Assembly (NCBI RefSeq): GCF_026210795.1
Contig: NC_089458.1
Span: 62,001 to 126,000, forward strand
Reading direction: 5' to 3'
DNA: 64,000 nt
DNA from: Rhizophagus irregularis
Lineage: Eukaryota > Glomeromycota > Glomeromycetes > Glomerales > Glomeraceae
In this document: piece after piece, positions 1 to 64,000 of the stretch
Position numbering within the stretch: the first letter of the stretch is position 1
Layout: every line of letters starts with the position of its first letter
Translations under genes and position numbers: made by a program
Notes under the pieces: generated by a model
Database searches by the model: none
The model's input: the letters and a program-made list of their open reading frames with translations, nothing else
What the model was told of the DNA's origin: nothing

Positions 1-508
1 GTGATATTACGGTTAAAATATTACGTAAGTTTTCAATATCGTAAGATTTACGCAATATTACGGTCAAAATATTCTGCAAATTTACGAAACTGTAAACCTG
101 CGTAATATTACGGTTGAAATATTTCGAAAATTTATGAAACTGTAAACCTGCGTAATATTACGGTTGAAATATTTCGAAAATTTACGAAACTGTAAACCTG
201 CGTAATATTACGGTTAAAATATTTCGAAAATTTACGAAACTGTAAACCTGCGTAATATTACGGTTGAAATATTTCGAAAATTTACAAAACTGTAAACCTG
301 CGTAATATTACGGTTAAAATATTTCGAAAATTTACGAAACTGTAAACCTGCGTAATATTATGGTTGAAATATTTCGAAAATTTACGAAACTGTAAACCTG
401 CGTAATATTACGGTTAAAATATTTCGAAAATTTACGAAACTGTAAATCTGCGTAATATTACGGTTGAAATATTTCGAAAATTTACGAGATTGTAAACTGC
501 ATATGCAG
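1..508. repeat. 50-bp minisatellite
   Basis: About nine tandem copies of a 50-bp unit, with core CGTAATATTACGGTTGAAAT followed by ATTTCGAAAA, TTTACGAAAC and TGTAAACCTG. Copies differ at only a few positions (for example GTTGAAAT or GTTAAAAT), so the array is young or homogenised. The first copy and the last half-copy are more diverged. Each unit contains the palindrome GTAATATTAC. Related AT-rich words recur near 14220-14640. Confidence 0.95.
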
Positions 509-871
509 TAGAACGTATACAAGGGGCATGTGATACTATTGAATAATCAAAAATAATATAAACACCTTTTCTTTTATATAAACACCTTTTTTTTTAAGTT
601 TGGGAAAGCAAATTTATTTTTATTTACGAATTTTTTATTATTTACAATTTTTATGTTAAAAATTAAAGTAAATTCTAATTTTTATTATAACTTAATAAAA
701 AAAATACACATTTGATACTTGTTTGCTACTATTTTATAAAATAGTACCCAGGCTGTACGGCGTGGACGTCAGTATCGGTCACAGCCCAAAAAAAATGTGA
801 GTCTCCAGCCGATATTTGGTACGGACTGGGCCTAGCTACTCACTTAATAAATAATAAAAAAATAAAAATAA
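509..871. other. AT-rich stretch without a gene
   Basis: Holds homopolymer runs and a GC-richer patch (about 745-840), probably the 3' untranslated region of the adjacent minus-strand gene. No open frame or repeat that I can support. Confidence 0.5.
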
Positions 872-1496
872 TTATCTTCTTCTACGATACGTAGGTAAGT
901 TTCTCCTTGCCCTACGATCGTCACGCGTGACTAAAATTGATCAAATTTATCAAATTTAAAACATGAACGTAAATATTAATTATAAATTTTATTATAGTAT
1001 AATTACCCGGCCTCTCCCAAAATCTCGTTCTAAATTCGTGATAATATCTTGCGCCAGTACACATCCACAGCCGCCGCCTAGGGTTACCATTACGATAAAG
1101 GACATAGTTCTAAATATCAAAATCAGTTTGAATATTCGGTAAATACATTTAATTTATATGAATGTAATTGAATTTATTTACTTACATGGTAATCCCTGAT
1201 GAGGTTCCTCCACTTTTGGCTGCACTGTTGCCCGGAAACCCTCGTTCGAAATATTCTATTTATTCTGATTCAATTAAATGGATTGGTTAATTTGAATTTA
1301 AATTCTTTCTTAAAGAAATTATAGATATTAGTCATATGAACCTATTGGCAACAGAGTCCCAAAAATCTTGGCGGCTTCTACCATTAATATTGTGGTAGGC
1401 GCAGTTTCTGTCTCGGCGTATGTCAACAAGTTCATCCATCATAGCCCAGTTCCAATGGACGTTATAGTGGAAACGACGACGTGTGTGGCGAGGCAT
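872..1496 (-). CDS. Myb/SANT-like DNA-binding protein, 4 exons
   Basis: A complete small gene of 128 codons can be read through three GT-AG introns: exons 1342-1496, 1186-1255, 1007-1109 and 872-930 (stop at 872-874). Phases agree at every junction (155+70+103+59 nt = 129 codons with stop). The product has a Trp-spaced helical domain of Myb/SANT or MADF type: WNWAMMDELVDIRRD, then DFWDSVANR, then CSQKWRNLIRDYH, and ends in a basic tail (RRARRNLPTYRRRR). Likely a nuclear DNA-binding protein; similar small proteins accompany some Harbinger transposons, but I see no such element here. The start chosen is MPRHTRRR at 1496; an in-frame ATG at 1571 would add 25 residues. First donor is GTTCAT, slightly unusual. 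Function beyond DNA binding is unknown. Confidence 0.8.
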
Positions 1497-2008
1497 TATT
1501 AGATTAGATTTGATTTTTATAATTTGATTTTGGGATGAGTAAAAATTTGAAAGAAAGTCGTAAAATGTCACTTTAAATAAAATTTGAACAATACCTCTTT
1601 GGTTTGATTTTATTTCTCGTTTTAATTAAAATTTAATTTATTAGACTTTTCATCATTAAACATATTAATTAAATCTCATGCGGATATGGATTATCTAAAT
1701 ATAAATATCATGATTCTAAATATAAATATAAATCACTTAATTTATTTTAATTTTTTTTAAAAAAAGTTTGATTTCAATTAAAAATAATTAAAAATCTGTT
1801 ATTTAAATATAAATATCAATATATTATATTTAAAAATAAACCAATTTATTATTAGCACATTCTATTGAATTTTAAAAAAATCAATTTTTTTTTTTAAAAA
1901 AAATCATCAATATATCATATTTAAAAATAAAACAATTATATTCTGATTAAATATTTTGCGTACATTTCTTAAAAAAATCATAAAAAAAAATCTTGTACGT
2001 CGTACATG
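1497..2008. other. AT-rich intergenic DNA
   Basis: Very low-GC DNA made of A and T runs between the Myb-like gene and the left end of the Plavaka-type element. It would hold the promoter of the minus-strand gene. No other feature seen. Confidence 0.5.
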
Positions 2009-2215
2009 CAATTACTAAATATCATCCCCTTGTGATAAATAAAAAATTACGCAACACAAATTCAACACAAACTCAACACAAATTTAACAAATTTAACGAA
2101 ATTTGGCCAAAATTAACAAATTTTTACCAGAATTATCAACACAAATTGAACACAAATTGAACACAAATTTCAGTCACGATTTATTTATGTCACACCCGTG
2201 TTGTTAATAATTAAA
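2009..2215 (+). repeat. Left TIR of Plavaka-type element
   Basis: Inverted match to 13130-13322, including the words ATCATCCCCT, TTTGGCCAAAATTAAC, TTTTTACCAGAATTATC and TGTCACACCCGTGTTG. Confidence 0.88.
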
Positions 2216-2315
2216 TAAATAAATCTGCATTTTATTTATGATATAGGAAACGTGACCATAAATTCTTTAAGGATATAATTTTATTAAAATAAATCAAAAC
2301 TCCTATATCAAGTAA

Positions 2316-5300
2316 CTAAAAAATATATTTATTTACGAAATATTCATTTTGTTTATCAAATCGGGGTACTATGTGAACGACACCATGTATAGACTCTATA
2401 GCTACAAAGTTATATAATTCTATCAATTTTAAGTGAGGACATCCATATAAATATGGGTTCCTTTTAGATTTAAAATCGTACCATTGAATTAATGCGAGAT
2501 TTAGCGGTGGGTCTGTTAATACTTCTGCTAACAATAAGGCCTATAAATAATAAATATTTATTAATACTTTATAATAAATTATTACATAAATTGGAAAAAT
2601 ACCTGTCCATAACAAACACTGGTAAAAAAATGATTTATCTTACACATATCTTACACATATTGGGTACTCAAAATGTAGAAAATCATACACAAATAATACA
2701 CATATCATACACATATCGGGTACTAATATATATATCATACATATATCAGGTACCTAATAGGTATACTATATATATAAGTACCCGATATGTGTATGATATG
2801 TGTATTATTTGTGTATGATTTTCTACATTTTGAGTACCCGATATATGTAAGATATGTGTAGGATATGTGTAGGATAGACCATTTTTTTACCAGTGAAAGT
2901 CCTTTGTCTGATATATAATCATTTGATTCTTCAGAATCCATTGAAATAGCTATGTCGCTAAACCATACTTTATTATGATACCTGTTTGTGGCACGCATTA
3001 TGGCACCATTTTCCAGTGTTACCGATCCGTATATGTTTATTCAGGGTTTCACCAATAATTGTGAACCCATCAAGTAAATCTAGATATGAATCCAGACAAC
3101 TTATAAATCTAGCAAAACCGGTCTTCATTTTATTGTCTACGGAATCTTTTTTTTCATTAAAAAATGTATTTGCATCTTGTAAAGAGAAATCAAAGAGTCT
3201 TGCAGAAAATTTACAAGTGCGAGGTGTTTTTGCTGGATTCACTAAATGTTGAGACATTCCACAGGTCGAAGGGGCGCCATTGTCCAAAATTCAAAAATGC
3301 AAATTCCCCATTTTCCCTAAAATGTGGGAAATTGTGGAAAATGCTGCATTACGCTGAGCAATTTTTTGGAATAGCATTGTTACAACATTATCCGATTTAG
3401 CAAATCTTATGAAATTTTGGGAAAATGCTACATTATATTTCAAATGTAACATTTTTGTAACATTTCGTAACATTGTTATAACATTGTCATTAAAATCAAA
3501 TTTTGCTTTTTTTTTGTCAAATGTTCCAATTTTCTTGCAAATGGTGCATTTTTATGAAAATGCCACATTTTATCTCCAATGTGATATCATTGTAATAACA
3601 TTTCATAAAATTGTTATAACATTGTCAATTAAAATCAAATTTTGTCAAATATTTCGATTTCCTAGCAAATGGTGCATTTTTTTATGAAAATTCTATATTT
3701 TTTGTCAAATGTTGCATATTTTTAGCAAATTTTATGTTTTTTTGGTCAAATGTTTTACTTTCGTCAGAATGTTAAAATGTTACATTTTTTTTTTGAAAAT
3801 GCTCAATAATATGGCATTACACTAGAAAATGTAGCATTTCACCAAATTACACTAAAAAGCATCACAATTATCACATTTTTTGGAAAATTCCACATTACAT
3901 TAAATTATACTAAAAAATGTAGCACTATACTAAATTATGCGGCATTGCACTAAAAAATACCACAATTACACTAGACAAAATAGCATTACACTAAAAAGTA
4001 CCACAATTATCATATTTTTTAGAAAATTTCGTGTTATGTAACATTATGCTAGAAAATGCGGAATTGCACTAAAAAACGCGGAATTGCACTAAAAAATGCG
4101 GAATTGCACTAAAAAATGCGGAATTGCACTAAAAAACGCAGAATTGCACTAAAAACGCAGAATTGCACTAAAAAACGCAGAATTGCACTAAAAAACACAA
4201 AAAAAATACTACAATTACACAGGATAATGTAGCATTACACTTAATTACATTAAAATTGTTAGGATAATTTTTATTAAAATTACGGACATTATTAAATTTA
4301 TAATATTTATATTCTAACGCATTATTTAACATTAAATTCACATTGTTAATATTAACAATGTATCAACACGATGTGTTGTTTAATTTATACAAAACCTTAC
4401 TACTGAAGACTCCCTCTTTTTGTCACTATAAACAGGCGGAGGGAGCAGCAATGGCTCTCCCCCTATAGGTACTTTATGGCCTCTACCTGTTTACAGAGAG
4501 GGGCTTTTCGTAAAGTTATTAGATAGATATATATATATGTATATATATAAGTATATATATACATCTATCAAAAAAATTATAATAAAAAAAAAAAATTTTT
4601 TTCAGGGAAAATGCCCCTATTTATATAAAATTATATATCACGTGCGTCACGTGATATTACTTAATAATTACCGCAGCTTCAACTGCGGTATAACGAAAAA
4701 AAAATTAAGCTTTTTTTAGCAAAAAGCTTAATTTTTTTTCTCACGGCCTTTATTTCTCCTTTCTTTCGCCCTTTACCTTCCTTTTTCTCTCACCTTCCCC
4801 TTCCCTCTTTCTTTCACCTTCACCTTCACCTTCCCTCCCATTCTCCTTCGCCCTTTCCCCTTCTCTCTTTCTCTCCCCTTCCCCCTTTCCCTTCCTACTA
4901 TTATTAACAATAACCATATTAATTATGTAATCAGCGTCGGAATCTTCCAATGAAATGGGTAAGTTTCGAAGCGTTTCGCTTCAAAACTTTTAATAATTTT
5001 TTTTTTATTTTTTAGAAGCATTTCTAACGCTTCTTATACTTTCTTTTTTTTGGTCTTTCGGTATTCGTCTTCGGAAAGCCAGGAAATGGGTAAGTTTCAA
5101 AGCGTTTCGCTTCGAAACTTATTTTTTTTTTTAATTCCTTTTAGGAAACGTTTCTAACGCTTCCTTTTTTTTTGTGTAGGCTTCCGGTGTTTTGATTTCG
5201 GGAAACGAAGAACTGAAAGGTAGCTTTTCGTTTCGAAAACTAAAAAAAAAAATAAATAAAAATTTTTTTTTTTATAAGGAACGTTTTTAACGATCCTTTA

Positions 5301-8300
5301 TTTTTTTTTATAGGTCTTTCCGGCGTATTCAACTTGGAAAAATGAAATGGTAAGTTTCGAGGCATTCACCTCAAAACTTTTTCTAAATTCTTTTTTTTTA
5401 GGAAACATTACTGATGTTTCCTTTTTTTTTGTAGGATTTACGGTGTTTGAGTTTGGGAAATAAGGAAACTAAAGGGTAAGTTGCGAAACTCTTCGAACTC
5501 TTTTTTAAAAAATTAAATTTTTTTTTTATTTTTTTTAGGAAACGTTTCTAACGTTTCTTTTGTCTTTTTGTAGGAACGCCGGACGTTTGGATGAGTTCGA
5601 AACGAACCGGCGAGTTTCGCAACAGTGTCTTGCGAAACTTTATTTTTATTTTTTTATTAAATGAAACGTTAACTAACGTTTCTTTATTTTACTTTTTGTA
5701 GGTTCCGGACGTTAGGATGATGGAAACGACCGGTAAGTTTCGCAATGTTACATTGCGAAACTTAATTTTTTATTTTTTTTTATTATAAGAAACGACTAAC
5801 GTTTCTTTATTTTACTTTTTGTAGGTTCTGGACGTTAGGATGATGGAAACGAACCTGGTCAAGTTTCGCAATGTTACATTGCGAAACTTAATTTTTTATT
5901 TTTTTATTATAAGAAACGTTAACTAACGTTTCTTTATTTTACTTTTTGTAGGTTCCGGACGTTAGGATGATGGAAACGACCGGTAAGTTTCGCAATGTTA
6001 CATTGCGAAACTTAATTTTTTATTTTTTTTTTATTATAAGAAACATTAACTAATGTTTCTTTATTTTACTTTTTGTAGGTTCTGGACGTTAGGATGATGG
6101 AAACGACCGGTAAGTTTCGCAATGTTACATTGCGAAACTTAATTTTTTATTTTTTTTTATTGTAAGAAACGTTAACTAACGTTTCTTTTTTCTTTTGTAG
6201 GTTCCAGACGTTTGGATAATAGAAATCGAAATGAACCGGTGAGTTTCGCAATATTGCGAATCTTATTTTTTTAATTATTATTTTTTTTTTAAAGAAACGA
6301 TACTAACATACGTTTCTTTTACTTTTTGTAGGAACGCCAGACGTTTGATGATGGAGTTCGAAACGAACCGGTGAGTTTCACAACATTGTGTTGCGAAACT
6401 TAATAGTTAATTATTTTTTTTAAGAAACGTTAACTGACGTTTCTTTTCTTCCTTCTTGTAGGAATGCCGGATGAAATTACGACCTGGACTTTGGTGAAAG
6501 GTAATAAGGGAAAGGGAATTAGGGGAATTTTTCATTTTTTTTGTTTATCTAATTTATTAAATTTTTGTTTCTTTTTCATTTTACTTTAAGGGAAAGGATA
6601 AAACGAAAAGGAAAGGGTAAAACGTAAAGGAATGGATGAAACGAAAGGGGAAAAGGGTAAAACGAAAAGGAAAGAGTAAACACAAGGGGAAGAGGAAACG
6701 AAAATAAAAGGAAAAAATGAAAAGGGAAAAGGAAAAACGAAAGGGGAAGGTGAAAATGAACGGGGAAGGTGAAAACGAATGGGAAAAACGAAAGGGAACA
6801 GTGAAAACAAAAGGAACATTTCGAAGGTATACTTCGAAATGTTTGTTTTTTATTTTAATTTTTTTCAACGAAACGTATATTAATGTTTCGTTTTTTTTAT
6901 ATTTTTTAGGTTTGGCGGCTCATTGGACAAACCGGAATTCAATATTTCGAAGGTATACTTTGAAATATTTTTTTTATTTGATTTTTTTTAACGAAATGTA
7001 TATTAATATTTCGTTTTTTTATTTTTTAGGTTCAACGGTCTTTGAACGTATGGAATTTAACATTTCGAAGGTATATACTTCGAAATGTTTCTTTATTTTA
7101 ATTTTTTTCAACGAAACGTTTATTAACGCTTCATTTTTTTCTTTTTTTTTTAGGTTTACACTGGCTTCTACTTTGGCACTGGACATTTGATACATGAATG
7201 AATTAGAGGTGCAGATTATCCATAGATTATCGTTAAATAATAATAATTGTACATTTATTAATAAATAAAATTATAATAAATTATGTGAAATTATTAAAAC
7301 AGTGTTTTAAATTGTCGTAAGGTTACACTAAATTGTTTAAAATTATTACTAAATTTCACTCAATTGTCCAAAATTTCACTAAATTGTCTCTGAAAATGTT
7401 GCATTTATACCGTTTACACTCAATTGTCCAAAATTATCCTAAATTTCACTAAATTATCAAAAGTTTAGCTAACATTTACCGAAAAAATGCAAAATTCACC
7501 ACAATTTTCCACAATTTGTATTACGTTTGCACAACATTGCTGAAAAATTCACCTAAATTTTCAACAGTTTATATAACATTACTAAAAATACACTACAATT
7601 TACCACAATTTGCATTACGTTTGCATAAAATTACTAAAAATTTGACTAAATTCACCACAATTTGCATTACGTTTACATAAAATTACTAAAAATTTGACTA
7701 AATTCACTACAATTTGCATTACGTTTACATAAAATTACTAAAAATTTGCCTAAAATTTACACAATTTACAATACGTTTACATAAAATTACTAAAAATTTA
7801 ACTAAATTCACCACAATTTGCATTACGTTTACATAAAATTACTAAAAATTTGACTAAATTCACATTACGTTTACATAAAATTACTAAAAATTTGACTAAA
7901 TTCACTACAATTTACATAAAATTACTAAAAATTTACCTAAAATTTCCCACAATTAATGATAATTTACTGAAAAATTTCTCAACATTTGAATTAGGAATTC
8001 TGTAGGAATTCCGCCATTTTGACAAAATTTGCCAAATTGTAAGACCTCCATTATCCCAAAATTGTAACACAATTTACCCCAATTTACCGGGATAATTCTC
8101 AATTTGCCAGAAAAATTCCAGGCAAATTTTGCGACAATGACATCTGTTCGACCTGTGTTCTAATAGATATTGCTTGACGTTTTATCTATTAATTTAATTT
8201 CCATCTTAAGTTATATAATAAATATATACAATAAATAAATTTCCAAATACTTACAGTTCGTAAAAGCTGAGGTTTGACATCTTTTTTATTGCTAATTCGG

Positions 8301-10524
8301 TAGGGTATTTTAACGAAATATTTGTGGAGACTTTCGTAAGTTTCTGTGGTATAGCCATTTATTGCGCCATAAGATCGTATTGAGTCAATAATGTGATAAA
8401 CCCATGAATGCAATTTAGGCAACTTCAAATTGGAAGGAGAAACAAATTTAAAAGCCTTGACAAACATCCGCGCCCATCTATGTATTGCATCCTAAAATTT
8501 AAATGTTAATTTAATTTATTTAATTTAAATTTTCGATTTTACTAAAATTTTAATACATACATTAAATTTCTCCAAGTCACTTTCACTAAATTCTTCATAT
8601 CTACTTAAAATATACATTTCATTCCAATATTCGTACAATTTCACAAGATCATCATTATTTACAAAATTATCTACTTCGTTATTATTTTCATCATATAAAT
8701 TATTAATAACAAATATCATGACTTTCATCAAACTTTGATATTCATTAGCAGTTAATCTTGCAATTGACTGCAGTCCATTGGAAAAAATTTTAATGGCGGG
8801 AAAACGTGGAATTGCTGCTAGATGGCAATCTACTTCTTCAACTAATTTATTACCATTAACATGTTGCAATTTTAAGATATCGCACGTGAAGATAATTTGA
8901 TAACGAAATAAACCTAAATCTAAATGATGCATTCTGTCAGGAACAGTAGTCAAGTAGATATTTATATTCCTTGATAATATAAATATTTATAATTAATATA
9001 TATATATGTTATTATAATTATTTTTACTTTTGCATACTTACGGCAAATCCCAAAAAAAATTAGGTACAGATTCTATGCAAACAGATTTTTGTGTATCATT
9101 TTCAAAATATTTACGCATTTCATCATGAGTTCTTAGTATTACATCATTAACCGATAAGTTTATATTTGCAAGATTGTCCCTTTTAATTAAACAGGAGTGA
9201 CATGAAAGGCTTGAATTGGAGGATTTATAAATTAAACAAAAACTTGTGGCTTCTGGCCAATCTGCAATAATAGTTGAAACTCTAGGATAAAACCAGGTAT
9301 TTTCATTATTTATAAAAAGGTCTATACCATCTTTTAATAAAATAATTGGTTCTAGTAAATGACGTAAAGATTTATGAAAGGTATCACGAACCAGATCTTT
9401 ATTTGCAGCTTCTAAAATTGGTAAATATCCCAAAAGTTGCTTTGCATCCTGTTTATTACGACGCCATATTGGGATATTGCCTAATGAAATATATATTGGA
9501 TGCAATTGACTTTTTCCTAATGTATCTGTAGTTGTTGCATCAGAATATAAAATAATTGATAATAATTTGGAACCAGTAGGTAAGGATTCTTGCGTAGTTT
9601 TCCACCATTTTCCAGTGTTTTGTTCACTGTAAATACTTTCTCTATTATACTATAAAATAATATAAATAAATTAAAATAAATATTATTTAAATTATTGAAT
9701 TAACTAATATTTACTATTTACCTCATAGTTTTCGTAAGATAGCGCAAAATTTTGTGTTATGTCAGGAACAGTTAAGATATTTTTGATGCACTGTATTAAG
9801 TTTTGATAATAAAGAAAATAATCTTTATCCTTATGTTTTGTTATAAGAACTTTACTAAATTCTAAATTAGAAAACTGCATATTATTCATAAATGCTCGTC
9901 CCTGTTCAATATTTTTTGGTAATGGTGATTCTGTAAGATTTGAATGTTTATTAAAAAAACGTATTATTTCATTACCACCTTTATTGTTTATTTTATATTT
10001 CGTTACTAATAACATTAGATCTTTATAATCATCATTAGGAAATTCTGTGCAAGTTTTGGTATTGAGATTTTTGGGTTCTTCAAAAATTTTAGGCTCTTCA
10101 GATAAATCTAATATATTTTCAAAGTTACTATCTTCAAGGCTCATCTCTGATATTGCACTTCCAATACTGTCAAATGACATATTTTGTACATTATTATCAT
10201 CATCCACCTAAAATTATAAACCAAAATGAGTTAGTATAATTTGAGCTTTTTCTTTAAAAAGAATAATCTGGAATAACATAATTATTGAGCTTTTTCTTTA
10301 AAAAGAATAATCTGGAATAACATAATTACCTCAACTTTATCATTTTCATATTCACTACTTAGATTACTTCTTGTATTCATTTCACTGCTATATTTTTCAC
10401 TATCATTATTATCATCATCATCTTCTACTTCTACTTCTACATTTTTTAAGCATTTTTGGGCGTGTTGAGTATATGCAAAGCGTTGACTGAATATTCGCAT
10501 ACAAAGGGGGCATTTGAAACTCAT
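2316..10524 (-). CDS. Plavaka-type DDE transposase, multi-exon, split by two insertions
   Basis: Starts at 10524 with a C2H2 finger (CPLCMRIFSQRFAYTQHAQKC) followed by an acidic linker, the N-terminal layout of Plavaka (CACTA superfamily) transposases. Later exons carry three blocks that fit an RNase H-like D-D-E core: LYSDATTTDTLGKSQLHP (about 9505-9570), PDRMHHLDLGLFRYQ (about 8900-8945) and YTTETYESLHKYF (about 8310-8350). The C-terminal exons at 2316-3255 (LVNPAKTPRTCKFSARLFDF; LTDPPLNLALIQWYDFKSK; VPRFDKQNEYFVNKYIF) complete the family; stop at 2316-2318. Exons are joined by short GT-AG introns (for example about 8958-9037, 9654-9720 and 10208-10329). Apart from the MITE at 2617-2895 and the element at 3260-8157 the reading frame looks well kept, so this was recently functional. 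Cuts and joins the ends of its own element. Confidence 0.85.
2617..2895. mobile_element. 279-bp palindromic MITE, 3-bp TSD
   Basis: Perfectly matched ends CACTGGTAAAAAAATG and its complement, with most of the element a long imperfect palindrome built from ACACATATC and GGGTACTCAAAATGTAGAAA words. Flanked by AAA on both sides (2614-2616, 2896-2898). Removing it with one AAA makes the host transposase exon read through as GLCYGQ up to its donor, which supports both the ends and the 3-bp duplication. CAC start and 3-bp duplication fit the CACTA group; non-autonomous. Confidence 0.9.
4041..4200 (+). repeat. Subterminal ~20-bp tandem repeats
   Basis: Eight or so copies of GCGGAATTGCACTAAAAAAC or close variants. 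CACTA-group elements carry short subterminal motifs that bind their transposase, and this array is in the right place. A shorter version of the array lies inverted at 59817-59905. Confidence 0.8.
4380..4745 (+). promoter_or_regulatory. Shared leader/promoter-like module of micro-exon element A
   Basis: Contains a block conserved (inverted) at 59258-59640: the 5' region with AAGACTCCCTCTTTTTGTCA, a TA-rich TATATATA stretch at 4528-4560, a CACGTGCGTCACGTG double E-box-like site near 4638, TAATTACCGCAGC, and the hairpin below. The same order (CACGTG or GTAATATTAC, then TTACC, a small GC hairpin, then the AAGCTT hairpin) recurs in reverse at 26463-26545. This is most simply the promoter and transcript leader of the array downstream. 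No transcript data; inference from conservation. Confidence 0.55.
4696..4739 (+). other. Conserved AAGCTT hairpin in leader
   Basis: Inverted repeat AATTAAGCTTTTTTTAGC / AAAAAGCTTAATTTTTTT. Same hairpin in two other elements (26464-26500 and 59255-59293 on the opposite strand), always between the promoter-like block and the pyrimidine tract. The TTTTTTTAG within it resembles a splice acceptor. Confidence 0.8.
4745..4905 (+). repeat. Pyrimidine-rich leader tract
   Basis: Nearly pure C/T on the sense strand (CTTTCTTTCGCCC, CCTTCCCCTTCCC words). Equivalent tracts, pyrimidine-rich in the sense direction, follow the hairpin in the elements at 26290-26455 and 59035-59250, and lie just downstream of an analogous hairpin at 43165-43285. 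The opposite-strand open frame here is low-complexity and not a gene. Confidence 0.8.
4959..7190 (+). other. Micro-exon array 1 with double-hairpin introns
   Basis: About fifteen intron-like units in one orientation. A typical intron opens GTAAGTTTCGCAATG, pairs at once with CATTGCGAAACTT, then has GAAACGTTAACTAACGTTTC (a hairpin holding CTAAC) and ends CTTTTTGTAG. Exons are ~31-43 nt, such as GTTCCGGACGTTAGGATGAT followed by GGAAACGACCG (31 nt). Three last units (6830-7153) have donors in the loop of ATTTCGAAG/GTATACTTCGAAAT. The final exon from 7154 is followed by AATAAA-like words near 7260. Many 31-nt exons do not keep one reading frame in series, so a single long protein is unlikely; a spliced non-coding RNA, exon skipping or decay are all possible. 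Splicing itself is inferred from the signals. Confidence 0.75.
6480..6830 (+). repeat. Purine tract inside array 1
   Basis: Runs of GGGAAAGG and AAAACGAAAAGG on the sense strand interrupt the micro-exon array before its last units. Purine or pyrimidine tandem tracts sit at comparable places in arrays 3 (42440-42950) and 4 (52100-52555). The open frames here are by-products of the simple sequence. Confidence 0.75.
7320..8100 (+). repeat. Right subterminal repeats of element A
   Basis: Degenerate tandem copies (~45-60 bp) of TTACATAAAATTACTAAAAA, TTTGACTAAATTCAC and ACAATTTGCATTACG. Position next to the right TIR fits transposase-binding subterminal repeats. No gene. Confidence 0.75.
10209..10329 (-). 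repeat. Tandem duplication in a transposase intron
   Basis: A ~47-bp segment (GAGCTTTTTCTTTAAAAAGA then ATAATCTGGAATAACATAAT) is repeated directly back to back within the first intron of the transposase gene. Both copies retain the GTAATTATG-type donor context on minus. Confidence 0.7.
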
Positions 10525-10763
10525 GTTACTAAATTAACGCGTCAAATTTGATGAAAAGTATCAATTCGCTATTTAATTTATATGAGATTATGTGTGCTAA
10601 TAAAATTATATTGCAAATTCATTGTAAAAATTTAATGAATTAATTGAATGGATTACAATTGATTGAGTTATTTGAATAGACACGACTACGCAAATTTACG
10701 CATTAATAAATAGAACTGGCTGTAAGAATCTGGTGGCTAATATCGCGGAATCATTCGCAATTT

Positions 10764-10994
10764 TACGCATTATAGCAAAATTTAAAATATGCGAAACACT
10801 CAGCAATTTTGCTGTCGGGAACTTGCCGAGTTTGTGGATTGGCAAATCTAAAAATAAATGTAACAAGTCTATGATGTACCATATAAATATTGTTTATTAT
10901 TTTATTTACTATTTCAATTTGCCGGCAACCTGCCAAGTGAATCTGACAGCAAAAGTGCTGAGTGTTTCGCATATTTTGAATTTGCTGTAACGGG
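10764..10994. mobile_element. ~230-bp inverted-repeat MITE
   Basis: Arms match inverted: CATTATAGCAAAATTTAAAA with TATGCGAAACACTCAGCA on the left, and CGAAACACTCAGCAC-type complement up to TGCTGTAACG on the right. The centre is AT-rich. Edges are uncertain by a few bases and I cannot name a clear target duplication. It lies in the spacer between the transposase gene and the second gene of the Plavaka-type element. Confidence 0.6.
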
Positions 10995-10999
10995 CTGTA

Positions 11000-11597
11000 A
11001 GAATTCGGATGGCTTATTCAATCGGCTAATCATCTGATAATCAGCCGCAAATTTATTGGCTTAACACGGCAAATTACTTTTACAATAATGGACGGATGAT
11101 CAGCCACAAATTTATGCGATAATCAGGTTATAAGCGCTCAAGATCACTATCAATCTGATCAGCCAAATGAGTTCACTGGCTGCAACTTTTTTTTTCCATG
11201 CATAAAAGCCCCAACATGTGTAACATGTTATTTTTTTATAAATTGGATTTGATTAATATTTCGATTGTACTATGTGCTTTTACGACGAGTTTTTTTTTAA
11301 AGTTCTCTTATGAAAGTGTTACAATATTTTTTCGTAATATCACGATGCAAAATTTTTGCATTAGTACATTCATTTTTCGTAATATTTCGCATTAGTTCAT
11401 CCATTTTTCGCAATATTTCGCAAGTTTTTTTTCTTTTTTAGTATAGAATGGCGGAAATTACCTTACGACAGCTTGCCTCCTTTTTCTGAATTTCTGATTC
11501 ATGTATTTCCCCCTTTTTCCTCATCCTTTTCGAATTTTCTAGTTCACCTTTTTCTCATATATTTCCTCTTTTTCTTTTTCATATATTTCCTCCTTTT
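11000..11597. other. Spacer between the two Plavaka-element genes
   Basis: Contains diverged GATCAGCC/GGCTGATC words and a C/T-rich stretch (11470-11620) that may be the promoter region of the plus-strand gene. The short open frames here look like chance. Confidence 0.45.
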
Positions 11598-11640
11598 TCT
11601 CATATTTTCGTTTCAAATTTATTATCATAACGGCTACAAA

Positions 11641-13049
11641 GCGTGGCGAGAAACGAAGAATTGACGATAATGAAAGATTTTCAAAACGTAGTACTGAGGG
11701 TAGCGAAGCCGAGAAGTTTGAGCTATAATATCCGACGATAGCGTTGATGGTATATATGACATGATATGTATCATATTTTTTATAAAAGAAATTATATAAT
11801 ATATAGTTAAATTATATTTTATTGTTAAAGTTAATAAAAAAACAATAGAAAAACTATTAACCAATTCGCAGATAATTTCTAAGCTTGAAGTTCTTATCAC
11901 CGGACAAAAAAATCTCGAAACCCGTCTTTCGAGCATAGAAAAAAAGCTCAACGATAATAACAAAAATAATAATAATACAATAGATCCAGAGTATGTAAAG
12001 GTAATAAAGATGAATATTATTTAATGTAAACCTGAAATGCTAACCTCGTTTGATTAGGAGCTCGTTAAGAAGGTGTCGAAAATTTTATTTGAAAATTTTG
12101 TTTATCCTTCGCAAGACGAGTACAAACTCGCTACCGAAAAATATTTAAAAGACGAAAATCCAGAATTTATGCGCCAGTTCAAAAAAAATCAATGGATTAT
12201 TTTTTTCGAAAAAAAAATTGCCCCAACTGTAAGTTAAAGCAATTATGAATTTTATTAAATTTCATACTAACATTTTTTTTTAATAGTTAGTACAACAACA
12301 TAGAAGCATACGAGGGACGTTCACGTCTAGAGTTAAAGACGTTATGTATTCTGTTTTCGAAGCGACTGGGCATAAATTACCGTCTATTAACACTCAGGCT
12401 AATCCGTCAAAGATTCAGGAATGAAAGAGTAAGGCGGAGGTGAAAAGATGTTACAACAACCTATTTAAAAAGGTTAAAGATGGGCAACCTACGACATATA
12501 TGTCGCTGATAATTGATAAGTTGCGAAAAGAAAATAAAAATCCCTCAAAAACACAAATAGCGTATGCGATTAGCATATGTGAAACGTACTTAAATCCTAA
12601 TAATCAAAACATTCAAATGAGCGAAAGTATAATGAAGTCGAAGATAATCAACAACTTAGTAAGTTTTTAATTTACAATTTGCAAAATGTGAATTATTTGA
12701 ATTACAGTTTATTTATTTATTTATTGATTTTTAGCAAAAGTTGGAAAATAGGGATAAATTTACACATTCAGACGATGATTCTCATGATGGTAATGATGTA
12801 GATGATGGTGGTGATAGAGCAGCTGATGATAGAGCAGGTGCGGCTAATAATGGTGTGACTAACGATGGTAGGCCTAACGATGGTGCGGCTAATGATGATG
12901 CGGCCGGAACGATGGTGCGGCCAACGATGGTGGCGGCAATCGATGGCATAGCTGACGATGATATACTTTCTATTGACTCTTATAACACGGAGGAGGAAGG
13001 TCAGTATGTAAATAGTTTATTAGAGAATTATGGGTTGCATAGGAAATAA
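11641..13049 (+). pseudogene. Second gene of Plavaka-type element, decaying
   Basis: Five exons can be followed by GT-AG introns: ~11641-11750, ~11834-12000, 12057-12228, ~12287-12660 and ~12735-13049. The product has a coiled-coil segment (LEVLITGQKNLETRLSSIEK), a block with NFVYPSQDEYKLATEKYL, KNQWIIFFEKKIAPT and HRSIRGTFTSRVKDVMY, then KTQIAYAISICETYLNPNN, and a Gly/Asn/Asp-rich acidic tail (12780-12990). I recall this as a recurring Rhizophagus family of unknown function; its place inside the TIRs suggests an accessory transposition or regulatory protein. Decay signs: the expected first ATG is ATA (11637-11639), exon 1 has an in-frame TAA just before its end, and exon 4 has TGA at 12422-12424 where Trp is expected. 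Open frame at 12440-12670 is only its second half. Confidence 0.6.
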
Positions 13050-13129
13050 ATATTATTTTTATATATATCACACGTAATAGCATTTTTTTTTACTATAATT
13101 AATATAGTTTTAATAAATAAAATGGTTAT

Positions 13130-13322
13130 TAATTCTTAGCAACACGGGTGTGACATAAATAAATCGTGGCTGAAATTTGTGTTCAATTTGTGTTCAATTT
13201 GTGTTGATAATTCTGGTAAAAATTTGTTAATTTTGGCCAAATTTCGTTAAATTTGTTAAATTTGTGTTGAATTTGTGTTGATAATTTTTAATTTATCACG
13301 AGGGGATAATATTTAGTAATTG
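13130..13322 (-). repeat. Right TIR of Plavaka-type element
   Basis: Inverted partner of 2009-2215, ending GATAATATTTAGTAATTG. Confidence 0.88.
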
Positions 13323-14704
13323 TGTATATACAATTTCTGTGATTTTTTAAAATGCAGATTTCCGTAATTTTACGATATCGTATTTTCTGGCCAATCAAAA
13401 TTAGGCTGATCCTTGCATGTGATTTAATCATTTAATCATTTAATCATGCACGCGGTTTTATCTTATTTATTTTTGTTTCTTATTTCTTTATTCTTTTGTT
13501 CAATATTTTTAATTTTTTTGTCTCTTCTTTCTATTATTTCTTTAATTATATACAATATATTTACATATATTTCATAATTTATTGCTTTGCAGGTATAGAA
13601 ATATTTGTTTATTAATACTAATTATTTTCATTTTTTTACCTCTTTGTTATTTTGTATTGTAATACTAACAATAATATCCATGTTTCCTTTATTCCTTTTT
13701 ACTTGTACTTTAATACTAACGATACTAACAATACTAACAACATGTTTATTTTTTCCTTTCTCTTTATTTCTTTATTCTTTTGTTCAATTACTTTGCAGAT
13801 ATAGAAATATTTATTTATTAATACTAATTATTTTAATATTAACGCGTTTTTTTTTTTACCTCTTTGTTACTTTATGTCGTAATACTAACAATACTATCTA
13901 CGTTTCCTTTATTTCTTTTTACTTGTACTTTAATACTAACGATAATATCCATGTTTCTTTTACTCCTTTTACTGTTTCTTTAACTCTTTTTACCTTAATA
14001 CTAACAATAATAACAATATTTTTTTTATCTTTATATCTAATACTAACGTTACTATAGCTGTTTCTCTTCTTTTTACGTCTAATAATATTGTTACTCTACT
14101 CTTTCTTTTTTTTACTTTTATGTATTCTGTATATATTAATAAATACTTGTAATTTTTTATGATTATATTTAATAAAACATACATTATATAAACTTATAGT
14201 ACAGAAAATGAAGTATTATTTATCGAAATATTTTGAAATATTACGAAATATTAAGTTGTGTAAAATCACAGAATATTACAAATCGTCAAATTATGGAACA
14301 TTACGCATTATAGAATTTCGAAATATTTTAAAAAGTTGCGAAATATTACGCAGTAAAATTACGGAATATTACAAATCGTAAAATTATGAAGCCTTGCATA
14401 CAGTAATATTTCGAAATATTTTAAAAAGTTACAAAATATTACGCTTACGCAAACTTGCGGTGGGTCTGAAAACTTATGAAATATTATGTAAAATTACGAA
14501 ATATTGCGAACCACAAAATTACGGAATATTACAAATCGTAAAATTACGAAGCTTTGCATATCGTAATATTTCGAAATATTTTAAAAAGTTACAAAATATT
14601 ACGCTTACGCAAACTTGCGGCGGGTCTGGAAGCTTACGAAATATTATGATGTGTAAACTTGCGCAACTTTTCGCACTATATAATTTCCTGATGGTATCAT
14701 AAAC
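13323..14704. repeat. Simple and dispersed repeats, no gene
   Basis: 13590-14060 is T-rich with a dozen copies of AATACTAAC and an internal duplication (13600-13760 resembles 13780-13960). 14220-14650 holds GAAATATTACG-type words and a direct repeat of ~60 bp (TTACAAAATATTACGCTTAC then GCAAACTTGCGG) at about 14428 and 14588. No supportable gene. Confidence 0.6.
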
Positions 14705-15620
14705 TGATTGAGAGTAACTATGAGGTAGTCGAGGACTACTATTTTGTTCATTCTGAAGAGGAGGAGCTTATAGAGGAAATCATCAATGAAACACGCTATA
14801 ATGAGGAAAATCTTGATGGCCAGCGGTTAACTTTCAATGATATACAACAAATCAGGGCCGCTATTCAAGCTGACCAAGATGAATATGATGATTTTATCTT
14901 ACAGCAAGATACGACTAACGGGACACTTTCCTTCGGTTTTTCCCAGTCATCCACGAACTTTGGAGGACCATGCCCCAAGACTTGCAGAGCTTAATATTGA
15001 GTTGTGTAGGGAATGTCTCATGCCTGTAAGCCCAAGTGACTTAACGGACAAGTTGTGCAAGGACTGCGCTTCCTAATGATCAGTCCTCTCAATGGTCGGT
15101 CATCTGAATAGTTACTTAATTTAAATAATTCTTTTTTACATAAAGAAAGATAGCCATGTCAACATCAATTATAATAAACTAGTGCCAAAACTGTGGAGTA
15201 ATCACTCCAAAAACAGCACATAGAGGATTATCCAGCGTGTTATACAGATAGATTATAAAGAAGATTAGCGACAAGAGTGAACCTTTACAAGCCTTGGAAC
15301 TTGCCAGGAATAAGTTGGTTCAGATTATCCGTCGGGCAAGTAATGCAGATTTTACGCAATTATTCACACAAAAACTGAATATGAAAATTATGGACGGAAA
15401 TTCATACGATGATACTAGGAAATGACTTCTTGAACAGCTTATAGCCATTGGATGTGACAGTGGGGAAATTGCCTTATATCAGTTCTTACAGAATACATAT
15501 TCAGATGGTATTGATGAACCCTTTACTACATTCTATGAGAATTATGTAAGTCATGTAAGAAATACGACTAAGAACTTTGCTTCTCGAGCCTTAGGAGCTA
15601 TTGCTAAAAGCTAGGATGCT
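14705..15620 (+). pseudogene. Fossil part: unknown acidic protein and linked region
   Basis: Reading on plus shows Glu/Asp-rich sequence (EEEELIEEIINETRYNEEN, TFNDIQQIRAAIQADQDEYD), a CxxC-bearing end (CRECLMPVSPSDLTDKLCKDC) and farther on NADFTQLFTQKLNMKIMDGN and EPFTTFYENYVSHVRN. I recall similar strings beside virus-like genes in Rhizophagus but cannot assign a function. Broken. Confidence 0.4.
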
Positions 15621-15689
15621 ACGAATTAACTTCGAAGGACGTAAAAAAAGTGCCATGATTCTTAGGGCTTCTGCAGAAGAACTTCGCGA

Positions 15690-16937
15690 GATGGGTTGCT
15701 AAAGCAACCAGATTCTTACAAAATACTATTGATCCTTACTCGTAATGCTCGACGGTCCATGTGGCCCTTAGAAAAGATCTGTAAAAGGACCCCGATGCCT
15801 TCTATTATTTTTTTATTATCCAGAGGGTGACTAGACTTCAGGACTTCATATTGAAAGAATAACTCCTTTACGGTCTCAGGTTTTGGAATTTCAGTCTTTG
15901 TGGTTCTACCCATACTTTTGCTAAGAATTTTTGGAAGTCTGATCTCAGAGTTTTACCAGATAGTCTGTAGGCTTCCCGAAAGACGTACTTAATCCAGGTA
16001 TCTGCGTTCTTAGCTATAACACCAGATACGAGGAGGTGTTTTCTCTCTTTAGGCGATGGAAATACCCGAGCAAACTCGATTAGCTGGAAGGACTTTTTTG
16101 CTTCAGCTACGGCTTTCTGGCTATAAGGACTAAACTTCGATCGAACTGGGTTCAAACTCAGATCAAACTGAGATCGAACTGGGTTTAAAATCGGATCGAA
16201 CTGAGATCGAACTGGGTTCAAACTTGGATCGAATGGGGATTGAATTGAGATCGAACTGAGACTAGTATCCCATCTAACCCGAATAGATAACAGATCGTTC
16301 TTGGATCTTCTGAGATCGAACACTACAAAATTACGTTGCAGAGTAAGGTCATCGATTACTGGAGCTAATGACTCCGATTCTTCTGTATACTGGCAGATAA
16401 TCCTCTTAGTATCAGTCAGACTTCCATGGCCTCCATGCAGGGAGATGTAGTTGACATTTTCACGAATAGCCTTGGGAATGGCGAAGAATCTTTAGGCTAC
16501 ATAAATACATGAAATATTTTTGTGTCGTCCGTATGTAAAGAATCCAGTGATGAGATCCTAGGTTTTTTTAAGTGCGTCCATCAGATCCTCGAAGATTACC
16601 ACAGTTTCCTAGATAGGGTCAAAGTCCTCAACATTTGGAATCTCACTATAGGTTACTGCGGTAAACAGAATTTCTTCTTCAAAAAAAAATCATATACGAC
16701 TGCCCACTTCAGTTCATCGAGATATCTGCCGACTAAAAGTACTGTGTCACATAATATATATTTTTCACCATCTGCTTTTGCCTTCTTGTCTCCCATTAAC
16801 AAATTAATGATCATAGTTGTCTTATCCGAGTCTGAACTTCCTGCTACAGCAAGACGGAAAGGCCATGATGGGGCAAACTCATTACCTTGTCTTGAGTCGG
16901 TCGTGTACTCATCCAAATTGTATACATAAAGATCCAT
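15690..16937 (-). pseudogene. Fossil A32-like packaging ATPase region
   Basis: From 16937 leftward the sequence matches the FtsK/HerA-type A32 ATPases of Polintons and large DNA viruses: a P-loop neighbourhood (PFRLAVAGSS... TTMIINLLMG), a Walker B-like VVIFEDLMDA block, and a distal NVNYISLHGGHGSL/RNFVVFDLRR segment. 16140-16260 is a short imperfect tandem repeat (GATCGAACTGGGTTCAAACT). Downstream (15716-16130) is a linked helical region (SPYSQKAVAEAKKSFQLIEF, FREAYRLSGKTLRSDFQKFL). In living relatives the ATPase pumps DNA into capsids. Broken. Confidence 0.6.
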
Positions 16938-16965
16938 TTGAATTTCATTCTAACTTAGTTTAAAT

Positions 16966-19153
16966 ATGATGTCGACATTGACACCAATTGCAATTTATAC
17001 TCCTTCAGAGTCTACTGGACCGCCTCCTAGGGATTTGCGTGATATGAATAATATACCATTAGTTGCGGTAATCAAGGATCTAACAGATTTTTTAACTGTC
17101 AGTGATCGCATGGTTGTTAATCGAGATGTACAAAATGCAAACCATCGTCTTAAACATGCTCTTAATTTATTAATTCATCACTGTAGAGAAACATACGAAG
17201 AACGCGATATATTAAAAGCAGAACGTGATCGATCTCAAAAAGAACGCGATGAATTACAAGATAAACTCGAAGTTTAAACAGGTTTGTTAGGTCTTACACA
17301 AGATGAGCTAAATATCGTACAAGATACTATTACTGGTTTAGAAGCTAATTTGGCTGAATTGGAACGTGAGTTTGGTGGTATGCGGATGTCTAATCGTCGT
17401 CTTCAGCAGCAATATAATCTTATGAGAGGAGAATGTAATAGAGCTATAGGTGAACGTAATAGAGCTTTAGGCGAGCATAATGTGGCACGAAATCGGCTTG
17501 TATATGCCAATAATCAGGTTCTTTTTGGAATTCGGACATTGGGACGTCTTAAGAATCAACTTTTCCAACAAATAGCCGCTCTGCGTATCCAAGTACAATA
17601 GTTTCGAATTAGACAATTAAACCCTCCTCCATCTCCTCTCAACCATCCACAAAATACGATATGGCTGCCATTGGTATAGCTGCCCCCATATTTCATGGTC
17701 GGGAAGATAAAGATCTTAATCTTTTTATTGATAACTTTTTAGGGTATATTAATACCGTTAGTATTGATCTATTGGATGATGCCGGTGCGCCTCCTGGTCG
17801 GATGAGAGCGATGGGAGTTCTTCGTAGCTATATGAGAGATGAAGCAGCGAGGTGGTTTGATGCAGAACTTACTGGAAAAAATTGGGAACTCTCGAGTATT
17901 CGGTTAGTGGCTGCTGCAAATGGTGGAGCCAGTGCCACTCATCGAGCATTTAGGGCTTTGGCTATTCCTGAAGTTGCTAATGGATTACATGTTGGTACTT
18001 ACTTATCCGGGTCTGATGCTGATGCATATTCAAGAATTGCAGCTAATGCGGTGGTAACCGTTGGAGATGCATTTTTCCCATCACGTGCTGATATCATTAG
18101 AACGAATTTTAAAGTTGAAGAGTAGTGGAGACATGCGGGCGGACGTCCTACTCATCAACCCGTTAATGGGTTGGGAAATCACGGAGGTCCATTTAATGCT
18201 GCTGTCCAGAATCAACCGATAGTCTTACATAGGATTCTCCTGGATCAAGCATTTATGCATATGCGCACAAATTTTCTAACCTGTGTAAGAAAGACTTCAG
18301 ATACAATTTAAGTAACCTTTACCGGGAACAAGGTGAACCTGTTCGATCTTACTATAAGCGAGTTGAGAGGGCTGGGGATATTGTAGGATATAATCAAATC
18401 ATAGTTACTGACCAGTTTTATAGAGGACTTTTGCCAGAAAACGTTATTGAAGCTTCTAGAATCGGGGCGGCACCTCTTAATATATTAATCGATAGATTGA
18501 GTGATCTTGAGCGATGAAAGGGTGAAATGTTCTATGGATTACAAAGGCGCCAGGGTATTGAAAAGGCTAAAAAAGAGGAATTGGCTGGCTATACTTATCC
18601 TGTAACTCCACACGAAGGTGCTGTAATACAAAGGTCAACAGACGTTATTACTCAAGAACGATTACATGAATTACTTAAGGCACAAGCCGAAGAACTTACC
18701 AAGAATTTCTAGGCGCAATTTAAACAATTACAAGTATCTAAGGCAGTTCGTAAACCACCAGTCTATAGACAACAGATTAAACCTGTTCGGCCAAAGCCAC
18801 AGCCACGCATTATCCAACAAAAAAATGATGATTATCCTGATCCCGATTGGGATGATCCATTACTTGATGTTGGTAATGACCCTAATGCTCTTGGGTGGAT
18901 TAGGGAGGATGATCAACATGTTATTGATTTTATTATGGGATATGAGACGTCTAAAAGATTTCCAAAGCGACTTCAGAAGGCTAAAGATAGACGCGATGAT
19001 TTGGAATTAGCCCGAGCAATGAGAAACCTTGATCTTAATAATGATGCTATGAATATTGATACTAATACCGTGAGTTTTGATGACTTGAAAATTGTTCCCG
19101 ATGAGGAAGGTGGTTTTCGGATTTGTGCGGTTCGAAGTACAAAAAAAAAGTAA
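16966..19153 (+). pseudogene. Fossil coiled-coil and gag-like region
   Basis: Begins with a long Arg/Glu-rich coiled coil (ERDILKAERDRSQKERDELQ; LEREFGGMRMSNRRLQQQY), then a gag-like block (FHGREDKDLNLFIDNFLGYI; YMRDEAARWFDAEL; YYKRVERAGDI) and an acidic spacer (DDYPDPDWDDPLLDVGND). The order coiled coil, capsid-like block, protease is the same as in the minus-strand remnant at 27407-30435, so both come from one broad family. Broken. Confidence 0.6.
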
Positions 19154-19214
19154 ACTCAGATAAGGGCGTAAATATCTCAAAACTTCTTAAATCAGCTCCA
19201 AAAAATCAGTTAAA

Positions 19215-19871
19215 ATGACTCCTATTAAGATCCCTTTGAAGGTTACTAGTAGTAAGCCTACACTTATAAAAGCTGTCACCAAGAATGATTCATTAAGTTT
19301 ATTAAAGTCTGCAGATTTTAGGAAATTACTCCGCAAGATTCTTCGGGAAGAGTTAAAGTCTGTTTGTAAAAGTACGGAAATTCTGGAGGATCTAGTTAAG
19401 GAAAAACAAGAAGAGGATATCAGAAAAGATGACCCGATGGATATTGACATAGCTTGTTTGGAGAATATTAAAGATCTTTTAGTGCTGGATGGGAAGGTCA
19501 ATGGGAAAACGATTCAATGTTTAGCTGATACTTGTGCTAATGCGTCTTTTATTCAGAGGGAAGCCGCTGAGGAATTAGGGTTGGATATCGACAAAAGTAT
19601 TACACATAACATATCTGGTGCTCCAGGATCTGGTAGGACATTCAGCATGGTAAAGGGTGTGTCAATCAAACTAACCCCTGATTGTGTAATCACTGAGAAT
19701 CTCGCGGTTTTAAGCGATTACAAGCATAGGGAGATTGGATTGAGCCGGACGTGTCTGAAACGTTACAATTATGATGTCCATGAATCACGCGAACATATTG
19801 CCTTTACCTGTAATGGGAAGAATGTTTTTATCCTGATAGTTTCTGACGTGAATCGAGAAGACAAAAAATAG
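19215..19871 (+). pseudogene. Fossil aspartic-protease-like part
   Basis: About 218 codons with the retropepsin-like block VNGKTIQCLADTCANASFI followed by AEELGLDIDKS and a hydrophobic strand region. Follows the gag-like part on the same strand as expected for gag-protease. Meets the opposite-strand integrase end to end at ~19875. Part of a broken fossil. Confidence 0.6.
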
Positions 19872-19879
19872 GGAATATT

Positions 19880-21012
19880 TATTTTTTATTCCCAAAACTT
19901 GCGAATTAAATCAGGGACATCCTCCTCCAACCAGTTAGCAGGTTCCCAAGTGGCTTCTGTATCTGGGTATCGCTCCCACTTGACTAGGTACTGGTCTTGA
20001 CCCTTCCTGATGCGATGCTGGAGTATTCGCTCAGGTACAAATCTTTCGGATTGCCCTCTTATCACGGAGTCAGGTGGGGGATGTTCATTTTCTAGAACAA
20101 CCTACAACTCTTTTCGGGTATACACACATCTGGATACACCTAGTCGCCCGTGTGGCCCATCAAGAAGATACGTAGGAGGCTGTTCAGGTGAGAGGATCAT
20201 TTTTTTGATAACACAGATATTGGGATTCCATCTTATGTCTCCTGTACGAAATTTTCCATGGAGTTTGTTTCCGAGTACTGAAATAGGTTCGTCTAACTTT
20301 ACTCAGACACGCGTTCTATCAGAGAGAAGTTCTGTCTTTTTTGACGCTTTAGGTGACCCAGTCGGAATGTCTGGAGGATTTCTTTGCCAGATTTCATCTA
20401 TTTTATTAACTACATCACGGAAATCTTCTGACCATTCCACGGATGTCACCCCAGTTTTCAACTCATGTGCAATCATTCGTTTTAGGAGAGGCTCCTGGAT
20501 CGCTTGGATAGCTCGTTCAGTGTATGATTGCTATTTGTATCTTTCCGGCTTTCCAAACCTCATCATCACCCCTAGGCTGTTCAGGAAAAAATCACGTACC
20601 TGATCATTGGTGAATTCTGATCCGGAGTCTGTCTCCATTTGATGTATTAGTGGCTTAATACAATTTCTTCTGTAGATTTTAACAAATCCATTGAGAACCC
20701 TATTTGCGGTTTTATCCTTTAGGGGTTCTGCGTCGATTCGTTTACCTGCGACTTCCACCACTACGAGGAAATAGTGGAATCCTTTGGGTTGACTGGCATC
20801 TCTGCGAGATATGCCTGATGCGTTGCATTTGGTTTCCATACAACTACTCGTAGACGCTCTGATAACTTCTCCTTTAAGGGCTTTTTGTATAGGTTGTAGT
20901 GCTCCTCACCTTTTAGAATTCGTGCCGGTACTCCAGATAGACTGTAGTACTTGTAGTAATTCTCTAAATGTGACATATTACGACAAATTAAAGGAAAGAT
21001 TTCAGACTTCAA
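19880..21012 (-). pseudogene. Fossil rve integrase with chromodomain
   Basis: On minus: an integrase core with VVVEVAGKRIDAEPLKDKT and METDSGSEFTNDQVRDFF near 20600-20800, and at the C-terminus a chromodomain (QYLVKWERYPDTEATWEPAN, WLEEDVPDL) at 19885-19990. Such chromodomains target Ty3/Gypsy chromoviruses and some Polinton-like integrases to modified histones. Several breaks; not whole. Confidence 0.65.
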
Positions 21013-21018
21013 ATTTCA

Positions 21019-21341
21019 AGATGACACGATTTTACTGTCTAAAGTGTAAGAAAGAAACTGAAACTGCTAGTGAAATACAAGATATGACCACAAATGGGCG
21101 TTATCAACTACATGGTGACTGTGTAATTTGTGATATGCATAAGAATACTTTTACTGGGATAGACTGGGTTATCAAAAAGAAAACCAAGGAGAAGAAAAAA
21201 GAAACCACGGCCAAAAGACATCAGACGGTTTATAATCAGCAATGCAAAAAACTTGGGCAAAAAATTTTAGAAGCTGATGACGCGTGTAAACAGTGTATTG
21301 ATAAATGCCTTAAGGAGGCAAAAAAAAGGAAGATGGATTAG
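21019..21341 (+). CDS. Unknown Cys-rich small protein in the mosaic
   Basis: A 107-codon plus-strand frame (from MTRFYCLKCKKETETA) with CxxC and CVICDMHKN motifs, a Lys/Glu-rich middle and CKQCIDKCLKEAKKRKMD at the end. The two zinc-binding-like pairs resemble the small DUF-type proteins often found beside structural genes of virus-like elements; not identified. Tail-to-tail with the minus-strand ORF at 21351. Confidence 0.4.
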
Positions 21342-21350
21342 TACCGCCTT

Positions 21351-21866
21351 CTAAAAGTATTCCTCATCATCTGAGTCATCGAGAGATACCTCTTCATCAT
21401 CTGATTTATCATCCGAGTCATCAAAAGTATGACCTTCTTTAAGCAATTGGATGTTGTACGTCATTTGAGTCCATTTCTTCCAGTCAGACTCTTGCGTTAT
21501 AAAGTCACACCTGAGGAGGGATTTTTCTACTACTACCATCCCTGCAAACCTGGTGTATTTTTTCTGATCGGCTTCAATGAAATTATCAACGGCTTTCCTG
21601 TAGTGGTCTACCACCCTGTTGTATGCCTCCTCAGCTTCTTTATGCCGCTTCCACAACTCGGCTTTACAACAGTTGTACCAGAGTCTGTTAATCTTGAGAT
21701 GTTTTCCGAATTCTTTGACAGGAAGGTTTCTGACCATCTCTACTACTATGTCGGGGTCATTGAGGGGTGAAGCCTGCATTTGGATCCATTTATGGATTCC
21801 ATAGATGTCTACAAGATCGAGACTAAGGTCTTCGGCAAGAGAAGTGACTGCATGTAAGTTTATCAT
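21351..21866 (-). CDS. Unknown 171-residue protein with acidic tail
   Basis: Open frame from 21866 (MINLHAVTSLAEDLSLDLVD) to an Asp/Ser-rich end (DDSDDKSDDEEVSLDDSDDE). Helical middle with WYNCCKAELWKRHKEAEEAY. No motif I can assign; lies at the edge of the virus-like mosaic, next to the TIR element at 22058. May be a structural protein of the mosaic, unproven. Confidence 0.4.
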   Translation of the reverse strand: MINLHAVTSLAEDLSLDLVDIYGIHKWIQMQASPLNDPDIVVEMVRNLPVKEFGKHLKINRLWYNCCKAELWKRHKEAEEAYNRVVDHYRKAVDNFIEADQKKYTRFAGMVVVEKSLLRCDFITQESDWKKWTQMTYNIQLLKEGHTFDDSDDKSDDEEVSLDDSDDEEYF

Positions 21867-24786
21867 TGTATATTACTTATAGTTACCTAATCTTCAATTG
21901 CCGAATATATTTTTTCCAAAGATCCGTGCTTCTATACGGTTATCCTCCTGCGGTTCTCCAGACCTTCTAGGGGCTATTGACCTACCTGTTCACTCGGTTT
22001 GCTGTCTCACTGCCTCCAATAAGAAAATGAACGGAATCCTGAATCTGTTTCAGATGTCATCAGCAAGTTTTAAACAGGCGTATAAAGTGTTGAAAAACGC
22101 CATGTGTTGCTCAACGCCAAAAAACGTAGGAAAACGAACCCTTTGTTAATCAACGCCACTTAAAAACGTTGAAAAACGTGTAAATCAACACTCATTTAAG
22201 TGTAAAACTACACATAGTAAAACAATGATAGTTTAAAAACGTGTATACATGTTATAAAAACGCGTATATTGATATTAAAAACACGTATAGCAACAGTATT
22301 TTTTTAGTCATCGTACGATAGTTAACTTTAATTGTAGTATTAGTAATTTATTAACATATACTGTATATTATTGTATATTATTAACATATAAAATTTAATT
22401 GTAAAATATTGTATATTTATTTATAAAATACAGTACAATACAAATAATACAAATACATTATCTAAAGAAATTAACCTCTTGTTATAATCGGATTGCCGCG
22501 GATTTTTAAGCGATCAACGTACTAAATTTCCATTGACAAAGCGCCCCTGGTGACACAACCATAACAAGGTGAGTTTCAAATAAGAAAAAACAAAAATTAA
22601 AAGTTTCGTTAACGAAACTTACACAATCTTATCCAATATTCCAAAAACTGACCGAAGCCTACAAAAATAAAAGAAATATTAGAAAATGGTTTATATTAAA
22701 AAAAAATGAAAATAGAAGTTTCGTAATTACGAAACTTATGATCTGATCGATCCAATATCAATTAAAATTAGGAAAGTTTCGTAATAAAATGTTACGAAAC
22801 TCACCAATCTTTAGCCCAGAATCCCGAAGCCTACAAATAAAAGAAATATGGATGTCAACAATACGTTTTCAATAAAAGAAAATACAAATAAAAATAAGTT
22901 TCGAAAATCTGCGAAACTCACCGTTGACCCAAACTGAAATCCAAAACCTACAGAAAAGAAAAAGGAAACATTAATTAACGTTTCCTAAAAAAAATTTAAA
23001 GAAAAGTTTCATGTTATATTATGAAACTTACTCATTTCCCTATAAAGAAAAATCCAAGTACCAAGCTGACCTACGAAAGAAAATCCAGAGCCGAAAAGAA
23101 TCTACAAAAAAAAAGAGAAACATTCAGTTAGAACGTTTCTTAAAGAAAAAAAACAAAAAAAAACGGAAGTTTCGTAACGAAATGCACGAAACTTACCGTT
23201 TCATGGCCCGTATCCAATCCCATACTCTTGAACCTACAAAAAGAAAAAGGAAACATTCAGTTAGAACGTTTCTTAAAGATATTGTTTCATGACGAAACGA
23301 AACTTAACTTTACGTTAGCCCTTATCCAGATATCCTGAAACCTAAAAATAAAGAATAAAGGAAACGTTAATAAGCGTTTCCTAATAAAAAAATTTTTAAA
23401 AAAAAGCTTTGTGCAAAATTACCGCGTATCTAATACCGGATATTCCCAAACTACAAAAATGAAAGGAAACGTTCAGTTAGAAAGTTTCCTAATAAAAAAA
23501 TTAAAAAAAATATAAGTTTCATTTTTAACGAAACTTACCATTTTAAACTTTCAAACTCAACTTCCGAACCTACAAAAAAAAAAATAAAGGAACGTTAATA
23601 AACGTTTCCTAATAAAAATTAAAAAAAATTAATTTTATGATTCGAATCTTTAAAACTTACCATATTATCCAAGATTCGAAGTCGAAAATTCCTACAAAAA
23701 AATATCATATAGAAACGTTAGAAACGTTTCCTAATGTTTTTTAAAAAAGAAATTTTTTAAAAAGTTTCGAAGTGAAGCGTTCACTTCGAAACTTACCGTT
23801 TTCAATATTCTGGAACGAAAACGAGCCAAAAGACCTACAAAAAAAACAAAGGAAACGTTAGAATCGTTTTCTTATAAAAAAAAAGAAAAAAAAAATTTTA
23901 AAAGTTTCGAAGTGAAACGCTTCGAAACTTACCCTTTGTATTCCCCGAAAGACCTACAAAAATTATAAAGGAAACGTTAGAAACGTTTCCTTATAAAAAA
24001 AAATGAAAAAAAAAATATTTTTATAAGTTTCAAAGCGAAACTTACCATTTGCATTTCCCGTTTCCCAAAGAAATACCTACAAAAAAAACAAAGGAAACGT
24101 TAGAACACTTTCTTATAAAAAAAATAATAAAATTTTTTCTTAAAAAGTTTTGAAGCGAAACGCTTCGAAACTTACCCTTTGCACTTTTGCACTTTCCCGA
24201 AAGACCTACAAAAATTATAAGGGAAACGTTAGAATCGTTTTCTTATAAAAAATAAAAAAAAATATTTTATAAGTTTCGAAGAGTCGAAACTTACCCTTTG
24301 CATTTCCCGATTCCCAAAGAAATACCTACAAAAAAACAATATAAAGGAAACGTTAGAAACGTTTCTTATAAAAAGAAATTAAAAAAAATTTTTTTTTAAA
24401 AAGTCACAAAACGCTTCAAAACTTACCCTTTCCTCCGTTTTCCAAAAAAAAACCTACAAAAAAATAAAGGAAACGTTAGAAACGTTTCCTTATAAAAATA
24501 AAAAAAAATTTTTTTTTAAGTTTCGAAGCGTAAAAATTACGCTTCGAAACTTACCCTTTTTCCTGTTTCCCAAAAAAAAGACCTACAAAAAGAATTTAAA
24601 GAAACGTTAGTAAACGTTTCTAAAAAAAAATTAAAAAATAAATGAAGTTTCGCAACGTTCGTTGCAAAACTTACCATAATATTCGAAATCCCGTTTAGAA
24701 AAAGAAATCCGCAGACCTAAAAAAGAAAGAAAAACGAAACGTTAGTCACGTTTCGTTAAAATAAATTTAAAAAAAAATTAATTTTA

Positions 24787-25216
24787 TGGTGCATATCACC
24801 TAAACTCATCAATAGTCCGAATTTTTATTTTATGATGATCATTACTAAATTAGGATTTATTACTTCTAAATAAGGCAATAGTCTAACTTTATTTAGTAAT
24901 TAAAATTTTGATCACAATTTATTATAACAAATAAATCAATATAATTGGTTATAATCAATATCACATGATAGAATAATTCCGAAATTTTCTCATTTATATA
25001 TAAGTTAATATAGAGATATATAAAAATATGCTAACTTTAAACTTTAATAACTTTTGAAATATGTTAGATAAAGGAAAAGTAATCCGATAATTTGAAAGAG
25101 AAGAACTCAAAGTGTAATTTTATCAGTTTACATTTTTAATTATCATATAATTTTAACAAGTAGTTAGCTTTTTAAAATCACTAATTTTATTTGATGAGTT
25201 TAGGTGATATGCACCA
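24787..25216. mobile_element. 430-bp Tc1/mariner-type MITE
   Basis: Ends TGGTGCATATCACCTAAACT and complement match over ~27 bp; TA on each side (24785-24786, 25217-25218). AT-rich interior with no open frame. Interrupts a unit of micro-exon array 2. Confidence 0.88.
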
Positions 25217-25429
25217 TACCTGTCCGTGAATCATCCAGGAAGCCGCGGTCCTAAAAAAAATAAAAAATCGAAACGTTAGATACGTTTTGTTAAAAACAAA
25301 CAAAATCAAAAAAATTTTGAAGGTTTACCTTCAAAATTCCCATCCGTGAGCCATCCAGAAAGCCGCGGTCCCTAAAAAAATAAAAAATCGAACGCGTTAT
25401 ACGTTTCGTAAAAAAACAAACAATTAAAA

Positions 25430-26100
25430 AAAATTTTTAAAAAAAGAAAAAAATAGTATTAGAAACGTAAAAACGCTTCGTTAAAAAAGAAATATAAATC
25501 GAATCGGAGCGTTAGCCAACGTTCGATTAAAAAAAATGAAAAAATATTACGAAACATTAAAAACGTTTCAGCAAGTTAGCCAACGTTCCGATTAAATAAA
25601 TTTAAAAAAATTATTTCGAAAACGTTAAAAACGCGTTTCGTTAAAAAAATGAAATAAAAATAATCAGAACGTTAGCTAACGTTCCGATTAAAAAAGAAAA
25701 AAAATTATTAACTTAAACGCGAAAACGGTTTAAAAAGCGTTCAACGTTAAAAAAAATGAAATAAAAATTAATTGGAACGTTAGCCAACGCTTCCGATTAA
25801 AAGAAATGAAAAAAAATAATAATTCGGAACATTTTTCAACGTTCTGATTAAAAAAATGAATAAAAAAAACAATCGGAACGTTAGCCAACGTTCTGATTAA
25901 ATAAATTTAAAAAAAAATTATTTCGAAACGTTAAAAACGTTTCGTTAAAAAAATGAAATAAAAATAATCGGAACGTTAGCCAACATTCCGATTAAAAGAA
26001 ATGAAAAAATTATATTACAAAACGTTAAAAAACGTTTCGTTAATAATTTTAATGAAAAATTTAAAAAAAATTATTTCGAAACGTTTTTCAACATTTCGTT
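25430..26100 (-). repeat. Dense field of short perfect hairpins
   Basis: Alternating inverted repeats such as GGAACGTTAGCCAACGTTCC and CGAAACGTTAAAAACGTTTCG every ~45-60 bp, with A-rich spacers. In sense, the first keeps GCTAAC in its loop, like a branch point, but acceptors and exons are not visible. Looks like the branch-point half of intron units multiplied alone. Confidence 0.7.
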
Positions 26101-26289
26101 AAAAAATGAAAATAGTTTCGCAACGTTTCGTTGCGAAACTCACCAAACTTTTTTCCGTAAAAGGCTCATATCTCCGGAATTAATGACCTTATATTACGGA
26201 ATTTATCAACTTATTACATTTTCTGTGAATGGATCCGTGAAGGCTCATTTTTACGGAGTTTTTACAGAAATAACGGATAAAACTTTTAT

Positions 26290-26545
26290 AAAGGAAAGGG
26301 GAGAAAGGGGAGAACGAAAGGGAAAAGAACGAAACGAAAAGAAAGGGGAGAAATAAAGGGTAATGGGAAAATGAAAGGGAAGGGGAGAACGAAGGGGAGA
26401 ACGAAAGGGTAATGGGAAAACGAAAGGGAAGGGGAGAACGAAGAGGAACTGAAAAGCAAAAAAAAATTAAGCTTTGCTAAAAAAAGCTTAATTTCTTTTT
26501 TTGCTATCGCAGTGGTAATCCAGTATCACGTGATACATGTGATAT
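26290..26545 (-). promoter_or_regulatory. Leader module of array 2 element
   Basis: In sense: TATCACGTGATAC, GGATTACC, a short CTGCGATAGC segment, the AAGCTT hairpin (26464-26500) and a pyrimidine tract (26290-26455). Same order as at 4638-4905 and 59035-59350, in an element with unrelated ends. Probable promoter and 5' leader, by conservation only. Confidence 0.5.
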
Positions 26546-27113
26546 AGAGTAATTATAATATTGCCGAAATGATTTTTTTTTTAAATACTAATTTTAATAA
26601 ATGTATATTATATTTAAATTAAATAGTACAGTGGTTAGATCGTGAGATATGATATTGTAAGTTGAGGTAATCAGTTCAGTTCCTAAGGTGAGTAAAAATA
26701 AATAAATAAATATAAATTATATGCGTTAATATACAGTGCGTGGAACAACAATGTATAATGTGTTGAACTATACATTAGAGTTGAATGACGCGTATATTAA
26801 CATTATGTGTTGGTATACTCCAGTATACGGGTGTTGATTAATATTGTAAAACGCGTTGAACAACTAGCTGGTGTTGATCAACGCGTATACTGGTGTGAAT
26901 CAACACTTTTCAAACTTGCTGATGGTTTCAGAAGTTTCAGATCTGGGGGGTAAAATCAAAACTTTTTCTAGGGGGTTTGTCCTCGCCTGACTTTTACCAA
27001 AATTGCTGAAACATCTGAAACATCGAAACACCCTTTCTGATTCTCTCTTATTTTCCTCTCTTTTCCCTTATTTTATCCTTTTTTGCTTATATTATTATGT
27101 TTCAGATCTTGTT

Positions 27114-30100
27114 TCATATTGTTTCAGATATATAGGGATTCCCTACCCCACAGAGGAAGGATGTAGGTACTGCGAGGCCGTGAGGCCGAGGTGGGGTGAG
27201 CGTAGCAAGACACACTACCAGCCTGATGACCCACTCATCTGATTCTTTCAATTCCTCCTCCTGAGCCTTTCGAGATAAGCACATTTTTCGTATTGGTGGT
27301 GAGAGCTTAGACAATAGCTGATCATATGTTTCAGATTGGCTAAATTCTAGAGGTAAGATTGCATTAGTATCACTGGCCAACTTATGCGAAGCGCCTCTCA
27401 GCTCATTTACCTGTTTTTTTTTACCGGTAAATCATACCCAGTCCACATATTATTTTCTTCATCATAGCCATCCCCATCATTTTCCTCACCATCTGAATCA
27501 GGAGGAACTATTGGTTTAAGAGGCGTAAAATATGACCGAGTGAAATTAGATTGAGCTATCAGTCTTTTTGGACAACTTCCTTTGCTATGGCCCATTTCCC
27601 CACAAATTCCACATTTTCGTATGTAAGCTTGTTTCTGAAATAGATCAGCTAACTGATTTACATTATTCTGAGTTTCCTCAAGCCCTTCTTCAATCCTATC
27701 AAATCTAGCAGAATTATTGTTTCGCTGTGAACGAGGTCTTTGAAAAAGTTTTACAGGATAATCTGAGTCTAAATCTTCCTTACTTAATAAGCCTATTTCT
27801 TTTAAGTATTCTGATACATAATAATTCTTGAGACCTTCCTCTGTTTTCAATGAAGATGGTGGACCTCTCGGCTGTCTAATGGGTTCAACAGTTTGTGGAG
27901 CAGGTACTTGCGTTTACTGAGTCATTTGTGATTGTAATTCTGTAACTTTCTTTACTAATGCCTGGTTTTCAGTTTTTTGTTATGCCAATGCATTTTGAAT
28001 TGCTTTTTGCATATCTTCTAAAGAAATTCCTTGCTGTTGCAGTGTTGCGGGGCTGAAATGGGTGAAAGTTCATATATTTCTTGAGATGCTCGATTAGATA
28101 CTAGAGGGTCAGGTAATCTATCTCTTTTATGTCTTACTATTCGGCATAACTCTATCTCATAAAGCTTTTTAGCTAATTCATCCAATGGCAAATGTTCACC
28201 AATATCCTCAGCTTTTTCAAGCCATGGGAGTGAAAGCGCATCTAAGAACTTTCTACGTAATTCTTCAGGTCTATAGTTAGTTCGTCTTCCTATTCGTAAT
28301 AATTTTCTATACAATTCATCTATAGTCATATTCCCCTTTCTAATTGTTCCATACATCAAATCCCGAAGCTCCTCCTCCACTGTAGGAAAATGTGTTTTTA
28401 GCCACCATATGGCTTGACCAAAACAAATACCAGCTACAACCACTGTGGTACCATTATTAGCATTTGGTGCATTAACAGCAATATTAGCAGGACGACCACC
28501 TACTATACGCCAATCTTCATCCCAGGGATCTTCTACAGCTCTCAACTTGACTATTGCAGTTTCTGGTTAGCCAAAAGCTTCATTCAATACTTGATTTCCT
28601 ATTTGACCTGCATTTCGCCCATTTACTGCTATTAAATTAGCCTGCCCTGTATTATCAAGTAAGTTTGCTAATTCCCAATTCTGCTTTGTAGTAATCTCTT
28701 CGTCAAACCATTCTAAGACTCTTCCTCTTATACAGCCTCTTAAATATCCTATAGCTACTTCTCTTCCTGTGGGTGGACCTCCTGCATTATCTGCTAGATC
28801 TACTCCTTGGTTTTGCAGATATAATCTTAGTTTCACTAGAAAATCTGAAATATTATCATCCCAGTCAAAAAATGGTTGTGGAATTCCTGCCATGTTTATT
28901 TGATTTGGTGGATTATTCTGTAACGCTAAAATTTGTCCCTGCAAATTTAAACTATTCTGGCGCTCTGCTTGAGTCTTATTTTTCCATTTCTCATATTGCT
29001 CATAGAGCCTGTCACGATTAAATTCTAACAGACCTATATCCCCTCTACTTTGCTGTAAGTGATGGGCATTTTGCTGATACAGCAATTGTAAGGCAAATTT
29101 TTCCTGTAGCAATATACCAATACGGGTTTGCTTTCCTGTTATATTATTTAACATTCTATTTACTTGATTTCGAGCATTGGTCCGCAACTGATAAAGATCA
29201 GCAATAACCATTTGTTCTACTTCTTCAGCATTTTGCCTTCGTATAATTTCATTATCACGCTTAAATTTCTCGCATCATAGCCCTTCTTTTGCTCACGGAC
29301 TAAATCCTGATGCCAATTATTCTCTTTTCGGTGAATCTGCCTTGTCGCCCTTTTTATTTGATCAGCTAAGATTTCTCTACCTGTTGTTGTATTATTCAGA
29401 TAACTATCTATAGCATTTGCTAGCTCTGTGATTGTGACCATATAATCATCAGGATTATACAAGTCCGGAGAATTACCTCTTTCTGGTGAATTTTTTCGTG
29501 ATGAGATAGTCCTGATCTGGCATCGCAATTTCTCTCACAGGTCGAAAAGTGAAAAATCAGGCACCAATCAGTCACCAATCAGTCACCAATCAGGTACCTG
29601 ATTGGTGACCGATGATGTCCTGATTGGCATTTTAACGCCAAATACGTCGCCAATCAGGCAGTTTGCTAACTTTTGATCCAGTGATCAGAAAAAGATGAAA
29701 TATAGCTCATTGGAATCGTCTCAACAAGACGAATCTAATGGTAGTAAAATCGCATTTCTAGGATTAATACTTGATGAGAAATTAAGTAAAATATAAAAAT
29801 GAAAATGTATCATTTATATTTTATTTAATTTTTTATTAACTATTAATCCTAGAGATGCGATTTTACTATCATTAGATTCGTCATGTTGAGACGATTCCAA
29901 TGAGCTATATTTCATCTTTTTCTGATCACTGGATTAAAAGTTAGCAAACTGCCTGATTGGTGACGGTATTTGGCGAAAATGCCAATCAGGCACCAATCGG
30001 TCACCAATCAGGTACCTGATTGGTGACCGATTGGTGACTGATTGATGCCTGATTTTTCACTTTTCGACCTGTGTCTACCTGCTCCTCGGAATCTACTAAC

Positions 30101-30435
30101 AAACTCTCTATACTAGAAATATGTTTTTCATTATCACGAATATCCTTCTTAGCTTGATATAGTTGCTTTTTTAGGCTGGAAATTTCGGATTTTAGCTCTA
30201 CTATCTCCTCTTTCGAAGCATTCTCAAGACGTTCTATCTCATCATTAAGAGTTTGGATTTCTTGTTCACAACGGACACATTTACATTCCAGCTCCCTGAT
30301 ATGCTTTTCATTTTGGCAGTTACTATCAACTTCTGCTTGCAATTCACTACGAAGATGGTAGTTCTCCTCCTCCAGTTCAGCTTTATATTCTTCACATGTT
30401 CTTCTCTGCCTTGGATGGGGCCTCCGAAATGCCAT
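27114..30435 (-). mobile_element. Broken gag-bearing LTR-type remnant
   Basis: Fossil on minus: an N-terminal coiled coil (30080-30435; ECKCVRCEQEIQTLNDEIER), a second helical stretch (28570-29528), a gag capsid-like block (28018-28545; IWWLKTHFPTVEEELRDLMY) and one CCHC zinc knuckle (CGICGEMGHSKGSC, about 27590). A short C-terminal piece lies at 27114-27380. Same architecture as 16966-19153. No reverse transcriptase, integrase or clear LTRs seen. Broken about five times, and split by a 540-bp MITE. Moderate age. Confidence 0.65.
29534..30073. mobile_element. 540-bp fold-back MITE sharing ends with element A
   Basis: Ends CACAGGTCGAAAAGTGAAAA and complement; TCT on each side (29531-29533, 30074-30076). 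Almost the whole element is one palindrome: outer CACCAATCAGTCACCAATCA blocks, inner GATCAGAAAAAGATGAAATA and GCTCATTGGAATCGTCTCAA arms, AT-rich centre. The first 11 bp and the 3-bp duplication match element A (3260-8157), so one transposase could have moved both. Inserted in the gag remnant. Confidence 0.92.
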
Positions 30436-30517
30436 TCTTTTTTGTGATTATAAAAGAGAATGGGAGAACCTTTGATTTATATTAATCCTCGTAAAGCGCA
30501 TAATCTTGCCTGTGATC

Positions 30518-31178
30518 TTACTTTGCGGAAATACAAGGAAAAACGTACCCCAACCAAATTCTCACTAATGAATAGAATTCGACTTTATAGATGTCAGCTC
30601 TTTTTTCTGCCTCCAGCACTTGCATCTTCAGATCTTTGATCTCATAGTGCATTTTCTTATTTACAGTAATCCACTCTCTATATTTCTTTTCTATGTCATG
30701 CATAAATTTCTCAAAAGTTCGTTTATTATAATCGATCAGGTGCTGAGATAGTATTTTAAGTTCATTCATAACCTGGCGATTATTCTCTTCTTCATGATCG
30801 TACTTTAGTGCCTGGTTCAAAGAATCCCACCAGATGCTATCATCAGTTTGGGTTCCATTATCTGCAACATATATAGTTGATATTTCTTTGAATGGTAATA
30901 TTGTTGGGCACTCCAGCCAACTTTGAGTTCGTTTCTGATGCATTAATCTTTTCTGATATTTAATAGCTTTATTTATGTTTTAAAAATGACTCTACAATTG
31001 GATTAATTTCACTGGCCTCTTTCTCAGATAATGGGTTACACTTCCGTGATATGAGATGAATCCATGCCTCATTTATTATGGAAGCTGGTAACTTGGCTAG
31101 CAATTCAGAATATGCTTTATTAAATGCTATTATATATTTATACATTGCGCAAAAAAATGGAATTTCATGGAATTTCAA
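30518..31178 (-). pseudogene. Fragments of helical AM-fungal family proteins
   Basis: Two adjacent minus-strand frames. 30969-31178 (FNKAYSELLAKLPASIINEA; KCNPLSEKEASEINPIVESF) resembles the C-terminus of a family I recall from Rhizophagus; 30518-30943 is a coiled-coil sequence (QLIDYNKRTFEKFMHDIEK-like, YREWITVNKKMHYEIKDLKM) preceded by a Trp-rich segment. No intact gene can be built from the visible signals. Could be non-structural neighbours of the gag remnant. Confidence 0.35.
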
Positions 31179-31562
31179 AAATAGACCACTTTATTATATC
31201 AGATCAGTATTTACACGCCTATATCACGAATTATGACACATCTTGTAGGGGATTAGCTAGGCTCTGATCGCATGATCAATGGTCACCAGAAGATTTTAAT
31301 AGTTTTTATCATTCTCAACCTCAAGCTTAGCAATGCATTGTTTTAATGAATCGGCCAATCTGGAATCATCTATTTCGGATTGTATGCTTGCGTAATGTAG
31401 TATTAGTATGTTAATATTCAAAAATAAAAAAATCACGTGACATCCTGACCAATGGTCAGTATACTCGCTTTATTAATAATATAACTTAATAAAAATACAT
31501 GTATCGAATCTCTATTCTATGATTTTTTGGGAGTCAAAACAGATATAGTTAGAATCAGTTAG

Positions 31563-32381
31563 TTAAACTACCGTGATTTCTGACCTATCCCCCAATCTCA
31601 ACACAGTGCCTTTTGGCTGTTTTACATACTGAGACGATATAAATAATTTGCCTGTATCACTTCTACAATTCGATGATTGATAAGAAGTTGGTGAAACCAT
31701 TTCTTGCCTGGTAGGTGGTATATAAGCTGGCTCGAAATTTGGAGCACTTGGCATAGTATTTTCTGCTATAGTCATTTTAACCTGCTTATAAGTTTTATAG
31801 GTAATTGAACGACTATCAAAATCACATGATACCGATGTCAACATATCCTTTTCTGAGTGTGGAGTAGATTGAGAAAATAGCTCTAGGTGAAGACGATTTA
31901 TTTTAGCCTCTTCTCGTAATATTTCTTGTTTACATTGCCAGATTCTAAATTCTCTACTATCAATAGATTGGAGAATATCTTTTCTTCTTGCATGTTTGCT
32001 TGAAATAGTATTTCCATTAATACATCTCTTCAAGTGGTTATCTCGATAGTGATCATCAAAACGACCATTTGCAGGTGTGTAAACTAAGGAGTCGCATACA
32101 CTACAATATATATAATTGGTTGGTAGACCGTGAATCCTATCATCTTTATATAGCTTTCTATACTTTGTAATATATCCATTTTTAGAAAGGATTCTTGGGT
32201 TCTCTTCTAGTATTTTCCTAAATAGATCACGAATACGAGAACACCACATTTTTGGTGTTTCATGATCATGTCTTCCTGATAAAGGGCCTATAGCAACAAT
32301 GATTCTTATATATTCTTCAGAGCCTCCAACACTATTGTGTGCATGAATTAACTTGGAATAGGCTCTACTATCTAAATCCAT
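31563..32381 (-). CDS. Unknown 272-residue protein with a Cys/His finger
   Basis: Single open frame from 32381 (MDLDSRAYSKLIHAHNSVGG) to 31563. Residues ~93-117 have YCSVCDSLVYTPANGRFDDH followed by YRDNH, a CxxC...HxxxxH arrangement like a BED or C2H2 finger. A helical linker rich in Arg/Glu follows, then a polar Ser/Pro-rich tail. No intron is needed and no break seen. I cannot name the family; a DNA-binding role is plausible from the finger. Upstream gene of the minus-strand group with the gag remnant, but 380 bp separate it from the next frame. Confidence 0.55.
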   Translation of the reverse strand: MDLDSRAYSKLIHAHNSVGGSEEYIRIIVAIGPLSGRHDHETPKMWCSRIRDLFRKILEENPRILSKNGYITKYRKLYKDDRIHGLPTNYIYCSVCDSLVYTPANGRFDDHYRDNHLKRCINGNTISSKHARRKDILQSIDSREFRIWQCKQEILREEAKINRLHLELFSQSTPHSEKDMLTSVSCDFDSRSITYKTYKQVKMTIAENTMPSAPNFEPAYIPPTRQEMVSPTSYQSSNCRSDTGKLFISSQYVKQPKGTVLRLGDRSEITVV

Positions 32382-33282
32382 ATTAGCGTTTTGGTAGATT
32401 ATAACAGATTATAGCAATTATAGCTGATTTATAGTGTTTTTAGCGATTTTAGCTGATTTAGCAATATTATACTCTAATAAATATCAGATTCATTTTTATT
32501 TGATTGTTCGAGTAAAATTTTTGATTCGGACGGCTAAACTATGCACAGCGCCTTCGGCTAAAATTTGTATCACATAATATCCCTGCCAGTTCCATGACAG
32601 TTCCTCGATAGTTCTAGGAGAGTTCCAGGCGCTGGCGAGTTTCTATAAATCATGAGATGATCAGCCAATCAGAAAAAAGACAACTAAGCCTCCGTTATCA
32701 TTCGACTAATCATTATATTATTCATCCTCGCTATCTAACACATCATTGGATATTTCTTTATTATATTTTTTCATGAAGTAAAGGGCCGGCTGGCTAAGTA
32801 AAAACGAAGATAGAGAGCGGGATGCACCATTTATTTATTTGATAGGCGTACACAAGTTAAAAAATAAATAAGCATATACGCTGTTTTTATTTGTGGAATG
32901 ATAACTATACATGTCTCGAATATATTAAAACATGGAAAAACTTCGGCAAGTGTGAACAGGCGATCACACCTGAGTAAAATTTGGCTTATCTGCTGTGAAC
33001 ATATGTTCACACTTGAGTAAAAAATGGCAAGTTTCATCCCGGGGAACATTCGTGTTAAAAAAATCACGTGTGCGTTCTGAAACGGAACACCGATCACTTT
33101 TCAATATACAATAAAGTATGTACATTTTTTATTTTTCAGATGCATTATATGTAAAATCAAAAATAAAACACAATAAACTTTCGCATTCATCACTTGTCCA
33201 AGCCTCTTAACGTATTAAGTATACAGAGATATAACAATTATCAGGAGAAAATGCTTTAATTTCACTATGACTAAAACCCTTA
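32382..33282. other. Gene-free stretch
   Basis: AT-rich, with a patch of TTCCATGACAG/AGTTCC words (32590-32640) and a repeated GTGAACA motif (32950-33015). The minus-strand frame at 32831-33097 lacks codon structure and known motifs. Confidence 0.5.
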
Positions 33283-35989
33283 TCACTTAAGTAACAATTT
33301 TACTTGTGGAGTATCTGGGAATCTACGCATGAAAGATGTAGGTGGTGTGATTTGACCATTTCGAATTTTTTGATTATCTCGATATTTGTAGTTCTCTGCA
33401 AGATTTGCAATGCGTTCCTACATTGCAAAAGGTAAAAATCATGAGAATTATTTCATTATAAACTCAAAGCGAAGATATCACATACTTCCAAAGCAATAAC
33501 ATGATTAATTGCAAACTCTATTAATGGGATTGAAGCCTTTTCAACCGCCAGCTTTGTTGTAAGAAATGGCCAGGAACGGTATAATCCGTCATACTGTAAG
33601 TCCATGAAAAACGATTCCATCCATTCACCTAGTTATCACAAAATCTTAATTCAGTAACATGCTGTAAAATATAACAACTTCTTTGTAAGCACATACCCAT
33701 ATTCAAAAATATACCGGCTTCGGCCAGACCGCCTTTTCCTTGTAGTTGCATATTAATCGATTTGCGGGCTCGCAACTGTGCTTTCACGATGTCCTTTTTT
33801 TGTTGGAGTGGTGTACATTTTAGCGGTTTTATTTCTGAGTTGAGAATTGTGATATCATCAACTACACAAGAAAGGTCGGGCCTTTTTCTTGACCCTGGTG
33901 TAGCGCGATTCAAGACAAGTTTGTACTCCCTTAGCGGATTAAGAAAGAAAGGTTTAGTAACTGGATAAAGAAACATGTAACAGTGCTCTTCTTCCGTTAT
34001 TTTTTCCATTATGTTTGATGAAACCATTGGTAAGCCATTATATCTGTGTAATGTATCAGAGAAAGGACTTTGTGAACCACAAACTCGTAGATAGCAAACA
34101 AAATATGATGAAACAAGCATACTTACAAATCATTGAATGAGCATGCTACATCTCTACTTAGCTTCGTTTTTCCACCATTCATAAAGACATCTTCGCCAAT
34201 GAAATGGTTGCAAGTTGCTTCATGTAGGGATGTTGAAATCTCTTGTGGAAGCGGAGAGTTTTTAACGGTATACGGATTCAATTTTGTAATTTCTGCCCAT
34301 TCTCGATTCGTAAATATCTCAGGATATGGACATGGCCAACGGAGAACCATGATTGATGATAATGCTCTAAATGAAATGACGAAAAATTTTAATAAATCTT
34401 GATATCTTGATATAATTAATCATTATAAATATGGATGTTATATTTCAGAATACTTACAAAGATTCGTAAATGTTTTCGTAATCTAGACCTTCTCGTTCCG
34501 CCTTCCTGAGTACATCTTTTTGATAATTCCGAAATCTATCTGTTACATTAATATCACCGACTTCCCACTAAAAAAAAGAAGAAAACTGAGATATGCGCAA
34601 AATATAAACAAAAATCCAACGCGGGACATACTTTAACTGCTGGCTCGTGTTGCAATTCTATCGAAATATCATTAAGATCAAATTTTATTTTCCTCATCCT
34701 CAACACTTGACTCAGCTATCTCACTTTCATCTTGTATGTTTATGGCTGAGTCAACATACTCGTCAAATGAGACGTTAAACGTTTTTGCCTGTACCGTATT
34801 GTAAAAAATGATTTTTCAAAAGCATTATCATGATGAACAATAAAAATAATTAGTACTTACCTTCTCGGAATAATTTGAACTATCTACTCCCCCTGATTTT
34901 TCGGTATTAAATTCTTCGAATTCATCGACTGCTCGCTCATCATCAACGATCGCATCTTTTATATCATATATATTATCTTGTAATTCGTTATTACCAGTTG
35001 TGGAGGAAGCAGACGCGGATGAACTCTGGGTCACCTTAATCTGTAAATGTGAAAAGGTGAGAAGACATTTTTGTGAGTTAAATAACATTTATTGATTCCA
35101 TACTGACTCGCTTGATGTCTTCGGAATCAGGTTGGTCTTTTGCACGCTTTCTTGGATTAACCTACAAAATGGGGTAAACAACTGTCATTTTAGGTTTATC
35201 CTTACACTAATTCCATTATTATTCATACCAGTCTATTATTTATGTTCCCAATTGTAGAACGAGCATTTCCAATAGCAGTATTGATAACTTTTTTCGTATC
35301 GTGCATAATTGATCTGGAAGCTTCTTCCTATTGTCATGAAAAAAGAATACAGTCAATATGGACGTAAGTTTGATCGGATAGATCAGAAAAAAAATGGCAA
35401 ATAAAAAACCTCAATATGCTGTAACTCTTCGTGTAATTCGATTTCTCGCCAAAACGCATCAACATCCGTGAAGTATTCCCGGTGTCCCTGAAGTTAGTGA
35501 AAGTTAGTATATCTCATATCTCATTAGAGTGTGATAAGAAGCACATCTGAAAACAGACACAACGGACACGCAAGACCGTAAGGTGAACAACACGCAAGAT
35601 GCCACCGTAGTTGTGTGGGTTCCATTTTCCCGCAAGAGAGTTCATTATAACCTCAATATGCAGTAACGACAAGCCATCAGATGGGCCAGCGCGCAAGCAT
35701 AGCCCTCCTAGTCGTGTTAAGCCTCCCACAAAAAATAATTATTGAAAACTCGAATAAAAACCACCTTAAAACTATTACTCAGCTGTTTAGCACTATTCCT
35801 CATTTCATCCGATCCATTCTTCACGATATTATCAAGGTTCTTTTTTAGTCTGTTAGACTCCTTCATGAAGGAGAAGGTGAAGTCGTCTTGTTGTAAACGA
35901 TAATGGTAAAAACCTATGAAACGATAATCTCCCGGTCGTGTTTCTTCGAAATAGTTATTCCAATGAGACTCCATAGCTGTTTTGAACAC
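33283..35989 (-). CDS. Multi-exon gene of an expanded AM-fungal family
   Basis: About nine exons on minus with good GT-AG junctions, from MFKTAMESHWNNYFEETRPG (35765-35989) through FTDVDAFWREIELHEELQ (~35413-35487), an acidic region (34860-35040), VTDRFRNYQKDVLRKAERE (34455-34570), VLRWPCPYPEIFTNREWAEI (34127-34370), NPLREYKLVLNRATPGSRKR (33690-34100) and GLYRSWPFLTTKLAVEK (33487-33630) to the stop at 33283-33285. The block PDLSCVVDDITILNSEIKPL is restrictase-like in flavour but I make no functional claim. I recall many paralogues in Rhizophagus. One frame change is apparent near 34685-34700, so this copy may be dead or have a missed intron. Intron 35490-35764 is long and GC-richer than its surroundings. 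Confidence 0.6.
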
Positions 35990-36497
35990 GAAAAAATTTT
36001 TTTATTTTAACTACTAACCTATTATATTTACGAATCACGATCACATGACATAATTTGACGTAATTTGTAGTACTGTATAGTGTATACTGATTTGCATAGT
36101 ACAAAATTTATCCGTGCCAGTTAAAAAATGAAGCCCGTGAAATTGGACGAAAATTTATTATTTTTCAGATACTGTACATAGCGAAAAATGCTAAAGAAGC
36201 AAACGAATGTATGATGCTATCAAAGAGGGAGGGAGTACGCGAATCCTAGGCCATTTAATGCGAGTCCCAGCATCAAGTTATTTCTTCGCTCTCTCACACT
36301 TTCTAAAAATATCTACAGCTAATTTATTTCTATATCAATTGCTAATTACGAGATTCTCATAACAATGCTCTCTTTCTACACTAGATTTCTGAAATAAATT
36401 ATCCCACCAATGTCTACAGGATTTTTGTCTATCTATATCTCTCCCAAACACGCAGATTATGTAAAATAATATTCCCCGTAATGAAACTTCTCGGGGA
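35990..36497. other. Gene-free stretch
   Basis: Contains the probable promoter of the minus-strand gene ending at 33283 and nothing else I can support. Confidence 0.45.
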
Positions 36498-36970
36498 TTA
36501 AGTAATTTCGAATCTATGGATAATTCGGGAGATTAACACTGAGGTAAAATAATAAGAAATGCAATATTTAATATTTCCAATTCATACTTACCATGATTCA
36601 TTTTCACAACATTCCATTCTTCCTCATATACAAGAAATTTATTGCTTAATTTTTTCTGAGTTATCGCCGTTACGATACTGCGCAAAGTTTCAAGAATTTG
36701 GCACGTGAAGATGGTTATTATTTTATTGCCAGAAATTTTATTTGTTATACTGCGCCAAATTCCTGCCGACTCATGGGCACATAATATAGTTTTACCAATA
36801 TAAGTAAGATTTTTCGGCAGGGGCGCCCCGGCTGAAATTATGGTCATGTGATTTATTTCTCTGTAGTATTTTACTGCGCTGTCTTGCCACGTGCCGGCAA
36901 TCGTGATTTTCTCGGCGAGGATCAAAGTGCCGATATAAAACAAGAAAAGAAATATGCCCGCTTTGTACAT
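36498..36970 (-). CDS. Putative small secreted protein, 2 exons
   Basis: Starts at 36970 with a clear signal peptide: MYKAGIFLFLFYIGTLILA, cleavage likely before EKITIAG. Exon 1 runs to about 36591, where KMNHG meets a consensus donor GTAAGTATG; a CAG acceptor about 55 bp on gives a short last exon (LISRIIHRFEIT) with stop at 36498-36500. Mature protein about 120 residues with two Cys (LCAHESAGIW; FTCQILETL). Predicted to be exported through the ER, so an apoplastic or effector-like role is possible, with no direct evidence. No family recognised. Confidence 0.6.
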
Positions 36971-37592
36971 CTAAAGGGTCGGGAAAATGGTTAGTATCAT
37001 GATGTTATGTTTCATGAAGTTAGCCGAGCAATAAACCAACTTACTTTATTTTTACTTTGCGGAAAAAATAGAATTAGTTTGATCAGAAATATTAACGGTG
37101 ATTATTGGTTAGTTTGATTATGTTTTATAGTTCCGCTTAATTATTTGCTTATATTTGCGCAAGCAGTTAAAAAGGTTCACTATCTGGGCCAGCTCCTTTT
37201 ATATAAATCGCAAGATCGATTTGGAAGTGTCCTTTTGGGGGAAATTACGTTAATATGATCGCATCACGAAAATCTGATCAACCACCTCTCCTTAATTTAA
37301 CAATAAAAGAATTTAACGCTATCCATATGTAAAGATCATCAAGGGGTCCTTTTACAATAATATACGTAATAATTTTGAGAATATGCGAGAAAGTTTGAGA
37401 ATAAATTATTTTGTGCAATTACTTGTTCCCGTGATATATGTATAACATTACCGCGCATTTATTTATCAAGCTACAATTTTAAAACTTGATCGAAAAAATA
37501 ATAGCACACACATTGCTTCACACAATCTCATCATTCACTCCATGCAAAAAAATTATAAAACGTCTGGTAAATTTGCATCATTGCTTTATTGA
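36971..37592. other. Gene-free stretch
   Basis: AT-rich spacer, likely carrying the upstream region of the secreted-protein gene. No repeat or gene recognised. Confidence 0.45.
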
Positions 37593-37889
37593 TCAAATTA
37601 CTTGAGAACATTCACATCGCTTATAAATTCCTTCCGCTACTTTCTTACACCTTTTGCAATACAGATGTGAGTGATGATTGCATTCTTCACAAACCTTACA
37701 ACCATGCTTCCATCCCCTAAATATATGCCATTTTTCAAAGTAGTTTTGCCTTAGCAAAGCGCCTTCCAGCTCCTTATAAGCTGTACTATCCTGATTGTTT
37801 GGTAAGAAATTCGGCATGATATATTGTATTAATATAGTCAAAAAATTCTTGTGTGACCAAAATTTCATTAATTCAGCCTTATCAAACAC
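37593..37889 (-). CDS. Small Cys/His-rich protein
   Basis: 98 codons. The C-terminal half has CKVCEECNHHSHLYCKRCKK and ...RCECSQVI, spacing typical of a zinc-binding module. N-terminal half is helical and hydrophobic. Possibly the last exon of a longer gene; no upstream exon identified, and no known family. Confidence 0.45.
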   Translation of the reverse strand: MFDKAELMKFWSHKNFLTILIQYIMPNFLPNNQDSTAYKELEGALLRQNYFEKWHIFRGWKHGCKVCEECNHHSHLYCKRCKKVAEGIYKRCECSQVI

Positions 37890-38739
37890 CGGTCATGTCA
37901 CAGATCGGCATAGGGACTTTTTTACTATGAAATTTGTGTAACAGTACATTTTTACTCCATCTCATATAATAATATATACTGAAATTTTGCACATAAATTC
38001 AAAATATTTTAAAGTCTTTGTGAGTCAATTTTTATTGAAATTGGATACATATTGAAAAATTTTTATTAAAGATGACTTTTACATTTTATTTAATATATAA
38101 AAGATTTTTAAATTTGAAAAATATTTATTTATTATTTGATTACAGTATGTAATATACATCAAATATTCTTTTTATGCTGTTAAAATTAAATTTATACATG
38201 TAATTTTTGCAATGTTAATATAGACAAACTACATAAAAAATCAAAAATCATGGATTTAATAAAAATATTATTATCAAACCAACCTTTTACTCACTAAGCA
38301 TTTTGATTCCTTGTAAAAAATTACATGCATTTAAGTACTTTAAATAATATTTAGTTTTCATACAAACTTGCATCTGGGGGTTGAAGTCAAAAAAGTAGGA
38401 AAAGTTAGCCTAATATAAACTTCTCAAATAAGTGTTATTTTGTTAAATAAAAGGTTGAAACACGTAAATAAGAACCTGAAGAATAAAAGTTTACTAAGGT
38501 CTGAAAAAGCTTTACTTAAAAGAAAACTGCAAAATATTTGTGACTTTGTGCAAATCATTTTTGCAGTACAATTTTTTAATTAGTGATCGATGTGTCATGG
38601 CACTGAGTGTTATGTTGCACAGTCCTATTATTTTGGTTCTGGATACTGCGCATTTCAGGTGATCGGTCTCACATGACTGGTATATGCTACGATCGCGAAT
38701 TTGAATTTGTTGCTTGAAGTGAAGCAAGTAAGACAATAT
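37890..38739. other. AT-rich stretch without a supported gene
   Basis: Mostly A/T-rich DNA. The frame at 38512-38736 overlaps the Cys-rich segment read in another frame and is not supported. Confidence 0.4.
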
Positions 38740-40659
38740 TCTGTTCTATTTTTATACCATTCGCCATGTAATCCATAATTTCCATGTTTTCCATCGCAAA
38801 TAGGACATGGTGAGCTCCACGGCTGAGGTGATGCAAAATTATAATTATCAATCCCTCTAAAACTATTTCAGAATTTCAAGTATGGGAAGTGCTCTAAGAT
38901 GGATTTGATAATTAATTCTGGATCGGGTCTGGCTTCGAAGGTGATGGGCCTTTTTCTGGCTTTGAATTTATAACTTCCGATTCGTATCTTTCTGATATTC
39001 TGTGGAAATTCATTTCAGTTTCTTTTTTATATCTTTTGTATAATTTGGAACGAATCTTATCTGTCAAAATCTTGTAAGCCCGAGTTAATTTGGCATGCCA
39101 ATCCAGATAATTGGCGGTTAGTATTTTAACAGGCTCAGTCATTTTCCTTTTTATATGACTGCAAACAATTTAAATCATTTTTCTACCAATATAGACCTAT
39201 TCGTTTGAAAAAAAGATTAAAATTCACAAAATTATTGTAAACGAATGAGGCTATACGCAACTATCTCGAATTTCACGCTGTTCGTATTTAATAAAGTAAG
39301 ATCCTGCTTTATACCTACCTTCTATTTTTTCATCATCATGACCTAATTTGTATAATGGGCAGATATAGTCCCCTGATGTCTCATCAGTAATCCCATAATA
39401 ATCAAAATTTTCACTACTACATTCTCTATATAGATTAGGATATTAATCCAATATCTTGTTGCGAAAATAGGAATAATCATAAGCTGGCTTAGGTTGGGAT
39501 GCAGATGATACACTTGCTTGAAACATGTCTGATGAAATCATTTCTGGTAAAGCATTTGGCTGAGAGAATGCTGGTACTTCAGCTGGTATGGTTTGAGATG
39601 CATTTACGATTTTTTCGCTAGTTATATGACCCATGCTCAACAGTGGAATCGGAGCAGTTGTGTCAGCTAGTGATCATTTCTGAAGTCGCATGATTTCTGA
39701 TCGTGAACATTGTTCGCGGTTTTATTGGTGATATTTAAGTTCGATCTATAATGTATTGAATTTGAAGGTTAGTGGAGTCTGGAAATACTGTCAGCACTAT
39801 AGGTAACCCAATTAACCATATGCCATTCTATATTTTTAATCTTTTTCAGAGTTATAGAATCGTAATCATATCCAAATAGCTTATTGATCTTCCTTGCTTT
39901 ACTTGTTATCTTGCGCAAATATTCATCAGAAACGCCTGAAAGGTATGGTTTCATTTCATTATAAATCTGGGACCTTGCTGTCTTATCCTTAAGATTTTTA
40001 TCCTCAGATCTAAGCTTCATGACCTTATCTTCGAATCTTTCAGAGTATCGACCCCAAGATGAAATCTCTTCCTGCTTAGCTTTGATCAAATTTTTCCTTG
40101 CTATACTTGCTTGATAAAATAAACGGGCAAGCTCTTCTGTGACAGGTGAAGAATTAGAATGCTCTTTATCAATAAATTCGGTATTAATAAATTCCCTCTG
40201 GAAATCATCCACCAAAAATCCTTGTAATAAGCCACTAGTCGAAAAAGGACAATTCGGCCTAAATTTGACCAGGTCGAATATATAGCCGAATAATCGGTCT
40301 AACCTCGTCAAATTGGAGTCGAATTTTCGGGCGCATTTAGGGTGCCAATCGTCCCAAATTCGGACTAATTATTCGACCATTATTTAGGTTTAAATTGACC
40401 AATATTCGACCTTAAAACTTTAAGCCGAATTATGGTCTAATAACAACCCATTTATTTATGAATTTATTTTGATTTTTTTTATCAAATTTATTAAATAAAT
40501 GTATTTATTAATGCTTAAATACTTTATAATTATATTATTATTATTGCATCTATCTAATTTACAAAAAATATTGCTAATTCAAATACAATTCCACAATTAC
40601 ATGATTCATGTATTCGTATATACGAATCTTTGATTGTTCTTTAGCAATCCACCCGAACC

Positions 40660-43150
40660 TATAAAAAAAGAGAAGAACGGTTAGTAACCGTTCATAATAT
40701 TAAAAAAATAAGAAAAAAAACCAAGATTCGTACTTACTTACGAATCTTTGGTTTTTTCCGTTCTTCAGAAGACACATGAGACACCCGAGACCTAAAAAGA
40801 AAAGAAAAGAACGGTTATTAGTAACCGTTCATAATAATATTAAAAAAAAATCAAAAAATAAACCAAGATTCGTACTTACGAATCTTGGTTCTTCTTTTCC
40901 CGAAGGTCGGGAAGCCCCCACTCCACCCGATCCTAAAAAAAGAAAGAACGGTTATTAGTAACCGTTCATTAATATTGAAAAAAAAATCAAAAAAAAATAA
41001 ACCAAGATTCGTACTTACGAATCTTGGTTCCTCTTTTCCCAAAGGTCAGAAGCCCACCCGATCCTAAAAAAAAAAAGAACGGTTATTAGTAACCGTTCGT
41101 AATATTAAAAAAAAAAATTAAAAAAAATAAACCAAGATTCGTACTTACGAATCTTGGTTCTTCTTTTCCCGGCGTCGGAAGCCCACTCCACCCGATCCTA
41201 AAAAAGAAAGAACGGTTATTAGTAACCGTTCATTAATATTAAAAAAAAAATTAAAAAAATTAAACCAAGATTCGTACTTACGAATCTTGGTTTTCCACAC
41301 AAAAGCCCGCCCGAACCTATAAAAAAGAAAGGAACGGTTAGTAAACCGTTCCAAAATGATAAAAAAAAATAAAAATAAAAAATATATAAAGATTCGTACT
41401 GTACTTACGAATCTTTATCTTTGGGTTTTCGTTCTTCGGAAGCCCACCCGAACCTAAAAAAAGAAAGAATGGTTAGTAAACCATTCGTAATAATAATAAA
41501 TAAAAAAAAGATTAAAGATTCGTACTTACGAATCTTTGGGTTTTCGTTCTTCGGAAGCCCACCCGAACCTATAAAAAAAAGAAAGAATGGTTAGTAAACC
41601 ATTCGTAATAATAATAAATAAAAACAAAAATTAAAGATTCGTACTTACGAATCTTTGGGTTTTCGTTCTTCTAAGCCCTACCCGATCCTAAAAAAGAAAA
41701 GAACGGTTATTAGTAAACCGTTCATATATTAAAAAAAAACAAAAAAATTAAACCAAGATTCGTACTTACTTACGAATCTTGGTTTCTTGGTTTTCCTTTC
41801 TTCGGAAGCCCAGATCCTAAAAAAAAGAAAGAACGGTTATTAGTAACCATTCGTAATATTTTTTTTAAAAACAATAAAAAAAAAAAATCCAAGATTCTTA
41901 CGAATCTTTGGAGATTTCCCGTTCTTCGGAACACGGAAGCCCACCCGAACGGCCGAACCTATAAAAAATAAAAGAACGGTTATTAGTAACCGTTCGTAAT
42001 ATTTTTTTAAAAAATAAAAAAAATCCAAGATTCTTACGAATCTTGGAATTTTCCCGTTCTTCGGAACACGGAAGCCCATCCGATCCTAAAAAAAAGAAAA
42101 AGAACGGTTATTAGTAACCGTTCATAATATTAAAAAAAAAATAAAAAAAAATAAGATTCGTACGCAATCTTTGGGCTGCTTCTTCGGAAGCCTCCCGAAC
42201 CTATAAAAAAATACAAGAACGGTTAGTAAACCGTTCGTAATAATAAAAAAATAACAAAAATAAATTAAAGATTCGTACTTACGAATCTTTGGGTTTTCCG
42301 TTCTTCGAAGCCCACCCGAACCTAAAAAAGAAAGAACGGTTAGTAAACCGTTCATAACGATAATATTTAAAAAAAACAAAAAAAAAAAAAATATTTGATT
42401 CGTAATACAATACTTACGAATCTTAAAATACTCTTTCGGAAATCCATCTCCTTTCGTTTTACCCTTCCCTTCCTCGTTTTCCCCTTTCGTTTTCCCCTTT
42501 CGTTTCACCCTTTCGTTTTCCCCTTTCGTTTTCCCCTTTCGTTTTACCCTTTCGTTTTACCCTTTCGTTTTCCCCTTCGTTTTCCCCTTTCTTTTCCATT
42601 TTCCTTTTCCTTTCGTTTTACCCTATCCCTTTCGTTTTTAGCTTCCCCTTTCGTTTTTAGCTTCCCCTTTCGTTTTTACTTCCCCTTTCGTTTAGGGCTT
42701 CCCCTTTCGTTTTTAGCTTCCCCTTTCGTTTTTAGCTTCCCCTTTCGTTTTTAGCTTCCCCTTTCGTTTTTAGCTTCCCCTTTCGTTTTTAGCTTCCCCT
42801 TTCGTTTTTAGCTTCCCCTTTCGTTTTTTCGCTTCCCTTTCGTTTTTAGCTTCCCCTTTCATTTTTTCGCTTCCCTTTCATTTTTCGCTTCCCTTCCCTC
42901 GTTTTCTCTTCCCTTTCGTTTTCACTTCCTCTGAAACCTATAAAAAAACAAGAACGGCTGGTAAACCGTTCTATAATATTAAAAAAATCCACTATTCGTA
43001 ATAATACTTACGAATCTCAGTCACGTCTTGGATCTACAAAGCAAAAAACGAAAACGTTAGTAAAACGTTTCGTTAAAAAACAACAAAATAAAATTTGAAG
43101 GTATATATATACCTTCGAAATAGGAGTCCGGCCTTCTAAATGGGCGTCTT
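40660..43150 (-). other. Micro-exon array 3; donors inside hairpin loops
   Basis: About eighteen units on minus. In sense each exon ends CCAAGATTC or CAAAGATTC and the donor GTAAGT sits in the middle of the palindrome AAGATTCGTAAGTACGAATCTT. The intron then has a hairpin GAACGGTTTACTAACCGTTC-like, with the yeast-type branch point TACTAAC or TACTAAT in its loop, and ends TTTTTTAG. Exons are 35-57 nt and begin G(T/A)TCGGGTGGGCTTCCG. Several are multiples of three (39, 39, 39, 45, 45, 48, 57) but others are not (35, 43, 49, 50, 53). The 39-nt type would encode VRVGFRRTKTQRF. Open frames here read through intron and are not genes. Confidence 0.78.
42440..42950. repeat. Tandem CCCCTTTCGTTTTTAGCTT tract within array 3
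   Basis: A 19-bp unit is repeated about a dozen times (42640-42870), flanked by diverged CCCTTTCGTTTTCC words. Purine-rich in the sense of array 3, like the tract at 6480-6830 in array 1. Open frames across it are artefacts. Confidence 0.85.
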
Positions 43151-43164
43151 GGACCTACAAAAGA

Positions 43165-43340
43165 AAAAAAACTGAGGGACGAAGGGAAAGGGGAAAGGGG
43201 AAAAGGATAAGAAAAGTAAAGGGACGAAGGGAAGTAAAAGGAGGGAAAGAGGAACGAAGGGAAAGGGGAAGGGGAAGAAAGAAAATTAAAAAAAGTTTAA
43301 AAAAGAATGCAATAAGATGATCCTTTTTTAAACTTTTAAT
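43165..43340 (-). promoter_or_regulatory. Leader of array 3: hairpin plus pyrimidine tract
   Basis: In sense: ATTAAAAGTTTAAAAAAGG pairs with CTTTTTTAAACTTTTTTTAA (43287-43340), followed by a C/T-rich tract (43165-43285). Sequence differs from the AAGCTT hairpin of other elements but the order hairpin, pyrimidine tract, first splice donor is the same. Only ~150 bp lie between it and the TIR. Confidence 0.5.
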
Positions 43341-44743
43341 ACGCGTAACGCATAACGCGTAACGTTTATTCAACAAGGTTGAATATATGTCTAATCGTAG
43401 ATCATTACTAATTGAAGTCGAATTTTTTAATTTTAGTCGAATATAGGCCGAATTGTATTAAGGCCGAATGTTCCTTTTTCGACTAGCTGAAGTCCGTACA
43501 ATTTCAGCATAAGTTCTGACTAATTCTCTCTGGAAAACATCCTCATTAAGTCTTTCAGGCATTTTTTGCACAGAGTCTTCCAATGAAATTTTTTCTTAAT
43601 TGTGAACAATGTTCACGGTTTTTGTGTTACTTTCATTTTCATCACATTTCTGTAGGTTTCTGTAACACATGATAAGTCCGAAGACAGTTGACTCACACTG
43701 AATTTTCTTTTCTTTGTTACGTTGCCTTATCTCATCACTAACCCTTTTCTTATGTACCTCATCGAAGAAATCATCTGTCTCTTTAACCTCCAATGACTTA
43801 GTTTCTGTGCGAATAGGTTTGCATACATTAGAATTAAATGTGCTATCAGATGTATTTGATGATTTCGCCATCTTTTCTAGTTTACCCAGGCGAACAACAT
43901 TGTTGGGTTCTCGACAGAGCTGGCATTAGCCAATAATTGTTTGATTTCCTTAATATCATCATCATCCATTTTGGAAATAAGGTTGGTCTTTTCTTTATCT
44001 CTCTGCTCTAATCTCGTGAATCTAGCTTCATATTCTTCCAAAGCGCACCTTAACTTTGCATTCTTAGCCTTGACCTCTGCATTCTCATCCATAACCTCGA
44101 TATATTTGGCCTTAACCTCAGCATTCTCACTCGCTCAATAATGCGTTGTCTTAACGAATCAAGTTCAGATGACACGATAATATTTTAATGCTCTATAATG
44201 CTAGTATTCAAAATCAGAAAAATATGTAGACCATTTTCGCAATTTAACATTGTTCACGGTTTTGCCAAGAAATTTTTTATTATTACATGCAAAAAAATAA
44301 ATACATAGTTTGGGACAAATGTTTAAGACAGCACCAGTTAGTACTCTGGAGTAATACATCCCTTTCGGCTGTAATAAGACTCTAGTTGCCTTTCCCTTTC
44401 AAGACGACGATAAATTTTTTTGGCATGCTTGGAGCAATAGCCCGTATAAGATAATGTAAGTTTATTGCATATTCTACATGGAAATTTTAGCATATTATTT
44501 GCACCCGATTTCCAGTGAAGCGAACATCCTGCCAAGCAGGTGCAGACTCAGCCACAAGCGCTCCCATCTCTTTTGATATGGAGACAGGTTATATGATCCA
44601 TCTAAAGTATTTAGATTATATTCTTTCTTCACTTCCATTATAAAAATCTGATTTCAAATTATAAAAAAATCCGAATTGAACTGTGGTGGAAAAAGTATAT
44701 CATAAATGATCAATCATATACAACAGCATAAATCATATCATCT

Positions 44744-45013
44744 ATGGACTTGGAAAAAACAGTACTCAACATTCTAACCGGCCGATGGATCGATCCAAAC
44801 AGAAAGCTATTCCAGAAGTTGATTCGTGAAGGCTATAAATATGTTGATAGACTCTCAGATTATTTAGAAGACATTGGAATTATATATGTAGGTGAATTTG
44901 AGCTGGATCCCTTAGCCGACTTCTACCACCCAGCTCTAATTCCGCCTTTATCAATCTTAGCGAGTAGAGCGGATATTTGTAAAAACTTTCCTATTAGCGA
45001 ATCTGCTGTTTAG
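44744..45013 (+). CDS. Unknown plus-strand ORF, 89 codons
   Basis: MDLEKTVLNILTGRWIDPNR... with LIREGYKYVDRLSDYLEDIG and a Pro-rich PALIPPLSIL segment. The following 300 bp hold further weakly coding sequence (EKINDLLFES-type) in other frames, so it may be the first exon or a remnant of a longer gene. Family not recognised. Confidence 0.35.
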   Translation: MDLEKTVLNILTGRWIDPNRKLFQKLIREGYKYVDRLSDYLEDIGIIYVGEFELDPLADFYHPALIPPLSILASRADICKNFPISESAV

Positions 45014-45459
45014 AGGAGAATTAGCTTATTCATCCTCGAAAAAAATAAACGATCTACTCTTCGAATCTAATACAAATCGAACTATTCCAGGACAACTTAA
45101 CTACGTTAATAGGAATAACTTGGGAGCAAGAGACGAAAGCTTGGAGGGATGACGTACTTAAAAAATTCCTCCATCACCCAAATTTAGTACTTTCAAGATA
45201 TAAACCGAATGCATTATACGACACATTCACAAAAGCGTATGTTTTAGAAATAGAGTACGTATTAGCTTTGTCACACTACTTGCAAAATTCGATTACAATA
45301 CAAATTTGTTTATAGCTTGGAATGGCAGTTCCATGACTATATTTTTTTCACATATCATATATGCCTGCAAAATTCATTTTTTTTATTAATAAATGCAAAA
45401 ATAAATACAAAGGTTCGGGACTTGGATACATGATGTCTATGCTAGTGTCCTATACATGA
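45014..45459. other. No clear gene
   Basis: Possible decayed continuation of the plus-strand ORF before it, then AT-rich DNA and the 3' end region of the minus-strand gene starting at 45460. Confidence 0.35.
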
Positions 45460-46909
45460 TTATTTTTTCAAACGGTAACCCTCTATTCTAGCTTTCTTCC
45501 TATCGGGTTCTTCATCCATATACTCCAACCTATCCTTTAACAGTCCAACAATGACCTTCATAACCCGCTTCACATTTTTACACAAATCTTTTTCTTCATC
45601 CAATCCTTCCTTCAAAGCAGATTCTGAAAAACGAATATTGAGGGGATCCTTGCTCGTGCTTGATATCCCATCTGAGGCAAAAAGAATAAAATACCATTCC
45701 GAGGCTGTTGTAACGATTCCGTAGATATAGTCAAAGTCTTCTTCGAACGTTTCGCCTGATTTACGTTTCCTATTCTTTTTATTAACTTGTAGAGCGCTTT
45801 TACACTGGACTAGATTCTGAGCGAAACCCATAACCACTTGATGTAGCTTCCCTTCCATGATGCAAAGAAGTTCCTCGAAGGCTTTGATTGCGTAGTTGAC
45901 CCAGCCAGTACTTTCTTCTCCAATGATTTCAAGTTGAGGAGCTAAGGTAAGCTCTTTATCTGTTATTCTTTTGACGATATAGAGCAAAGTGTAAAGAATG
46001 GCCGAAATATATTCACAACGCATGGCTTCATTACTATCGGCAAGTATGCTTTCCATATTTCCTAACCTACGCTTTATTTCCTTTATACACCGAACCAATT
46101 CTTCATCATTGTCTTCAGCGAGGTTGGCTTATAGCTTGGACTCGCACTACGTAACTCGAGCTGACTCGAGTTGAACTCGCACTCGAGTCAGAAATTCTTG
46201 ACTCGAGTCAACCGAGATCACGTGGTTTATAGTGCCGGCTGAACCCTATTGTAATTCCTGCTGGCACTATGACCATAACGGTCTAGGTAAAATTATGGAT
46301 AAGTTTTTTAGCCCGCACTTTTGACTTCAAATTAACTCGAGCCCCGATCGAGCTCTTTTCGAGTCAAAAAAATTCTTGACTCGTTTTACTCGAGTTGACT
46401 CATCCTGACTCGAGCCAAGCTCTGGTGGCTATGGTTCGTATTGGAGCTTAGAATTTGCATATACCTTTAGCGCCTTTGGCTAAATTCTAAGACTATGTAG
46501 TGCTTAATAAACTTACCGGTGGAAATTGATGAATAGTGCCTATTCCGTTACTATCGATGCCATATTTCGCCAACACCTTCTTCAAACTGCGGTATTTATG
46601 AAACGCACGCTTCTTTTTCTCCTTACATCTCGCGTTCACAAGATTTTTTGCAGGTTCAAATCCCAAACTTAAACCCTGGAACTCTTCCTTACTCGTCTTG
46701 AGGAAGGCACGGCTATTAACTTTTTCTTTGCGAATTATTTCTAAGTCATCATCGTCAAGCTAAGTCCTTTTCTCCACGCAAGAAATCTATAAGCTTGGCT
46801 GTGTCATATTTTTTAATTTCGTCTGCCAGCGAGACCGTCTTATTTCTAGCAACAGTAGTGGAGGTGGAAGCTGGACTGCTGGAGTATAAGGTGTACTAGT
46901 TTCAGACAT
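45460..46909 (-). CDS. Two-part expanded-family gene with a MITE in the intron region
   Basis: N-terminal exon 46517-46909 starts MSETSTPYTPAVQLPPPL and continues with a helical SAM- or HTH-like module (EIKKYDTAKLIDFLRGEKD; DLEIIRKEKVNSRAFLKTSK) ending at donor GTAAGT (46516). The distal part 45460-46125 encodes NEAMRCEYISAILYTLLYI, LEIIGEESTGWVNYAIKAFE, ALQVNKKNRKRK and YIYGIVTTASEWYFILFASD, ending DRKKARIEGYRLKK. I recall a large Rhizophagus family with this module order (effector-like, sometimes linked to Crinkler-type proteins); the GEESxGxVDYAI block is typical. Role not established. A MITE (46132-46424) sits between the two parts. Confidence 0.6.
46132..46424. mobile_element. ~290-bp hAT-like MITE
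   Basis: Ends TAGCTTGGACTCG and CAGAGCTTGGCTCGAG (complement of the right end), with many ACTCGAGT words making it self-complementary. Outer flanks TTGGCTTA and GTGGCTAT could be a decayed 8-bp duplication. Related CGAGCCAGCT-type MITE at 57672. Lies in the split gene 45460-46909. Confidence 0.7.
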
Positions 46910-48309
46910 AGCGTTACGTTTTTATAGGGATATTTGGCTCGGTAAAAAAATAGTGTTACGTCCAGAGGAAAATATAGTTTTTATTTCTAGTGGGAACGCA
47001 AGTGTTAATATAGGTTTTTATGTAGCACAGGCATTGCATTATTACACGTGACCCGTTTCTCATATACGTTCGATAAGATAATACTTTATTTATGAAATAA
47101 AACGTTGCCAGAACCTGGCCTACAATACATAAAATTGTGACTATAGCACTACAGCCAGAACCGGCATGATACTAATATAGATAAAAAATAGATCAATGAT
47201 AATGGTATATTGGTAAAATTCTCCTCAGAAGTTTACTTTCTGATTCGCTAAAGCCCAATATCCAAGGGGGGCTTTTTTTCCAACTCAACCTGAAGGTATA
47301 TGATGATGTTAATAGGTCTTATTTTACCTTTTTCTAGAGGAAAAGGTGATACAGAGTTTTCTTCCTCCAAGGAAAAACATTGAGAAATTTTTTTTTGCGG
47401 ATCCATCCATACCCCTTATCTTTTTTCAGGTATATCGCTATTAACAGTAGAAATTAAAGCAATATTTTTTTGAAAGAAATCTTTCCTATATAGTTCGATG
47501 TTTATTTCTTTTAAATCTTGCCGAATAGTCAGTTTTAATCTTAGCTTCCAGCTCATTAACAGTCAAATTCTCATTAATTGTTACATTGAAAATATCTTTG
47601 TTCTCTTATTACGAACAAAGCAAGTGAAAGTGCTACTTCTTACTTTCCTAAATTCGTGGTCTATTGCAGTAACTTTTCGCTTTGTATGTATACAAAACTT
47701 TTGGCATATACATACCTTATTTTGCATTATTTTCTCTGGGAAAATTTTTACGGGAAAGTTCATGAACTTCTACATACCATTACAGCTTTATATCTTGTGG
47801 GAAAAAATAAGGAGGTATTGAGGCGTAATTAGTATTGTTGTCGATGCCAAAAGTTCTGGCGAAAGCATATGTAAATAACCCAATCATACCTTTTTATATG
47901 TAGATCTACTGGAAAGACATAGTTGGTTTTACGCCTGGAGATCCCAAAATTCTGACTCCCTCAGCCTTTCATAACATATGGTTTTGACGTCAATATCTAC
48001 TTTTATAGTAGTCCTATGTTGCAACTAGACCTCCTTTTACATTTTTCTCATGTTTGTTCGGGAAAAAATAGGGTATTGGTTAGCTAATATTTTCTTTGAT
48101 ATATGCGTAAATTAATATGTCGCACAAACCTGTCTGGTGATCCACTTATTTTTCTGTCGCACGGGAGTAGCTCAGCAAATTCTTCTGAGCTGGCGATCAC
48201 TACTCTGGATTAGCTAGATCGGTAGTGTACCACCCCGCCATAGAGGGTCTTGTTAATTCCAGATTAAGAAAAGCAGAAATAAGATTATTATTAGAGAACC
48301 CAGATTAGG
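46910..48309. other. Gene-free stretch
   Basis: Contains words such as GGTATATGATGATG, a run of GGAAAAAATA motifs and small inverted repeats. Frames at 47498-47821 and its opposite strand lack coding character. A GC-richer AGCTCAGCAAATTC block at ~48170 recurs at 49083. Confidence 0.4.
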
Positions 48310-49028
48310 TCGAAATCTGAACATTGCTAGCCTGTCTAAGATAATCACTAAATGCAGTAGTAAAATCAGGCACAGTAATAAAATCAGGTGCATTTCCCCT
48401 TTCCGTCTGAATAAGCATTTCTACCACTTTATCAAGATCATGAACATGATAAAATCCAGATTCTGTGATATGTTTTTTTATTCTCTGTTGTCAGTCCATC
48501 AAAGAATACGCCTTCGAGATGACTTTTACAGAGATTGATAATATTATTACATCTCTTTATCTTTGAATAATAATCCACTATTGAGTCTTTGTCTTGAAGC
48601 AATAGCCCACATCGGAGCTTATCAACCTCATTTGCATTGTTATCTATCCGATCCCTTTAGGACCCCCTAATCTCATCCGTATCTATACCATTTGGCCATA
48701 TTTCTGATCGAAGTTCAAGCGGATAATATGGCAATCCTATTAGGCTCAATATTTGTGGAAGATAAATAGCATCAGATTGTAAGAGTACATGGAATAGTGA
48801 TGTTGGATTTCTTACACTGGGCAGACTATATACAAATCGTTTAAATATTTTCTCCCCCCAATGCCTGACTGCCTTTGTCTTCCAATAAATTTTGATTTCG
48901 CAAAATAGATCTTTCCAGTCTTGCCACTCTGGTATAAATTCAGGATTTCCTTCATTATCCCATTCATACCTCAATCCATATTCTTTGATAAATTCATTGT
49001 AGTCTTCATCTGTCTCGTCATCTGACAT
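48310..49028 (-). mobile_element. Broken gag-like remnant
   Basis: Fossil on minus: MSDDETDEDYNEFIKEYGLR, a Trp-rich block (WQDWKDLFCEIKIYWKTKAV), then LRCGLLLQDKDSIVDYYSKI and CNNIINLCKSHLEGVFFDGL, typical of retrotransposon gag. Flanked by a ~50-bp direct repeat (48168-48222 and 49085-49133) that could be the remains of longer terminal repeats. Two or three breaks; no pol seen. Confidence 0.5.
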
Positions 49029-49333
49029 TTTGCTAATAGAGCAATTATACTTAATAAAAAAATAAAGTACTGGTTAGCATGCATAGCTCAGCAAATTCTT
49101 CTGAGCTGGTGATCACTGCTCCGGACTGGCTGGCTTAGAAGAACAATCATCTTTTTGCGCAAACTCAAGCTCTCATGCCAATCTATATATTCAATGTTAA
49201 TTTAAGACCAATTATATAGACTTCTTATCAAAATTCAGGCGCAACCCCGCCCCTTTGATCTACCGATCTGCAGGGTGAATGTTTTCCATCCCGAAGAATT
49301 TATTTGAGGGAGTTTTTAATCAAAAAAATATTA

Positions 49334-49594
49334 TTAATGAGCCGTTAAAGCGCTTCGTTGAGCACCTGACTCCAGATATTCACATAGCTCGGGATAATCA
49401 AACACGCCTATAATCCTATCCTGTCTTTTATTCTTGACAGTGATAAAGCCGGTTGTCCTATCATATGTGTGCTCATATTTGGCTGGATTGCATAGGGGCA
49501 AATATTGTGTGGGATTAGTAGTAAATTTACCTGTGGTCTTACGTCGATTATTCTTTGATTTCTTAGCTATTACTAGATAGTTTATCCGATTCAA
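49334..49594 (-). CDS. Unknown small basic protein
   Basis: 86 codons, Lys/Arg-rich N-terminus (KKSKNNRRKTTGKF) and a compact end (FITVKNKRQDRIIGVFDYPE, LCEYLESG). No motif recognised. Stop lies at 49334-49336; close upstream is AT-rich DNA. Could be a fragment of the neighbouring gag-family element. Confidence 0.35.
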   Translation of the reverse strand: MNRINYLVIAKKSKNNRRKTTGKFTTNPTQYLPLCNPAKYEHTYDRTTGFITVKNKRQDRIIGVFDYPELCEYLESGAQRSALTAH

Positions 49595-50869
49595 TTAATC
49601 TATTCTTTTTCTGAACAAATATGAGAAATAAGGGAGGGCTGATTAATCAACCTGGCATTTCATCTATATCACTTCTTAACATTTTTATATATCTGAAAAA
49701 AATAAACTGAATATTTATCGCACAATCTGGCCAAAAGCGCTGTGTATGGCTCGTCTATTTCCAAATTTCAGCTAACATTGCATCAATTTCTGCTAACATT
49801 GAATCCATATCCATAGTCTGAGACTTTTTTGGATCATTATTTCTAGACTGAGATGTAGGTGAAGAAGCCTGTGTTTAGGGTTTTGGACCATCACCTGTCT
49901 CTGGTTCAGATTTGGGCTCCTTCTTCGATTTTGGATCACCTAAAGCGTAATTTTTTCCTGCATCAAGACGGTTAATTTTATGTCTTATTGCGATTTCTGA
50001 AAAATGGTTGAGATGTTAGAGGAGGAATAGGGATTTGGGCGCACTGAACCATCGGCGTGTTTAGCTCCTATTTTCTTAGAACCTCAGGGGTAATCTCATC
50101 TTCGTCCCTGATTAGTTTTTAATAGCCCGATCGAATGGGTCAGGTCAGGTCAAGTTAATTGATAAACCTGACCTGAAATTTTTTTTCAGGTCCAGGTCGG
50201 TCAGGTTATATCAGGTTGTCTGTACCTGACCTGAAACCTGAAAGAAAAATTTCAGGACTATTTTTATTAAAGTATTGAAAAAAACTGGTACAAAACTTTT
50301 TTTTTAATATAATACTAGTATTCACCTGTTAACTACGTTAACTGTTAATTGCCAATTCAAATATAATGAAAATCAATGATAATAAAAAACTCCATTTTTT
50401 GAATTTCACATTCCCCAACTAATACTTTATTCAAAAAAAAAATTTGTTTATATTTATTATTTTATTTTAAAAAAATTTTTTGTTATGCATTATTAGTAGT
50501 ATATGTAAAATACAAAAAAATAGCAAAGGTAAAAAATCGGTTTCTATTTTGCAATGTTTATAATATTATTCCAAAACCCACCACCTAAAGTTCCAAACAA
50601 ATGACTTATAAAAAATTGGCCCGCCTTGATCTGATTTCAAAAGTAATATAATATTAGTTGTTATTTATTAAAGAAAACCTTTTCTCCTATTTACCTGTAA
50701 ATCCAGTCTAACTATATATTCACCGCCCTTCAACCTATCACATGATAAGTTAGAATTTTTTTTATTGGTGGTTTATTATAATTTAGATTATCGATATATC
50801 TATTTTTTTAAAAAAAAATATTTTTTTAATTTGTTTAGGAACGTTTTTTAACGTTCATTTGGTTAATTC

Positions 50870-52875
50870 TCGTAGGAATGCCCCTAAAGACGAAATCGGA
50901 CCTCTAAAAATGAAAAGATAGGAAGGTTTTTTTTATTTTTTCATTAATTTCGTTTAAGAACGTTTTTTAACGTTCTTTATTGTCTTTTTTTTTAGCGCCC
51001 TTTGGAGACTTTTAGACTATTTTCCTTATTGATTATTTCAGCTCTCTGGTTCTAAGGTGCGTCTTTTTACTTTTTCCTTCCCATTTCCATTCATTCTAAC
51101 TCCACTTTCTTCTTAGGTTTCGGCTTGGATCTTTAATGGAAAGCTTCTTTTCTTTTTAGGACTTGGCTCTTCGGCATTTCAGCTCTTCCAAGGTGTGTTC
51201 TTTTCTTTTTTTTTCCTTTGTCTTTTTTTTTTGTTCATTCTAACCCTTCTTTCTTCTTAGGTTCTAGCTCTTGATTTGCGAATCTTTAATAAAAGACGGC
51301 ACATACAGGTGAGTTGTTTTTTCTTTTCGCTCTTGCTTTTCTTTTTCATTGTTTTTCGTTTGTTCTAACCCTTCTTTCTTTTTAAGTCCTGGTTCTTGAT
51401 TTGCGAATCTTTAACAGAAGATGGTACACACGGGTGAGTTGTTTTCTTCTTTTTTGTTTCATATTTTCATTCTTCTTTTTCATTTGTTCTAACCTTTCTT
51501 TCTTCTTAGATCCCGGCTCTTAATTTGCGAATCTTTAACAGAAGATGGCACACGCAGGTGAGTGTTTTTTTCTTTTTTGTTCTTATTTCTCTTTTTTGTT
51601 CTTTTTTTTCGTTTGTTCTAATCCTTCTTTCTTTTTAGGTCTTGGCTCTTGATTTGCGAATTTTTAATGGAAGACGGCACACACAGGTGAGTTGTTTTCT
51701 TCTTTTTTGTTCCTTTTTTTTGTTTGTTCTTTTTCATTTGTTCTTTAACCTTTCTTTCTTTTTAGGTCTTGGCTCTTGATTTGCGAATCTTTAACGGAAG
51801 ATGGCACACACAGGTGAGTTATTTTTTTCTTTTCGTTTTTGCTTTTTTTTCATTTTTTTTCGTTTGTTCTAATCTTTCTTTCTTTTTAAATTCAGGCTCT
51901 TAATTTGCAAATCTTTAACAGAAGATGGCACACGCGGGTGAGTTGTTTTTTTCTTTTTTGTTCTTATTTTTCTTTTTTGTTCTTATTTTTCTTTTTTGTT
52001 CTTCTTTTTCGTTTGTTCTAACTTTTCTTTCTTTTTAGGTCCTGGCTCTTGATTTGCGAATCTTTAACGGAAGATGGCACATATGGGTGAGTTGTTTTTT
52101 CTTTTTGTTTTTGCTTTTCTTTTTGTTCTTTTTCATTTGTTCTAACCTTTTTTTCTTTTTCGTTCTTTTTGTTCTTATTTCGTTCTTTTTGTTCTTATTT
52201 TGTTCTTTTTGTTCTTGTTTCATTCTTTTTGTTCTTGTTTCATTCTTTTTGTTCTTGTTTCATTCTTTTTGTTCTTATTTCGTTTTTTTCGTTCTTATTT
52301 CGTTCTTTTCATTCTTATTTCATTTTTTCATTCTTATTTCGTTCTTTTCATTCTTATTTCATTCTTTTCGTTCTTATTTCGTTTTTTTGTTCTTATTTTG
52401 TTCTTTTCGTTCTTATTTCGTTTTTTTTATTCTTATTTCGTTCTTTTCGTTCTTATTTCGTTTTTTTCATTCTTATTTTGTTTTTTTCATTCTTATTTCA
52501 TTCTTTTCATTCTTATTTCGTTCTTTTTGTTCTTGTTTCGTTCTAACTTTTTTCTGTTCTTAGGTCCCAGTTCTTTAGCATTTTGGCTTTTTGGTTCAAA
52601 GGTATATCTTTTTTTTCATTTCTTTGTTGTTTCATTTTTTTGTTCTTTTCGTTCTAATAAACTCTTCATTCCTCTTAGGTCCTAATTCTTTTTTTGGCAA
52701 CTTTGGCGCTTTGGCATTCAGTTCCACATTTCAGTTCTAAGGTGGGTTCTTTTTGTTTATATTTGTTTTCTTTTTCATTTTTACTTCGTTCTAACTTATT
52801 TCCTCTTAGGTCCCAGTTCTTTCTTCGGCTACTTTGGCACTTTGGCATTTCGGTTTCACATACAGGTAAGTCCTT
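50870..52875 (+). other. Micro-exon array 4 with in-phase 48-nt exons
   Basis: Exons bounded by TTTCTTTTTAG and GTGAGT, with TTCTAAC ~20 nt before each acceptor. Seven exons around 51261-52086 are alike; most are exactly 48 nt (for example 51261-51308, ~51511-51558, ~51640-51687, ~51766-51813, ~52039-52086) and encode VLALDLRIFNGRWHTQ or variants (IPALNLRIFNRRWHTQ). Two deviate: one has TTTTTAAG at its acceptor (about 51390), another TTTTTAAATTCAG, where the next AG would give 42 nt and keep frame. Earlier units (50830-51000) have branch-point hairpins such as GAACGTTTTTTAACGTTC. Later exons (38, 63 and 56 nt at about 52565, 52680 and 52811) are different. Start codon and termination not determined. 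Peptide-repeat coding potential is the strongest of all five arrays. Confidence 0.78.
52100..52555 (+). repeat. TTCGTTCTTATTTCGTTCTT tandem tract
   Basis: About twenty diverged copies of a ~20-bp T-rich unit within array 4; probably an enlarged intron. The Phe/Leu/Ser-rich open frames over it are by-products. Confidence 0.88.
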
Positions 52876-53397
52876 TTCTTTTTTTTTTGTTTTCTTTTCG
52901 TTTTCTAAATTATTTCTAACTTTTTTATCTTTTCTTCTTTTTTTTTTGTTTACTTCTTTCGGTTCTATTTTTTTCACTACACTTTTTTTATTTTTTTTTA
53001 AGAAAAAGGAAAAAGGAAATGACTAAACGCGTAATTATTTTGACGCGTTATATATACATAAATATCAAGATCAGTACTTTTGCGCATGATGTGGTCACAC
53101 AATTGTAAATGGTTAATTTATGGGTAGTCTAAACATAACGCCCACGTGATTGCAGTGTTTTTAAATATTTAGATTAAGATTATGAAAAAAAACGGTTTTG
53201 CAACGTTTTTTATTAAAATATTGAAAAAAAATATTGCAAAACGTTTTTTTTAAATGTTTTCGCAACGTTATTATTGAAATATCAAAAAAAAAACGGTACA
53301 AAACATTTTTTAATATAATATTATGAAAAAACATTTTCGCAACGTTTTTTCTCAAAATATTGCGATTCAACATTTTTATATTGATTTTGTATAAAAA

Positions 53398-53645
53398 AAG
53401 TGAGTTGCAGTATTGCGATTCACTTTTTTTTATATAGAATTAATATAAAAAAGTGAATCGCAATATCGCAACTCACTTTTATTATATAAAATCAATATAA
53501 AAAAGTGAATCGCAATACCGCAACTCACTTTTTTTATATAGAATCTATATAAAAAAGTGAATCGCAATACTGCAACTCACTTTTATTATATAAAATTAAT
53601 ATAAAAAAGTGAATCGCAATACTGCAACTCACTTTTATTATATAG
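53398..53645. repeat. Array of ~50-bp alternating palindromes
   Basis: Five units with AAAAAAGTGAATCGCAATAC, CGCAACTCACTTTT and TATATAGAATTAATAT, so that AAAGTGA...TCACTTT stems alternate along the DNA. Located in the subterminal zone of the hAT-like element, where transposase-binding repeats are usual. Confidence 0.8.
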
Positions 53646-54915
53646 TAGAATCAATAGTTTCAGGTCATCAGGTCAATCAGGTCAGGTCAATCTTCATACC
53701 TGACCTGAATTTTTTTTAAAAAACTCATACCTGACCTGAATTTCAGGTCAGGTCAGGTCAGGTTACCTGAATTTGGCTGACCTGTTCGGAGCTCTAGTTT
53801 TTAAACTCTTTATGAATTTGGCAAATGGTACATTATTACTCTTTCCAGTTTCAGTATAAACTGGATCACGCAACTTTCCAGCCTTAATAGTGTCTTGAAT
53901 CCAGGTAAGTAATTCTCTAGCATGTTCTGGATCTTTTTCCATAGAGAGTAAGCGACTAGGCATCGGTTTATCTCTCTGTTTACGACATCCAGTGCAATAC
54001 CAAGAATAACCAGCTTTATACCATGCTGGCGGATCTTCAGAATCTGGTTTGTAATTAATAATCTGGAGAGATGATACTTCAGCAGGCCTCATGCTTAGCA
54101 TTACTATCACATCCGCGAGATCCTGCATAGAGGGAATTTTAGAAGTATCGATATTCTGGAGTCTCCTATGCACTTTCTCAAAGGTGAAATGTTCTGGAGT
54201 TCTATCTGGATTAGCCAAGCGCTTCTCAGTCCGCTCTTGCTGGATTTTGTTGGAAGCTGTAGTGGTTTTCGAATCTTTGGCATAGCGATCAATAAGTTCA
54301 CGATCGGCCTCGTACTCTGCTAAATACTTACAAAATCGTGATTGGTTTGAGCTAGAAGCAACCATTTCCTTATCATCAATTACTCCATCCTTATTTCCTT
54401 TTGGTCCCAAAGATAAAGTATTAATGAAAATATCCCACTTATCTTCGCTTTTAGCGACTTCTTGGGCCTTTTTCCTGACAGAATATATCTTATTTCTCTG
54501 ATATGGCACGAGAGCCTCTATCTGCTCTTTGCACTTCTTTTTTCAGTACCTCTTGTAAGGGCTTCCTTAACGCACTTACGGGCCTTCCAATCTGGAAGTG
54601 AAGCATTAAGTTCAGAAGCATGTTCGCTTAATTATTCTAGAGTGGAGTCGGCCATCAAATTATGCTTTTCTAAGAACTGCTTTAAGACCAATACAAAGTT
54701 ATTAGCTTTAGGTTTTCGGGTCTTTGGAGTAGCCATTTTGGTAGCCATGTCGATATAAGTAGACTTCAGTTGTTTCTTCTATTTATATTATGTGAGAAAA
54801 AATTCAATTCGAAAAAATCCCTCAATCATAGATTTCGGGATACCATATAGTAGAGGGTTAAAGGAAGAAAAAAAATAATAATATAGCTTATACTCTAGAC
54901 CGCCATAACACATTT

Positions 54916-55545
54916 TTGAATATCTATAATAAAAGTGAAGATGAAGTTTTGAGATTATTAATATCAAAATTACCTTGTATGGATCGTCTAACCTGCCAAT
55001 ACATTAAGAAAGATGGTTCAAAATTACCTCGTATAGGTCGTTTTATCTGCCAATACATCAAGAGAGATGGTTCGAGTTGTGGGAAAGAGTGCTGGCGTAG
55101 GACCCCAGATATCTCCAAAACAGGTCATAAGTCACACTTTTGGCAGATTGGCCCATTTTTCAGGGGCTCAAAAAATCGTTTTTTGTAAATATCTCGGCAT
55201 CCAGTGGTCCAATTTTGATGAACTTTTTTTTAAATTGTAGAGCTAAATGAGGGCTACAAAATAAAAAAAAGTTCATTAAAATTGAATTACTGGATGCTGA
55301 GATATTTACAAAAAACGATTTTTTGAGTTTCAGCAAAAAGAGGTGTTTTTGGCCAAAAGTCCATTATTACCTTTATATTAGATATCCGGGGTCCTGCTGG
55401 CGTCCTGAAGGATGTTCCAGATATTTTAATGCCCTTCCTAGAACAATATGTCCTGTCTGTAAGCAGGGAACCTATTCCGATACTCGAAATCTGTAAGACG
55501 ACTGGTGGAATTTACGACCATACCTGGACAAGAAGTAAAAAAAAA
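54916..55545 (+). pseudogene. Cys-rich family gene split by a hAT MITE
   Basis: Frame from 54916 (MNIYNKSEDEVLRLLISKLP) with two related segments (LPCMDRLTCQYIKKDGSKL; LPRIGRFICQYIKRDGSSC) and a zinc-binding-like run CGKECWR | PEGCSRYF...CPVCKQGTYSDTRN that is split by the MITE at 55099-55395. Removing the MITE with one 8-bp copy restores CGKECWRPEGCSRYFN exactly. Downstream, a TAA follows SDTRNL at ~55491, where I expect the Cys/His-rich end to continue, so the copy appears truncated. Unknown function; a repeated AM-fungal family by memory. Confidence 0.6.
55099..55395. mobile_element. 297-bp hAT-type MITE with 8-bp TSD
   Basis: GCTGGCGT flanks both sides (55091-55098, 55396-55403). Ends AGGACCCCAGATATCT and complement; centre is a strong palindrome (GTAAATATCTCGGCATCCAG ... 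CTGGATGCTGAGATATTTAC at ~55186-55312). Confidence 0.92.
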
Positions 55546-55621
55546 ACTAAAACCGAATCAATCCCTTTGGGATCATCTAATATGGTCAAGACTTAACTGA
55601 ATAACGATCTGAATTGAAGTA

Positions 55622-55805
55622 TTATTTGTTTTGCCATATAGAATCAAAGAGTTCCTGAATATTGTTATCTGCTTTTGGCTTATATGGTGGAAGTTCTGGT
55701 GCACCTTTATCTCCAAAACCAAGACCATCATATGGCTGACGATTAATTTTGTATGAATATTCCCAAACTCGCTGTTCCTTAGGACCTATTTTTTCTGACT
55801 ACTTT
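55622..55805 (-). pseudogene. C-terminal scrap of an unknown gene
   Basis: Minus-strand coding-like run KEQRVWEYSYKINRQPYDGL, FGDKGAPELPPYKPKADN, IQELFDSIWQNK and stop at 55622-55624. Cut off upstream where element-like sequence begins (~55817). Family unknown. Confidence 0.4.
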
Positions 55806-56479
55806 TAACTGTATAGACACACACTGGTCAGAATAGTCCATTTCGTCCAAATTTCAAATTGACGAATATTGGACGAAAGTTGGTCTAAATTCGGCCGATC
55901 ATTGCCAAAAAAATTGTCAAAATTATTATGGACGATTTGCACAGTTCGCCTGCCACTTGGCTAAGGTTGTTTGTCTAAACCTCCTCAAAATTCTACGATT
56001 AGTTTCGTCAAAATTTTACTATAGATTTATTATAGTTTCGGCAGAATTTCGGCAGTTTCGGCATTTATAATAAGTTTCAGCAGTTTCGCCTTTCTCCAAA
56101 GTTTCGCCAGTTTTTTAATATAACTTTAATATAGTTTCGGCAGAATTTCACTTTTTGGCGAAACGCCATCTTGTCTAAACCCCTAGATTTCGGCAAGTAA
56201 CCTTACACTTGGCAATCACAAATCGGCAAAAATTCATTAAAAAATCGGAAATAAACTATTCGTCAACCTTTTACTAGACATTCGTCCAAATTCAAATTGC
56301 CGAATGTTGGTGAAATTGAATCTAATTTTGTCTTATTGTTAACGATTTTTATGTATTTAGCTTATTTTAATTTTGCAATAACAATCAATAAATTATATTT
56401 TATTTTTTCACTTTATTAAAATTACACATTAAAAATTATCATATTAAATATCAAATATCTACAGTATCTGTCTATTTAC

Positions 56480-56640
56480 ACCTACCATCCACCATCCACC
56501 ATTTACCATTTATCATTTACCATTCACTATCCATTGTCAACCATTGTCAACCATTGTCAATCATCGTTCACATCCATCGTTTACTACCCATCATCCACCA
56601 TCCATCATCCACCATCGTCTACCATCATCCACTTATCCAA
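56480..56640 (+). repeat. CCATCATCCACC simple repeat
   Basis: Diverged tandem CCAYYRTCCACC and TTTACCATT words, no coding meaning. Confidence 0.8.
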
Positions 56641-56649
56641 AATTATCTA

Positions 56650-59030
56650 CATTCATCCAAAGCCCAAGAACTGAAAGCCGAATTCTACAAAATAGAAAAA
56701 TAAATTAAAATAAAAATTAAAAAAAATATTTTTTTTAAAGTTTCGAAGTTTCAAAACTCACCCATATATCCAAATCCAAGAACTGAAAGCCGAATTCTAC
56801 AAAATAGAAAAATAAATTAAAATAAAAATTAAAAAAAATAATTTATTTTAAAAAAGTTTTGAAGTTTTACTTCAAAACTTACCCATATATCCAAACCCAA
56901 GAATCGAAAGCCGAATTCTACAAAATAGAAAAATAAATTAAAATAAAAATTAAAAAAAATATTTTTTTTAAAAGTTTCGAAGTTTCGAAACTCACCTGTA
57001 CATCCAAAGCCCAAGAACCTAAAGCCGAATTCTACAAAATAGAAAAATAAATTAAAATAAAAATTAAAAAAAATATTTTTTTTAAAAGTTTCGAAGTTTC
57101 GAAACTCACCCGTACATCCAAAGCCCAAGAACTTAAAGCCGAATTCTACAAAATAGAAAAATAAATTAAAATAAAAATTAAAAAAAATATTTTTTTTAAA
57201 AGTTTTGAAGTTTTACTTCAAAACTCACCCGTACATCCAAAGCCCAAGAACCTAAAGCCGAATTCTACAAAATAGAAAAATAAATTAAAATAAAAAAAAT
57301 TTTAAAAAAAATAATTTATTTTAAAAAAGTTTTGAAGTTTTACTTCGAAACTTACCCATATATCCAAACCCAAGAACTGAAAGCCGAATTCTACAAAATA
57401 GAAAAATAAATTAAAATAAAAATTAAAAAAAATATTTTTTTTTAATAAAGTTTTGAAGTTTTACTTCGAAACTCACCTGTACATCCAAAGCCCATGAACC
57501 GAAAGCCGAAATCTACAAAATAAAAAAATAAATTAAAAAAAATTTTTAAAAAAAATAATTTATTTTAAAGAGTTTCGATTCCTTCGCTTCGAAACTCAAC
57601 TCACCTATATATTCAACGCAAAGCCGAAACCTACAAAATAGAAGAAAAAAAAAATCAAATAAAATATAATAAAAGCTTTGATACAGCTCGTTTGAGCTGG
57701 CTCACGAGCTATGAGCTGGCTCGTGAGCTCCAGAACTTTTTTTCTTTATTATTGCCGGCATTACGTGATTTTTAATTTTGGTCAGAATTAAGTGATCGAC
57801 ATGGAAATTTCCTTTTTTAAAATCCTGTGTAATGCATTTCTCCATTTTTGATAAGAAATAAAATTGCCTTTTTTTGGATTGTGTAATGTTACTCAAGTAT
57901 TCAAAAAGGAAATTTCCATGTCAATTACTTAATTCTGGCTAAAATTAAAAAAAATCATGAAAAATATGCAGAATTTGATAAAAGCTCAGTTCGAGCCAAG
58001 CCACCTTAAAATTCAGCTTGGCTCAGCTCGAGGTTGGCTCAACACGAGCCAAGCTCAAAAATTCTAATTGAACTGAGCCAGCTCGAATTTTGGCTCAGTT
58101 CGGCTCGAGCCAGCTTGTACAGAGCTTTAATCCTGACGTCTGAAACCTACAAAAAGAAAAAGAAACTTAGAAACATTTCCTTACAAAAAAAATTTAAAAA
58201 ATATTCTTTCAGTTCCTTACTTTCTGAAGTCGAATACTGAAAACCTACACAAAAGAAAATAAAGGATCGTTAAAAATGTTCTTTATAAAAGTAAAAAAAA
58301 AAATTTAAAGTTTTGAAGCGAAACGCTTTAAAACTTACCATCATTTCATTTCCTCGTTTTATTAAAAGCATTAAAAATCCTACAAAAAAGAAGAAAGAAA
58401 GCGTTAGAAACATTTTCTAAAATAAATTAAAAAAAAATCAATAAGTTTCGCTTTAAAACTTACTGATTCCACTTCTAAAATCGAATACCGAAAGATCTAT
58501 ATAAAAAAATAGGAAACGTTAGAAATGTTTTTTTACAAAAAAGAATTAAAAAAAGATTTTTTAAAAAGTTTCATAATAAAACAAAACTTACCCAATATTC
58601 TGAACACTCTGATCCTACAAAAAGGATAAAGGAAACGTTTTCTAAACGTTTTCTAATAAAAAATTAAAAAAAAAATTGAGTTTCGAAGTGAAAGTGTTTC
58701 ACTTCGAAACTTATCATATCGAAGTAAATACTTCAAAACTTTATAGTTTACCGAACTTAAAGATAAACTATACTCCTCTTTAAAGGTTTTTCTTCATCTC
58801 GCCTACTAAACATAAGAATTCCACGTATCGACCTAAGAATGAATAAATCATATCTTGGAACCCTTCTCAACAATGCGAATTTTACGGCAAAACTCATTTT
58901 TCGAAATCGAATATGTTAAATATCTACAAAAAACAAGTATAGGAGTCAGTTTTTAAAAGAAATTAAAAACACAATTTTTAAAAAGTTTCAAAGCGTTTTA
59001 TTTCAAAACTTACCATTATTTTTCTGAAAA
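56650..59030 (-). other. Micro-exon array 5 with near-identical units
   Basis: On minus. Eight or nine units at 56650-57600 with a ~120-bp period: exon AATTCGGCTTTAGGTTCTTG then GGCTTTGGATGTACAG (36 nt; others 35 nt), donor GTGAGT or GTAAGT followed at once by TTTCGAAACTTC-type hairpin, and acceptor TTTTGTAG. Upstream units (58130-59030) are more diverged and keep GAAACGTTTCTAACG-type branch hairpins. 35- and 36-nt exons are mixed, so the frame shifts along the array unless exons are skipped. The 36-nt exon in one frame reads FGFRFLGFGCTG. 57672-58128 is an insertion. Confidence 0.76.
57672..58128. mobile_element. ~457-bp fold-back MITE
   Basis: Ends AAAGCTTTGATACAGCTCG and AAAGCTCTGTACAAGCTGG (complement of right end). 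Whole element folds: GAGCTGGCTC and TCGAGCCAGC words outside, GGAAATTTCC-type arms and a 57770-57960 palindrome inside. Target duplication unclear. Splits array 5. Confidence 0.75.
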
Positions 59031-60724
59031 ACAATACCAGAAAGGGAAAAGAGAAGGGGGAAGAGGAGAATGAAAGAAAAAGGGAAAAAATGAAATGAAA
59101 AGGAAGAACAAAGGAGAAAAGGAAAGGGAACAAAATGGGAAGAAAGAATGAAAGAGAAAAGGGGAAATAAAATGGGAAGGAGAAAATGAAAGAGAAAAAG
59201 GAAAGGGAACAAAATGGGAATAGAAAAGGGCAAAAGAAATTGAAAAATCGTGAGAAAAAATTAAGCTTTTACTAAAAAAAGCTTAATTTTTTTCACTATA
59301 CTGCAGCAGGCGCAGCTTTAGCTGCGCTTGCTATGGTAATTATTAGTAATATTACGTAATACACATAATATATATTTTTATATAAATAGGGGTATTTTCC
59401 CCAAAAAAATTTTTTTTTTTATTATAATTTTTTTGATAGATGTATATATATACTTATATATATATATATATATATATCTATCTAATAACTTTACGAAAAG
59501 CTCCTCCTCTGTAAACAGGTAGAAGCCATAAAGTACCTATAGGGAGAGAGCCATTTTTTCTCCCTCTGCCTGTTTATAGTGACAAAAAGAGGGAGTCTTC
59601 AGTAGTAAGATTTCGTATAAATTAAACAACACATCGTGTTGATACATTGTTAATATTAACAATGTGAATTTAATGTTAAATAATGCGTTAGAATATAAAT
59701 ATTATAAATTTAATAATGTCCATAATTTTACAAATAAATAAAAATTATCCTAACAATTTTAATGTAATTAAGTGTAATGCTACATTATCCTGTGTAATTG
59801 TAGTATTTTTTTTGTGTTTTTTAGTGCAATTCTACGTTTTTAGTGCAATTCCACATTTTTTAGTGCAATTCCGTGTTTTTTAGTGCAATTCCGCATTTTC
59901 TAGCATAATGTTACATAACACAAAATTTTCTAAAAAATATGATAATTGTGATACTTTTTAACGTAATGCTACATTGTTTAGTGTAATTGTAATATTTTTT
60001 AGTGCAATTTCACATAATTTAGTATAGTGCTACATTTTTCAGTATAATTTAATGTAATGTGGAATTTTCCAAAAATGTGATAATTGTGATACTTTTTAGT
60101 GGAATTTGGTGAAATGCTACATTTTTCAGTGTAATGCTATATTATCGAGTATTTTCCAAAAAAAAATGTAACATATTAACATTCTGATGAATATGAAACA
60201 TTTGGCCAAAAAAACGTGAAATTTGCTAAAAAAATGCAACATTTGACAAAAAATATAGAATTTTCATAATAAATGTACCATTTACCAGAAAATCAGAATA
60301 TTTGACAAAATTTGTTTTTAATTGACAATGTTATAACAATTTTATGAAATGTTGTTACAATGACGTCACAATGGAGATAAAATGTGACATTTTTATAAAA
60401 ATGCACCATTTGCAAGAAAATTGGAACATTTGACAAAAAAAAAGCAAAATTTAATTTTAATTGATAATATTATAACAATTTTATGAAATGTTATTACATT
60501 TGAGGTAAAATGTGGAATTTTCATAAAAATGCACCATTTGCAAGAAAATTGGAACATTTGACAAAAAAAAAGCAAAATTTAATTTTAATGACAATATTAT
60601 AACAATGTTACAAAATGTTACAAAATGTTACATTTGAGATATAATGTAGCATTTTCCCAAATTTTCATAAAATTTGCTAAATCAGACAATGTTGTAACAA
60701 TGCTATTCCAAAAAATTGCTCAGT
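59000..60724 (-). repeat. Inverted copy of element A left arm
   Basis: Matches 3354-4745 in reverse for most of its length, including GCATTGTTACAACATTATCC-type sequence at the outer end and AACAATGTATCAACACGATG-type sequence further in. Match stops abruptly at GCTCAG (60724). Confidence 0.88.
59035..59350 (-). promoter_or_regulatory. Leader module of array 5
   Basis: In sense: GTAATATTACTAATAATTACC, a GCGCAGCTAAAGCTGCGC hairpin, the AAGCTT hairpin (59255-59293) and a C/T tract (59035-59250). Closest match is 4638-4905 in element A. Confidence 0.6.
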
Positions 60725-60959
60725 ACTATCTAGTATACTTTTTGAAAAATAAGGTTTTCACTTCCGATTATAAAAATAAGACAATTGAAATTTTTTTTTT
60801 TAAAAAAAAGGATAAAATCGAAAAGGGAAATGAATTGTGTATTACTATAAATATATGGAATTGTTATATAGACTGTATGTAGATTTACCCCTAACTATTA
60901 ACATAGTTAACAGGTGAATACTAGTTTATTTATAAAGAATATAAGGGTTTACCATGGAA
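60725..60959. other. Short AT-rich spacer
   Basis: No gene. A ~25-bp string (AGTTAACAGGTGAATACTAG, 60908-60927) recurs inverted at 50318-50337. Confidence 0.4.
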
Positions 60960-61215
60960 GACATAAGAGTGGTTAACAATGGGTCAATATATATAATCCA
61001 GAGTAACAGAGAAATAACTGCTCCTTGGTCAATTCCAATATGGATATAATAACTAGGAGTGGGTCTTGTGTGGTAACAACCTGATTAGTTCTATTTATGA
61101 ATAAGGTAAGCAAGATCTTGATAATGGCACCCAGTAATTTGAGACATTCAAGTGCAAATCTAAGCATAGTAAGATCTACAGAGTCAAATGCTTTGGATAT
61201 GTGGGCATGCATTTA
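60960..61215 (-). mobile_element. LINE reverse-transcriptase scrap
   Basis: Minus-strand reading HISKAFDSVDLTMLRFALEC with LKLLGAIIKILLTLFINRTN matches the palm region of non-LTR reverse transcriptases (the usual D-I-S-K-A-F-D-S-V block). First Asp of the block is replaced (H-I-S-K) and the sequence loses the frame near 61040. A short, dead 5'- and 3'-truncated copy. Confidence 0.75.
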
Positions 61216-61995
61216 TAAAAAGTTGACTGTATTACCAACCCAGTAATTGCAACCTTAACAGGTTTTGGTGAAAAAGTAAGCATCACGTTATAGATAAAAC
61301 ATGATGGACAATTGAGCAGAGTGGTTATCATTAAGTAATAGTTGGTGATAATATGTTACCATTAACATTTGTTTTAATATTAAAAATGTCACATTTGCAA
61401 CTAAAATTATCATTATATTCTGTTATGATTTAAATTATACATCAAATGTTAGTAAGTTATTCTTATTTCCTAAAGTAGCTGCTTGGAAGTCGGAGTATTT
61501 GATAAAATCTTTTCTTTGGTTTACTCTCACCGAAGAGAATTTCATCTCTAGTATTAGTTAGAATCTCGGCAGTGTTTTCCCTGCTGCTAGAACGTCAACT
61601 TCTTGATATAGAACTCTCATTTTTTGATCCTTTTAAATCAAACATCAAAGGACACAGAGAAGATATTTCAGTAAAAACAAGTAATTCCGGTATTAAATCG
61701 TTAGAAAAAAATAGTATACCATAATTGGAATATTATTTGTTAAATCAATTAGATTAATAGCATTCAGTATAAGAGACTAAAATTTAAATAGTATAGTTCG
61801 ATTAACAAGTGATCCGCTTTTAAAAATTAAGTAGGTGCATATGTAGTGTATCTGTGTGTAAAAAAAAGAGATTAAAGGTTACTTAATTTGGAATCCAAGG
61901 TTTTACAATTATCTCATGAGTTATGACTTGTCCTACAAAAGCCGTTAAAAATCAACAAAATATTTTTACTTTCTAGAAAACGTAAATTATCATAC
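61216..61995. other. Gene-free stretch
   Basis: AT-rich; should hold the promoter of the methyltransferase gene. Some minus-strand coding-like scraps continue from the LINE for ~100 bp. Confidence 0.4.
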
Positions 61996-62893
61996 ATGAA
62001 CGACTATTTGGCTTTTCCAACTTCAATGACATTAAACTCTTTGCCTGATGAAGAACAACATAACCACTCGGAGTTGCTTCGTCATCTCACTTCAGAGTTT
62101 AGTAGGCCTTCTACAGGCTGGAATTTTTCCTATCTTAAAGGACGTATGGAAGAACAATTAAATTTATTGCCTTGGAACTATGAAGCGACCGTAAGAGCTT
62201 TGTTACCAAATTCTAAAGGTCTATTGGACATGGGTACAGGCAGTGGTGAGTTTCTTGCATCACTAAATCCGCTGCCACCAGATACTTGCGCGACAGAAGG
62301 TTGGGCTCCCAACATTGCTATCGCAAGACAACGGCTAAAACCTTTTGGAGTAACTGTTACAGGTACAGCTTCTCCATTTGAAAATTAACACTTTGAATGG
62401 TATAATCAATTAAACAAATTTTAATTTAGCTATTACTGATAATGACGTACGACTTCCTCTTAATGATTCTCGATTTGATCTTATAATTAACCGTCACGAA
62501 CCTTATATTGTTTATGAAGTTCACCGTCTTCTTAAGCGAGGAGGTTTATTTGTTACACAACAAGTTGGTGAAAAAGATAATATTGAATTAAACAAACTTT
62601 TAGGAGCTCCTGAACATCTTGGATATAGAGAATGGCATGTAGAGCAAGCTTGTAGTGAATTAAAAACTGCAGGTTTTACTATCTTAGAAAAACAGGAAGC
62701 TTTTATAGAGACGAAATTTTATGATGTAGGGGCTATTGTTTATTATTTGAAAGCAATTCCATGGCAAGTTGAAGACTTTACAGTGGAAAAATATTCAAAA
62801 CAACTTGTAAATCTCCATCATAAAATTCAAGAAGAAGGATTTCTTTCGGTTCAAAGTCATCGATTTTTTATTATGGCTCAAAAAGAGAAATAA
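61996..62893 (+). CDS. Class I SAM-dependent methyltransferase, 2 exons
   Basis: Exon 1 61996-62362 and exon 2 62430-62893 are joined by a 67-bp GT-AG intron, giving an intact 276-residue protein (367+464 nt = 277 codons with stop). Motif I is GLLDMGTGSGEFL (about residues 75-87), followed by TEGWAPNIAIARQRL and, across the intron, VRLPLNDSRFDLIINRHEPY (motif II area) and VHRLLKRGGLFVTQQVG. The C-terminal KFYDVGAIVYYLKAIPWQVE and SVQSHRFFIMAQK strings are, by memory, typical of a Bacillus-type bacterial methyltransferase family. It transfers methyl from S-adenosylmethionine; substrate unknown; no signal peptide. A bacterial origin with later intron gain is an inference. Confidence 0.9.
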
Positions 62894-63585
62894 TTTTATT
62901 CTCAGGGTGGCATTCATTACATTTATATTTGTGCATGTAAAAACAGAGATAGAAAGGACTTTTGTGTTTTGTTATTCGCATACGTCTGGATTGAGAACGA
63001 AAAAAAAGTTATGATAACTAAGATAGCCAATCTCTTTCCATTATTTGAGAAAAAAAATTCACATTAACAAAAAGTATTTATACATAAGCAAACAAAATAT
63101 CATATATAATTTTTTTTAGCCTTTTATTTATTTATTAGTATTTTTATTTGTAATATATTTTTTTTTAAATAAATTTAAAATTTTTTTTTGATTATCGTGT
63201 AAGCTCTTATTACAAATCATTAATCACATTTGTAAAGAAAAGAAGCTGACTCTTATTTGATGGTGAAACGCGATCAGGCAGAAATTATTATTAAGAATCA
63301 AGTTGACAAGCTTCCGATTTTGCGAATACTTTTATGAAAAAGGAAAGTTTTAAGCTATATACTAGATTATTTGTTTGGATGCGGGATATTCTACTTATGA
63401 CTAGGAAAGTACTAGAGAATAATTGTTGTCTTGATCCTAATATAGTTAGTATTATGAAGAAATGATATATATTAATATATTAATAAAACAATTTTCCAAG
63501 GTGTTTATTGGGTAAGGAGGGTCAATTTATCACTGAGATCAGTGAGATGAAGCTCCAATAACAATATATAATTATCTTATCTTAT
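62894..63585. other. Spacer between convergent genes
   Basis: AT-rich 3' flanks of the methyltransferase (plus) and the NMNAT-like gene (minus). No further gene recognised. Confidence 0.5.
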
Positions 63586-64000
63586 TTAACCTAATGTTAA
63601 AATTTTATTTTTCTTTATATATTCTACAACTTTTGGATCACATAAATCTTCCCAATCACTTAGATTATGAATTAATTCTTTTCTTATCGTTGTGGAACTA
63701 ATATTATTATTGTCCTCTCCATTGATAACCACTACAGATTCTTTCCAAGCATTTTCATCAAAAATACGATTTAGATCATTTTCAATATTTCTTATCCAAC
63801 CATCATCTTCATTCCTACCAACAATAATAAAACCATGATGTCTCAATAGAGTATGAGAAATACCAGTTTTCATAAAATGGTCACTTCCACATAAATAGAA
63901 AACTTTGATGTTGCAATTAATTTCATCGTGTTCATTAAGAAATTTTGACAACCTATATAAAACTTCCCAATAATCAATAAATTTTAGACCACTTTTTTTT
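63586..64000 (-). CDS. Nicotinamide-nucleotide adenylyltransferase, 3' part
   Basis: Minus-strand frame open to the window edge; stop at 63586-63588. Contains VFYLCGSDHFMKTG (the nucleotide-binding GSD block of NMNAT), WIRNIENDLNRIF and the signature ISSTTIRKEL followed by VVEYIKKNKI at the end, all in the order expected for eukaryotic NMN adenylyltransferases, which make NAD from NMN and ATP. The N-terminal G-x-F/Y-x-P-x-H part lies outside the window. An internal ATG at 63951 is not the true start, as coding continues upstream (LKFIDYWEVLYRLSKFLNEH). The signature motif is present. Confidence 0.85.
   Translation of the reverse strand, partial: KKSGLKFIDYWEVLYRLSKFLNEHDEINCNIKVFYLCGSDHFMKTGISHTLLRHHGFIIVGRNEDDGWIRNIENDLNRIFDENAWKESVVVINGEDNNNISSTTIRKELIHNLSDWEDLCDPKVVEYIKKNKILTLG

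What the first reader, a model, noticed from the sequence alone, without database searches (positions are those of the whole stretch)
4959..59030. Micro-exon arrays as shared cargo of transposons with unrelated ends
Seen: five arrays (4959-7190, 22600-26150, 40660-43150, 50870-52875, 56650-59030) of 30-60-nt exons alternating with ~70-110-nt introns, each in one orientation, each inside a separate element. The four elements with visible ends differ: CACAGGTCGAA with 3-bp duplication, CATCAGCAAGTTT with ~11 bp, TCGAAAAAGG with CTAG or TA, and TAG-starting ends with 8 bp. Known: these sizes fit CACTA, MULE and hAT groups. Inference: one type of spliced cargo has moved between, or been captured by, several transposon superfamilies. 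I know of no described system like this; SP7-type fungal effectors with repeats and alternative splicing are the nearest idea.
Basis: partly seen in the sequence, partly recalled or inferred. Interest (0 to 1): 0.95.

Follow-up and report, generated by a model that had tools for sequence, protein, structure and literature searches.

The report
Micro-exon arrays shared between transposons
In a symbiotic soil fungus, several unrelated families of jumping DNA carry the same kind of cargo, a string of tiny exons separated by hairpin-framed introns, and pieces of that cargo have been exchanged between families; what the cargo does is still unknown.

Summary
A strict splice-signal detector finds the five arrays in the window, none in 200 kb sampled from two other contigs and none in shuffles; it can miss arrays. 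The ends differ: CACAGGTCGAA with 3-bp duplications, CATCAGCAAGTTT with 11 bp, CTAGTCGAAAAAGG, and a hAT-like end with 8 bp. Cargo sharing is real. L041, an element of the CATCAGCAAG family by leader and tail, carries about 940 bp of the array type that the window shows inside a CTAGTCGAAAAAGG element, between stretches of its own family's sequence. Of 41 loci with this array type, 16 lie with CATCAGCAAG ends or leaders, 18 with CTAGTCGAAAAAGG ones, 7 with neither. The CACAGGTCGAA and CATCAGCAAG families share a second array type. The fourth array (hAT-like) is not homologous and lacks hairpins. Most introns carry a hairpin at the donor and usually one at the branch motif. Exons are not in frame (42 of 117 lengths divisible by 3). 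Five deposited Rhizophagus irregularis protein predictions cross the proposed junctions. No RNA was examined: splicing and function remain inferred.

The parts
3260..8157 (+). Element 1: non-autonomous CACTA-like element, ends CACAGGTCGAA, TSD ttc; carries array A1
   Evidence: both ends shared with L037, which has transposase-like ORFs
4380..4760 (+). Leader of element 1; ends in the hairpin AAATTAAGCTTTTTTTAGC..AAAGCTTAATTT, whose 15-mer TTAAGCTTTTTTTAG also occurs in A2 and A5
   Evidence: 214 candidate copies, 40 scored, these 40 are 89-100% identical
4959..7190 (+). Array A1: chain of 8 rule-defined exons at 5016-6370, further and degenerate units to 7190
22058..26924 (-). Element 2: ends CATCAGCAAGTTT, TSD GTTTCAGATGT/GTTTCAGAAGT (10 of 11)
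22600..26150 (-). Array A2: exon chains 22623-23233 and 23539-24716, one exon at 25220-25250; 25380-26150 hairpins without clear exons
40235..43486 (-). Element 3: ends CTAGTCGAAAAAGGA
40624..43160 (-). Array A3: exons ending in AAGATTC, donor GTAAGTAC in the loop of CCAAGATTC/GAATCTTGG, branch hairpin GAACGGTTACTAATAACCGTTC
50123..53796 (+). Element 4: hAT-like ends TAGCCCGA..TCGGAGCTCTA, 8-bp TSD GTTTTTAA
50870..52880 (+). Array A4: mostly 48-nt exons, no intron hairpins; 4 places above 350 bits in the genome including this one
56650..60723 (-). Element 5: A1-family leader region (A1-like 59110-60723) and array A5 (56650-59030); left end lost

Best explanation
These are non-autonomous TIR DNA transposons of at least three unrelated families whose interior is a gene-like unit: a leader with a T-rich hairpin and a pyrimidine tract, then a tandem array of micro-exons and short U2-type introns. 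SHOWN: the array architecture, its recurrence, different ends, and shared and chimeric arrays between families. INFERRED: arrays grow by tandem duplication of exon+intron units. Units pass between families when one element inserts into another's array or when homologous arrays recombine. The unit is transcribed from the leader side and spliced; the donor and branch-point hairpins fold each intron locally, so that neighbouring near-identical introns are removed one by one. The product is a spliced, mostly non-coding RNA. MOST SPECULATIVE STEP: being a densely spliced transcript is itself the advantage, for instance by making carrier elements look like host genes to the fungus's RNA-silencing machinery.
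For: Detector: 5 arrays in the window, 0 in the 200-kb sample, 0 in shuffles. Chimera L041: 120-bp windows match A2 best up to about 1200, A3 from about 1200 to 2140, A2 again mostly from about 2160; A3-L041 array 75.9% over 957 bp, E 3e-177; A2 and A3 share only short matches (at most 87 bits), none at their ends. 41 loci: 16 CATCAGCAAG-type, 18 CTAGTCGAAAAAGG-type, 7 unassigned; chance of a same-strand leader within 6 kb about 0.0008 per locus and leader type. A2-array query: 9 of 40 loci downstream of A2-type leaders, 16 of A1-type, 15 of neither. At C10 a CTAGTCGAAAAAGG element (5096653-5100259) sits between two pieces of an array flanked by CATCAGCAAG ends. Intron hairpins: mean donor fold z -2.3 to -6.6 in 14 of 15 sequences, against order-1 Markov shuffles; 87 of 100 A1/A2/A5-type donors with a stem of at least 8 (one mismatch allowed), 50 distinct arm pairs, own arms 96.7% paired against 87.7% when swapped (maximum 92.2% of 1000), n=36. 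Branch hairpin with up to 2 mismatches: 607 places on the forward strand, 0 for the reversed control. Donor hairpin pattern: 180 on the forward strand, 0 control. Both patterns are nearly palindromic, so the reverse-strand counts (533, 180) largely repeat the same places. Exon frame: 42/35/40 of 117 lengths are 0/1/2 mod 3. Five deposited R. irregularis protein predictions cross 11 junctions.
Against: No RNA data. In four close copies exons (2.6%) diverge as fast as intron middles (2.5%) and donor hairpins faster (4.1%); donor hexamers are lower (3 of 288) but acceptors are not clearly so (3 of 144), so present-day selection for splicing is not shown. Several units have lost a splice site, and L040 and L041 give no strict chain. 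A4 has no hairpins and is not homologous; A5 has no branch hairpin signal (z -0.38). L035 has a leader but only four weak exons. A1-A2 array similarity is only 65-68% in A/T-rich DNA. Hairpins were picked by a search for pairing, which inflates own-arm pairing, and a looser hairpin count was not well separated from its shuffles. Stop-free frames of the joined exons exceed nucleotide shuffles in 4 of 5 window arrays, though not exon-order permutations. Nothing here tests the silencing idea.
Confidence: 0.6

Rival explanations
1. Inert passenger: relics of a once-spliced gene, multiplied as minisatellite-like tandem repeats inside dead elements; the splice signals are fossils and nothing is made.
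For: Exon and intron diverge alike in recent copies; several splice sites are broken; exon lengths drift.
Against: Donor, branch, tract and acceptor recur in order in most units of unrelated array types; stems vary by compensatory pairs; other annotators' predicted genes use the junctions.
Confidence: 0.27
2. Protein-coding micro-exon genes, effector-like, in the manner of SP7, schistosome micro-exon genes or aphid bicycle genes.
For: Three A3-type, one A4-type and one A1-type predicted proteins of 68-134 aa are in databases. Longest stop-free frames of joined exons exceed the 95% point of nucleotide shuffles in A2, A3, A4 and A5, not in A1. A4 exons: 5 of 7 divisible by 3. A5 has a 90-aa ATG-ORF within its exons.
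Against: 42 of 117 exon lengths divisible by 3, as expected by chance (close copies are counted apart). When exon order is permuted, which keeps the repeats, no array of 14 is unusual (17-100% of permutations reach the observed length), and antisense frames are about as open or more open. Top ATG-ORF per array 22-67 aa, except 148 aa in A5, which begins in a long insert.
Confidence: 0.12
3. Introner-like elements: the individual hairpin introns are the mobile units and the transposons merely accumulated them.
For: Hairpin introns in many near-identical copies resemble fungal introner-like elements, described as folding into stable structures (PMC3443670 passages). 18 of the 100 listed exact copies of the branch hairpin have no other listed copy within 3 kb.
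Against: The repeated unit is exon plus intron, and 82 of the 100 listed exact copies of the branch hairpin have another within 3 kb. Whether isolated copies lie in host genes was not examined.
Confidence: 0.08
4. Convergence: each family built its array on its own and the likeness is general.
For: A4 fits this.
Against: L041 chimera and the 16/18 split of one array type between two end types.
Confidence: 0.04

Closest known systems
Pack-TIR elements (Pack-MULEs, Pack-CACTA; recalled, not looked up)
   Same: Non-autonomous TIR elements with internal gene-like, exon-intron cargo
   Different: Here the cargo is a tandem array of micro-exons, mostly with hairpin introns, not a recognised host-gene piece, and one array type occurs in two end types
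Introner-like elements of fungi (PMC3443670, PMC9024468; passages seen)
   Same: Near-identical introns with stable hairpins
   Different: Here exons repeat too, and arrays sit inside TIR elements
SP7-like effectors of Glomeromycotina (PMC11333574; passages seen)
   Same: Same fungal group; tandem repeats
   Different: Passages describe a conserved intron before the first repeat and a modular repeat protein; arrays here have an intron at every unit and no conserved frame
Micro-exon genes of schistosomes (abstract starts) and bicycle genes of aphids (mentioned in passages of PMC11333574); otherwise recalled
   Same: Many very short exons in a row
   Different: Those are recalled as encoding secreted proteins; here exons are not in frame and ride in transposons
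CACTA/CMC, Plavaka, hAT and MULE transposons of R. irregularis (PMC11075540; passages and abstract start seen)
   Same: Superfamilies reported in this fungus; [quoted passage not shown]
   Different: No array cargo is mentioned in the passages I saw

Membership tests
CACTA/CMC (element 1 and relatives) | 3-bp target duplication, ends starting CAC | tested here: met
   9 of 11 elements examined have identical 3-bp flanks; L031 and L039 do not
CACTA/CMC (element 1 and relatives) | Autonomous partner with tnp2-type transposase | tested here: inconclusive
   L037 shares both ends and has ORFs of 401, 124, 328 and 309 aa; PF02992 E 6.5e-4, below the curated cut-off
MULE (element 2) | About 8-11-bp target duplication with TIRs (range recalled) | tested here: met
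   13-bp TIR, 10 of 11 bp duplicated, one element checked
MULE (element 2) | MULE transposase in an autonomous relative | not tested
   Longer CATCAGCAAG pairs exist but were not fetched
hAT (element 4) | 8-bp target duplication | tested here: met
   GTTTTTAA on both sides, one element
hAT (element 4) | hAT transposase | not tested
   The end has many copies (354 candidates, 40 scored); none was read
SP7-like effectors | Repeats in one continuous open frame | tested here: not met
   42 of 117 exon lengths divisible by 3; frames no more open than exon-order permutations
SP7-like effectors | Signal peptide and family signature | not tested
   No signal-peptide tool; signature not fetched
Micro-exon genes (symmetric exons; feature recalled) | Exon lengths divisible by 3 | tested here: not met
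   42 of 117; A4 departs (5 of 7)
Introner-like elements | Similar introns at many unrelated host-gene sites | not tested
   82 of 100 listed copies of the branch hairpin are clustered; host genes not examined
Introner-like elements | Stable intron secondary structure | tested here: met
   Donor regions in 14 of 15 sequences; A4 is the exception

The most novel reading that the evidence does not exclude
A self-contained splicing cassette (leader, pyrimidine tract, hairpin-framed micro-exon/micro-intron array) behaves as a selfish module that parasitises several transposon superfamilies, swapping by recombination between arrays, and benefits its carriers because dense splicing hides them from, or diverts, the host's RNA surveillance.
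Probability: 0.25. Interest if true: 0.92.

Novelty: new variant of a known kind. Interest (0 to 1): 0.72.

Why it matters
If transcripts are spliced as predicted, the arrays are natural tandem libraries of very short exons and introns, with structure at both the donor and the branch point, in probably hundreds of elements (214, 141 and 198 candidate copies of the three leaders), and would make splicing of micro-exons and its link to transposon silencing directly testable. The exchange of cargo between transposons with unrelated ends also bears on how non-autonomous elements acquire new interiors, in a fungus in which two-thirds of transposable elements are said to be unclassified (PMC11075540, abstract start).

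Tried and rejected
Rejected: chance composition (0 chains in shuffles and in the 200-kb sample); a conserved protein (nucleotide shuffles had pointed the other way for four arrays, but they destroy the repeats); a known RNA family (Rfam gathering cut-offs, window only, 0 matches); 'all arrays are one cargo' (A4 is separate). A loose count of donor hairpins was not well separated from its shuffles, and in A3, L040 and L041, where the donor lies in the loop, it found few; it was dropped in favour of fold z-scores and the arm-swap test. The first parser joined some wrong sites; chains are partial in several arrays. The 41 and 40 array loci were picked by merging the 249 and 137 matches by eye. 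Literature: searches (open-licence PMC only) listed no paper describing such arrays in this fungus; papers other than PMC11333574, PMC11075540, PMC3443670 and PMC9024468 (passages) were seen as listings or abstract starts only.
Full report
WHAT IS THERE. The window is G000:C30:62001-126000 of a 146.7-Mb, 32-contig genome. A strict detector gives 6 chains, which are the 5 arrays, with 44 rule-defined exons; it gives no chain of 5 or more in 200 kb from C1 and C8, in L001-L008 (8 loci of 3 kb around CACAGGTCGAA ends) or in 10 order-2 Markov shuffles each of the window and the two samples. The two sample stretches were arbitrary and interior, and the detector made no chain even of 4 in L040 and L041, which carry array units, so these zeros do not give a genome-wide density.

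INTRON ANATOMY. Introns average about 78-105 nt with GTAAGT or GTGAGT, a branch-like CTAAC or TACTAAT, a T-rich tract and TAG. In A1, A2, A3, A5 and the fetched relatives a hairpin lies at the donor: either just inside the intron (AGTTTCGCAATG..CATTGCGAAACT) or with the donor in its loop (CCAAGATTC-GTAAGTAC-GAATCTTGG). Mean fold z-scores of donor regions are -2.3 to -6.6 in 14 of 15 sequences (order-1 Markov shuffles; L040 has only 2 introns); A4 is the exception at 0. A second hairpin often spans the branch motif: 107 of 158 acceptors in 15 sequences have a perfect stem of at least 7 in the preceding 75 nt, and 80 of these 107 hairpins contain a branch-like motif; some of the 107 are the donor hairpin instead. 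A5 folds poorly there (z -0.38). Donor stems of at least 8 pairs (one mismatch allowed) occur in 87 of 100 A1/A2/A5-type donors; 50 distinct arm pairs were seen, pairs 8 to 12 mix AT, CG, TA and GC, and own arms pair at 96.7% against a mean of 87.7% and a maximum of 92.2% in 1000 swaps (36 arm pairs of at least 10). The hairpins were chosen for pairing, so part of this margin is built in. The branch hairpin with up to 2 mismatches has 607 forward-strand places against 0 for the reversed control; its 533 reverse-strand matches largely repeat them, since the pattern differs from its own reverse complement at 2 positions. 82 of the 100 listed exact copies have another within 3 kb.

CODING POTENTIAL. 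Of 117 exons in 15 parsed arrays (three of them near-identical copies), 42, 35 and 40 have lengths of 0, 1 and 2 mod 3. The top ATG-ORF per array is 22-67 aa, apart from 148 aa in A5, which begins in a long insert; A5 also has one of 90 aa. Stop-free frames exceed the 95% point of nucleotide shuffles in A2, A3, A4 and A5 but not in A1. With exon order permuted, which keeps the repeats, none of 14 arrays is unusual (17-100% of 1000 permutations reach the observed length), and antisense frames are about as open or more open. A4 exons are the best coding candidates (5 of 7 divisible by 3). In four close copies (97-98.5% identical) exons differ at 2.6%, intron middles at 2.5%, donor hexamers at 3 of 288 sites, acceptors at 3 of 144 and donor hairpins at 4.1%; the leader differs at 1.6% and the 5' end at 1.1%. 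So the exons show no constraint there, and present selection on splicing is not demonstrated.

GENE MODELS BY OTHERS. With conceptual spliced peptides from A3, A4 and an A1-type array (L036) as queries, five deposited R. irregularis proteins of 68-134 aa came back (3 of 13 candidates, 1 of 84, 1 of 2; the last at a cut-off of 1, its E being 5e-16). Their sequences cross 11 predicted exon-exon junctions with at most 1 mismatch in 9 residues (no chance control was run for that test). They are predictions, and whether reads supported them is unknown to me.

ENDS. Element 1 and its relatives start and end in CACAGGTCGAA; 9 of 11 elements examined have matching 3-bp flanks. L037, 8.3 kb, has the same ends, no array by the detector, and a chain of ORFs with a weak tnp2 match (E 6.5e-4, below cut-off). 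Element 2 has 13-bp TIRs and a duplicated 11-mer with one difference; element 4 has an 8-bp duplication; element 3 has CTAGTCGAAAAAGGA ends. Exact copies genome-wide, forward+reverse: CACAGGTCGAA 366+365, many of the 100 listed pairing at about 350-530 bp, too short for an array; CATCAGCAAGTTT 87+78; CTAGTCGAAAAAGG 38+19.

SHARED CARGO. (i) A1, A2 and A5 share the leader hairpin (exact 15-mer TTAAGCTTTTTTTAG; 73% over 159 bp for A1-A2) and related arrays (65-68% over up to about 1.4 kb for A1-A2), although the ends of A1 and A2 are unrelated. (ii) L041 belongs to the element-2 family by leader (87%) and tail (86.5% over 289 bp), yet about 940 bp of its array is the A3 type, with A2-type sequence on both sides. 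(iii) Among 41 loci merged by eye from the hits with that array (40 of 346 candidates scored), 16 lie with CATCAGCAAG ends or leaders, 18 with CTAGTCGAAAAAGG ends or leaders, and 7 with neither. The lists were incomplete: the top 40 leaders of each type, 100 of 165 CATCAGCAAG places and all 57 CTAGTCGAAAAAGG places; several loci were assigned by one end only, the two C25 loci lie between the same pair of ends, C10:5097069 lies inside both kinds of ends and was counted as CTAGTCGAAAAAGG, and C10:5164734 is loose, with ends 4 and 14 kb away. (iv) The A2 array itself finds 9 of 40 loci behind element-2 leaders, 16 behind element-1 leaders and 15 behind neither. (v) At C10 a CTAGTCGAAAAAGG element sits between two pieces of an A3-type array that is flanked by CATCAGCAAG ends, which shows a way in which arrays of different families come together. 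A4 stands apart: its array has matches above 350 bits at 4 places in the genome, including the window (8 candidates, all scored). Of the 40 places scored for its end and leader, one is the window, one (C6) matches the leader but not the end, and the rest match only the end, about query 15-200 of 743.

MECHANISM. Shown: array structure, different ends, sharing and chimeras. Inferred: transcription from the leader, splicing by the ordinary spliceosome aided by local hairpins, tandem growth of units, exchange by nested insertion and recombination. The advantage (splicing as cover from RNA silencing) is a guess that draws on the link between stalled splicing and RNAi reported in Cryptococcus (recalled; only a search listing seen here).

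VERDICT. The inference of a cargo moving between transposons with unrelated ends is supported for two array types and three end types, not for A4. It is a new variant of gene-carrying non-autonomous TIR elements as far as my searches show. Function is open and RNA evidence is the missing piece.

Noticed in passing
window 2052-13286: Larger element or nested pair: inverted repeats of 64, 47 and 29 bp (CAACACAAATT-rich) about 11 kb apart enclose element 1 and a Plavaka transposase fragment (9041-9649, minus, PF18759 E 8.7e-25).
   Followed up: partly
window 29536-30073: Short 538-bp CACAGGTCGAA element with 3-bp duplication tct and no array.
   Followed up: no
window 25380-26150 and L041 (minus strand) about 200-1230: Run of alternating hairpins (AACGTTGGCTAACGTT, AACGTTTTTAACGTTTCG) without recognisable exons or donors, upstream of the exon array in element-2-type elements; unexplained.
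   Followed up: no
window 42450-42930 and 6590-6810: Long purine-rich tandem tracts (GGGAAGCTAAAAACGAAA) inside A3 and A1 that look, by eye, complementary to the pyrimidine-rich leaders.
   Followed up: no
L029, L030, L031, L033, A3 joined exons: One antisense frame is open over the whole chain of parsed exons (110, 110, 124, 105 and 151 codons), although the splice signals are on the other strand; unexplained.
   Followed up: no
G000 contig starts: 11 of the 120 best leader copies (40 of each type) lie within 100 kb of a contig start against 2.6 expected (P 9e-5; type 2 alone 6 of 40), two of them in this window; contig ends were not examined.
   Followed up: partly
window 53394-53644: About 5 tandem copies of a 52-bp unit (AAAAAAGTGAATCGCAATACTGCAACTCACTTTT...) at the right side of element 4.
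   Followed up: no
window 19191-19868: ORF with a retroviral-type aspartyl protease domain (PF13650 E 9.8e-10), likely a retroelement piece.
   Followed up: no
G000:C10:5094435-5106490: Element-3-type transposon inserted within the array of an element-2-type transposon.
   Followed up: partly
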